The position numbers and the translations under genes are program-made. Under the pieces are notes generated by a model. The model was not told the DNA's origin, searched no databases, and saw nothing but the letters and a program-made list of their open reading frames with translations. From the NCBI GenBank assembly GCA_947650365.1, contig CANTAL010000191.1:372001-436000 (forward strand): a DNA stretch of 64,000 nucleotides, read 5' to 3'. Origin of the DNA: Chamaelirium japonicum (lineage: Eukaryota > Streptophyta > Magnoliopsida > Liliales > Melanthiaceae). This document shows positions 1-64,000 of this stretch, one piece after another (position 1 is the first letter of the stretch; each line of letters starts with the position of its first letter).

Positions 1-879
1 TTCTAATTCATTCGCACGATCTATACTAATTCATTCGTACGTGCTATTCTAATTCCTTCTTGCTAATTTATCCATTCTAATTCATTCGAACGATCCATTC
101 TAATTCATTCGTGTGATCCATTCTAATTCATTCGCACGATCTATTCTAATTCAATCGTACGAATGTATCCATTCTATTTCATTCGTACGATCTATTCTAA
201 TTCACTCGCACGATCCATTCTAATTCTTTCGTACGAGCCATTCTAATTCATTCGTACGAATGTATCCATTCTAATTCATTCATACGATCCAGTCTAATTC
301 ATTCGCACGATCCATTCTAATTTATTCGTACGATCCATTCTAATTTGATAGTATGATCCATTCTAATTCATTCGCACGATCGTACGAAGGAATTAGAATG
401 GATCGTGCGAATTACTTAGAATGGATCGTACGATCGAGTTAGAATGGAATCATACGAATGAATTAGAATGGATTGTATGAATGAATTAGAATGGATCATA
501 CGAATGAATTATAATGGATCGTGCGAATGAATTAGAATGGATCGTACGAATGAATTAGAATGGGTTCGTACGATCCATTCTAATTCATTCGTATGAGCCA
601 TTCTAATTCATTCGTACGAATGTATCCATTCTAAGTCATTCATACGATCCATTCTAATTCATTTGCACGATCCATTCTAATTCATTCGCACGATCCATTC
701 TAATTCATTCGAACGATCCATTCTAATTCATTCGTACGATCCATTCTAATTCATTCGTACGATTCCATTCTAATTCGATAGTATGATCCATTCTAATTCA
801 TTCGTACGATTCCATTCTAATTCAATCGTACGATCCATTCTTATTCATTCGCACGATCTATTCTAATTCATTCGTACGA

Positions 880-3800
880 TCGTGCGATTGAATTAGAATC
901 GATCGTACTATCGAATTTGAATGGATCGTACGAATGAAATAGAATGGATCAGACGAACCCATTCTAATTCATTCGTACGAGCTATTCTAATTCATTTGCA
1001 CGATCCATTCTAATTCAATCGTACGATCCAATCTAATTAATTCGCACGATCTATTCTAATTCATTCGTACGTGCAATTCTAATTCCTTCATACTAATGTA
1101 TCCATTCTAACACATTCGTACGATCCATTCTAATTCATTCGTACAATCCATTATAATTCTTTCGTACGATCGATTCTAATTCATTCGTACGAGCTATTCT
1201 AATTCATTCGTACGACTGTACCCATTCTAATTCATTCGAACGATCCATTCTAATTCATTCATGTAATCTATTCTAATTATTTCGCACAATCCATTCTAAT
1301 TCATTCGTACGATCTATTCTAATTCAATCGTAAGATCCATTCTAATTCATTCGTACGATCCATTCTAATTCCATAGTACGATCCATTCTAATTCATTCAC
1401 ACGATCCATTCTAAATCATTCGTACGTGCTATTCTAATTCCTTCGTACTAATGTATTCATTCTAATTCATTCGAACGATCCATTCTAATTCATTTATGTG
1501 ATTCATTCTAATTCATTCACACGATCTATTCTAATTCATTCGTAAGAATGTATCCATTCTAATTCATTCGCACGATCCATTCTAATTCATTCGAATGAAT
1601 GTATCCATTCTAATTCATTCGTACGATCGATTCTAATTCATTCGCACGATTCATTCTAATTCATTCGTACGATCCATTCTAATTTATTCGCACGATCTAT
1701 TCTAATTCATTCGTACGATTCCATTCTAATTCGATCGTACGATACATTCTAATTCATTCGCACAATCCATTTTAATTCATTCGTACGATGTATCCATTCT
1801 AATTCATTCGTGTGATCCATTCTAATTTATTCGCATGATCTATTCTAATTCATTCGTACGAATGTATCCATTCTAATTCATTCGTACGATCCCTTCTAAT
1901 TCATTCGTACGATCCATTGTAATTCATTCGTGCAAATATATCTATTCTAATTCAATCGTACGATCCATTCTAATTCATTCGTACGATCCATTCTAATTGA
2001 TTCGTACGATCCATTCTAATTTTTTTTTACTAATGTATCCATTCTAATTCATTCGCACGATCTATTCTAATTCATTCGTACGATCCATTCTAATTCGTTC
2101 GCACAATCTATTCTAATTCGTATGTACGATTCCATTCTATTTCAATCGTATGATCCATTCTAATTCATTCGCACGATCCATTCTAATTTATTCGTACGAA
2201 TGTATCCATTCTAATTCATTCGTACGATCCATTCTAATTCATTCGTACGATCCATTCTAATTCATTCGCACGATCTACTCTAATTCATTCGTACGTGCTA
2301 TTCTAATTCCTTCGTACTAATGTATCCATTCTAATTCATTCGAATGATCCATTCTAATTCGTTCGTGTGATTTATTCTAATTCATTCGCACGATCTATTC
2401 AAATTCATTCGTACGAATGTATCCATTCTATTTCATTCGTACGATCTATTCTAATTCATTCGTATCAATGTATCCATTCTAATTCATTCGTACATGCTAT
2501 TCTAATTCATTCGTACGAATGTATCCATTCTAATTCATTCGTACGAATGAATTAGAATAGCTCGTGCGAATGAATTAGAATGGATCGTGCGAATGAATTA
2601 AAATAGATCGTACGAATGAATTAAAATGAATACATTCGTACGAATGAATTAGAATGGATACATTCGTACGAATGAATTAGAAAGGATCGTACGAACCCGT
2701 TCTAATTCATTCGAACGATCCATTCAAATTCATTCGTGTGATCCATTCTAATTCATTCGCCCGATCTATTCTATTTCATTCGTACGAATGTATGCATTCT
2801 AATTCATTTATACGATCCATTCTAATTCTTTCACATGATCCATTCTAATTCATTCGCACGATCCATTCTAATTCATTCGTACGAGCCATTCTAATCTATT
2901 CGTACGAATGTATCCGTTCTAATTTATTCATACGATCCATTCTAATTCATTCGTACGATCCATTCTAATTCATTCGCACGATCCATTCTAATTCTTTCGT
3001 ACAATCCATTCTAATTCATTCGTATGATTCCATTCTAATTCATTCGTACGAGCCATTCTAATTAATTCGTACGAATGTATCCATTCTAATTCATTCGTAC
3101 GATCCATTCTAATTCGATCGTACGATCCATTCTAATTCATTCGCACGATCCATTCTAATTCTTTCGTACGATCGTGCAAATGAAGTAGAATGGATCGTGC
3201 GAATGGATTAGAATGAATCGTACGATCAAATTAGAATGGATCGTACGAATGAATTAGAATGTATACATTCGTACCCTACGATCCATTCTAATTCATTCGT
3301 ACGATCCATTCTAATATATTCGTACGGTCCATTCTAATTCATTCGTATGGTCCATTCTAATTCATTCGCACGATCCATTCTAATTCATTCGTACAAGCCA
3401 TCTTTATTCATTCGTATGAATGTATCCATTCTAATTCATTTGTATAATCCATTCTAATTCTATCGTACGATCTACTCTAATTCATTCGTACGATCCATTC
3501 TAATTCATTCGCATGATCCATTCTAATTCATTCGTACAATCGTGCGAATGAGTTAGAATTGATCGTACGAATGAATTAGAATGGATACATTCGTACGAAT
3601 GAATTAGAATGGCTCGTACGAATGAATTAGAATGGATCGTGCGAATGAATTAGAGTGGATCGTGCGAATGAATTAGAATGGATCGTACAAATGAATTAGA
3701 ATGGATGCATTCTTACAAATGAATTAAAATAGATCGTGCGAATGAATTAGAATGGATTACACGAATGAATTAGACTGGATCGTTCGGATGAATTAGAATG

Positions 3801-3957
3801 GATACATTAGTACGAAGGAATTAGAATTGCACGTATGAATGAATTAGAATAGATCGTGCGAATGAATTAAAATGGATCGTACGAATGAATTAGAACGGAT
3901 CGTGCGAATGAATTAGAATAGGTCGTACGAATGAATTAGAATGGGTTTGTACGATCC
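880..3957. repeat. Large tandem duplication in satellite, copy A
   Basis: Irregular landmarks recur in the same order in copy B (4857-10993). The R island with AGAATCGATCGTACTA at 897 matches 4874. TTGATTCG at 1997 matches 6988 (offset 4991, 217 x 23). The F-to-R junction ATTAGAATAG at 2551 matches 7519 (offset 4968, 216 x 23). The GAACCC junction at 2693 matches 7656, and both are followed by CGCCCGATCTATTC. The ATTCGTACC break near 3267 matches one near 9986, and both are followed shortly by a CGTACGGTCC unit. Copy A is much shorter than copy B. Confidence 0.75.
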
Positions 3958-4856
3958 ATTCTAATTCATTCGTACGAGCTATTAAAATTCATTCGTACGA
4001 ATGTATCCATTCTAATTCATTCGTACGATCCATTCTAATTCATTCGCACGATCCATTCTAATTCGATAGTACGATCCATTCTCCTCGCACGATCGTACGA
4101 TTGAATTAGAATGGATCGTGCGAATGAATTATAATGGATCGTACGATTGAATTAGAATGGAATAGTTTGAATGAATTAGAATGGCTCGTACGAATGAATT
4201 AGAATGGATCGTACGAATGAATTGGAATGGATCGTGCGAATGAATTAGAATGGATCGTACGAATGAATTAGAATGGATCGTGCGAATGAATTAGAATGGC
4301 TCGTACGAATGAATTAGAATAGATAAAAAAAAAAGAATTAGAATGGATCGTGCAAATGAATTAGAATGGATCGTACGAATGAATTAGAATGGATACATTC
4401 ATACGAATGAATTAGAATGGCTCGTATAAATGAATTAGAATGGATCATACGAACCAATTCTTAATCATTCGTACGAGCTATTCTTATTCATTCGCATGAT
4501 CCATTCAAATTCATTCCTACGATCCATTCTAATTCATTCGCACGATCTATTCTAACTCTTTCGCATGATCCATTCTAATTCATCCGTACAATCCATTCTA
4601 ATTCATTCGTACAATTCCATTCTAATTCGATCGTGCTATTCTAATTCCTTTGAACTAATGTATCCATTCTAACTCATTCCAATGATCCATTCTAATTCAT
4701 TCGACTGAACCATTCTTATTCATTCGCAGGATCCATTCTAATTCATTCGCATCATTCGTACGAACCATTCCAATTCATTCGTACGATTCCATTCTAATTC
4801 GATCGTACGATCTATTCTAATTCATTCGCACAATCTATTCTAATTCATTCGTACGA

Positions 4857-7800
4857 ACGAGCGATTGAATTAGAATCGATCGTACTATTGAATTTGAATG
4901 GATTGTACGAATGAATTAGAATGGATCATACGAACCCATTCTAATTCATTACTACGAGCTATTCTAATTCATTCGCACGATCCATTCTAATTCATTCGTA
5001 TGATCCATTCTAATTAATTCGCATGATCTATTTTAATTCATTCGTACGTGCTATTCTAATTCTCTCAAACTAATGTATCAATTCTAATACATTCGTACAA
5101 TCCATTCTAATTCATTCACATGATCCATTCTAATTCTTTCGTACGATCTATTCAAATTCTTTCGTATGAGCTATTCTAATTCATTCGTACGACTATATCC
5201 ATTTTAATTCATTCGATGGATCCATTCTAATTCATTCATGTGATCTATTATAATTCATTCGCATGATCCATTCTAATTCATTTGTACGATCTATTCTAAT
5301 TCAATTGTACGACCATTCTAATTCATTCGTACGATCCATTCTAATTCGATAGTACGATCCATTCTAATTCATTCGCACGATCCATTCTAATTCATTCGTA
5401 CCAGTTATTCTAATTCCTTCGTACTAATGTATGCATTCTAATTCATTCGAATGATCCATTCTAATTCATTCATGTGATCCATTCTAATTCATTCGCACGA
5501 TCTATTCTAATTCATTTGTACGAATGTATCCATTCTAATTCATTCGTACGATCTATTCTAATTCATTCGCACGATCCATTCTAATTCATTCGTACGATCC
5601 ATTCTAATTCATTCGCACGATCCATTCTAATTCATTTGTACGATCCATTCTAATTCACTCGTACGATCCATTCTAATTCATTCGTACGATCTATTCTAAT
5701 TCATTCGTACGATTCTATTCTAATTCGATCGTACGATCCATTCTAATTCATTCGTACGATCTATTCTAATTCATTCGCACAATCCATTCTAGTTCATTCA
5801 TACGATCCATTCTTATTCATTTGCACGATCCATTCTAATTCATTCGTACGATCCATTCTAATTCATTCGCACGATCTATTCTAATTCATTCGTGCGAATG
5901 TATCCATTCTAATTCATTCATATGATCCATTCTAATTCATTCGTGTGATCCATTCTAATTCATTTGCACGATCTAATCTAATTCATTCGTACGAATGTAT
6001 CCATTCTAATTCATTCATACGATCCATTCTAATTTGTTTGCACGATCTATTCTAATTTATTTGCACGATCCATTCTAATTCATTTGTACGATCCATTCTA
6101 ATTCATTCGTACGATCCACTCTATTTCATTCGCACAATCTATTCTAATTCATTCGTACGTGCTATTCTAATTCCTTCATACTAATGTATCCATTCTAATT
6201 CATCCGAACGATCCATCCAAATTCATTCATGTGATCCATTCTAATTCATTCATGTGATCCATCCTAATTTATTCATGTGATCCATTCTAATTCATTCGTA
6301 CGATCCAATCTAATTCATTCATACGTGCTATTCTAATTCCTTCGTATTAATATATCCATTCTAATTCATTCGTACGATCCATTCTAATTCATTCATATGA
6401 TCCATTCTAATTCATTCGCACGATCTATTCTAATTCATTCGTACGAATGTATCCATTCTAATTCATTCATACAATCTATTCTAATTCATTCGTATGATCC
6501 ATTCTAATTCATTCGTACAATCTATTCTAATTTATTCGTACGATCCATTCTAATTCAATCGTACGATCCATTCTAATTCATTCGCACGATCCATTCTAAT
6601 TCATTCGTATGAATGTATCCATTCTAATTCATTCGTACGATCCATTTTAATTCATTCGCACGATCCATTCTAATTCATTCGTACGATCCATTCTAATTCA
6701 TTCGCACGATGTATTCTAATTCATTCATACGATTCCATTATATTTCGATCGTACGATCCATTCTAATACATTCGCACGATCCATTTTAATTCATTCGTAC
6801 GATGTATCCATTCTTATTCATTCGTGTGATTCATTCTAATTCATTCGCACGATCTATTCTAATTCATTCGTACGAATATATCCATTCTAATTCATTCGTA
6901 CAATCCATTCTAATTCATTTGTACGATACATTCTAATTCATTTGTATGAATATATCCATTCTAATTCATTCGTACGATCCATTCTAATTGATTCGTACGA
7001 TCCATTCTAATTTTTTCATACTAATGTATCCATTCTAAATCATTCGCACGATCTATTCTAATTCATTAATACGATCCATTCTAATTCGTTTGCACAATTT
7101 ATTCTAATTCATATGTACGATTCCATTCTAATTCGATCGTATGATCCATTCTAATACATTCACACGATCCATTCTAATTCATTCGTACGAATGTATCCAT
7201 TGTAATTCATTCGTACGATCCATTCTAATTCATTCGAACGATCCATTCTAATTCATTCGTGTGATCCATTCTAATTCATTCGCATGATCTATTCTAATTC
7301 ATTTGTACGAATGTATCCATTCTAATTCTTTCGCACGATCCTATCTAATTCATTCGAGTGATCCATTCTAATTCATTCGTACGAATGTATCAATTCTAAT
7401 TCATTCGCACAATCTATTCTAATTCATTCGTATGAATGTATCCATTCTAATTTATTCATACTTGCTATTCTAATACATTCGTACGAATGTATCCATTCTA
7501 ATTCATACGTACGAATGAATTAGAATAGCTCGTTTGAATGAATTAGAATGAATCGTGCGAATGAATTAGAATGGATCGTACGAATGAATTAGAATAGATA
7601 TATTCGTACGAATGAATTAGAATGGCTCGTACGAATGAATTAGAAAGGATTGTACGAACCCATTCTAATTCATTCGAACGATCCATTCTAATTCATTCGT
7701 GTGATCCATTCTAATTCATTCGCCCGATCTATTCTATTTTATTCGTACGAATATATGCATTCTAATTCATTCGTACGATCCATTCTAATTCATTCGCACG

Positions 7801-10800
7801 ATCCATTCTAATTCATTCGTTTGATCCATTCTAATTCATTCGTGTGATCTATTCTAATTCATTCGTACGCTCCATTCTTATTCATTCGTACGATCCATTC
7901 TAATTCATTCGCATGATCCATTCGTACGAATGTATCCATTCTAATTCATTCGTACGCTCCATTCTAATTCATTCACACGATCTATTCTGACGATCAATTC
8001 TAATTCATTCGTACGATCTATTCTAATTCATTCATACGAATGTATCTATTCTAATTCATTCGTACGAATGTATCTATTCTAATTCATTCGTACGATCTAT
8101 TCTAATTCATTTGTACGATCTATTCTAATTCATTCGTACGAATGTATCCATTCTAATTCAATCGTACGATCCATTCTAATTCATTCGCACGATCCATTCT
8201 AATTCATTCGTACGATCTATTCTAATTCATTCGTACGATTCCATTCTAATTTATTCGTACGAGCCATTCTAATTCATTCGTACGAATGTATCCATTCTTA
8301 TTTATTCGTACGATCCATTCTAATTCACTCGTATAATCCATTCTAATTCATTCGCACGATCCATTCTAATTCTTTCGTACAATCCATTCTAATTCATTCG
8401 TATGATTCCATTCTAATTTGATCGTACGAATGAATTAGAATAGCTCGTACGAATGAATTTGAATGGATCGTGCGAACGAATTAGAATGGATCGTACGAAT
8501 GAATTAGAATGGATACATTCATACGAATGTATTAGAAGGCTCGTACAGATGAATTAGAATGGATCGTATGAATGAATTATAATGGATCGTACGAATAAAT
8601 AAGAGTGGATCATACGAATGAATTAGAATAGATCGTACCAATGAATTAGAATGGATCGTGCGAATGAATTAGAATGGATCATACGATTGAATTAGAATGG
8701 ATACATTTGTACGAATGAATTAGAATAGCTCGTACGAATGACTTAGAATGGATCGTACGAATGAATTAGAATAGATACATTCGTACGAGTGAATTAGAAT
8801 AGATTTGGTGAATGAATTAGAATGGATCACACGAATGAATTAGAATGGATCGTACGAATGAATTAGAATGGATACATTCATACGAATGAATTAGAATAGC
8901 TTGTACGAATAAATTAGAATAGATCATACGAATGAATTAGAATGGATCGTGCGAATGAATTAGAATGGATCGTACGAATGAATTAGAATGGATACATTCG
9001 TACGAATGAATTAGAATAGATTGTGCGAATGAATTAGAATAGATCACACGAATGAATTAGAATGGATCGTTCGAATGAATTAGAATGGATACATTAGTAC
9101 GAAGGAATTATAATGGCATGTACGAACGAATTAGAAAAGATCGTGCGAATGAATTAGAATAGAATGTACGAATGAATTAGAATGGATCGTGCGAATGAAT
9201 TAGAATAGCTCGTACGAATGAATTAGAATGGGTTCATAGGATCCATTCTAATTCATTCGTACGAGCCATTCTAATTCATTCGTACAAATGTATCCATTCT
9301 AATTCATTCGTATGATCCATTCTAATTCATTCCCACGATCTATTCTAATTCATACGTACGTGCTATTCTAATTCCTTCGTACTAATATATCCATTCTAAT
9401 TCATTCGAACGATCCATTCTAATTCATTCGCACGATCCATTCTAATTCATTCGAAAAATCCATTCTAATTCATTCGTACGTATTTATCCATTCTAATTCA
9501 TTACGATCCATTCTAATTCATTCGTACGAGCCATTCTAATTCCTTCGTATGAATGTATCCATTCTAATTCATTCGTACGATCCATTCTAATTCATTCATA
9601 CGATCCATTCTAATTCATTCGTACGAGCCATTCTAATTAATTTGTATGAATGCATCCATTCTAATTCATTCGTACGATCTATTCTAATTCATTCGTACGA
9701 ATGTATCAATTCTAATTCATTCGTACGATCCATTCTAATTCGATCATACGATCCATTCTAATTCATTCGCACGATCCATTCTAATTCTTTCGTACGATCG
9801 TGCGAATGAATTAGAATGGATCGTGCGAATGAATTAGAATGGATCGTACGATTGAATTAGAATGGATCGTACGAATGAATTTGAATGGATACATTTGTAC
9901 GAATGAATTTGAATGGCTCGTACGATTGAATTAGAATGGATCGTACGAATGAATTAGAATGGATCGTACGAATGAATTAGAATGGATAGATTCGTACCTT
10001 ACAATCCATTCTAATTCATTCGTACGATCCATTCTATTTTATTCGTACGATCCATTCTAATTCATTCGTACGGTCCATTCTAATTCATTCGTATGAGCCA
10101 TTCTAATTCATTCGTACGAATGTATCCATTCTAATTCATTCGTATAATCCATTCTAATTCTCTCATACGATCTATTCTAATTCATTCGTACGATCCATTC
10201 TAATTCATTCGCACGATCCATTCTAATTCATTCGTACGATCCATTGTAATTCATTCGTACGAGCTATTCTAATTCATTCATACGAATGTAACCATTCTAA
10301 TTCATTCGTATGATCCATTCTAATTCATTCGTGTGATCCATTCTAATTCATTCGCACGATCTATTCTAGTTCATTCATACGAATGTATCTATTTGTAATC
10401 ATTCGAACGATGCTTTCTAATTCATTCGCACGATCCATTCTAATTCATTCGTACGATCCATTCTAATTCGATAGTACGATCCATTCTAATTCATTCGAAT
10501 GATCGTACGAATGTATTAAAATGGATCGTGCGAATGAATTAGAATGGATTGTACGATCGAATTAGAATGGAATCGTACGAATGAATTAGAATGGATCGTA
10601 CGAATGAATTAGAATGGATCGTGCTGCGAATGAGTTAGAATTCATCGTATGAATGAATTAGAATGGATACATCCGTACGAATGAATTAGAATGGCTCATA
10701 CGAATGAATTAGAATGGATCGTGCGAATGAATTAGAATGGATCATGCGAATGAATTAGAATGGATCATACGAATGAATTAGAATGGATACATTCTTACGA

Positions 10801-10993
10801 ATGAATTAGAAGAGATCGTGCGAATGAATTAGAATGGATCACACGAATGAATTAAAATGGATAGTTCGGATGAATTAGAATGGATACATTAGTACGAAGG
10901 AATTAGAATAGCACGTACGAATGAATTAGAATAGATCGTGCGAATGAATTAAAATAGCTCGTACAAAGGAATTAGAATAGGTTTGTACGATCC
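4857..10993. repeat. Large tandem duplication in satellite, copy B (expanded)
   Basis: This is the second copy of the landmark series in 880-3957. It holds extra material, notably the R block at about 8426-9238. The terminal R-block motif (GATCGTTCG unit, then ACATTAGTACGAAGG) appears at about 3778-3823 in copy A and twice here, near 9066 and near 10860, so a further internal duplication is likely. Ends are approximate. Confidence 0.7.
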
Positions 10994-13004
10994 ATTCTAA
11001 TTCATTCGTACGATTCATTCTAATTCCTTCGTACGATCCATTCTAATTCATTCGCACGATCCATTCTAATTCATTCGCACAAATTTATCCATTCTAATTC
11101 ATTCGTACGATCCATTCTAATTCATTCGTACGATCCATTCTAATTCATTCGCACAAATGTATCCATTCTGAATCATTCGTTCGATCCATTCTAATTCATT
11201 CGCATAAATATATCCATTCTAATTCATTCGTACGATCCATTCTAATTCATTCGCACGATCCATTCTAATTCATTCACACAAATGTATCCATTCTAATTCA
11301 TTCGTACAATCCATTCTAATTCATTCACATGATCCATTCTAATTCATTCGTACGATCCATTCTAATTCATTTGTACGATCCATTCTAATTCATTCGCACG
11401 ATTGCATCCATTCTAATTTATTCGTACGATTCATTCTAATTCATTCTCACGAATGTATCATACGAATGAATTATAATGAATTGTACGAATGGATTAGAAT
11501 GGATCGTACGAATAAATTAGAATGGATCGTACGAATGCATTATAATGGATACATTCGTGCGAATGAATTAGAAAGGATCATACGAATGAATTAGAATGGA
11601 TCGTACGAATGAATTAGAATGGATACATTCGAATTCATTCGTACGATCCATTCTAATTCATTCGTACGATCCATTCTAATCCATTCGTACAATCCATTCT
11701 AATTCATTCGTATGATACATTCGTGAGAATGAATTAGAATGGATCGTACGAATAAATTAGAATGGATACATTCGTGCGAATGAATTAGAATGGATCGTAC
11801 AAATGAATTAGAATGGATCGTCCGAATGAATTAGAATGGATCATGCGAATGAATTAGAATGGATTGTACGAATGAATTAGAATGGATACATTTGTGCGAA
11901 TGAATTAGAATGGATCGTGCGAATGAATTAGAATGGATCGTACGAATGGATTAGAATGGATCGTACGAATGAATTAGAATGGATCGTACAAATGAATTAG
12001 AATGGATATATTCATGCAAATGAATTAGAATGGATACATACATTCATGCGAATGAATTTGAATGGATCGTACGAATGAATTAGAATAGATCGTAGGAATG
12101 AATTAGAATGGATACATTCGAGGGAATGAATTAGAGTAGATCGTAGGAATGAATTAGAATGGATCATACGAATAAATTAGAATGGATCGTGCGAATGAAT
12201 TAGAATGGATTGTATGAATGAATTAGAATGGATACATTTGTGCGAATGAATTAGAATGGATCGGACGAATGAATTAGAATGGATCGTACGATCCATTCTA
12301 ATTCGTTTGTATGATCCATTCTAATTCATTCGTACGATCCATTCTAATCCATTCGTACGATCCATTCTAATCCATTCGTACGATCCATTCTAATTCATTT
12401 GTATGATCCATTCTAATTCATTCTCACAAATGTAACCTTTCTAATTCATTTGTACGATCCATTCTAATTCATTCGTACGATCCATTCTAATCCATTCGTA
12501 CGATCCATTCTAATTCATTCGCACGAATGTAACCATTCTAATTCATTCGTACGATCCATTCTAATTCATTCCTACGATCCATTCTAATTCATTCGCACGA
12601 ATGTATCCATTCTAATTCATTTGCACGATCCATTCTAATTCATTCCTATGATCCATTCTCATTCATTCGTATGATACATTCATACGACAGAATTAGAATG
12701 GATTGTACGAATGAATTAGAATTGATCATATGAATGAATTAGAATGGATCGTACGAATGAATTAGAATGGATCGTGCGAATGAATTAGAATGGATCGTAC
12801 GAATGAATTAGAATGGATATATTTGAACGAATAAATTTGAATGGATCGTACGAACGAATTAGAATGGATCGTACGAATGCATTAGAATGCATCGTACGAA
12901 TGAATTAGAATGGATACATTCGAGCGAATGAATTAGAATGGATCGTGCGATGAATTAGAATGGATCATACAAATAAATTAGAATGGATTCTAATCCATTC
13001 GTAC

Positions 13005-13205
13005 GATCCATTCTAATCTATTCTAATTCATTCGCACAAATGTATCCATTCTAATTCATTCTAACGAATGTAACCTTTCTAATTCATTTGTATGATCCAT
13101 TCTAATGCATTCGTACGATTCATTCTAATCCATTCGTACGATCCATTCTAATCCATTCATTCGTACGAATGAATTAGAATGGTTACATTCGTGCGAATGA
13201 ATTAG
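13005..13205. repeat. Dispersed satellite segment 1, left copy (with F-to-R junction)
   Basis: This stretch aligns without gaps to 38629-38829 at a constant offset of 25624, checked at CTATTCTAATTC (13018/38642) and GGTTACATTC (13181/38805). Shared irregularities include the truncated CTAATCTATTC unit, the GCATTCG unit and the CCATTCATTCGTACGAATG polarity junction, so this is a copied segment and not chance similarity of units. Confidence 0.85.
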
Positions 13206-13775
13206 AATAAATCGTACGAATGAATTAGAATGGATTGTACGAATGAATTAGAATGGATCGTGCGAATAAATTAGAATGGATCGTACGAATGAATTAGAAT
13301 GGATCGTAGGAATGAATTAGAATGGATCGTACGAATGAATTAGAATGGTTACATTCGTGCGAATGAATTAGAATGGATTGTACGAATGGATTAGAATGGA
13401 TCGTACGAATGGATTAGAATGGATCGTATGAATGAATTAGAATGGATCGTACAAATGAATTAGAAAGGTTACATTTGTGAGAATGAATTAGAATGGATCG
13501 TACGAATGATTAGAATGGATCGTACGAATGGATTAAATGGATACATTCGAGCGAATGAATTAGAATGGATACATTTGTGCGAATATGGATCATGTGAATC
13601 AATTAGAATGGATCGTACGAATGAATTAGAATGGATCGTATGAATGAATTAGAATGGATACATTCGTGCGATTGAATTAGAATGGATCGGACGAATGAAT
13701 TAGAATGGATCATACGAATGAATTAGAATGGATCGTGCGAATGAATTAGAATGGATCGTACGAATGAATTAGAAT

Positions 13776-13975
13776 GGATCGTGCAAATGAATTAGAATGA
13801 ATCGTACGAATGCATTAGAATGGATCGTACGAATGAATTAGAATGAATCGTACGATCCATTCAAATTCATTCGTCCGATCCATTCTAATTCATTCGCACG
13901 AATGTATCCATTCTAATTCATTCGTACAATCCATTCTAATTCATTCGCACGATCCATTCTAATTCATTCGCACAA
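13776..13975. repeat. Dispersed satellite segment 2, left copy
   Basis: It aligns gap-free with about 30692-30891 (offset 16916) across GTGCAAATG, the TGCATTAGAA unit (13811/30727), the GAATCGTACGATCC R-to-F junction and the TCGTCCGATCC unit (13871/30787). The two copies lie on either side of the retroelement in the same orientation. Confidence 0.85.
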
Positions 13976-14340
13976 ATTAGAATGGATCATACGAATGAAT
14001 TAGAATGGATTGTGCGAACGAATTAGAACGGATTGTGCGAATGAATTAGAATGGATCATATGAATGAATTAGAATGGATCGTGCAAATGAATTAGAATGG
14101 ATACATTCGTGCGAATGAATTAGAACGGATCGTACGAATGAATTAGACTGGATCGTACGAATAAATTAGAATGGACACATTCATACGAATGAATTAGAAT
14201 GGATCGTACGAATGAATTAGAATGGATCGTATGAATGGATTAGAATGGATTGTACGAATGAATTAGAATGGATACATTTGTGCGAATGGATTAGAATGCA
14301 TTGTACGAATGAATTAGAATAGATACATTTGTGCGAATGA

Positions 14341-14493
14341 ATTAGATTGCATCGTACGAATGAATTTGAATGGATTGTACGAATGAATTAGAATGGATCG
14401 TACGAATGAATTAGAATGGATCAAGCGAATGAATTAGAATAGATCGTACGAATGAATTAGAATGGATCGTACGAATGAATTAGAATGGATCAT
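14341..14493. repeat. Left flank of the retroelement, with a paralogue at 59851-60003
   Basis: The 153 bp immediately left of the LTR align gap-free with 59851-60003 (offset 45510), with roughly half a dozen differences by eye and a shared rare ATTAGATTGC unit. In the paralogue the R array simply continues (GGATCGTGCGAATG), so it approximates the unoccupied left flank. Confidence 0.8.
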
Positions 14494-14521
14494 TGTGGAC
14501 GCGGAAAAAGCGCGGGTCGTC

Positions 14522-14527
14522 TTTATT
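14522..14527 (-). promoter_or_regulatory. Possible polyadenylation signal AATAAA in left LTR
   Basis: Minus-strand GCAATAAAG lies 28 bp before the LTR end. It is conserved at the same place in the other LTR. If used, the R/U5 boundary would be very close to the LTR end. This is motif evidence only. Confidence 0.3.
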
Positions 14528-15540
14528 GCGAATCACACGAGATTACAATTGTGGCCGGGACCCGGGTGGCTCGGGTGTAGCGAATCCGGGTTGCGGCGAG
14601 TTTTGATCAGGGGATTGTGGGAAAGATCTTCTGGGGGATCCCTTTGATCCGCGTCTCCACGTGGTGTTCGTGCGAGAGCTCTGAAGGGGCTGCCCAGGAC
14701 AGGGGTTTTACAGGGAGAGGGTTTTGGAGAGGCTAAGGAATGTCCACCGTTGCTTTGTCCCTTCCGTGCTTCGCGCTTTCTCGGCTAGGGGGTTTTCGGC
14801 TTCGTCCCTCGGTCTTCGCGTCTTCCTCGTTCCTTGCTTGACCTCAGTGTCCTTGATCGTCAGTTCGCGGCGTCGATCGAGCTTTTGGCGTTGGCTTTGG
14901 CTTTGGCTTTTTTTTTGGCTTTGGCTTGGCTCCGGCGTGGCTCTGGCTTTTGCTTTGCTTCGGCGCTTGCACTTGGACGTAGCTGGGAGAGACTTGCGAT
15001 GCTTTCGTTCTTCCGAACTTCGCGTCGTATCGGCTAGAACGTGCGGTGCTTTTGCTCGTGGCCGGCGTAGTCGCTTGGCTTTGGCACTTGCGTTGCTTTG
15101 GCGCGGTCTTTACTGGGGCTTTGCTTTGGCTTCTTGCTTTGGCTTTAGCTTCAGCGTCAACTCGATCTTTTTCTTCGAACGACGTGAGCTACTTCTTCAG
15201 TGCTTCGACGATTTGCGTGTCGACTGGACTTCTCATCTTCTCCGGGCTTCTTTGGCGTGATCGGAGTCGAAGAATGCTTTCGAAGATGGTGGGGGTAGCA
15301 CCGATCCCCGTGCGATGGTTGTGGCGTCGGCTTTTGTTTATGAAGACGATGAGGGTAGCGACGGTCTCCGTGCGACGGTTGTGGCGTCGGCTTTTGTTGA
15401 TGAAGACGACGAGGGTAGCGACGCTTCAGACGATCTGCTCCAGGCTTTCTTCTTCGTGGATGGGGCAGGCGTTAGTCGAAGATGACGGGGTGATGACGCT
15501 TCGCTTCTCTCCTCCGGGCTTTGGGGCTTGATCGGGATCG

Positions 15541-16010
15541 AGGATTTGTTGGAGCCGACGGGGTAGTGCCGCTCCTCTTCTTCTCCGGGCTTTTGGGCTT
15601 GATCGGAGTCGAAGCTTGTTGGAGACGACAGGGTAGTGCCGCTCCTCTTCTTCTCCGGGCTTTTGGGCTTGATCGGAGTCGAAGCTTGTTGGAGACGACG
15701 GGGTAGTGCCGCTCCTCTTCTTCTCCGGGCTTTTGGGCTTGATCGGAGTCGAAGCTTGTTGGAGACGACGGGGTAGTGCCGCTCCTCTTCTTCTCCGGGC
15801 TTTTGGGCTTGATCGGAGTCGAAGCTTGTTGGAGACGACGGGGTAGTGCCGCTCCTCTTCTTCTCCGGGCTTTTGGGCTTGATCAGAGTCGAAGCTTGTT
15901 GGAGACGACGGGGTAGTGCCGCTCCTCTTCTTCTCCGGGCTTTTGGGCTTGATCGGAGTCGAAGCTTGTTGGAGACGACGGGGTAGTGCCGCTCCTCTTC
16001 TTCTCCGGCC
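15541..16010 (-). repeat. 70-bp tandem repeat in left LTR, 7 copies
   Basis: The marker GGGTAGTGCC recurs at 15561, 15631, 15701, 15771, 15841, 15911 and 15981, exactly 70 bp apart. Units are nearly identical. Because 70 is not a multiple of three, each frame cycles through all three readings, and on the minus strand all are open, giving a 70-residue super-repeat of basic, Ser/Pro-rich sequence. It lies downstream of the LTR TATA box, in the presumed leader. Confidence 0.95.
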
Positions 16011-16263
16011 TTTGCTTCTGGCGTCTTCGGAGTCGAAGGGTTCTTCTTCTCCGAGCTTTGTTCTTCGTGCACGGAGTCGAAGGGATGATCTTCGTGTGCA
16101 AGGGTCTTCACATTGATGAGGACTTTCAGTAAGCCGATCCCTCGGGACAGGCTTGACTGTGCCTCGTGAAGCCTTGGGTCGATGAAGAAGCGTCTCCTCT
16201 TCTGCAGAGCTCCGGCATTTCGTCTTCAATTTCCCGACCATTTTTTCCTTCCCCCACCCCCTC

Positions 16264-16271
16264 TATTTATA
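16264..16271 (-). promoter_or_regulatory. TATA box of left LTR
   Basis: Minus-strand CCTATAAATAG is a good plant-type TATA box. It sits about 0.69 kb into the LTR in element sense and is conserved in the right LTR. In this 3' LTR it would drive transcription leftward into the flanking satellite. Confidence 0.65.
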
Positions 16272-16539
16272 GGCAAAGAGGTGGGGAGAGAGATATGGGA
16301 ACTTTTTAATTTCAAATCCCTTTTGTATCTCTCTCATAATTACCTGGATTTTATTCATCCATTGATGAGGGGAATAACATTTAGTTGTTTTCCTTTTCTG
16401 GCGGGTGCAATTATGGCTGGATTTTGCGCACGAAATCGATGGCGATCGGGCGCTTCGTCTTGTGCGTCGGATCGAGGGATCGGCGCAGATCCGCGTGTGT
16501 GCAGACGTCATACGCTACCTCCCCCCGCGCATGGCGGTA

Positions 16540-16646
16540 TTTCTTTCCTTTTCTTTCTTTTCTTTCCTTTTTCTTTTCTTTCCTTTTTCTTTTCTTTCCT
16601 TTCTTTTCTTTCCTTTTTCTTTTCTTTCTTTTCTTTTCTTTCCTTG
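16540..16646. repeat. Polypyrimidine tract (CTTTT/CTTTC) in left LTR U3
   Basis: About 105 bp of T and C on the + strand (purine on the element sense strand), upstream of the TATA box. A shifted version occurs in the right LTR at 29461-29580. It explains the Lys/Glu- or Phe/Ser-rich spurious frames here. Confidence 0.9.
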
Positions 16647-16654
16647 CAGGGCCG

Positions 16655-16762
16655 GCCGGCCCCTCCATGGGGTTCGGTCCCCACTAGGGCCGCCCCCATG
16701 GGGTTCGGATCCTAGTAGGGGCCGGCCCCATGGGGTTCGGACCCTAGTAGGGGCCGGCCCCC
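16655..16762. repeat. GGGGTTCGG tandem repeat, 3 units, left LTR
   Basis: Units of about 32 bp containing GGCCGGCCCC, ATGGGGTTCGG and CCTAGTAGGG. The right LTR has two units at 29588-29670, so copy number has changed since the LTRs were made or during reverse transcription. Confidence 0.8.
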
Positions 16763-16799
16763 CTTGACGCATGGGGTCCGCTCCTCTTTGCTAGGTGCG

Positions 16800-16915
16800 A
16801 GTCGGGTCCGGGTCCGCATCGGTGCGCGCGAGTCGGGTCCGCGTGTCGGGTTTGCATCCGCGTCGGTGCGCGCGAGTCGGGTCCGCGTGTCGGGTTTGCA
16901 TCCGCGTCGGCACAC
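16800..16915. repeat. 44-bp GC-rich tandem repeat, left LTR
   Basis: GGTGCGCGCG recurs at 16821 and 16865 within a unit containing GTCGGGTCCGCG and TTTGCATCCGCGTCGG. The same arrangement is kept in the right LTR near 29725-29820. Confidence 0.8.
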
Positions 16916-16955
16916 GTAAGTCGGGTTCGGGTCCGACGAAATTCGTGTGTCTACA

Positions 16956-16970
16956 AATGCCCCCTCAAGG
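16956..16970 (-). promoter_or_regulatory. Polypurine tract
   Basis: Minus-strand CCTTGAGGGGGCATT directly abuts the TGTAGAC start of the 3' LTR. A GAGGGGGCA core is the usual plus-strand primer type in plant Ty3/gypsy elements. It fixes the element orientation as minus. Confidence 0.8.
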
Positions 16971-17670
16971 ACGAGTGCGTCGTTGAGAGCGTGTCGGGTT
17001 TGGACACGTAGGAATCGTAGAGCGCTTGTCCTTGATTCCTTTTGTGGGCGGGGTTGGAGGAGCGCGGCTGAGGTGCGAGTTGCCTTCGCCGCCTCTCTCT
17101 TCCTCTTTCTTTTTCTTCCCTTTTTTTTTTTTGGACCACGGGAGCTGCAGCGGCAGTGGCAGGGTCGGTCAGGGCTGCGGCGGCTGGGCACGAGGCCAGC
17201 GGCGTGCGGCGCGCAGAGCTGGGTGCCGGTGCGAGCAGTTGGCTGTGGCTCTTGCTTGTAGAGAAGACCTTCGCTATGGTTTCGATCATCTTCTTCGTTG
17301 CGGACCTCTTTTGCTCCAAAGATTGCACGGACGTCGAAGGTGGCCGCTGTACGGAGTTCGAGTGTGGCACGAGGGCGGCTGGAGTGCGATGACGGCAACG
17401 GTGCATCTCGGCGGAGGACCGTCGCCCCTCCCTCGGTGTGGGAGTGCAATGACGAGGCCGATTGTCGACGGCGACCGTTGCACGATGTCCGAAGGCGACT
17501 TAGGAGAGACGGGAGCGTGAAGACGAAGGCAACATGTCTCGGCGTAGTCCCATGGCGGCGCGCAGGTGACGAAGGCGCGAAGGCGATGCACCCCGGCGGA
17601 GTGTTGGCGATGGTGACGCACCTCGACGCGATAAGGAGGAGGTGGAGCCATTGCAAGCGAGGCGAAGCTC

Positions 17671-17694
17671 CCTTTTTTTTTTTTTTTTTTTTTT
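17671..17694 (-). repeat. A-tract on the element sense strand
   Basis: About 24 T residues on the + strand, one of a series of long homopolymer runs in the 3' region that all have the same polarity (others near 17119, 18523, 18739, 19800 and 20759). Confidence 0.85.
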
Positions 17695-18522
17695 GCGCGG
17701 AGTACAGCAGTAGCGACGGTGGCTGGCTACGGCGCGCGCGAAGGCCAGAGTGCCGTGGCGGCGGTGGCTCGCGGAGGCAGCAACAGCAGCAGCGGCAGGT
17801 GATGGCCGAGCGGCGCACGGGCTGCGGTGCGGGTGCCAGTGGCTCGCGGACCCTTCCTTTTCTCTCCTTCCTTTTCCTTCTTTTCCTTTCTTTTTTTTTC
17901 TTTCCTTTTCTTTTCTTTTCTTTTTTTTTTTTCCTTTTCTTTTCTTTCTTTCTGCTTCTTCTTCTGGTTCTGGTATACGGGGGCAACGGCAGCGGCTGCT
18001 GGCTGTAGTGCGCACGGAGGCCGGGTAGGGGCACAGCAGTGGCGCTGGCGGTCGGAGCGGCGACCGAGCGCAGGGCCAGTGGCGGCCGGGGGCGTGCGCG
18101 CAAGGGTGGTGCGCAGGCGGCGGCGAGTCGGGCTCGGGGCCAGCAGCGGGCAGTGCGCGGTGGTGTTCGGAGCCAGCGGCGGCCGGGGCTGTGCGGGTCC
18201 GCCGTCGGACAGGCGCAGCGGGGCGGCGGCGGCTGGGCGCGGGGCCAACGGCGGGCGGCGCGCCGGCGCGGGCACGGGCGAGCGACGTGCGGTCGCCGGG
18301 CGCGGGTTTCAGCGGTGGGCGGCGCGCAACGGTGGCCTTTGGCGCAGGTTTCAGCGGCGGGCGGCGCGCAGCGGTGGCCCCGGGCGCGGGCGCCGACCCC
18401 GGTCGTATAGGAGATGAAGGAGGGAGCGGCTGGGGGCCCCCCCTTCTCTTTGCTGTTGGCTTACCATTGGGGAAAGGGGTGCAGGCCCCGCCCCACTTTG
18501 CTCTTCTCCTCTTCTTTTTTCT

Positions 18523-18542
18523 TTTTTTTTTTTTTTTTTTTT
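18523..18542 (-). repeat. A-tract on the element sense strand
   Basis: A run of about 20 T residues on the + strand, preceded by a CTTTTTTCTTTT stretch. It belongs to the same-polarity series described for the 3' region. Confidence 0.8.
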
Positions 18543-18769
18543 GTGTCGGACACTGATTGGGGAGAGGGGACGCGGTGGCAACAATGGCGTCTCCGGCTTG
18601 ATCGCGCTCTGAGTCAAACGGCCTCCGACTGAATCGGAGAAGGAGGGGGGCTGTGGGTCCCCTTCTCCCATTTTGGCTTGTGACGAGCGGCTCCCTCCCA
18701 TGCGTGGGTTTGGATCAGACAGGAGGGTGGTTGTATCCTTTTTTTTTTGTTTTTTGTGGAAAGCTGGAG

Positions 18770-19540
18770 CTTGGAGACCGTCGTCGGAAGAGTGCTGCCT
18801 GGGGTTGCACCAGACTTGCTCCGTCTTTCCGGTGTCGCCTCTTTCGTCGACGGCGGCGGCGATGGTGCGCGTCGCTTGAAGACGAAGGCTTCCGTCGGCT
18901 TGGAGACGAAGGCTTCTTCGATGCTTGGAGACCGTCGGCGGAAGAGTGCTGCCTGGGGTTGCACGAGACTTGTTCCGTCTTCCTGGTGTCGCCTCTTTCG
19001 TCGACGGCGGCGGCGATGGTGCGCGTCGCTTGAAGACGAAGGCTTCTGTCGGCTTGGAGACGAAGGCTTCTTCGATGCTTGGAGACCGTCGGCGGAAGAG
19101 TGCTGCCTGGGGTTGCGCGAGACTCGCTCCGTCTTCTCGGTGTTGCCTCTTTCGTCGACGGCGGCGGCGATGGTGCGCGACTCTTGAAGACGAAGGCTTC
19201 CGTCGGCTTGGAGACGAAGGCTTCTTCGATGCTTGGAGACCGTCGGCGGAAGAGTGCTGCCTGGGGTTGCACGAGACTTGCTCCGTCTTCCCGGTGTCGC
19301 CTCTTTCATCGACGGCGGCGGCGATGGTGCGCGTCGCTTGAAGACGAAGTCTTCCGTCGGCTTGGAGACGAAGGCTTCTTCGATGCTTGGGGACCGTCGG
19401 TGGGAGAGTGCTGCCAGGGGTTGCACGAGACTTGCTCTGTCTTCCCGGTGTCGCCTCTTTCGTCGACGGCGGCGGCGATGGTGCGCGGCGCTTGAAGACG
19501 AAGGTTTCCGTCGGCTTGGAGACGAAGGCTTCTTCGATGG
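18770..19540 (-). repeat. 154-bp tandem repeat, 5 copies
   Basis: CTTGGAGACCG (CTTGGGGACCG in the last copy) recurs at 18770, 18924, 19078, 19232 and 19386, exactly 154 bp apart. Each unit contains GTCGACGGCGGCGGCGATGG and a doublet of GACGAAGGCTTC. The shorter GACGAAGGCTTC-type motif continues degenerately to about 19660. As 154 is not divisible by three, the array is open in several frames on both strands, which explains the many overlapping frames here. Confidence 0.95.
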
Positions 19541-19799
19541 CTTGGAGACGAAGGCCCTCCTGGCGGCTTGAAGACGAAGGATTCTTCGACGGCTCGCGAA
19601 GACGAAAGCTTCAGTCTTTGCGGCGAAGCATTCTTCGGCGGCTTGGAGCTGAAAGATTCTTCAGCGGAGTGTTATCGTCTTCTTGGTGCGGGAGCATAAT
19701 GACAACGGCACGGCAAAAAGACGAAGCCGAGTGTGGTGGCAATCGCCTGGCGCGAGGATGAGTCGGAGGCGTTGAAGGCCAGGGAAGGTGGCTCCCTCC

Positions 19800-19824
19800 C
19801 TTTTTTTTTTTTTTTTTTTTTTTT
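19800..19824 (-). repeat. A-tract on the element sense strand
   Basis: About 25 T residues on the + strand, the longest run in the series. Confidence 0.85.
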
Positions 19825-20758
19825 CAGAATTGACTTTACCTCTCGATCGGTCTTGCACTTTTCATATCCTTGCAAGATTCGTCCCCCTGAGTACCTTCCG
19901 AAGGCTGGCTAGATTATTGATGAGGTCAACCGCGGGTTTAGAGTTACTAGCGAGGTTGCACCTTTCTGGTAGCAATGTCAGCTTGCAGGACACCGAGATG
20001 GGCGTTCTGGAGAGGATGACGAGGCCACGAGCATCAACAAGGAGTAGACTGCTTTGGTTGTCTTTTGCTTGTCGATCTTGACCTTGATGACAGCTCCAGT
20101 TGTTCTTTTGGCTTTGTGGAGGTCACGAAGGCTGCGGTTGTTGTTTATGCGTCCGCCATTCTTCGGGTTGCTGCTTTTGACTTCAGTAGCAGTTTCCATC
20201 CTTCAGGTTGGCCTGAGTCTTTGCATGAGCCCGGTGGATTTCAAGGCAACGACTCTTTTTCTGCGGAGCAGATGCGCACCTTCTTTGGAGGGTGGCAAGC
20301 TTCATTGCTTACGACGGTCTTCGCTGGAAGACGCTTCCTTGGGCTTAGCTGCGACTGAGGGGGAGAGACGTCAAGCATCGCTTCAGAAGCTGGAGAATGC
20401 CCGAGCGACCGAGAAGACTTCTGTAGCAAAGTTTGTGAAGCAACGGAAAGCTGGTGATGCGTCGAGAGTTGACTGCTTCCCTACCCCTGGAATTGCAGCG
20501 CATGTAAGCTGTTGGGAGCGAGCCACTTTGGCGCCTTAGGGACTTCGACTTGCCACACTCGTGCGTCGCTTTAGAAGCTAGAGTTTCATTTGGGGAAAGC
20601 TCGAGCGACCGAGAAGACGTTTGGAGTAGAGCTTGCGAAGTAGCGTGAAGAGCTGACGAATTGCCGGGAGCGGGTGGAGTGATCGAGAAGGCTGCCGGAG
20701 GTGATGGTTATGCACTCACTTGCCTCTGGACTGGCCTCCAGGGACGACGTTGGGATGT

Positions 20759-20776
20759 TTTTTTTTTTTTTTTTTT
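20759..20776 (-). repeat. A-tract just downstream of the gag-pro stop
   Basis: A run of about 18 A on the element sense strand begins about 37 bp after the stop codon. It resembles a retained poly(A) end, but no AATAAA is evident just before it. Confidence 0.7.
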
Positions 20777-20813
20777 GGACTGAACCTTTGTAGGTTGCCT
20801 ACGTAACCTTGCG

Positions 20814-23800
20814 CTAGGCAAAGTACCTTTTGAGGGACTTGCCACTGGTAGGCAAAGTCGCCACTGGTTCGCAGCTATCGCCCACCTTCTTCGCTTCAAT
20901 ATAGTTGGAAGTGAAGATCTTCTTGACTGGAGTTTTGATGATTGCTGGAGTTTGACTGGAGTCGATGCCCCGGCAATTTGGAAGGGTTTGTTCGCCGCTT
21001 TTGCAGAGACGAGCTTGAGTCTTTGTCAGGCGATGTGGTATTGCAGCTGAGGGTAGTGATCCCATGTGTGCCATGCTTTCTTTGCTGCGGCTGGATTTGA
21101 ACATTGACTCGGTGGAGTTTTGCCCCCGAGTGTTTTCTGACTTGATTGCAAGTTGCTCAGAGCTGGTACGCTCGGAAGACTCGGTTGAGCTCGAGATGTG
21201 CAACAGACCACGTAACGGTAGTGTCATCTCTTGCAACGTGCTGAAGTTGGCCCCGAAGAATGATAACGCTGGTTCCTTTGCTGGAGGGGAAGGCGATCGT
21301 CCTGGTTTGCGAAGCCATTGAGGTACGAGCCGCAGGACTGAAGCAACTTGAGCAGGCAACGGAATGCATCGCATCGAGCTTGATTTGAAGTTGATGTGAA
21401 TTTTCCGTCTTGGTGCTGGCGCTTCTTTATCTTTGTGCACTGTCTGGATGGAGGATGTCACTAGTTTTGCAAGTGGAGAGCTTTTGTCCATCGCAGCTGT
21501 TTTGACTTCCTGGACTTGTGGAGCTTTTGTTGGAGGAGCTTCTGCAACGAAGTCTTTGGCCTCGTAAAACTTGGCATCAGCAAGGTGTGCTTTAGCCTTG
21601 TTGAACAGCTTGCCGTTGGCGGCGATGCTTCTCCCCATGCTTTCGATGTTAATGCTGCTTTCTTCATCGTCTTTCCGGAGCACTTGGTGAACTTCCATTA
21701 TGCAGCAGGAGATCTTGAAGTTTTGACCAGCTTCAAGGAAGCAAATAGGAAAGAACTTCTGGAGTGTCACTGGCTCTAGAAAGCTTTGCTGGAGGAGATT
21801 TTTCAGATTTGCTGGTGGTACTTTGGACGTCTTTCTTCCTGGAGCTTCATTCTTTTCCTTGAAGGACTTTCTTCTGAGGAGTTTTCTTGTCGCCCGATCT
21901 TTCTCATGGTTAGCTAGGCGTGCTATCCTGTAGCTTGATCGTCGTGGCCTTCTCCTTCGAGGCGCCATAGCCCATGTGTTAAGATCTTCCTCGCCAAGGT
22001 GAAGAACTGGTGTTGCGACTGAAGGCTCTTCCTTGATCAGAAGGACTTGCACTTCTAGAGACTGTACCGATTCATCTTCTGATCCCCAGCTGGTTGGCTT
22101 GATTTCTTTATTTGGAATCGAAGGAGACCTGGAGTAGAGGACATAATAGTCAATTTTGCCCGATGGTTGGCCTAGCAGGTTGACTTCGGGGCTTCTTTGT
22201 TCGTCTCTAGCTTTGAGCAGGTGCCGGGACGTAGTTTCGTTTGGAAGAGGGAGTGCTTGCATGAGAGACGGTTGCCCCCAAGACAGTAAGGATTTGGCCC
22301 TAGGCACTGAAGAAGTATGTCGTCGTCGTCTTCTTGGACTGCCCCCTTTCTTTGAGTCATCAACGGTGGACTGCCCCCCTTCTGCGAGGACCGACGGGGC
22401 ATCTTGCAATTCGTCGTCCGAAGTAGAAGTATCACCGTTGTCGGGAGCCGTAATGGAGATATGATTGACGGCAGCCATGGGTGGGTGGGTGGGTATTGAA
22501 ACGAAGTCCTCGATTGGCATTCCCAGACGATCGAACACCAACTTCTTCTTTGATTGTTTGACTGGCCCGAGCCTCTCGAACACGGATGTGCATTTTCGAT
22601 TCGACCAGTCTTTACCACCTCTGGTTTGCTTCCGGAACAGAGCTTGGCATCGAACCCGTCGTCGTCTTCTCTTGCTGTCTGGATGGCTGAGGTAGGTAGA
22701 GCGTGCATCGGAGATTGTCGATTCTTCGGCTGCTTTATCTACCATCCTTGCCTCGATGTAGTTCGAGGTGAAGGTCTTCTTTGCTGCGGTTCTGATGACC
22801 AACGGAGCTTGACTGGAGCCGATGCCTCGGCGGTTCGGAGGAATTTGCTCTCCGTTTTGAAACAGCCGAGTTTGAGTTCTCGTCATCCCATGTGGAGTTG
22901 CTGCTGGTGGAAGTGTGCCCATGGCGCTTTCTTCGTTGTAGCCGGCTCTGAACAGCAACTTGGCAGCATTTTGTCCCCAACTCCCTTCCGGTTTGAATCC
23001 GAGTTGCTCGAGGTCTGCTGATTCGACAGGTCTGCTCGGGTTCGGAGCTTGCGTCAGACTAGGTAGTGGTACCGTCATTTCTTGCAGAGTGATGACATTG
23101 GTCTGAGATAACGACGGGGCCAGCTTCCTTGTCGGAGTAGAAGGCGATTGCTTGGATTTACGGAGCCACTGCGGCGCGAGACGTAGGACAGGCGCCGTTT
23201 GGACTGGCAACGGGGTATGTTGCATTGCTCTTGGCTCGAAGCTGATGCGCATCCTTTGCCTAGGTTTCGGCGTTCCTTGGACCTTGAGTCTTGCCTCGTC
23301 AGAGGGTGGCGCCGAATTCGCGGGAAGTGGAGTCTTGTCCTGCTTCACTTCTTCAATCTTTTGGGCTCGAGGAGCTTTAGCTGGCAGAACTTCCGCGACC
23401 AGGCCCTTTGCTTGGTAGAACTTAGCGTCGGCCAGGTGTGCCTCGGCCTCGTTGAATGGCTTGTCATCCGCAACTATGCACCTCTCCACGCCTTCTTCGT
23501 AGTACTTGAGGCACTGGTGCCAGGTGGATACCACGATGCCGTTCTCGTGCAGCCATGGTCTTCCCAACAGGAGGCGATATGACGTCTGGTAATCGATGAT
23601 GTGGAAGAGGACCGTTGTATCCAACGGGCCGATGGAAAGCTTCAAACGAATAATTCCGACGGTGGACTGTCCGCCCTGGTTGAAGCCTTGAATGACCAAT
23701 TGACTTGGTGAGAGCTGGTCGTCGGTGATGCCGAGTTGCCGCATCGTCTGGATAGGCATGATGTTGACGGCGGAGCCACAGTCCAATAAGATTCGGTTCA

Positions 23801-26800
23801 CTGGCTTCTCCTTGATGTATCCCGAGACGTAAAGAGGCCGGTTGTGCAATCGCATCCCGAGTTGCAGGTCCTCATCTGAAAAGGTTATCGTCGCATCACA
23901 CGAGGCCACAGCTTTGCGCCTTTGATCGTCCTTCCTTTTCCTTTTGTAGCTATCTGGATCGGCTAAGGCCGCCGCCATTGCCAGGCGAGCCTTCTTCGGA
24001 AGATGCAAAGCCTCTACGAGCGGCATGTGTAAGATTGCTTCGTCGTGAGAGGCAGTGCCCCCTTCGTCAGAATCGTCTCCCTCATCTGCGGAGTCGCCTT
24101 CTCCAGAAGTTTTGCTTTCGTTCTTTCCTTCCGACGCCTCATGGACTTCGACCATGCAACAAGACACCTTGATGTGTTGGTCCGCTGGGAGGAAGTGATC
24201 TGGGAAGAACTCTTGCAAAGTTGTCAGCTCTGGAAGACTCTGCTGAAGGATATCGTCTTGGCTTGCTGGCGGCACTTTGAACATCTTCCTTCCCGGAGTC
24301 TTGCTTTTCTTCTTGTAGGTCTTCCGCTTGGTGAATCCCCTCATCACACGGTCTTGCTTGAGCTTCTTTTCTTGCCATGGCTTTCGCCGCCGCGGTAGCA
24401 TGACCCATGCTTCTTCGTCGGTGGATTCCCCTCCGCTAGGATGATGGTCGACAGCAGTAACTGGTTCCCTCGGAGGTACTTGTTCTTCTGGAGGCTCTAC
24501 TGACTCGTCTTCCGATCCCCAGCCGGTGGGCTTGATTTCTTCAGCTGAAACCAATGGAGGCTTTGAATAGAGGACGTAATAGTCGAACTTCCCTGAAGGC
24601 TGGCCTAGTAGACCGACTTCCGGATCTCCTTGCTCGTATCTTTCCCGAAGAGCGCGTTGGGACATAGCTTGACTGGAATGGACTTGCTCTTCTCGAGGCT
24701 CTACTGGCGTGTCTTCTGATTCCCAGCCGGTGGGCTTGATTTCGTCGATTGGAACGGACGGAGGCCTTGAGTAGAGGACGTAATAGTCGAACTTCCCCGA
24801 AGGCTGGCCCAGCAGACCGACTTCTGGATCTCCTTGCTCGTATCTTTTCTGGAGAGCGTATTGGGACGTAGCATTGCTTGGAAGAGGTGCTGGCACTTCT
24901 TCCGATTCCCAGCCGGTGGGCTTGATTTCGTTGATTGAAACGGACGGAGGCCTTGAGTAGAGGACGTAATAGTCGAACTTCCCCGAAGGTTGGCCCAGCA
25001 GACCGACTTCCGGATCTCCTTGATCGTATCTCCTTTGGAGCGCCCGTTGGGATGCAGCATTGCTTGAAAGAGGTGCTGGCGTGAGCGATGATTGCCCCCA
25101 GGGCAGCGGTGTTTCCTCCTCGGTGAGTGCAGGAGTATATTGACATCGCTTCGAGCCTTTCGGCTGGGAAGTTGACTTAGCGATTGGAGCTTGACGGTTG
25201 ATGCGCAATTTGGGCATGCTTCGCCGAGCAGCGACGAGTACCGGTGAAAAGGAGCCGAAGGTGATGGACGTCATGTTGGCCGTAGCAACCTCCCCGGAGT
25301 CGATCTCTATCTTTCCTTGCTTTGCGAGCGCCATGATTATTTCCTTGAAGACGAAGCATCTTTCGATGGGATGACTCACCATCCGGTGGTATTTGCAGAA
25401 GAGAGGGTCATCGACGCGATGCATCTGCTCGGGCCTCTTCGAAGGAGAGAGATCTATCATCTTCTCTTGCAGCAGTTGGTCGAACATGGAGGAGACTTCC
25501 GAGTCTGGGAAAGGGTACTCCTTAGCTTCGAGCTCCTCTAGAGTCATCCTTTGTCTCGGAGGCGGAGGCGGCGGTATGGCGGCGCCCTTCTTCTGATCTG
25601 GCTTGCCACCGATCTTGAGCGGCTTGGAGGTTGAAGCGACGTCAGCAACATTGACTTGTTTCGGTTTCGTTGCCGGTGGCTTGTCCTTCTTTTCTATCTT
25701 CAAGAAGTCCTTGTTCTTCGAGTCCCCGCGCTTTGCTAGGCTGAGTTCCATGTTATGGGCCCGAGTTGCGAGTTCTTCGAAAGACCGAGGCTTGATACCT
25801 TTGAGGATGTAGAGCAGACCCCAGTGCATGCCTTGGGTACACATCTCGATGGCCGAGTCTTCAGACAAGCGGTCTCGTGAATTCAGCGCGAGGTTCCTCC
25901 ACCTGTTGATGTAGTCGATCACTGGCTCATCCTTCCTTTGCTTGACGGCGGTGAGTTCGGTCATACTGACTGTACGTCTAGTGCTGTAGAAGCGATTGAG
26001 GAACTCTCTTTCCATCTGGTCCCAGCTGTCGATGGTCCCTGCAGGAAGATCAACGTACCAGTCGAACGCGTTGCCTTTGAGGGTACGAACGAATTGCTTC
26101 ACCATCTCGTCGCCATATGTGCCGGCATTATTGCAGGTCTCGATGAAGTGGGCGACGTGCTGTCTCGGATTTCCCTTTCTGTCGAAGTGCTGAAACTTTG
26201 GCGGCTGGAATCCGACTGGGAAGCGTAGCTGCTGGATCCTCGTAGTGTAGGGTTTCGAGTATGCTGCCGTGATCGGAGGAAGGCTACTGCCATGGGAGCG
26301 CATCATGTCGGCTATCAATGCTTGGACTTGCTGAGCACTCATCGCAGCCGCTGCCGGAGGTTGTGTGACCACCGAGGCTGGCGTCGGGGAGATGACTTCC
26401 AATGGGACGGGAGCCGAAGAGAGCGCTGGAGTAACTGCTTGAACCGTCGGAGCAACTTCTGCAGGAGCGGGAGTTGAAGACGGAACTGGAGAGGCGACGG
26501 GTTGGCTGACTGCTGAAGCGTCCTTCGTGCTTAGCTTTTGGAGCAGAGTGTTGATGTGACGATCCTTCTCCTCCATTAGCCGAGTAATCAGCGCCATGTG
26601 CTCGTTCATCTGCATGACTTGGAGCTGAAGAGCGGTCGGAGGATGGTGACGGAGAACATCTCGGTGTTGCATGTTCGCATCCTCGCCGTCATCATCGGAG
26701 ACGTAGTTACGCCGACTTGCTTCTGGCTGATGATTGACGTTTGCCCCCTGCAGAGGAGGTGCAACGTCTGCCGAAGAACCCGAACGGGTTCGGGGTTGGG

Positions 26801-27068
26801 GCTGGTCCTCCCCAAACTTCTGGACATGGACTCCAGGATCGAGGCTCGTTTCTTCAAGCACCAGGGCCTCGTCGGCGCTTTGGCGAGCATCTTCGGTAGT
26901 AGCTTCTGGCACGAAGACGTCCGTGAGAGTCCGTGTACGCCGAGTGTAGACGCGCACCATTGGAGGAGCATCACCCTCCGGATTTACTGGATCACCGTGT
27001 CGGAGTAGAGGAGACTCGGCGATTGGTGAGAGGCTTGGAGCAAACGCATCGTTGTTTGTTCCGGCCAT
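20814..27068 (-). CDS. Gag-protease polyprotein of LTR retrotransposon (no pol enzymes)
   Basis: Single open frame of 2084 aa from the first ATG (GCAATGG, good start context). The open frame extends four codons upstream to a TTG, which I do not use. Order: an N-terminal disordered region; a predicted coiled-coil-like helix at about 143-180 (MEEKDRHINTLLQKL); a Gag capsid-like domain at about 283-448 (WYVDLP, SWDQMEREFLNRF, RWRNLAL); and a zinc-knuckle-like CX2HX4HX4C at 558-571, with His in place of the second Cys. Three unrecognised modules follow (about 662-865, LLGQPSGKFDYYVLYS), then a retropepsin at about 1076-1193 with LLDCGSAVNIM (active Asp about 1096, Cys where Thr or Ser is usual) and LLGRPWL. 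Next come VFERLG and VFDRLG motifs near 1495-1515 and a fourth module near 1600-1677. A second, protease-less copy of the C-terminal region lies at about 1690-2062. Gag should build virus-like particles in the cytoplasm and the protease should mature it. RT, RNase H and integrase are absent, so they would be supplied in trans. Family placement close to the Tat-type plant Ty3/gypsy group is an inference. Confidence 0.9.
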   Translation of the reverse strand: MAGTNNDAFAPSLSPIAESPLLRHGDPVNPEGDAPPMVRVYTRRTRTLTDVFVPEATTEDARQSADEALVLEETSLDPGVHVQKFGEDQPQPRTRSGSSADVAPPLQGANVNHQPEASRRNYVSDDDGEDANMQHRDVLRHHPPTALQLQVMQMNEHMALITRLMEEKDRHINTLLQKLSTKDASAVSQPVASPVPSSTPAPAEVAPTVQAVTPALSSAPVPLEVISPTPASVVTQPPAAAAMSAQQVQALIADMMRSHGSSLPPITAAYSKPYTTRIQQLRFPVGFQPPKFQHFDRKGNPRQHVAHFIETCNNAGTYGDEMVKQFVRTLKGNAFDWYVDLPAGTIDSWDQMEREFLNRFYSTRRTVSMTELTAVKQRKDEPVIDYINRWRNLALNSRDRLSEDSAIEMCTQGMHWGLLYILKGIKPRSFEELATRAHNMELSLAKRGDSKNKDFLKIEKKDKPPATKPKQVNVADVASTSKPLKIGGKPDQKKGAAIPPPPPPRQRMTLEELEAKEYPFPDSEVSSMFDQLLQEKMIDLSPSKRPEQMHRVDDPLFCKYHRMVSHPIERCFVFKEIIMALAKQGKIEIDSGEVATANMTSITFGSFSPVLVAARRSMPKLRINRQAPIAKSTSQPKGSKRCQYTPALTEEETPLPWGQSSLTPAPLSSNAASQRALQRRYDQGDPEVGLLGQPSGKFDYYVLYSRPPSVSINEIKPTGWESEEVPAPLPSNATSQYALQKRYEQGDPEVGLLGQPSGKFDYYVLYSRPPSVPIDEIKPTGWESEDTPVEPREEQVHSSQAMSQRALRERYEQGDPEVGLLGQPSGKFDYYVLYSKPPLVSAEEIKPTGWGSEDESVEPPEEQVPPREPVTAVDHHPSGGESTDEEAWVMLPRRRKPWQEKKLKQDRVMRGFTKRKTYKKKSKTPGRKMFKVPPASQDDILQQSLPELTTLQEFFPDHFLPADQHIKVSCCMVEVHEASEGKNESKTSGEGDSADEGDDSDEGGTASHDEAILHMPLVEALHLPKKARLAMAAALADPDSYKRKRKDDQRRKAVASCDATITFSDEDLQLGMRLHNRPLYVSGYIKEKPVNRILLDCGSAVNIMPIQTMRQLGITDDQLSPSQLVIQGFNQGGQSTVGIIRLKLSIGPLDTTVLFHIIDYQTSYRLLLGRPWLHENGIVVSTWHQCLKYYEEGVERCIVADDKPFNEAEAHLADAKFYQAKGLVAEVLPAKAPRAQKIEEVKQDKTPLPANSAPPSDEARLKVQGTPKPRQRMRISFEPRAMQHTPLPVQTAPVLRLAPQWLRKSKQSPSTPTRKLAPSLSQTNVITLQEMTVPLPSLTQAPNPSRPVESADLEQLGFKPEGSWGQNAAKLLFRAGYNEESAMGTLPPAATPHGMTRTQTRLFQNGEQIPPNRRGIGSSQAPLVIRTAAKKTFTSNYIEARMVDKAAEESTISDARSTYLSHPDSKRRRRRVRCQALFRKQTRGGKDWSNRKCTSVFERLGPVKQSKKKLVFDRLGMPIEDFVSIPTHPPMAAVNHISITAPDNGDTSTSDDELQDAPSVLAEGGQSTVDDSKKGGSPRRRRRHTSSVPRAKSLLSWGQPSLMQALPLPNETTSRHLLKARDEQRSPEVNLLGQPSGKIDYYVLYSRSPSIPNKEIKPTSWGSEDESVQSLEVQVLLIKEEPSVATPVLHLGEEDLNTWAMAPRRRRPRRSSYRIARLANHEKDRATRKLLRRKSFKEKNEAPGRKTSKVPPANLKNLLQQSFLEPVTLQKFFPICFLEAGQNFKISCCIMEVHQVLRKDDEESSINIESMGRSIAANGKLFNKAKAHLADAKFYEAKDFVAEAPPTKAPQVQEVKTAAMDKSSPLAKLVTSSIQTVHKDKEAPAPRRKIHINFKSSSMRCIPLPAQVASVLRLVPQWLRKPGRSPSPPAKEPALSFFGANFSTLQEMTLPLRGLLHISSSTESSERTSSEQLAIKSENTRGQNSTESMFKSSRSKESMAHMGSLPSAAIPHRLTKTQARLCKSGEQTLPNCRGIDSSQTPAIIKTPVKKIFTSNYIEAKKVGDSCEPVATLPTSGKSLKRYFA
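20880..22000 (-). repeat. Second, protease-less copy of the polyprotein C-terminal segment
   Basis: Codes for residues about 1690-2062. It parallels the segment at 22735-24420 motif by motif: GRKTSKVPPA against GRKMFKVPPA, ISCCIMEVH against VSCCMVEVH, AHLADAKFYEAK against AHLADAKFYQAK, APQWLRK-type WLRKPG against WLRKSK, and FTSNYIEAK against FTSNYIEAR. The whole protease domain and the acidic linker before it are missing between MEVH and AHLADAKFY. It is diverged but in frame. Confidence 0.85.
22040..22270 (-). repeat. Fourth copy of the LLGQPSGK module
   Basis: Residues about 1600-1677 contain LLGQPSGKIDYYVLYSRS and EIKPTSWGSEDESV. It is more diverged than the three clustered copies and leads the duplicated C-terminal segment, so it was probably duplicated along with it. 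Confidence 0.85.
22735..24420 (-). repeat. First copy of the duplicated C-terminal segment, including the protease
   Basis: Residues about 883-1445, from the basic WVMLPRRRKPW region through the acidic linker, the aspartic protease (about 23490-23843) and FTSNYIEAR. The counterpart at 20880-22000 lacks the protease. Confidence 0.85.
24475..25085 (-). repeat. Three tandem LLGQPSGK modules in the polyprotein
   Basis: Three in-frame units, with AGGACGTAAT at 24571, 24775 and 24961 (spacing 204 and 186 bp, or 68 and 62 codons). Each unit reads RY.QGDPEVGLLGQPSGK, then DYYVLYS and EIKPTGW. Copies are highly similar, so this is a recent expansion. I do not recognise the module or its function. Confidence 0.93.
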
Positions 27069-27115
27069 TGCAAACTTCAAGCAGCTTCTTCAACCGTACG
27101 GATGAAAGGAGAAGA

Positions 27116-27134
27116 GGTCCCACCGGCCGTGCCA
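27116..27134 (-). promoter_or_regulatory. Candidate primer-binding site
   Basis: In element sense, TGGCACGGCCGGTGGGACC begins 6 nt after the 5' LTR end (spacer GATTTC). A TGG start matches the CCA end of a tRNA. I cannot assign the tRNA with confidence. Confidence 0.55.
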
Positions 27135-27169
27135 GAAATCTGTGGATGCGGAAAAAAGCGCGGGTCGTC

Positions 27170-27175
27170 TTTATT
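27170..27175 (-). promoter_or_regulatory. Possible polyadenylation signal AATAAA in right LTR
   Basis: The same GCAATAAAG motif as at 14522-14527, 29 bp before the LTR end. It is motif evidence only. In a 5' LTR, a functional signal here would need to be bypassed. Confidence 0.25.
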
Positions 27176-28159
27176 GCGAATCACACGAGATTACAATTGT
27201 GGCCGGGACCCGGGTTGCTCGGGTGTAGCGAGTCCGGGTTGTGGCGAGTTTTGATCAGGGGATTGTCGGAAAGATCTTCTGGGGGATCCCTTTGATCCGC
27301 GTCTCCACGTGGTGTTCGTGCGAGAGCTCTGAAGGGGCTGCCCAGGACAGGGGTTTTACAGGGAGAGGGTTTTGGAGAGGCTAAGGAATGTCCACCGTTG
27401 CTTTGTCCCTTCCGTGCTTCGCGCTTTCTCGGCTAGGGGGTTTTCGGCTTCGTTCCTCGGTCTTCGCGTCTTCCTCGTTCCTTGCTTGACCTCGGTGTCC
27501 TTGATCGTCAGTTCGCGGCGTCGATCTAGCTTTTGGCGTTGGCTTTGGCTTTGGATTTTTGGCTTTGGCTTTGCTCCGGCGTGGCTCTGGCTTTTGCTTT
27601 GCTTCGACGCTTGCACTTGGACGTAGCTGGGAGAGACTTGCGATGCTTTCGTTCTTCCGGACTTCGCATCGTATCGGCTAGAACGTGCGGTGCTTTTGCT
27701 CGTGGCCGGCGTAGTCGCTTGGCTTTGGCTCTTGCGTTGCTTTGGCGCGGGCTTTACTGGGGCTTTGCTTTGGCTTCTTGCGTTGGCTTTAGCTTTAGCG
27801 TCAACTCGATCTTCTTCCTCGAACGACGTGGGCTACTTCCCTGGTGCTTCGATGGTTTGCGTATCGACTAGACTTCTCTTCTTCTCCGGGCTTCTTTGGC
27901 GTGATCGGAGTCGAAGAATGCTTTCGAAGATGGTGGGGGTAGCACCGATCTCCGTGCGACGGTTGTGGCGTCGGCTTTTGTTGATGAAGACGACGAGGGT
28001 AGCGACGGTCTCCGTGCGACGGTTGTAGCGTCGGCTTTTATTGATGAAGACGACGGGGTAGCGACGCTTCAGACGATCTGCTCCAGGCTTTCTTCTTCGT
28101 GGATGGCGCAGGTGTTAGTCGAAGACGACGGGGTGATGACGCTTCGCTTCTCTCCTCCG

Positions 28160-28935
28160 GGCTTTGGGGCTTGATCGGGATCGAGGATTTGTTGGAGACG
28201 ATGGGGTAGTGCCGCTCCTCTTCTTCTCCGGGCTTTTGGGCTTGATCGGAGTAGAAGCTTGTTGGAGACGACGGGGTAGTGCCGCTCCTCTTCTTCTCCG
28301 GGTTTTTGGGCTTGATCGGAGTCGAAGCTTGTTGGAGACGACGGGGTAGTGCCGCTCTTCTTCTTCTCCGGGCTTTTGGTCTTGATCGGAGTCGAAGCTT
28401 GTTGGAGACGACGGGGTAGTGCCGCTCCTCTTCTTCTCCGGGCTTTTGGGCTTGATCGGAGTCGAAGCTTGTTGGAGACGACGGGGTAGTGCCACTCCTC
28501 TTCTTCTCCGGGCTTTTGGGCTTGATCGGAGTCGAAGCTTGTTGGAGACGACGGGGTAGTGCCGCTCCTCTTCTTCTCCGGGCTTTTGGGCTTGATCGGA
28601 GTCGAAGCTTATTGGAGACGACGGGGTAGTGCCGCTCCTCTTCTTCTCCGGGCTTTTGGGCTTGATCGGAGTCGAAGCTTGTTGGAGACGACGGGGTAGT
28701 GCCGCTCCTCTTCTTGTTCGGGCTTTTGGGCTTGATCGGAGTCGAAGCTTGTTGGAGACGACGGGGTAGTGCCGCTCCTCTTCTTCTCCTGGCTTTTGGG
28801 CTTGATCGGAGTCGAAGCTTGTTGGAGACGACGGGGTAGTGCCGCTCCTCTTCTTCTCCGGGCTTTTGGGCTTGATCGGAGTCGAAGCTTGTTGGAGACG
28901 ACGGGGTAGTGCCGCTCCTCTTCTTCTCCGGCCTT
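28160..28935 (-). repeat. 70-bp tandem repeat in right LTR, 11 copies
   Basis: GGGTAGTGCC recurs at 28204, 28274, 28344, 28414, 28484, 28554, 28624, 28694, 28764, 28834 and 28904. A few units carry private substitutions (for example CTTGTTCGGGC near 28713). Long minus-strand frames across it, starting at 29164 and 29024, are a by-product of the 70-bp period. Confidence 0.95.
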
Positions 28936-29186
28936 TGCTTCTGGCGTCTTCGGAGTCGAAGGGTTCTTCTTCTCCGAGCTTTCTTCTTCGTGCACGGAGT
29001 CGAAGGGATGATCTTCGTGTGCAAGGGTCTTCACGTTGATGAGGACTTTCAGTAAGCCGATCCCTCGGGACAGGCTTGACTGTGCCTCGTGAAGCCTTGG
29101 GTCGATGAAGAAGCGTCTCCTCTTCTGCAGAGCTCTGGCGTTTCGTCTTCAATTTCCCGACCATTTTTTCCTTCCCCCACCCCCTC

Positions 29187-29194
29187 TATTTATA
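29187..29194 (-). promoter_or_regulatory. TATA box of right LTR (element promoter)
   Basis: Minus-strand CCTATAAATAG, identical to the left LTR copy. As this is the 5' LTR, transcription would start about 25-35 bp further left, near 29160, and run through the 70-bp repeats into gag. Confidence 0.7.
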
Positions 29195-29460
29195 GGCAAA
29201 GAGGTGGGGAGAGAGATATGGGAACTTTTTAATTTTAAATCCCTTTTGTATCTCTCTCATAATTACCCGGATTTTATTCATCCATTGATGAGGGGAGTAA
29301 CATTTAGTTGTTTTCCTTTTCTGGCGGGTGCAATTATGGCTGGATTTTGCGCACGAAATCGATGGCGATCGGGCGCTTCGTCTTGTGCGTCGGATCGAGG
29401 GATCTGCGCAGATCCGCGTGTGTGCAGACGTCATACGCTACCTCCCCCCGCGCATGGCGG

Positions 29461-29580
29461 TATTTCTTTCCTTTTCTTTCTTTTCTTTCCTTTTCTTTTC
29501 TTTCCTTTTCTTTTCTTTCCCTTCTTTTCTTTCCTTTTTCTTTTCTTTCTTTTCTTTTGTTTCCTTTTCTTGCCTTTCCT
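29461..29580. repeat. Polypyrimidine tract in right LTR U3
   Basis: CTTTT/CTTTC-rich stretch equivalent to 16540-16646, with different internal lengths, ending in TTGCAGGGCCGG. Confidence 0.9.
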
Positions 29581-30691
29581 TGCAGGGCCGGCCGGCCCCT
29601 CCATGAGGTTCGGTCCCCACTAGGGCCGGCCCTATGGGGTTCGGACCCTAGTAGGGGCCGGCCCCTCTTGAAGCATGGGGTCCGCTCCTCTTTGCTAGGT
29701 GCGAGTCGGGTCCGGGTCCGCATCGGTGCGCGCGAGTCGGGTCCGCGTGTCGGGTTTGCATCCGCGTCGGTGCGCGCGAGTCGGGTCCGCGTGTCGGGTT
29801 TGCATCCGCGTCGGCACACGTAAGTCGGGTTCGGGTCCGACGAAATTCGTGAGTCTACAGTACGATCCATTCTAATTCTTTCATAAGATCCATTCTAATT
29901 CATTCGCACGATCCATTCTAATTCATTCGTATGATCCATTCTAATTCATTCGTACAATCCATTCTAATTCATTTGTACGATCCATTCTAATTCATTCGTA
30001 CAAATCTATCCATTTTAATTCATTCGTACAATGCGTTCTAATCCATCGTACGATCCATTCTAATTCATTCTCACAAATGTAACCTTTCTAATTTATTTGT
30101 ACGATCCATTCTAATTCATTCGTACGTTCCATTCTAATCCATTCGTACGATCCATTCTAATCCATTCGTACGATCCTTTCTAATTCATTTGTATGATCCA
30201 TTCTAATTCATTCGTACGATCCATTCTAATCCATTCGTACGATCCATTCTAATCCATTCGTACGATCCATTCTAATTCATTCTAATTCATTCGTACGAAT
30301 AAATTAGAATGGATACATTCATACAAATGAATTAGAATGGATTGTACGAATGAATTAGAATGGATCGTACGAATGAATTAGAATGGATCATGCGAATGAA
30401 TTAGAATAGATCGTACGAATGAATTAGAATGGATCGTACAAATAAATTAGAATGGATCGTGCAAATGAATTAGAATGGATCGTACAAATGAATTAGAATG
30501 GATCCACCGAATGAGTTAGAATGGATCATACGAATGAATTAGAATGGATCATGTGAATGAATTAGAATAGATCGTACGAATGAATTAGAATGGATCGTAC
30601 GAATAAATTAGAATGGACCGTGCGTTTGTGCGAATGAATTAGAATGGATCATATGAATGAATAAGAATGGATCGTACGAATGAATTAGAAT

Positions 30692-30891
30692 GGATCGTGC
30701 AAATGAATTAGAATGAATCGTACGAATGCATTAGAATGGATCGTACGAATGAATTAGAATGAATCGTACGATCCATTCTAATTCATTCGTCCGATCCATT
30801 CTAATTCATTCGCACGAATGTATCCATTCTAATTCATTCGTACAGTCCATTCTAATTCATTCGCATGATCCATTCTAATTCATTCATATGA
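30692..30891. repeat. Dispersed satellite segment 2, right copy
   Basis: Gap-free counterpart of 13776-13975 (offset 16916), including the R-to-F junction GAATCGTACGATCC and the rare TCGTCCG unit. It lies about 0.8 kb right of the element, while its partner lies about 0.5 kb left of it. Confidence 0.85.
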
Positions 30892-33800
30892 TCCATTCTA
30901 ATTCATTCCTATGATCCATTCTAATTCATTCTCACGAATGTAACCTTCCTAATTCATTTGTATGATCCATTCTAATTCATTCGTACGATCCATTCTAGTC
31001 CATTCGTACGATCCATTCTAATCCATTCGTACGATCCATTCTAATTCATTCGTACGAATGAATTAGAATAGATCGTACGAATGGATTAGAATGGATTGTA
31101 CGAATGGACTAGAATGGATCGTACGAATGAATTAGAATGGATCATACAAATGAATTAGAATGGATACATTCGTGCGAATGAATTAGAATGGATCGTAGGA
31201 ATGAATTAGAATGGATCGTGCAAATGAATTATAATTGATCATACGAATGAATTAGAATGGATCATAAGAATGAATTAGAATGGATCGTATGAACGAATTA
31301 GAACGGATCGTACGAATGGATTAGAATGGATCGTACGAATGAATTAGATCGTACGAATGAATTAGAATGGATCGTACGAATGAATTAAAATGGATACATT
31401 CATACGACTGAATTAGAATGGATCGTGCGAATTAATTAGAATGGATCGTACGAATGAATTTGAATCGATACATTTGTGCGAATGAATCTGAATCGATTGT
31501 ATGAATGAATTACAATGGATCGTACGAATGAATTAGAATGGATCGTACGAATGAATTAGAATAGATCATGCGAATGAATTAGAATGAATCGTACGAATGA
31601 ATTAGAATGGTTACATTCGTGCGAATGAATTAGAATAGATCGTACGAATAAATTTGAATGGATCGTACGAATAAATTAGAATGGATCGTGCGAATGAGTT
31701 AGAATAGATCGTTGGAATGAATTAGAATGGATCATACGAATGAATTAGAATGGTTACATTCGTACGAATGAATTAGAATGGACACATTCACGCGAATGAA
31801 TTAGAATGGATCGTACGAGTGAATTAGAATGGATCGTACGAATAAATTAGAATGGATACATTCATACGAATGAATTAGAATGGATCGTACGAATGAATTA
31901 GAATGGATCGTACGAATGGATTAGAATGGATCGTACGAATAGATTAGAATGGATCGTACGAATGAATTAGAATCGATCATACAAATGAATTAGAAAGGTT
32001 ACATTTGTGAGAATAAATTAGAATGGATCGTACGAATGGATTAGAATGGATCGTACGAATGGATTAGAATGGATCGTACGAATGGATTAGAATGGATCGT
32101 AAGAATGGATTAGAATGGATCGTTCGAATGAATTAGAATGGATCATACAAATGAATTAGAAAGGTTACATTTGTGAGAATGAATTAGAATGGATATATTT
32201 TTGCGAATGAATTAGAATATATTAGAATGGATCGTACGAATGGATTAGAATCCATTCTAATTCATTTGTATGATCCATTCTAATTCATCGCACGATCCAT
32301 TCTAATTCATTCGCTCGAATGTATCCATTCTAATTCATTCGTACGATCCATTCTAATTCATTCGTACGATCTATTCTAATTCATTCGTATGAACTATTCT
32401 AATTCATTCGCACGATCCATTCTAATTCATACGATCCTTTCTAATTCATTCTCACAAATGTAACCTTTCTAATTCATTTGTATGAACCATTCTAATTCAT
32501 TCGTACGATCCATTCTAATCCATTCGTACGATCCATTCTAAACCATTTGTACGATCCATTCTAATTCATTCGTACGATCCATTCTAATTCATTCGTATGA
32601 ATGTATCTATTCAAATTTATTCGTACGATCCATTCTAATCCATTCGTACGATCCATTCTAATTCATTCTCACAAATGTAACCTTTCTAATTCATTTGTAC
32701 GATCCATTCTAATTCAATCGTACGATCCAGTCTAATTCATTCGTACGATCCATTCTAATCCATTCGTATGATCCATTCTAATTCATTCGCACGAATGTAA
32801 CCATTCTAATTCATTCGCGCGATCCATTCTAATTCATTCCTATGATCCATTCTAATTCATTCGTATGATCCATTCTAATTCATTCCTACGATCTATTCTA
32901 ATTCATTCGCTCGAATGTATCCATTCTAATTCATTCATACGATCCATTCTAATTCGTTCATACGATCCATTCTAATTCGTTCGTACAATCCATTCTAATT
33001 CATTTGTACGATCCATTCTAATTTATTCATACGATCCATTCTAATTCATTCGCACGATCCATTCTAATTCATTCGTACGATCCATTCTAATTCATTCGCA
33101 CGAATGTATCCATTCTAATTCATTTGCACGATCCATTCTAATTCATTCCTATGATCCATTCTAATTCATTCGTACGATCCATTCTAATTCATTCGCTCGA
33201 ATGTATCCATTCTAATTCATTCGTACGTTCCATTCTAATTCGTTCGTACGATCCATTCTAATTCGTTCGTGCGATCCACTCTAATTCATTCGTACGATCC
33301 ATTCTAATTCATTCGCACAAATGTATCCATTCTAATTCATTCGTACGATCCATTCTAATTCATTCGTACGATCCATTCTAATTCATTCTCATAAATGTAA
33401 CCTTTCTCATTCATTTGTATGATCCATTCTAATTCATTCGTACTATCCATTCTAATCCATTTGTACGATCCATTCTAATCCATTCGTACGATCCATTCTA
33501 ATTAATTCGCGCGAATGTAACCATTCTAATTCATTCGTACGGTCCATTTTAATTCATTCGTACGATCCATTCTAATCCATTTCGTACGATCCATTCTAAT
33601 CCATTCGTATGATCCATTCTAATACATTCGTACGATCCATTCTAATCCATTCTCACAAATGTAACCTTTCTAATTCATTTGTACGATCCATTCTAATTCA
33701 TTCGTACGATCCATTCCAATCCATTCGTACGATCCATTCTAATTCATTCGTACGATCCATTCTAATTCATTCGCACAATCCATTCTAATTCATTCGTACA

Positions 33801-36800
33801 AATGTATCCATTCTAATTCAGTCGTACGATCCATTCTAATTCATTCGTACGATCCATTCTAATTCATTCGCACAAATGTATCCATTCTAATTCATTCGCA
33901 CGATCCATTCTAATTCATTCGCACGATCCATTCGTACGATCCATGCTAATTCATTTGGATGATAGATTCGTGCGAATGAATTAGAATGGATCATATGAAC
34001 GAATTAGAATGGATCATATGAACGAATTAGAATGGATCGTACGAATGAATTAGAATGGATACATTCGAGCGAATGAATTTGAATGGATCGTGCGAATGAA
34101 TTAGAATGGATTGTACGAATAAATTAGAATGGTTACATTCGTGATAATGAATTAGAATGGATCATACGAATGAATTAGAATGGATCATGCGAATGAATTA
34201 GAATGGATCATGCGAATGAATTTGAATGGATCGTACGAATGATCCATTTTACGATCCATTCTAATTCATTTGTACGATCCATTTTAATTCATTTGCATGA
34301 TCCATTCTAATTCATTCGTATGATACATTCGTGCGAATGAATTACGTACGATCCATTCAAATTCATTCGTACGATCTAATTCATTCGTATGATCCATTCT
34401 GATTCATTCGCACGAATGTAACCATTCTAATTCATTCGTACGATCCATTCTAATTCATTCATACGATCCATTCTAATTCATTCGTACAATCCATTCTAAT
34501 TCATTCGCACGATCCATTCTAATTCATTCGTATGATCCATTCTAATTCATTCCTACGATCTATTCTAATTCATTCGCTCAAATTTATCCATTCTAATTCG
34601 TTCGTACAATCCATTCTAATTCATTCGCACGATCCATTCTAATTCATTCGTATGATCCATTCTAATTCATTCCTACGATCTATTCTAATTCATTCGCTCG
34701 AATGTATCCATTCTAATTCATTCGTACAATCCATTCTAATTCATTCGTACGATCCATTCTAATTCATTCGCAAATTAGAATTGATCGTACGAATGAATTA
34801 GAATGGATCATACGAATGAATTAGAATCGATCGTGCGAATGAATTAGAATGGATCGTACGAATGATTATAATGGATACATTTGTGCGATGAATAAGAATG
34901 GATTGTGCGAATGAATTAGAACGGATTGTACGAATGAATTAGAATGTATCGTGTGAATGAATTAGAATGGATCGTACGAATGAATTAGAATGGATCGTGC
35001 GAATGAATTAGAATGGATTGTACAAATGAATTAGAAAGGTTACATTTGTGAGAATAAATTAGAATGGATCGTACGAATGAATTAGAATGGATCGTACGAA
35101 TAAATTAGAATGGATACATTCTTGCGAATGAATTAGAATGGATCGTAGGAATGAATTAGAATGGATCGTACGAATGAATTAGAATGGTTACATTCGTGCG
35201 AATGAATTAGAATGGATTGTACGAATGAATTAGAATGGATCATGCGAATGAATTAGAATTGATCATACGAATGAATTAGAATGAATCATACGAATGAATT
35301 AGAATGGATCGTACGAATGGATTAGAATGGATCGTACGAATGGATTAGAATGGATCGTACGAATGAATTAGAATGGATCATACAAATGAATTAGAAAGCT
35401 TACATTCGTGAGAATGAATTAGAATGGATCGTACGAATGAATTAGAATTGATCATGCGAATGAATTTGAATGGATCGTACGAATGAATTACAATGGATCG
35501 AACGAATGAATTAGAATGGATACATTCGAGCGAATAAATTAGAATAGATCATAGGAATGAATTAGAATGGATCATACGAATGAATTAGAATGGATCGTGC
35601 GAATGAATTAGAATGGATCGTACGAATGAATTAGAATGGATCGTACAAATAAAATAGAATGGATCGTACGAACGAATTAGAATGGTTACATTCGTGCGAA
35701 TGAATTAGAATAGATCGTACGAATGAATTAGAATGGATCGAACAAATGAATTAGAATGGATACATTCGAGCGAATGAATTAGAATAGATCGTAGGAATGA
35801 ATTAGAATGGATCATACGAATGATTTAGAATGGATCGTACGAACGAATTAGAATGGATCGTATGAATGAATTAGAATGGATACATTCGAGCGAATGAATT
35901 AGAATGGATCGTACGAATGAATTAGAATGGATCTTGCGAATGAATTAGAATGAATCGTACGAATGCATTAGAATGGATCGTATGAACGAATTAGAATGAA
36001 TCGTACGAATGAATTACAATGGATACATTTGAGCGAATGAATTTGAATAGATCGTACGAATGAATTAGAATGGATCGTGCGAATGAATTAGAATGGATCG
36101 TACGAACGAATTAGAATCGATCGTACGAATGTATTAGAATGGATCGTACGATTGAATTAGAATGGATCATACGATTGAATTTGAATGGATCGTACGAATG
36201 AATTAGAATGGATACATTTGTGCGAATTAATTAGAATGGATCGTACGAATGAATTAGAATGGATCGTACGAATGAATTAGAATGGATCGTACGAATGAAT
36301 TCGAATGGATAGTGTGAATGAATTGGAATGGATCGTACGAATGAATTAGAATGGATACATTCGTGCGAATGAATTAGAATGGATCGTACGAATGAATTAG
36401 AATGGATCATGCGAATGAATTTGAATGGATCGTACGAATGAATTAGAATGAATCGAAGGAATGAATTAAAATGGATACATTCGAGTGAATGAATTAGAAT
36501 AATTGTAGGAATGAATTAGAATGGGTCATACGAATGAATTAGAATGGATCGTGCGAATGAATTAGAATGGATCGTACAAATGAATTAGAATGGATCATAC
36601 AAGTGAATTAGAATGGATCGTACGAATGAATTAAAGTGGATATATTCGTACGAATGAATTAGAATGGATCATACGAATAAATTAGAATGGATCGTACGAA
36701 TGAATCAGAATGGATCATATGAATGAATTAGAATGGTTACATTTGTGCGAATGAATTAGAATGGATCGTACAAATGGATTAGAATGGATCGTACGAATGG

Positions 36801-37945
36801 ATTAGAACGCATGAATTAGAATGGATCGTACGAATGAATTAGAATGGATCGTACGAATGAATTAGAATGGATCAAACGAATGAATTAGAATGGATCATGC
36901 GACTGAATTTGAATGGATCGTACGAATGAATTAGAATGGATCGAACGAATGAATTAGAATGGATCGAACGAATGAACTAGAATGGATCGTACGAATGAAT
37001 TAGAATGGATCGTACGAATGAATTAGAATGGATCATACGAATGAATTAGAATGAATCATACGAATGAATTAGAATGGATCGTACGAATGAATTAGAATGG
37101 ATCTTGCGAATGAATTTGAATGGATCGTACGAATGAATTAGAATGGATCGAACAAATGAATTAGAATGGATACATTCGAGCGAACGAATTAGAATAGATC
37201 GTGTGAATGAATTAGAATGGATCGAACGAATGAATTAGAATGGATACATTCGAGCGAACGAATTAGAATAGATCGTAGGAATGAATTAGAATAGATCATA
37301 TGAATGAATTAGAATGGATCGTGCGAATGAATTAGAATGGATTGTACGAATGAATTAGAATGAATCGTACGTATGAATGAATTAGAATGGATCGTACAAA
37401 TGAATTAGAAAGGTTACATTTGTGAGAATGAATTAGAATAGATCGTACGAATGAATTAGAATGGATTGTATGAACGAATTAGAATGGATCGTACGAATGA
37501 ATTAGAATGGATCGTACGAATGAATTAGAATGGATCGTACGAATGAATTAGAATAGATACATTTGTACGAATAAATTAGAATGGATTGTACGAATGAATT
37601 AGAATGGATTGTATGAATAAATTAGAATGGATCGTACGAAGGAATTAGAATGGATCGTACGAACGAATTAGAATGGATCGTATGAACGAATTAGAATGGG
37701 TCGTACGAATGAATTAGAATGGATATATTCGAGCGAATGAATTAGAATGGATCAGACGAATGATTTAGAATGGATCATAGGAATGAATTAGAATAGATCG
37801 TGCAAATAAATTAGAATGGATACATTCGTGCGAATGAATTAGAATGGATCGTAGGAATGAATTAGAATGGATCGTACGAATGAATTAGAATGGTTACATT
37901 CGTGCGAATGAATTAGAGTGGATCGTACGAATGAATTAGAATGGA

Positions 37946-38143
37946 TCATACAAGTGAATTAGAAAGGTTACATTCGTGAGAATGAATTAGAATGGATCGT
38001 ACGAATGAATTAGAATGGATCATGCGAATGAATTTGAATAGATCGTACGAATGAATTAGAATGGATCGAACGAATGAATTAGAATGGATACATTCGAGCG
38101 AATAAATTAGAATAGATCGTAGAAATGAATTAGAATGGATCAT
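37946..38143 (-). repeat. Higher-order satellite module, minus copy
   Basis: Reverse complement of the module at 44629-44859 and 57350-57547. Order in F sense: CCTACGATCTATTC-type unit (here CTACGATC), CGCTCGAATGTATCC 28-mer, CGTTCGATCC unit, CAAATTCATTCGCATGATCC unit, then CTCACGAATGTAACCTTTC 28-mer. The short open frame across it is a by-product of the repeat. Confidence 0.75.
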
Positions 38144-38628
38144 ACGAATGAATTAGAATGGATCGTACAAACGAATTAGAATGTATCGTACGAATTAATT
38201 AGAATGGATCGTATGAACGAATTAGAATGGATCGTACGAATGAATTAGAATGGATCGTACGAATGAATTAGAATGGATACATTCGTGCGAATGAATTATA
38301 ATGGATCGTACGAATGAATTAGAATAGATCGTGCGAATGAATTAGAACGAATCGTACGAATGAATTAAACTGGATCGTATGAATGAATTAGAATGGATAC
38401 ATTTGCACGAATAAATTAGAATGGATTGTACGAATTAATTAGAATGGATACATTCTTGCGAATAAATTAGAATGGATCGTATATTCATGCAAATAAATTA
38501 GAATGGATCATACGAATGAATTAGAATGGATCGTGCGAATGAATTAGAATGAATCATACGAATGCATTAGAATGGATCGTACGAATGAATTAGAATGAAT
38601 CGTACGATCCATTCTAATTCATTTGTAT

Positions 38629-38829
38629 GATCCATTCTAATCTATTCTAATTCATTCGCACAAATGTATCCATTCTAATTCATTCTCACGAATGTAACCT
38701 TTCTAATTCATTTGTATGATCCATTCTAATGCATTCGTACGATCCATTCTAATCCATTCGTACGATCCATTCTAATCCATTCATTCGTACGAATGAATTA
38801 GAATGGTTACATTCGTGCGAATGAATTAG
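38629..38829. repeat. Dispersed satellite segment 1, right copy (with F-to-R junction)
   Basis: Gap-free counterpart of 13005-13205, carrying the same polarity junction and odd units, 25.6 kb away in the same orientation. Confidence 0.85.
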
Positions 38830-41800
38830 AATGGATCGTATGAATGAATTAGAATGGATCGTACGAATGAATTAGAATGGATACATTCGAGCGAATGAAT
38901 TAGAATGGATCGTACGAATGAATTAGAATGGATCGTACGAATGAATTAGAATGGATCGTGCAAATGAATTAGAATGGATCGTATGAATGAATAAGAATGG
39001 ATCGTACGAATGAATTAAAATGGATATATTTGGGCGAATGAATCAGAATGGATCGTGCGAATGAATTAGAATGGATCGTACGAATGAATTAGAATGGATA
39101 GTGCGAATGAATTAGAATGGATCGTACGAATGAATTAGAATGGATTGTACGAATGAATTAGAATGGATCGAACGAATGGATTAGAATGGATCGTACGAAT
39201 GGATTAGAATGGATCGTACGAATGGATTAGAACGCATTGTACGAATGAATTAGAATAGATACATTTGTGTGAATGAATTAGATTGCATCGTACAAATGAA
39301 TTTGAATGGATCAGACAAATGAATTAGAATGGATCGTATGAATGAATAAGAATGGATCGTACGAATGAATTAGAATGGATACATTTGTGCGAATTAATTA
39401 GAATGGATCGTACGAATGAATTAGAATGGATCGTACGAATGAATTAGAATGGTTACATTCGTGCGAATGAATTAGAATGGATCGTACGAAAGGATTAGAA
39501 TGGATCGTACGAATGGATTAGAATGGATCGTACGAATGAATATCTAATTCGTTCGTACGATCCATTCTAATTCTTTCATATGATCCATTCTAATTCATTT
39601 GTACGATCCATTCTAATTCATTTGTACGAATGTATCCATTCTAATTCATTCGCACGATCCATTCTAATTCATTCACACGATCCATTCTAATTCAGTCGTA
39701 TGAATGTATCCATTCTAAGTCATTCCTATGATCCATTCTAATTCATTCGTACGATCTATTCTAATTCATTCGTACAATCCATTCTAATTCATTCGCACGA
39801 TCCATTCTAATCCATTCGTACGATCCATTCTAATTCATTCGTACGATCTATTCTAATTCATTCGTATGATCCATTCTAATTCACTCGTACGATCCATTCT
39901 AATTCATTCGTACAATCCATTCTAATTCATTCGTACGATCCATTCTAATTCATTCGCACAATCCAATCTAATTCATTCCTATGATCCATTCTAATTCATT
40001 CATACGATCCATTCTAATTCATTCGCTCGAATATATCCATTCAAATTCATTCGTACGATCCATTGTAATTCGTTCATACGATATATTCTAATTCATTCGT
40101 ACGATCTATTCTAATTCGTTCGTACGATCCATTCTAATTCATTTGCACGATCCATTCTAATTCATTCGTACAATCCATTCTAATTCATTCGCACGATCCA
40201 TTCTAATTCATTCGTATGATCCATTCCAATTCATTCCTAAGATCTATTCTAATTCATTCACTCGAATGTATCCATTCTAATTCATTCGTTGGATCCATTC
40301 TAATTCATTCGTACGATGCATTCAAATTCATTCGCTCGAATGTATCCATACTAATTCATTCGTACGATCCATTATAATTCGTTCGTACGATTCATTCTAA
40401 TTCATTCGTACGATCCATTCAAATGCATTCGTACGATTCATTCTAATTCATTCGCACGATCCATTCTAATTCATTCGTATGATCCATTCTAATTCATTCC
40501 TACGATCTATTCTAATTCATTCGCTCGAATGTAACCTTTCTAATTAGAATGGATCGTACAAATGAATTAGAAATGTTACATTCGTGAGAATGAATTAGAA
40601 TGGATCGTACGAATGAATTAGAATGGATACATTCGAGCGAATGAATTTGAATGGATCGTACGAATGAATTAGAATGGATCGAACGAATGAATTAGAATGG
40701 ATACATTCGAGCGAATGAATTAGAATAGATCGTAGGAATGAATTAGAATGGATCATATGAATGAATTAGAATGGATCGTGCGAATGAATTAGAATGGATT
40801 GTACGAATGAATTAGAATGGATACACTCGTGCGAATGAATTAGAATGGATCGTATGAATGAATTAGAATGGATCGTACGAATGAATTAGAATGGATCATA
40901 CGAATGAATTAGACTGGATTGTACGAATGAATTAGAACAGATACTGCGAATGAATTAGAATGGATCGTACGAAAGAATTAGAATGGATCGTACGAATGAA
41001 TTAGAATGGATCATACGAATGAATTAGAATCGATCGTGCGATTGAATTAGAATGGATCGTACGAATGAATTAGAATGGATCGTACGAATGAATTAGAATG
41101 GATACATTTGTGCGATGAATAAGAATGGAGCGTACGAATGGATCATATGAAAGAATTAGAATGGATCGTGCGAATGAATTAGAATGGATCGTGCGAATGA
41201 ATAAGAATGGATCGTACGAACGAATTAGAATGGATCGTACGAACGAATAAGAATGGGTCATACGAATGAATTAGAATGGATGCATTTGTGCGAATTAATT
41301 AGAATGGATCGTACGAATGAATTAGAATGGATCGTACAAATGAATTAGAATGGATCGTACGAATGAATTAGAATGGATAGTGCGAATGAATTAGAATGGA
41401 TCGTACGAATGAATTAGAATGGATACATTCGTGCGAATGAATTAGAATGGATCGTACGAATGAATTAGAATAGATCGCACAAATGAATTAGAATGGATCA
41501 TGCGAATGAATTAGAATTGATCATACGAATGAAATAGAATGGATCATACGAATGAATAAGAATGGATCGTGCGAATGAATTAGAATGGATCGTACAAGTG
41601 AATTAGAATGGATATATTTCAACGAATAAATTAGAATGGATCGTACGAATGAATTAGAATCGATCGTACGAATGAATTAGAATGGATCGTACGAATGAAT
41701 TAGATCGTATGAATGAATTAGAATGGATCGTACGAATGATTTAAAATGGATACATTCATACGACTGAATTAGAATGGATTGTACGAATGAATTAGAAATC

Positions 41801-44628
41801 ATTCGTACGATCCATTCTAATTCATTTGCATGAATATATCCATTCTAATTTATTCGTACGATCCAGTCTAATTTATTCGCACAATCCATTCTAATTCATT
41901 CGCACGAATATATCCATTCTAATTCATTCGTACGATCCATTCTAATTCATTCGTACAAATGATCCGTTCTAATTCATTCGCACAATCCATTATAATTCAT
42001 TCGCACGAATGCATCCATTCTAATTCATTCGTACGATCCATTCTAATTCATTCGTACGATCCATTCTAATTCATTCGCATGATCCATTCGTACGATCCAT
42101 TCTAATCCATTCGTTCGATCCATTCTAATTCATTCATACGATCCATTCTAATTCGTTCGTACGATCCATTCTAATTCGTTCGTACGATCCATTCTAATTC
42201 ATTCGCACGATCCATTCTAATTCATTTGTACGATCCATTTTAATTCATTCGCACGATCCATTCTAATTCATTCATACGATCCATTCTAATTCATTTGCAC
42301 GATCCATTCTAATTTATTCGTACGATCCATTCTAATTCATTCGTACGATCTATTCTAATTCATTCGCATGATCCATTCTAATTCATTCGTACGATCCATT
42401 CTAATTCATTCGTACAATCCATTCAAATTCATTCGTACAATGCAATCAAATTCATTTGCATGAATATATCCATTCTAATTCATTCGTACGATCCTTTCTA
42501 ATTAATTCGCACGATCCATTCTAATTCATTCGTATGATCCATTCCAATTCATTTCTACGATCTATTCTAATTCATTCGCTCCAATGTATCCATTCTATTT
42601 CATTCGTACAATCCATTCTAATTCATTCGTTCGATCCATTCTAATTCATTTGTAAAATCCATTCTAATTCATTCGTACGATCCATTCTAATTCATTCGTA
42701 CAAATGTATCCATTTCATTCGTATGATCCATTCTAATTCATTCATACGATCTATTCTAATTCATTCGCACGAATGTATCCATTCTAATTCATTCGCACAA
42801 TCCAATCTAATTCAAACGTACGATCCATTCTAATTCATTCACATGATGTATTCTAATTCATTCGTACGATCCATTCCAATTCATTTCTAATTTATTCGTA
42901 CAAATGTATCCATTCTAATTCATTTGTACGATCCATTCTAATTCATTTGTACGATCCATTCTAATTCATTCGTACGATTCATTCTAATTCATTTGCACGA
43001 TCCTTTCTAATTCATTTGTACGATCCATTCTAATTCATTCTCACAAATGTATCCATTCTAATTAATTCGTATGATCCATTCTTATTCATTCGCACGAATA
43101 TATCCATTCTAATTCATTCGTTCGATCCATTCTAATTCATTCGTACGATCAATTCTAATTCATTCGCACAATCCATTCTAATCCATTCGTACAATCCATT
43201 CTAATCCATTCGTACGATCCATTCTAATCCATTCGTACGATCCATTCAAATTCATTCGTACGATCCATTCAAATTCATTCGCACGATCCATTCAAATTCA
43301 TTCGCATGATCCATTCTAATTCATTCGTACGATCCATTCTAATTCATTCGTCCGATCCATTCAAATTCATTCGTACGATGCATTCTAATTCATTCGTATG
43401 AATGTATCCAATCTAATTCATTCATACGATCCATTCTAATCCATTCGTACAAATGAATTAAAATGGATCGTACGAATGAATTAGAATGGATCGTACAAAT
43501 GAATTAGAAAGGTTACATTTGTGAGAATGAATTAAAATGGATCGTATGAATGAATTAGAATGGATCGTACGAATGAATTTGAATGGATCGTGCGATGAAT
43601 TAGAATGGATCATACAAATGAATTAGAATGGATTCTAATTCATTCGTACGATCCATTCTAATTCATTCGCACGATCCATTTTAATTCATTCGTACGATCC
43701 ATTCCAATTCATTCGTATGATCAATTCTAATTCATTCACACTATCTATTCTAATTCATTCGTACGATCCATTCTAATTCATTCGTACGATCCATTCTAAT
43801 TCATTCGTACGATCCATTCTAATTAATTCGTACAAATGTATCCATTCTAATTCATTCGTACGATCCATTCAAATTCAATCGTATGATCCACTCTAATTCA
43901 TTCGTACGATCTAATTCATTCGTACGATCCATTCTAATTCATTCGTACGATCGATTCTAATTCATTCGCACGTTCCATTCTATTTCATTCGTACGATCTA
44001 TTCTAATTCATTCGCACAATCCATTCTAATTCATTCGTACGATCCATTCTAATTCATTCATATGATCCATTCTAACTCATTCGTACGATCCATTCTAATT
44101 CATTCTCACGAATGTAACCTTTCTAATTCATTTGTATGATCCATTCTAATTCATTCGTACGATCCATTCTAATCCTTTCGTACGATCCATTCTAATCCAT
44201 TCATACGATCCATTCTAATTCATTCGTACGATCCATTCTAATTCATTCTCACAAATGTAACCTTTCTAATTTATTTGTACGATCCATTCTAATTCATTCG
44301 TACGATCCATTCTAATCCATTCGTACGATCCATTCTAATTCATTCGCACGAATGTAACCATTCTAATTCATTCGTACGATCCATTCTAATTCATTCGCAC
44401 TATCCATTCTAATCCATTTGTACTATCCATTCTATTTCATTCGTACGATCCATTCTAATTCATTCGCACGAATGTATCCATTCTAATGCATTCGTACGAT
44501 CCATTTTAATTCATTTGTACGATCCATTCTAATTCATTCGTACGATCTAATTCATTCGTACGATCCATTCTAATTCATTCGTACGATCCATTCTAATTCA
44601 TTCGCACGATCCATTCTAATTCATTCGT

Positions 44629-44859
44629 TTGATTCATTCTAATTCATTCCTACGATCTATTCTAATTCATTCGCTCGAATGTATCCATTCTAATGTATTC
44701 GTTCGATCAATTCTAATTCATTCGTACGATCCATTCAAATTCATTCGCATGATCCATTCTAATTCATTCGTACGATCCATTCTAATTCATTCTCACGAAT
44801 GTAACCTTTCTAATTCATTTGTACGATCCATTCTAATTCATTCGTATGATCCATTCTAA
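44629..44859 (+). repeat. Higher-order satellite module, plus copy
   Basis: Same unit order as 57350-57547 and, inverted, 37946-38143: CATTCCTACGATCTATTC, CGCTCGAATGTATCC, CGTTCGATC, CATTCAAATTC, CTCACGAATGTAACC. The CCTACGATC/CGCTCGAATG pair recurs elsewhere in the right array (for example near 34670, 40495, 54650, 54775 in F and 35500, 37130, 40670, 60720, 63405 in R). Confidence 0.8.
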
Positions 44860-44919
44860 TTCATTCGAACAATCCATTCTAATTCAGTCGTATGAATGTA
44901 TCATACGAATGAATTAGAA

Positions 44920-47900
44920 TGGATCATGCGAATGAATTAAAATGGATCGTACAAATGAATTGGAATGGATCGTACGAATGAATTAGAATGGATCGCACGA
45001 ATGAATTAGAATGGATACATTCGAGCGAATGAATTAGAATGGATCGTATAAATGAATTAGAAAGGTTACATTGGATCGGACAAATGAATTAGAATGGATC
45101 GTACGAATGAATTAGAATGGATTGTGCGAATGAATTAGAATGGATCGTACGAATGAATAAGAATGGATCGTACGAATGAATTAGAATGGTTACATTCTTG
45201 TGAATGAATTAGAATGGATCATACAAATGAATTAGAATGGATACATTCGTGCGAATGAATTAGAATAGATCGTATGCATGAATTAGAATGGATCGTACAA
45301 ATGAATTAGAATGGATCGTGCGAATGAATTTGAATCGATCGTGCGAATGAATTAGAATGGATCGTACGAATGAATTAGAATGGATCATACGAATGAATTA
45401 GAATGGATCGTACCAAAGAATTAGAATGGATCATGCGAATGAATTAGAATGAATCGTACCAATGCATTAGAATGGATCGTGCGAATGAATTAGAATGGAT
45501 ACATTCGTACAAATGAATTAGAACGGATCGTGCGAATGAATTAGAATGGATCGTACGAATGAATTAGAATGGATCATAGAAATGAATTAGAATGGATCAA
45601 ACGAATGAATTAGAATGGATCGTACGAATGAATTAGAATGAATCGTACGAATGAATTAGAATGGATCATACGAATGAATTAGAATGAATCGTACGAATGA
45701 ATTAGAATGGATCGTACGAATGAATTTGAATGGATCGTGCGAATGAATTAGAATGGATCATATGATTGAATTTGAATGGATCGTACGACTAAATTTCTAA
45801 TTCAGTCGTATGAATGTATCCGTTTTAATTCATTCGTACGATCCATTCTAATTCGTACAATCCATTCTAATCCATTCGTACGATCCATTTTAATCCATTC
45901 GTACGATCCATTCTAATCCATTCGTACGATCCATTCTAATCCATTCGCACGATCCATTCTAATTCATTCGTACGATCCATTCTAATTCATTCGTACGATC
46001 TATTCTAATTCATTCGTATGAATTAATTAGAATGGATCGTACGAATGAATTAGAATGGATCGTACGAATGAATTGGAATAACTACATTCGTGCAAATGAA
46101 TTAGAATGGATCGTACGAATGGATTAGAATGGATCGTATGAATGAATTAGAATGGATCGTACGAATGAATTAGAATGGATCATAGGAATGAATTAGAATG
46201 GATCGTACGAATGGATTAGAATGGATCGTACGAATGAATTAGAATGGATCATATGAAAGAATTAGAATGGATCGTGCGAATGAATTAGAATGGATCGTGC
46301 GAATGAATTAGAATGGATCGTACGAACGAATTAGAATGGATCGTACGAACGAATTAGAATGGATCCTATGAAAGAATTAGAATGGATTGTGCGAATGAAT
46401 TAGAATGGATCGTACGAATGGATTAGAATGGATCGTACGAATGGATTAGATTGGATCGTACGAATGAATTAGAATGGATCGTACGAATGAATTAGAATGG
46501 ATCATGGGAATGAATTAGAATGGATCGTACGAATGGATTAGAATGGATCGTACGAATGAATTAGAATGGATCATATGAAAGGATTAGAATGGATCGTACG
46601 AATGAATTAGAATGGATCGTACGAATAGATTAGAATGGATCGTACGAATGAATTAGAATGGATCATATGAAAGAATTAGAATGGATCGTGAGAATGAATT
46701 AGAATGGATCGTGCGAATGAATTAGAATGGATCGTACGAACGAATTAGAATGGATCGTACGAACGAATTAGAATGGATCCTATGAAAGAATTAGAATGGA
46801 TCGTGCGAATCAATTAGAATGGATCGTACGAATGGATTAGAATGGATCAAACGAATGAATTAGATTGGATCGTACGAATGAATTAGAATGGATCGTACGA
46901 ACGAATTAGAATGGATCGCACGAACGAATTAGAATGGATCATATGAACGAATTAGAATGGATCATACGAATGAATTAGAATGGATACATTCATACGATCC
47001 ATCCTAATTCTTTTGTACGATCCATTCTTATTCATTCGTACGATACATTCAAATTCATTCGCATGATCCATTCTAATTCATTCATGCGATCCATTCTAAT
47101 CCTTTCAAATGATCCATTCTAATCCATTCGTACGATCCATTCTAATTCATTCGCACGATCCATTCTAATTCATTCATAGGATCCATTCTAATTCGTTCGT
47201 ACGATCCATTCTAATTCGTTCGTACGATCCATTCTAATTCATTCGCACGATCCATTCTAATTAATTCGCACGATCCATTCTAATTCGTTCATATGATCCA
47301 TTCTAATTCATTCGTACGATCGATTCTAATCCATTCGTACGATCCTTTCTAATTCATTCGTATGATCCATTCTAATCCTTTCATATGATCCATTCTCATT
47401 CATTCGTACGATCCATTCTAATCCATTCGTACGATCCATTCTAATTCATTCCCATGATCCATTCTAATTCATTCGTACGATCTATTCTAATTCATTCGTA
47501 CGATCCAATCTAATTCATTCGTACGATCCATTCTAATCCATTCGTACGATCCATTCTAATTCATTCACACGATCCATTCTAATTCTTTCATAGGATCCAT
47601 TCTAATTCGTTCGTACGAATGTTTCTAATTCATTCGCACGATCCATTCTAATTCATTCGCACGATCCATTCTAATTCTTTCATATGATCCATTCTAATTC
47701 ATTCGTACGATCCATTCTAATCCATTCGTACGATCCATTCTAATTCATTCCTATGATCCATTCTAATTCATTCGTACGATCCATTCTAATTCATTCATAC
47801 GATCCATTCTAATCCATTCGTACGATCCATTCTAATTCATTCGCACGAATGTAACTATTCCAATTCATTCGTACGATCCATTCTAATTCATTCATACAAT

Positions 47901-47920
47901 CCATTCTAATTCATTCGTAC
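44920..47920. repeat. 3-kb tandem satellite duplication, copy 1
   Basis: Matches 47930-50600. Anchors: GGATCGCACG 44990/47981 (offset 2991), GACTAAATTT 45787/48801 (3014), GGATCCTATG 46361/49375 (3014) and 46775/49697 (2922), GGATACATTCATACG 46982/49904 (2922), GCACGAATGTAACTATTCC 47843/50512 (2669). Offset changes are 23, 92 and 253 bp, that is 1, 4 and 11 units. It includes R, F, R and F blocks in the same order. Confidence 0.9.
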
Positions 47921-47929
47921 GAATGAATT

Positions 47930-50600
47930 AGAATAGATCGTACGAATGAATTGGAATGGATCGTACGAATGAATTAGAATGGATCGCACGAATGAATTAG
48001 AATGGATACATTCGAGCGAATCAATTAGAATGGATCGTATAAATGAATTAGAAAGGTTACATTAGATCGGACGAATGAATTAGAATGGATCGTAGGAATG
48101 AATTAGAATGGATTGTGCGAATGAATTAGAATGGATCGTACGAATGAATAAGAATGGATCATACGAATGAATTAGAATGGTTACATTCGTGTGAATGAAT
48201 TAGAATGGATCATACAAATGAATTAGAATGGATACATTCGTGCAAATGAATTAGAATAGATCGTATGAATGAATTAGAATGGATCATACAAATGAATTAG
48301 AATGGATCGTGCGAATGAATTTGAATGGATCGTGCGAATGAATTTGAATGGATCGTGCGAATGAATTAGAATGGATCGTACGAATGAATTAGAATGGATC
48401 GTACGAATGAATTAGAATGGATCGTACCGATGAATTAGAATGGATCGTGCAAATGAATTAGAATAAATCGTACGAATGCATTAGAATGGATCGTGCGAAT
48501 GAATTAGAATGGATACATTCGTACAAATGAATTAGAATGGATCGTGTGAATGAATTAGAATGGATCGTACGAATGAATTAGAATGGATCATAGGAATGAA
48601 TTAGAATGGATCAAACGAATGAATTAGAATGGATCGTACGAATGAATTAGAATTAATCGTACGAATGAGTTAGAATGGATCATACGAATGAATTAGAATG
48701 AATCGTACGAATGAATTAGAATGGATCGTACGAATGAATTAGAATGGATCGTGCGAATGAATTAGAATGGATCATATGATTGAATTTGAATGGATCGTAC
48801 GACTAAATTTCTAATTCAGTCGTATGAATGTATCCGTTTTAATTCATTCGTACGATCCATTCTAATTCGTACAATCCATTCTAATCCATGCGTACGATCC
48901 ATTCTAATCCATTCGTACGATCCATTCTAATCCATTCGTACGATCCATTCTAATCCATTCGCACGATCCATTCTAATTCATTCGTACGATCCATTCTAAT
49001 TCATTCGTACGATCTATTCTAATTCATTCGTACGAATTAATTAGAATGGATCGTACAAATGAATTAGAATGGATCATACGAATGAATTGGAATAGTTACA
49101 TTCGTGCGAATGAATTAGAATGGATCGTACGAATGGATTAGAATGGATCGTATGAATGAATTAGAATGGATCGTACGAATGAATTAGAATGGATCATAGG
49201 AATGAATTAGAATGGATCGTACGAATGGATTAGAATGGATCGTACGAATGAATTAGAATGGATCATATGAAAGAATTAAAATGGATCGTGCGAATGAATT
49301 AGAATGGATCGTGCGAATGAATTAGAATGGATCGTACGAACGAATTAGAATGGATCGTACGAACGAATTAGAATGGATCCTATGAAAGAATTAGAATGGA
49401 TCGTGCGAATGAATTAGAATGGATCATGGGAATGAATTAGAATGGATCGTACGAATGGATTAGAATGGATCGTACGAATGAATTAGAATGGATCATATGA
49501 AAGGATTAGAATGGATCGTATGAATGAATTAGAATGGATCGTACGAATAGATTAGAATGGATCGTACGAATGAATTAGAATGGATCATATGAAAGAATTA
49601 GAATGGATCGTGAGAATGAATTAGAATGGATCGTGCGAATGAATTAGAATGGATCGTACGAACGAATTAGAATGGATCGTACGAACGAATTAGAATGGAT
49701 CCTATGAAAGAATTAGAATGGATCGTGCGAATCAATTAGAATGGATCGTACGAATGGATTAGAATGGATCGTACGAATGAATTAGATTGGATCGTACGAA
49801 TGAATTAGAATGGATCGTACGAACGAATTAGAATGGATCGCACGAACGAATTAGAATGGATCATATGAACGAATTAGAATGGATCATACGAATGAATTAG
49901 AATGGATACATTCATACGATCCATTCTATTTCTTTCGTACGATCCATTCTTATTCATTCGTACGATACATTCAAATTCATTCGCATGATCCATTCTAATT
50001 CATTCATATGATCCATTCTAATCCTTTCATATGATCCATTCTAATTCATTCGTACGATCCATTCTAATCCATTCGTACGATCCATACTAATTCATTCCCA
50101 TGATCCATTCTAATTCATTCGTACGATCCATTCTAATTCATTCATACGATCCAATCTAATTCATTCGTACGATCCATTCTAATCCATTCGTACGAACCAT
50201 TCTAATTCATTCGTACGATCCATTCTAATTCTTTCATAGGATCCATTCTAATTCGTTCGTACGATCCATTCTAATTCGTTCGTACGATCCATTCTAATTC
50301 ATTCGCACGATCCATTCTAATTCATTCGCACGATCCATTCTAATTCTTTCATATGATCCATTCTAATTCATTCGTACGATCCATTCTAATCCATTCGTAC
50401 GATCCATTCTAATTCATTCCTATGATCCATTCTAATTCATTCGTACGATCCATTCTAATTCATTCATAAGATCCATTCTAATCCATTCGTACGATCCATT
50501 CTAATTCATTCGCACGAATGTAACTATTCCAATTCATTCGTACGATCCATTCTAATTCATTCGCACGATCCATTCTAATTCATTCGTACGATCCATTCTA
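47930..50600. repeat. 3-kb tandem satellite duplication, copy 2
   Basis: Second copy, directly adjacent and in the same orientation, shorter than copy 1 by a whole number of 23-bp units. Shared oddities include the GTCGTATGAATGTATCCG unit, the truncated CTAATTCGTACAATCC unit and GGATCCTATGAAAG units. Confidence 0.9.
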
Positions 50601-53600
50601 ATTCATTCGTACGAATGAATTAGAATAGATCGTGCGAATGAATTAGAATGGATCATATGAATGAATTAGAATAGATCGTAGGAATGAATTAGAATGGATC
50701 AAACGAATGAATTAGAATGGATCGTACGAATGAATTAGAATGGATCATACGAATGAATTAGAATGGATCGTGCGAATGAACTAGAATGGATCGTACGAAT
50801 GAATTAGAATGGATCATACAAAATGGATTAGAATGGATCGTACGAATGGATTAGAATGGATTGTACGAATGGATTAGAATGGATCGTACGAATGGATTAG
50901 AATGGATCGTACGAATTAGAATGGATCGTACGAATGAATTAAAATGGATACATTCATGACTGAATTAAAAATTTATTCGTACGATCCATTCAAATTCAAT
51001 CGTATGATCCATTCTAATTCATTCGCACGATCCATTCTAATTCATTCGTACGATCCATTCTAATTCATTCGTACGATTCATTCTAATTCATTCGTATGAT
51101 CCATTCTAATTAATTATACGATTCATTCTAATTCATTCGTACGATCCATTCTAATTCATTTGTATGATCCATTCTAATTCATTCCTATGATCCATTCTAT
51201 TTCATTCGTACGATCCATTATAATTCAATCGCACGATCCATTCTAATTCATTTGTACGAATGTATCCATTCTAATTCATTCGCACGATCCATTCTAATGC
51301 ATTCGTACGATTCATTCTAATTCATTCGCACGATCCATTCTAATTCATTCGTACGATCCATTCTAATTCATTCGTACAATCCATTCTAATTCATTCTTAT
51401 GATCCATTCTAATTCATTCGCACGATCCATTCAAATTCATTCGCACGATCCATTCTAATTCATTCGTACGATACATTCTAATTCATTCATACGATCTATT
51501 CTAATTCATTTGCACGAATGTATCCATTCTAATTCATTTGTATGATCCATTCTAATTCAGTCGCACGAATGTAACCATTCTAATTCATTCGTACGATCCA
51601 TTCTTATTCATTCATACGATCTATTCTAATTCGTTCGCACAATCCATTCTAATTCAATCGTACGATCCATTCTAATTCATTCGTCCGATCAAATCTAACC
51701 TTTCTAATTCATTTGTACGATCCATTCAAATTCATTCGCAAATTAGAATGGATCGTACGAATGAATTAGAGTGGATCGTGCGAATGAATTAGGATAGATC
51801 GTACGATCCATCCTAATTCATTCGTACGATCCATTCTAATCCATTCGTACGATCCATTCTAATCCATTCGTATGATCCATTCTAACTCATTCGTACGGTC
51901 CATTCTAATTCATTCTAATTCATTCGTACGATCCATTCTAACTCATTCGTACGATCCATTCTAATTCATTCGCCCGATCCATTCTAATTCATTCGCACGA
52001 TCCATTCTAATTCATTCGTACGATCTATTCTAATTCATTCGCACAAATGTATCCATTTTAATTCATTCGTACGATCCATTCTAATTCATTCGTACGATCT
52101 AATTCATTCGTACGATCCATTCTAATTCATTCGTACGATCGATTATAATTCATTCGCACGATCCATTCTAATTCATTTGTATGATCGATTCTAATTCATT
52201 CGTATGATCCATTCTAATTTATTCGTTCAAATGTATCCATTTTAATTCGTTCGTACGATCCATTCTAATTCATTCGTACGATCCATTCTAATTCATTCGT
52301 TCGATCCATTCTAATTCATTTGTACGATCCATTCTAATTCATTCGCACAAATGTATCTATTTTAATTCATTCGTACGATCCATTCTAATTTATTCATACG
52401 ATCCATTCTAATTCATTCGCACGATCCATTCTAATTCATTCGTACGATCCATTCTAATTCACTCGCATGAATTAGAATGGATACATTTGTGCGAATGAAT
52501 TAGAAGGGATTGTACGAATGAATTTGAATGGTTACATTCGTGCGAATGAATTAGAATGGATCGTACGAATGGATTAGAATGGATCGTACGAATAAATTAG
52601 AATGGATACATTCGAGCGAATGAATTAGATTGGATCGTACGAATGGATTAGAATGGATCGTACGATTGAATTAGAATGGTTACATTCGTGCGAATGAATT
52701 AGAATGGATCGTATGAATGGATTAGAATGGATCGTACGAATGGATTAGAATGGATCGTACGAATGAATTAGAATGGATCATACAAATGAATTAGAAAGGT
52801 TACATTTGTGAGAATGAATTAGAATGGATCGTACGAATGAATTAGAATGGATCGTATGAACGAATTAGAATGGATCGTATGAACGAATTAGAATCGATCG
52901 TGCAAATGAATTAGAACGGATACATTCGTGCGAATGAATTAGAATGGATCGTAGGAATGAATTAGAATGGATCGTACGAATGAATTAGAATGGTTACATT
53001 CGTGCGAATGAATTAGAATGGATCATACGAATGAATTAGAATGGATCGTACGAATGAATTAGAATGGTTACATTCGTGTGAATGAATAAGAATGGATCGT
53101 ACGAATGGATTAGAATGGATCGTACAAATGGATTAGAATGGATCGTACGAATGAATTAGAATGGATCGTACAAATGAATTAGAAAGGTTACATTTGTGAG
53201 AATGAATTAGAATGGATCGTACGAATGAATTATAATGGATCATAGGAATGAATTAGAATGGATCATGCAAATGAATTAGAATGGATACATTCGTGCGAAT
53301 GAATTAGAATGGATCGTAGGAATGAATTAGAATGGATCGTACGAATGAATTAGAATGGTTACATTCGTGCGAATGAATTAGAATGGATCATACGAATGAA
53401 TTAGAATGGATCGTGCGAATGAATTAGAATTGATCATACGAATGAATTAGAATGGATCATAGGAATGAATTAGAATGGATCGTATGAATGAATTAGAATG
53501 GTTACATTCGTGCGAACGAGTTAGAATGGATCGTACGAATGGTTTAGAATGGATCGTACGAATGGATTAGAATGGATCGTACGAATGAATTAGAATGGAT

Positions 53601-56600
53601 ACATTCGAGCGAATGAATTAGAATGGATCGTACGAACCATTCTTATTCATTCATACGATCCATTCTAATTCATTCGCATAATCCATTCTAATTCATTTAT
53701 ACGATCCATTCTAATTCATTCGTATGATCCATTCTAACTCATTCGGTGGATCCATTCTAATTCATTCGTACGATCCATTCTAATTCATTCGTACGACCCA
53801 TTCTAATTTATTCGTACGATCCATTCTAGTTCATTCGTACGATCTATTCTAATTCATTCGCACGAATGTAACCATTCTAATTCATTCGTACGATTCATTC
53901 TAATTCATTCGTATGAGCTATTCTAATTCATTCGTATGATCCATTCTAATGCATTCGTACGATTCATTCTAATTCATTCGCATAAATATATCCATTCTAA
54001 TTCATTCGTACGATCCATTCTAATTCATTCGCACGATCCATTCTAATTTATTCGCACAAATGTATCCATTGTAATTCATTCGTACGATCCATTCTTATTC
54101 ATTCATACGATCCATTCTAATTCATTTGCACGATCCATTCTAATTCATTCCTATGATTCATTCTAATTCATTCGTACGATCCATTCTAATTCATTCGCTC
54201 GAATGTATCCATTCTAATTCATTCGTAAGATCCATTCTAATTCATTCGTATGATCCATTCTAATTCATTCTCACGAATGTAACCTTTCTAATTCATTTGT
54301 AGGATCCATTCTAATCCATTCGTACGATCCATTCTAATCCATTCGTACGATCCATTCTAATCCATTCATACGATCCATTCTAATTCATTTGTATGATCCA
54401 TTCTAATTCATTCACTCGAATATATCCATTTGTAATTCATTCGTTCGATCCATTCTAATTCATTCGTATGATCCATTCTAATCCATTCGTACGATCCATT
54501 CTAATCCATTCGTACGATCTATTCAAATTCATTTGTCCGATCCATTCTAATTCATTCGCACGAATGTATCCATTCTAATTCAGTCGTACAATCCATTCCA
54601 ATTCATTCGCACGATCAATTCTAATTCATTCGTATGGTCCATTCTAATTCATTCCTACGATCTATTCTAATTCATTCGCTCGAATGTATCCATTCTAAAT
54701 CATTCGTACAATCCATTCTAATTCATTCACACTATCCATTCTAATTCATTCGTATGATCCATTCTAATTCATTCCTACGATCTATTCTAATTCATTCGCT
54801 CGAATGTATCCATTCTAATTCATTCGTACGATCCATTCTAATTCATTCGTATGATCCATTCTAACTCATTCGGTGGATCCATTCTAATTCATTCGTACGA
54901 TCCATTCTAATTCATTCGCACGATCTATTCTAATTTATTCGTACGATCCATTCTAATTCATTCGCACGATCCATTCTAATTCATTCGTACGATCCATTCT
55001 AATTCATTCGCACGAATGTAACCATTCTAATTCATTCGTACGATCCATTCTAATTCATTCCTACGATCCATTCTAATTCATTCGCACGAATGTATCCATT
55101 CTAATTCATTTGCACTATCCATTCTAATTCATTCCTATGATCCATTCTAATTCATTCATATGATCCATTCTAATTCATTCGCTCGAATGTATCCATTCAA
55201 ATTCATTCGTACGATCCATTCTAATTCGTTCATATGATCCATTCAAATTCATTCGCATGATCCATTCTAATTCATTCGTACGATTCATTCTAATTCATTC
55301 TCACGAATGTAACCTTTCTAATTCATTTGTATGATCCATTCAAATTCATTCGTACGATCCATTCTAAACCATTCGTACGATCCATTCTAATCCATTCGTA
55401 CGATCCATTCTAATCCATTCGTACGATCCATTCTAATTCATACTCACCAATGTAACCTTTCTAATTCACTTGTACGATCCATTCTAATTCATTCGTACGA
55501 TCCATTCTAATTTATTCGTACGATCCATTCTAATTTATTCGTTCAAATATATCCATTCTAATTCATTCGTACGATCCATTCTAGTTTATTTGCACGATCC
55601 ATTCTAATTCATTCGCACGAATTTATCCATTCTAATCCATTCTAATTCATCGCACGAATTCGTTCTAATTCATTCGCACGAATGTATCCATTCTAATTCA
55701 TTCGTGTGAATGAATTAGAACGGATTCGTGCGATGAATTAGAATGGATCGTACGAATGAATTAGAATGGATCGTACGAATAAATTGGAATGGATCGTACG
55801 AATGAATTAGAATGGATCGTACAAATGAATTAGAAAGGTTACATTTGTGAGAATGAATTAGAATGGATCGTACGAATGGATTAGAATGGATCGTACGAAT
55901 GGATTAGAATGGATCGTACGAATGAATTAGAATGGATCGTACGAATGAATTAGAATGGATCATACAAATGAATTCGAAAGGTTACATTCGTGAGAATGAA
56001 TTAGAATGGATCGTACGAATGAATTAGAATGGATCATGCGAATGAATTTGAATGGATCGTACGAATGAATAAGAATGGATCGTACGAATGAATTAGAATG
56101 GATCATACGAATGTATCCATTCTAATTCATTCGTACGATCCATTCTAATTCGTTCATATGATCCATTCTAATTCGTTCGTACGATCCATTCTAATTCGTT
56201 CGTACGATCCATTCTAATTCATTCGCACAATCCATTCTAATTCAATCGCACGATCCATTCGAATTCTTTCATATGATCCATTCTACATCATTCGCACGAA
56301 TGTATCCATTCTAGTTCATTCGTACGCTCCATTCTAATTCATTCGTACGCTCCATTTTTATTTATCGCACAAATGTATCCATTCTAATTCATTCGTATGA
56401 TCCATTCTAATTCATTCGCACGATCGATTCTAATTCTTTCGTACGATCCGTTCTAATTCATTCGCACGATCCATTCTAATTCTTTCGTACGATCCATTCT
56501 AATTCATTCGCACGATCCATTCTAATTCATTCGTACAATCCATTCTAATTCATTCGTACGATCCATTCTAATTCATTCGCACTATCCATTCTAATTCATT

Positions 56601-57349
56601 CGCACTATCCATTCTATTTCATTCGTACGATCCATTCTAATTCATTCATACGATCTATTCTAATTCATTCGCACGTATGTATCCATTCTAATTCATTCGC
56701 ACAATCCAATCTAATTCAAACGTACGATCCATTCTAATTCATTCGCATGATGTATTCTAATTCATTCGTACGATCCATTCCAATTCATTTGTACGATCCA
56801 TTTTAATTCATTCGCATGATCCATTCTAATTCATTCGTATGATACATTCATACGGTTGAATTAGAATGGATTGTACTAATGAATTAGAATTGATCATACG
56901 AATGAATTAGAATGTATCATACAAATGAATTAGAATGGATCGTGCGAATGAATTAGAATGGATCGTACAAATGAATTAGAATGGATCGTACGATCCATTT
57001 ATTTCATTCGTACGATCCATTCTAACGCATGATGTATTCTAATTCATTCGTACGATCCATTCTAATTTATTTGCACGAATATACGATCCATTCTAATTTA
57101 TTCGCAAAAATGTATCCATTCTAATTCATTCGTACAATCCATTCCAATTTATTAGTACAAATGTATCATTCTAATTAATTCGTACGATCCATTCTAATTC
57201 ATTCGTACGATTCATTCTAATTCATTCGCATGATCCATTCTAATTCATTTGTACGATCCATTCTAATTCATTCGCACGAATGTATCCATTCTAATTCATT
57301 CGTACAATCCATTCTAATTCATTCGCACGATCCATTCTAATTCATTCGT

Positions 57350-57547
57350 ATGATCCATTCTAATTCATTCCTACGATCTATTCTAATTCATTCGCTCGAA
57401 TGTATCCATTCTAATTCATCCGTTCGATCCATTCTAATTCATTCGTACGATCCATTCAAATTCATTCGCATGATCCATTCTAATTCATTCGTACGATCCA
57501 TTCTAATTCATTCTCACGAATGTAACCTTTCTAATTCATTTGTATGA
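57350..57547 (+). repeat. Higher-order satellite module, plus copy 2
   Basis: Close copy of 44629-44859 with the same sequence of variant units, 12.7 kb downstream. Confidence 0.8.
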
Positions 57548-59850
57548 TCCATTCTAATTCATTCGTACGATCCATTCTAATTCATTCGTACGATCCATTC
57601 TAATCCATTCGTACTATCCATTCTAATCCATTCGTACGATGCATTCTAATTCATTCTCACAAATGTAACCATTCTAATTCATTCGTATGATCCATTCTAA
57701 TTCATTCCTACGATCCATTCTAATTCATTCGTACGATCCATTCAAATTCATTCGCATGATCCATTCTAATTCATTCGTACAATCCATTCTAATTCATTCT
57801 CACGAATGTAACCATTCTAATTCATTCGTACGATTCATTCTAATTCATTCCTACGATCCATTCTAATTCATTCGTACGATCCATTCAAATTCATTCGCAT
57901 GATCTATTCTAATTCATTCGTACGATCCATTCTAATTCATTCATTCGTACGATCCATTCTAATCCATTCGTACGATCCATTCTAATCCATTCATATGATC
58001 CATTCTAATCCATTCGTACGATCTCGTACGATCCATTCTAATTCATTCGTACGATCCATTCTAATCCATAAATACAATCCATTCTAATTCATTCGTATGG
58101 TACATTCGTGAGAATGAATTAGAATGGATCGTACGAATAAATTAGAATGGATACATTCGTGCGAATGAATTAGAATGGATCGTACAAATGAATTAGAATG
58201 GATCGTATGAATGAATTAGAATGGATCATGCGAATGAATTAGAATAGATTGTACGAATGAATTAGAATGGATACATTTGTGCGAATGAATTAGAATGGAT
58301 CGTGCGAAATAATTAGAATGGATCGTACGAATGAATTAGCATGGATATATTTATGCGAATGAATTAGAATGGATCGAACGAATGAATTAGAATGGATACA
58401 TTTGTGCGAATGAATTAAAATGGATCGTACGAATGAATTAGAATGGATCGTACGAATGAATTAGAATGGATACATTTGTGCGAATGAATTAGAATGGATC
58501 GTGCAAATGAATTAGAATGGGTCGTACGAATGAATAAGAATGGATCGTACGAACGACTTAGAATGGATCGTACGAATGAATTAGAATGGATCGTACGAAT
58601 GAATTAGAATGGATACATTCGAGCGAATGAATTAAAATGGATCGTACGAATGAATTAGAATGGATCATAGGAATGAATTAGAATGGATCGTGCAAATGAA
58701 TTAGAATGGATACATTCGTGCGAATGAATTAGAATGGATCGTGGGAATGAATTAGAATGGATCGTACGAATGAATTAGAATGGTTACATTCGTGTGAATG
58801 AATTAGAATGGATCGTACGAATGGATTAGAATGGATCGTACGAATGGATTATAATGGATCGTAAGAACAAATTAGAATGGATCGTACAAATGAATTAGAA
58901 AGGTTACATTTGTGAGAATGAATTTGAATGGATCGTACGAATGAATTAGAATGGATCGTACGAATGGATTACAATGGATCGTACGAATGAATTAGAATGG
59001 ATTGTGCGAATGAATTAGAATGGATCGTATGAATGAATTAGAATGGTTACAATTGTGCGAATGAATTAGAATGGATCGAACGAATGGTTTAGAATGGATC
59101 GTACGAATGGATTAGAATGGATCGTACGAATGAATTAGAATGGATACATTCGAGCGAATGAATTAGAATGGATCGTACGAATTAATTAGAATGGATCGTA
59201 CGAATGGATTTGAATGGATCGTACGAATGGATTAGAATGGATCGTACGAATGAATTAGAATGGATCGTACGAACGAATTAGAATGGATCGTACGAATGAA
59301 TTAGAATGGATCATAGGAATGAATTAGAACGGATCGTGCGAATGAATTAGAATGGATCTTACGAATGAATTAGAATGGATACATTCATACGAATGAATTA
59401 GAATGGATTGTATGAATGAATTAGAATGGATCGTGCGAATGAATTTGAATGGATAGTGCGAATGAATTAGAATTGATCATACGAATGAATTAGAAAGGAT
59501 CGTACGAATGAATTAGAATGGATCGTGCGAATGAGTTAGAATGGAATTGTACGAATGAATTGGAATGGATACATTCGAGCGAATGAATTAGAATGGATCA
59601 TATGAATGAATTACAATGGATACATTTGTGCGAATGAATTTGAATGGATTGCACGAATTGAATTAGAATGGATAATACGAATGAATTAGAATGGATCATG
59701 CGAATGAATTAGAATTGATCATACGAATGAATTAGAATGGATCGTACGAATGAATTAGAATGGATCATATGAAAGAATTAGAATGGATCGTGCGAATGAA
59801 TTAGAAAGGATCGTACGAATGAATTAGAATGGATATATTCGTGCGAATGA

Positions 59851-60003
59851 ATTAGATTGCATCGTACGAATAAATTTGAATGGAATGTACGAATGAATTA
59901 GAATGGATCGTACGAATGAATTAGAATGGATCATGCGAATGATTTAGAATAGATCGTACGAATGAATTAGAATGGATCGTACGAATAAATTAGAATGGAT
60001 CGT
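59851..60003. repeat. Paralogue of the retroelement's left flank
   Basis: Gap-free match to 14341-14493. Here the R array continues uninterrupted past the point where the LTR begins in the other copy. Confidence 0.8.
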
Positions 60004-63000
60004 GCGAATGTGTGAGAATGAATTAGAATGGATCGTACGAATGAATTAGAATGGATCATAGGAATGAATTAGAATGGATCGTGCAAATGAATTAGAATGA
60101 ATCGTACGAATGGATTAGAATGGTTCGTACGAATGAATTAGAATGGATCATACAAATGAATTAGAAAGGTTACATTCGTGAGAATGAATTAGAATAGATC
60201 GTATGAATGAATTAGAATGGATCGTGCGAATGAATTAGAATGGATCGTACGAACGACCTAGAATGGATCGTATGAACGAATTAGAATGGATCATATGAAC
60301 GAATTAGAATGGATCGTACGAATGAATTAGAATGGATACATTCGAGCGAATGAATTAGAATAGATCGTACGAATGAATTAGAATGGATCATAGCAATGAA
60401 TTCGAATGGATCGTGCAAATGAATTAGAATGGATACATTCGTGTGAATGAATTAGAATGGATCGTAGGAATGAAATAGAATGGATTGTATGAATGAATTA
60501 GAATGGTTACATTCGTGCGAATGAATTAGAATGGATCGTACGAATGGATTAGAATGGATCGTACGAATGGATTAGAATGGATCGTACGAATGGATTAGAA
60601 TGGATCGTACGAATGAATTAGAATGGATCATGCGAATGAATTTGAATGGATTGTACGAATGAATTAGAATGGATCATGCGAATGAATTTGAATGGATTGT
60701 ACGAATGAATTAGAATGGATCAAACCAATGAATTAGAATGGATACATTCGAGCGAATGAATTAGAATAGATCGTAGGAATCAGTTAGAATGGATCATACG
60801 AATGAATTAGAATGGATCGTGCAAATGAATTAGAATGGATCGGACGAATGAATTAGAATGGATCGTACAAATGAATTAGAATGGATCGTGCGAATGAATT
60901 AGAATGAACCGTACGAATGCATTAGAATGGATACATTCGTGCGAATGAATTAGAATGGATCGTACGAATGAATTAGAATGGATCGTGCAAATGAATTAGA
61001 ATGGATCGTACGAATGAATTAGAATGGATCGTGCAAATGAATTAGAATGCATCGTACGAATGAATTAGAATGGATACATTTGTGTGAATGAATTAGAATG
61101 GATCGTACGAATGAATTAGAATGGATCGTACGAATGAATTAGAATGGATACATTTGTACGAATGAATTAGAACGGATCGTGCGAAAGAATTAGAATGGAT
61201 CGTACGAATGAATTATAATGAATCGTACGAATGAATTAGAATGGATCTTGCGATTAAATTAGAATAGATCGTACGAATGAATTAGAATGGATACATTCGT
61301 GCGAATGAACTAGAATGGATACATACATTCATGCGAATGAATTAGAATGGATCGTATGAATGAGTTAGAATGGATCGTATGAATGAATTAGAATGGATTG
61401 CATGAATGAATTAGAATGGATCATACGAATGAATTGGAATGGATCGTACGAATGAATTAGAATGGTTACATTCATGCAAATGAATTAGAATGGATTGTAC
61501 GAATGAATTAGAATGGATCGTACGAATGAATTCGAATGGATCATTCGTATGAATGAATTAGAATGGATCGTACGAATGAATTAGAATGGATCGTACGAAT
61601 AAATTAGAATGGATCGTACGAATAAATTAGAATTGATACATTTGTGTGAATGAATTAGAATGGATCGTACAAATGAATTAGAATAGATCGTATGAATGAA
61701 TTAGAATGGATCGTACGAATGAATTAGAATGGATCGTACGAATGAATTAGAATGAATCGTACGAATGCATTAGAATGGATCATACGAATGAATTAGAATA
61801 GTTACATTCGTACGAATGAATTAGAATGAATTAGAATGGATCGCATGAATGAATTAGAATGGATCGTACGAATGAATTAGAATGGATACATTCGTGCGAA
61901 TGAATTAGAATAGATCGGACGAATGAATTAGAATGGATCATAGCAATGAATTCGAATGGATCGTGCGAATGAATTAGAATGGATCGTACGAATGAATTAG
62001 AATGGTTCATACAAATGAATTAGAAAGGTTACATTCGTGAGAATGAATTAGAATGGATAGTACGAATGAATTAGAATGGATCATGCGAATGAATTTGAAT
62101 GGATTGTACGAATGAATTAGAATGGATCGTACGATCCATTCTAATTCATTCTCACAAATGTATCCATTCTAATTCATTCGAATGATCCATTCTAATTCAT
62201 TCGCACGATCCATTCTAATTCATTCGCACGAATATATCCATTCTAATTCATTCGTACGATCCATTCTAATTTATTCATACGATTCATTCTAATTCATTCG
62301 CACGATCCATTCTAATAAATTCATACGATCCATTCTAATTCATTCGTACGATCTATTCTAATTCATTCGCACGAATGTAACCATTCTAATTCATTCGTAC
62401 GATTCATTCTAATTCATTCGTATGATCCATTCAAACTCATTCATACGATCCATTCTAATTCATTCGTACGATCCATTCTAATTCATTTGTACGATCCATT
62501 CTAATTCATTCGCACAAATGTATCCATTTTAATTCATTCGTACGATCCATTCTAATTTATTCATACGATCCATTCTAATTCATTCGCACGATCCATTCTA
62601 ATTCATTCGTACGATCCATTCTAATTCATTCGCACGAATGTATCCATTCTAATTTATTCGTCCGATCCATTCTAATTCATTCGTACAATGCGTTCTAATC
62701 CATTCGTACGATCCATTCTAATCCATTCGTACGATCCATTCTAATTCATTTGTACGAATGAATCCATTCTAATTCATTAGTACGATCCATTCTAATTCAT
62801 TCTTATATTCCATTCTAATTCATTCGCACGAATGTATCCATTCTAATTCATTCGTACAATCCATTCTAATTCATTCGTACGATCCATTCTAATTCATTCC
62901 TATGATCCATTCGCACAAATGTATCCATTCTAATTCATTTGTACGATCCATTCTAATTCATTCGTACGATCCATTCTAATTCATTCGTACGATCCATTCT

Positions 63001-64000
63001 AATTCATTCGCACAAATGTATCCATTCTAATTCATTCGTACGATCTATTCTAATTCATTCGCACGATCCATTCTAATTCATTCGTACGATCCATTCTAAT
63101 TCATTCGCACGATCCATTCTAATTCATTCGTACGATCCATTCTAATTCATTCGCACGAATGTATCCATTCTAATTCATTCGTACGATCCATTCTAATTCA
63201 TTCGCACAATACATTTGTGCGAATGAATTAGAATGGATCGTACGAATGGATTAGAATGGATCGTACGAATGAATTAGAATGGATCGTACGAATAAATTAA
63301 AAAGGTTACATTTGTGAGAATGAATTAGAATGGATCGTACGAATGAATTATAATGGATCGTACGAATGGATTAGAATTGATCGTACGAATGAATTAGAAT
63401 GGATCGAACGAATGAATTAGAATGGATACATTCGAGCGAATGAATTAGAATAGATCGTAGGAATGAATTAGAATGGATCGTACGAATGAATTAGAATGGA
63501 TACATTCGTGCGAATGAATTAGAATGGATTGTACGAATGAATTAGAATGGATCATAGGAATGAATTAGAATGGATCGTGCAAATGAATTAGAATGGATAC
63601 ATTCGTGCGAATGAATTAGAATGCATCGTAGGAATGAATTAGAATGGATCGTACGAATGAATTAGAATGGTTACATTCGTGCGAATGAATTAGAATGGAT
63701 CGTACGAATGGATTAGAATGGATCGTACGAATGAATTAGAATGGATCGTACAAATGAATTAGAAAGGTTACATTTGTGAGAATGAATTAGAATGGATCGT
63801 ACGAATGAATTAGAATGGATCGCACGAATGGATTAGAATGGATCGTACGAATGAATTAGAATGGATCGTACGAATGAATTAGAATGGATCGCACGAATGA
63901 ATTAGAATGGATCATGCGAATGAATTAGAATGGATTGTACGAATGAATTAGAATGGATACATTTGTGCGAATGAATTAGAATGGACCGTGCGAATGAATT

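Follow-up and report, generated by a model that had tools for sequence, protein, structure and literature searches.

Polarity switches in a Chio-type satellite favour a short palindrome of the repeat unit

A satellite whose polarity reverses dozens of times within a few tens of kilobases raises the question of where in the repeat unit the reversals fall, and by what route they arise and multiply. The window considered here, that is, the whole analysed stretch of 64,000 nucleotides, which contains zero N, had been described in a sequence-only reading as satellite throughout (1-64000). This range needs correction, since satellite of mixed polarity, assigned to neither strand, forms a left block (1..14491; HMM segmentation and TRF consensus TTCTAATTCATTCGTACGATCCA) and a right block (29860..64000; HMM segmentation), enclosing a non-satellite, LTR retrotransposon-like element of 15.4 kb on the minus strand (14494..29859; self-BLAST and Pfam). 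The terminal repeats of this element (14494-16955 and 27141-29859) are 95-96% alike in two long pieces aligned by self-BLAST, and its gag lies on the minus strand (Pfam Retrotrans_gag, E 7.3e-13, in the ORF 20814-27080). Rfam gave no match at gathering scores.

The satellite is very probably Chio1 (23 bp)/Chio2 (28 bp), the centromere-unit repeat of Chionographis japonica, to judge from the 23- and 28-bp monomers and the word TTCGTACGA. The window shows a period of 23 and a TRF unit of 23 bp, the consensus of which contains TTCGTACGA, a 9-bp word described as common to Chio and Chama (PMC12722358), and 345 of its 2039 monomers carry the 5-bp insert of the 28-bp variant. The published Chio1 and Chio2 differ by 5 bp in length and by a 1-bp substitution, contain dyad symmetries, are arranged in arrays of mixed forward and reverse orientation, and are enriched for CENH3, the repeats underlying the CENH3 units (Kuo et al. 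2023, PMC10264360). The window satellite, itself a mixture of forward and reverse arrays, resembles them in monomer lengths, 5-bp difference, dyad symmetries and mixed arrays, and the parts of that account available to us reveal no difference.

Strand-aware HMM annotation of the 48.6 kb of satellite (1-14491 plus 29860-64000) identified 66 polarity switches, 34 forward-to-reverse (F-to-R) and 32 reverse-to-forward (R-to-F), bearing out the dozens first reported. Four other HMM settings returned 65-68 switches; at a switch probability of 1e-9 there was no direct F/R switch, probably because a route through the background state then becomes cheaper. When all of this satellite was turned to a single strand the count fell to 0, and no satellite was called in a Markov shuffle of 20 kb. 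A larger sample contained 261 switches in 219,327 bp, about 1.2 per kb with a median interior segment of about 500 bp, and switching is also frequent in the chromosome-sized scaffolds C1, C2, C3, C6 and C7. The degree of switching singled out as unusual is therefore real in the window but not new, frequent switching in the Chio satellite being already published (PMC10264360, PMC12722358). For this patchwork polarity the literature found, as far as its accessible parts extend, gives no cause, and we found no published breakpoint analysis of Chio arrays in the open-access literature.

What is new here is that the junctions are non-random, favouring CGTACG in both directions and GATC in the F-to-R direction. 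One of the 261 switches lay too near a locus end and was dropped, leaving 131 F-to-R and 129 R-to-F, which were collapsed at 90% identity into lineages, each represented by one arbitrary member. Counted in this way, such that founder copies more than 10% diverged would pass as separate lineages, CGTACG was the site in 19/69 F-to-R lineages (null 234/3000, 7.8%) and 23/60 R-to-F lineages (null 196/2997, 6.5%). GATC was the site in 18/69 F-to-R lineages (null 114/3000, 3.8%), and it was unfavoured among R-to-F lineages (2/60). On six contigs outside the first sample, where one of 63 switches was dropped as too near a locus end, CGTACG accounted, uncollapsed, for 9/31 and 8/31 junctions (p 4e-4 and 7e-4). 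Exact 22-mers spanning the two CGTACG products number 4,823 and 5,655 in the genome, copies included, a near equality that joining at one shared word would predict. With copies likewise included, the F-to-R GATC junction numbers 4,339, the R-to-F AATT junction 73, and an F-to-R word of another phase 28, though the half-sites of the last are commoner.

The expectation that switches centre on CGTACG or AATT more often than random breakpoints would thus holds for CGTACG, in both directions and after collapsing, but not for AATT, which is rejected as a preferred site, being unenriched in the sample and rare genome-wide as an R-to-F word. The length of the shared word alone fails to explain the choice of site, since AATT shares as many bases as GATC and yet is unfavoured, and GATC is favoured in one direction only.

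Particular junction words had also been proposed, and these fared unevenly. Each of the six places named for CATTCGTACGAATG does correspond, to within 13 bp, to a copy of the word at an F-to-R switch, but only 6 of its 30 window copies lie at switches; with 24 of 30 elsewhere it mostly represents the 28-bp monomer and is rejected as a switch marker. F-to-R switches with a CGTACG centre lie at 2536..2549, where CATTCGTACGAATG falls within a 32-bp exact palindrome, and at 31047..31060, 47912..47925 and 50604..50617. All copies of GGATCGTACGATCC (3/3) and GAATCGTACGATCC (3/3) lie at R-to-F switches, and together they make up 6/32 of these; CGTACG-centred examples in this direction are 12281..12294 (GGATCGTACGATCC) and 62124..62137, the latter within an exact palindrome of 42 bp, longer than any other listed for switches in the window. 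The AATT-centred TTCTAATTAGAA is indeed at an F-to-R switch (40538..40549), at most 13 bp from the place given for it, but this is a single window case of an unenriched class. The enriched F-to-R GATC class had not figured among the junctions originally listed; it is exemplified in the junction list by 369..390, with others at ~3173 and ~9799. None of these switches is assigned to a strand. The idea that Chio2, with its 14-bp palindrome, acts as a local hot spot or marks an aborted switch is unsupported, counts at 12-60 bp from switches, which leave out monomers less than 12 bp away, being 138/1023 against 1230/7901.

How much do the joined units share, and how symmetric are the arms? At least four shared bases were found at 43% of F-to-R junctions (45% after collapsing) against 6% of random joins. 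For R-to-F junctions the figure was 16% overall and 6.7% of lineages against 2.8%, and sharing of at least three bases occurred in 8.3% of lineages against 6.0%, so that in this direction little extra sharing persists once copies are collapsed. The statement that nothing is lost at the junctions is not general, the consensus orientations having no shared base at 20/66. Seamless mirror centres, allowing at most one mismatch in the inner pairs, were not enriched over random joins (F-to-R 37/131 vs 23%; R-to-F 20/129 vs 24%); a second measure of seamless mirror junctions gave a slight excess (82/131 vs 342/600 and 76/129 vs 290/600, respectively).

Nor do the arms form near-perfect inverted repeats of kilobase scale, as had been supposed, those in cis being no more alike than the arms of unlinked junctions. 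Mean identity over 150 bp was 0.822 in cis for the 66 window junctions and 0.819 for unlinked junctions (best cis value 0.951 of 66, unlinked arms up to 0.965), and over 400 bp, for 109 junctions, 0.850 and 0.842, with 7/109 reaching 0.90 and a best value of 0.943. A recent fold-back origin is accordingly rejected, the arms being ordinary diverged repeats with a mean identity of 82% both in cis and between unlinked junctions. By geometry a strand switch in any 23-bp tandem repeat should lie no more than about 6 bp from a dyad centre, and hairpin potential alone therefore shows little: opposite arrays do make hairpin-capable junctions, but the arms of these consist of diverged repeats rather than of perfect palindromes on a kilobase scale.

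Many of the switches are copies of one another. The marked, asymmetric R-to-F junction GGATCGTACGAACCCATTCTAATTC, at 552..576 on the minus strand (C203:372552-372576), has 25 exact genomic copies, itself included, which are clustered on five contigs and occur in both orientations. Kilobase blocks bearing switches recur in direct and inverted form within 45025..51739, on neither strand in particular, as in the self-BLAST pairs 45083-46893/48097-49907 (direct, 93.6%) and 45025-46021/51739-50745 (inverted, 94.8%). Pairwise alignment found a relative at least 90% identical over 240 bp for 162/260 switches; the value for uniform tracts was 163/206, a loosely comparable control in which whole-monomer sliding is possible, and the comparison does not show switches to be copied more than other satellite. 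Rare 16-mers are shared at 0.018-0.045 between tracts separated by 1-5 steps, as against 0.007 between tracts and other loci. On C1 and C203, junctions with the same signature (mean 0.826) resemble each other slightly more than junctions whose signatures differ (0.811). The commonest classes, defined by an edit distance of at most 3, comprise 62/131 F-to-R and 71/129 R-to-F junctions, a generous count in that null joins were not clustered likewise. Segments with CGTACG at both ends, expected from reciprocal inversion, stand at chance level (49/235 vs 51.2 expected), and a simple reciprocal inversion therefore leaves no footprint.

These observations are best accommodated, with little better than even confidence on our part, by a process in which antiparallel repeats were joined where they share a short palindrome and blocks were then amplified in both orientations. 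Switches would arise where antiparallel units are joined at words identical in both orientations, chiefly TCGTACGA, a palindrome of 8 bp; the product would be ...TTCATTCGTACGAATGAA... where a forward unit runs into a reverse one, and ...GAATGGATCGTACGATCCATTC... in the opposite case. The joining step probably takes place by annealing or template switching while a break is being repaired or a fork restarted, a pathway that, like the number of independent founders, we infer. Switch-bearing blocks, hundreds to thousands of bases long, would later have been copied locally and in both orientations, multiplying founder junctions into the present patchwork. The original suggestion that CGTACG cores permit recombination or template switching between antiparallel arrays fits the junction preference, but without its near-perfect arms and its role for AATT.

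The serious rival to this joining preference is that copying alone created it, a few ancestral CGTACG and GATC switches having been spread by duplication and conversion, which we consider plausible without being probable. The 25-fold copying of the marked junction, the 162/260 switches with close relatives and the slightly greater likeness of same-signature junctions all speak for it, as does a rare control junction (28 copies), which likewise forms local series, among them those on C25 and C10; however, the preference survives collapsing at 90% and recurs on six other contigs, the two CGTACG products occur in nearly equal numbers across the genome, and same-signature pairs from different contigs barely exceed background similarity. 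Selection for inverted arrays or cruciforms that aid CENH3 chromatin, in keeping with the dyad-symmetry view, appears improbable: the dyad symmetries of the CENH3-associated Chio repeats (PMC10264360) and the conservation of inversion sites in satellites of Tribolium madens that are putatively (peri)centromeric (PMC13081366) would suit it, but the arms are no more symmetric than at unlinked junctions and the centromeres of Chamaelirium luteum are described as functioning with consistently oriented arrays (PMC12722358). An assembly or library artefact, arising from fold-back chimeric reads or collapsed repeats, is highly improbable even though satellites are difficult to assemble and the window lies on a 567-kb contig (C203) outside the chromosome-sized scaffolds, since chimeras would give near-identical arms, whereas the best values above are 0.943 and 0.951, against 0.965 for unlinked arms, the chromosome-sized scaffolds C1, C2, C3, C6 and C7 also switch frequently, and the published C. 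japonica assembly was built from HiFi reads (PMC10264360).

Joining at short palindromes has a bolder extension, rather unlikely as it stands, in which TCGTACGA, and GATC in one direction, would be a recurrent strand-exchange hot spot of a holocentromere satellite, perhaps via cruciforms or an enzyme (nuclease or recombinase) that recognises the word, with polarity continually re-randomised; a sister lineage having the word and uniform arrays would then lack the trigger. Chama of Chamaelirium luteum, which is centromeric, rich in dyad symmetries and has TTCGTACGA as Chio does, differs in its 60-bp monomer and consistently oriented arrays (PMC12722358), and the palindrome is therefore not sufficient for switching. 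This occurrence of the word without switching makes Chamaelirium a natural comparison for Chio, and the preference for one short self-complementary word, hinting at a route of array shuffling, renders the cause of switching testable. In yeast, single-strand annealing joins inverted repeats after resection, with fold-backs and inverted dimers as products (PMC6103520), and the likeness of mechanism is by analogy only, the yeast repeats being 2 kb and the words here 8 bp within a diverged satellite. TmSat1/TmSat2 of Tribolium madens likewise contain subarrays in inverted orientation, with inversion sites that recur and are conserved, their (peri)centromeric placement being putative and their macro-dyad symmetries confirmed on raw HiFi reads, but their subarrays are kilobase-long, predominantly two per array, and their inversion points carry diverged subunits (PMC13081366). 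Recurrent, conserved inversion sites are present here also, as the commonest classes and the 25-copy junction attest, whereas in place of two long opposite subarrays the satellite has short segments and switches roughly 1.2 times per kb, in many cases at a palindrome that the ordinary unit contains.

The window covers positions 372001-436000 of contig C203, and a satellite fills its positions 1-14491 and 29860-64000 with blocks of mixed polarity built on a 23-bp unit, TTCTAATTCATTCGTACGATCCA, while 345 of 2039 monomers are 28 bp long and carry five added bases, AATGT, 3' of CGTACG. The satellite consensus in the window contains TTCGTACGA, a sequence reported as common to the Chio and Chama satellites (PMC12722358). 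The satellite is therefore very probably Chio1/Chio2 of Chionographis japonica, a species now named Chamaelirium japonicum at NCBI. The same source sets the 'frequently alternating orientation' of Chio against the consistently oriented arrays of Chama (PMC12722358), and this satellite, mixed polarity included, has been described before (Kuo et al. 2023, PMC10264360).

The frequent switching described in the sequence-only reading is borne out by a strand-aware Viterbi model comprising both orientations, 23- and 28-bp units and a background state, which called 66 switches in the window (34 forward-to-reverse, F-to-R, and 32 reverse-to-forward, R-to-F; 24,850 forward and 23,782 reverse satellite bases) as against none in the same DNA with every tract turned forward. 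A simpler model likewise gave 66, four of five alternative settings gave 65-68, and the fifth gave zero direct switches. With twenty 10-kb stretches of contigs C1 and C203 added to the window, the count is 261 switches in 219,327 bp of satellite, or 1.19 per kb. Blind 1.5-kb probes on other contigs (n = 20) met satellite in 14 cases and a switch in 11 of these 14; extending six of the 11 by 5 kb gave 62 counted switches (63 called) in 38,203 bp of satellite, a density of 1.62 per kb that is biased upwards because the six loci were picked after the probes had shown switches. Three C203 stretches (L024, L025 and L028) have 22-24 switches and 17-21 copies of CATTCGTACGAATG per 10 kb, whereas the C1 stretches L009-L023 have 1-14 and 0-3, so that the arrays differ in character. 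As a marker of switches CATTCGTACGAATG fails, being more often the 28-bp monomer than a switch (24 of 30 window copies lie away from switches).

The main question then is where along the unit the switches fall. Junctions were scored against all 23 mirror centres, allowing an edit distance of at most 3 within 26 bases; for the null, randomly chosen tracts were joined artificially and scored in the same way. The raw counts were 43/131 (F-to-R) and 59/129 (R-to-F) for CGTACG, and 23/131 for GATC F-to-R. Merging junctions with 90% identity or more across the surrounding 240 bp reduced 260 junctions to 129 lineages, among which CGTACG accounts for 19 of 69 F-to-R (null 7.8%, p = 9e-7) and 23 of 60 R-to-F (null 6.5%, p = 1e-12), and GATC for 18 of 69 F-to-R (null 3.8%, p = 7e-11), these p values assuming independent lineages, an assumption that old copying may break. 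GATC R-to-F (2/60, null 7.3%) and AATT in either direction (F-to-R 1/69, null 3.9%; R-to-F 0/60, null 1.9%) showed no such excess. The proposed departure from random breakpoints at CGTACG or AATT thus stands for CGTACG in both directions and falls for AATT. In six other contigs, uncollapsed, CGTACG recurred at 9/31 F-to-R and 8/31 R-to-F junctions (p = 4e-4 and 7e-4) and GATC at 4/31 F-to-R (p = 0.03); GATC R-to-F reached 5/31 (p = 0.07; four of the five on C3), which speaks against the GATC asymmetry of the first sample.

Across the 1,518,659,071-bp assembly, the exact CGTACG junction words number 4,823 (F-to-R) and 5,655 (R-to-F) and the GATC F-to-R word CATTCGTACGATCGTACGAATG 4,339, as against 73 for AATT R-to-F and 28 for an F-to-R control whose mirror lies at a different phase (after column 10). 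CATTCGTACGATCGTACGAATG is nearly as frequent as the CGTACG junction despite only four shared bases. This contrast is not accounted for by the supply of half-sites per monomer in the sampled satellite (CGTACG F-to-R 0.332, R-to-F 0.419; GATC F-to-R 0.289; AATT R-to-F 0.293; other phase F-to-R 0.617). Some of it is nevertheless expected because more shared bases mean more breakpoints yielding the same product (by our count nine for CGTACG, or 15 for F-to-R with Chio2 as the forward unit, five for GATC and AATT, three for the other phase). After division by squared supply and equivalent breakpoints, CGTACG and GATC exceed the two controls about 17- to 420-fold, factors which, since the words include copies, are not event counts. 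The control word recurs at about 2.0426-2.0449 and 2.4056-2.4079 Mb on C25 and about 72.776-72.794 Mb on C10, spaced about 1.1 kb and 9 kb, a sign of kilobase higher-order repeats containing a switch.

Two further expectations, seamless joins and near-perfect kilobase arms, did not survive. Seamless mirrors are no commoner than in random joins (F-to-R 37/131 against 23%, R-to-F 20/129 against 24%), and in a tandem array of 23-bp units every switch would have a dyad centre within about 6 bp. The arms are ordinary diverged repeats: over 150 bp (66 junctions) mean identity is 0.822 in cis and 0.819 unlinked (best 0.951 and 0.965), and over 400 bp (109 junctions) 0.850 and 0.842, with 7/109 cis arms reaching 0.90 (best 0.943; unlinked 0.960). 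Since cis arms are as diverged as unlinked ones, a fold-back origin, whether by recent duplication or through chimeric reads, does not as a rule account for the junctions.

The reading we favour, at a confidence just on the probable side, is that short palindromes serve as sites of annealing or of template switching and that blocks are amplified afterwards. If antiparallel units join at TCGTACGA, an 8-bp word that they share, the two CGTACG products are expected; the observed products are those so predicted and near-equal genome-wide, which is why joining is preferred. At least four bases fitting both orientations occur at 43% of all F-to-R junctions and 45% of lineages (random joins 6%), and at 16% of R-to-F junctions and 6.7% of lineages (random joins 2.8%), so the excess is well supported for F-to-R but weak in the R-to-F direction, in which a one-base shift is found at many CGTACG junctions, as in GGATCGTACGAACCCATTCTAATTC (window 552-576, minus strand). 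Besides this scant R-to-F sharing, several observations count against joining: GATC is favoured F-to-R, AATT junctions are lacking, CGTACG junctions are not paired at the two ends of segments (49/235, 51.2 expected), Chio2 shows no excess beside switches, and Chama carries TTCGTACGA in arrays that are yet consistently oriented (PMC12722358).

Pure founder amplification is a serious rival, which we hold possible rather than probable, because at this divergence old copies are indistinguishable from new events; the collapsed R-to-F base-sharing result slightly weakens our confidence in joining and slightly raises it for this rival. Switch-bearing blocks recur within the window, directly (45083-46893 with 48097-49907, 93.6%) and inverted (45025-46021 with 51739-50745, 94.8%), and grouping its 66 switches by identity over 200 bp leaves 49 groups at a 90% cut-off and 32 at 85%. 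Sharing of rare 16-mers is higher with the second (0.045) and fourth (0.038) tracts away, of the same polarity, than with the first (0.030), third (0.019) and fifth (0.018), and lowest with other loci (0.007), as expected if opposite-tract pairs were duplicated jointly. The junction GGATCGTACGAACCCATTCTAATTC has 25 genome copies, divided 11 to 14 between the two strands, with clusters on C9, C39, C45, C85 and C203; its spacings nearly match between about 1.95-2.00 Mb on C39 and 1.82-1.87 Mb on C45, which may be two haplotypes of one locus or a duplicated block. In the parts of the literature searched we found no earlier description of the CGTACG/GATC preference, the two near-equal products or this copied junction.

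Between the satellite blocks lies an LTR retrotransposon-like element (14494-29859, minus strand), whose terminal repeats are 95-96% alike in two long aligned pieces and which is flanked by a reverse tract on one side and a forward tract on the other. The five flanking bases, ATCAT and GTACG, show no target-site duplication; the element may have inserted at a switch, or an inversion may have had one of its breakpoints there. A 2088-aa ORF (20814-27080, minus strand) contains a Pfam gag domain, with no further Pfam match at E 0.001 in a search of the ORF alone. Tandem arrays of a 70-bp unit lie inside the terminal repeats (15480-16013 and 28123-28936), the right copy being longer than the left.
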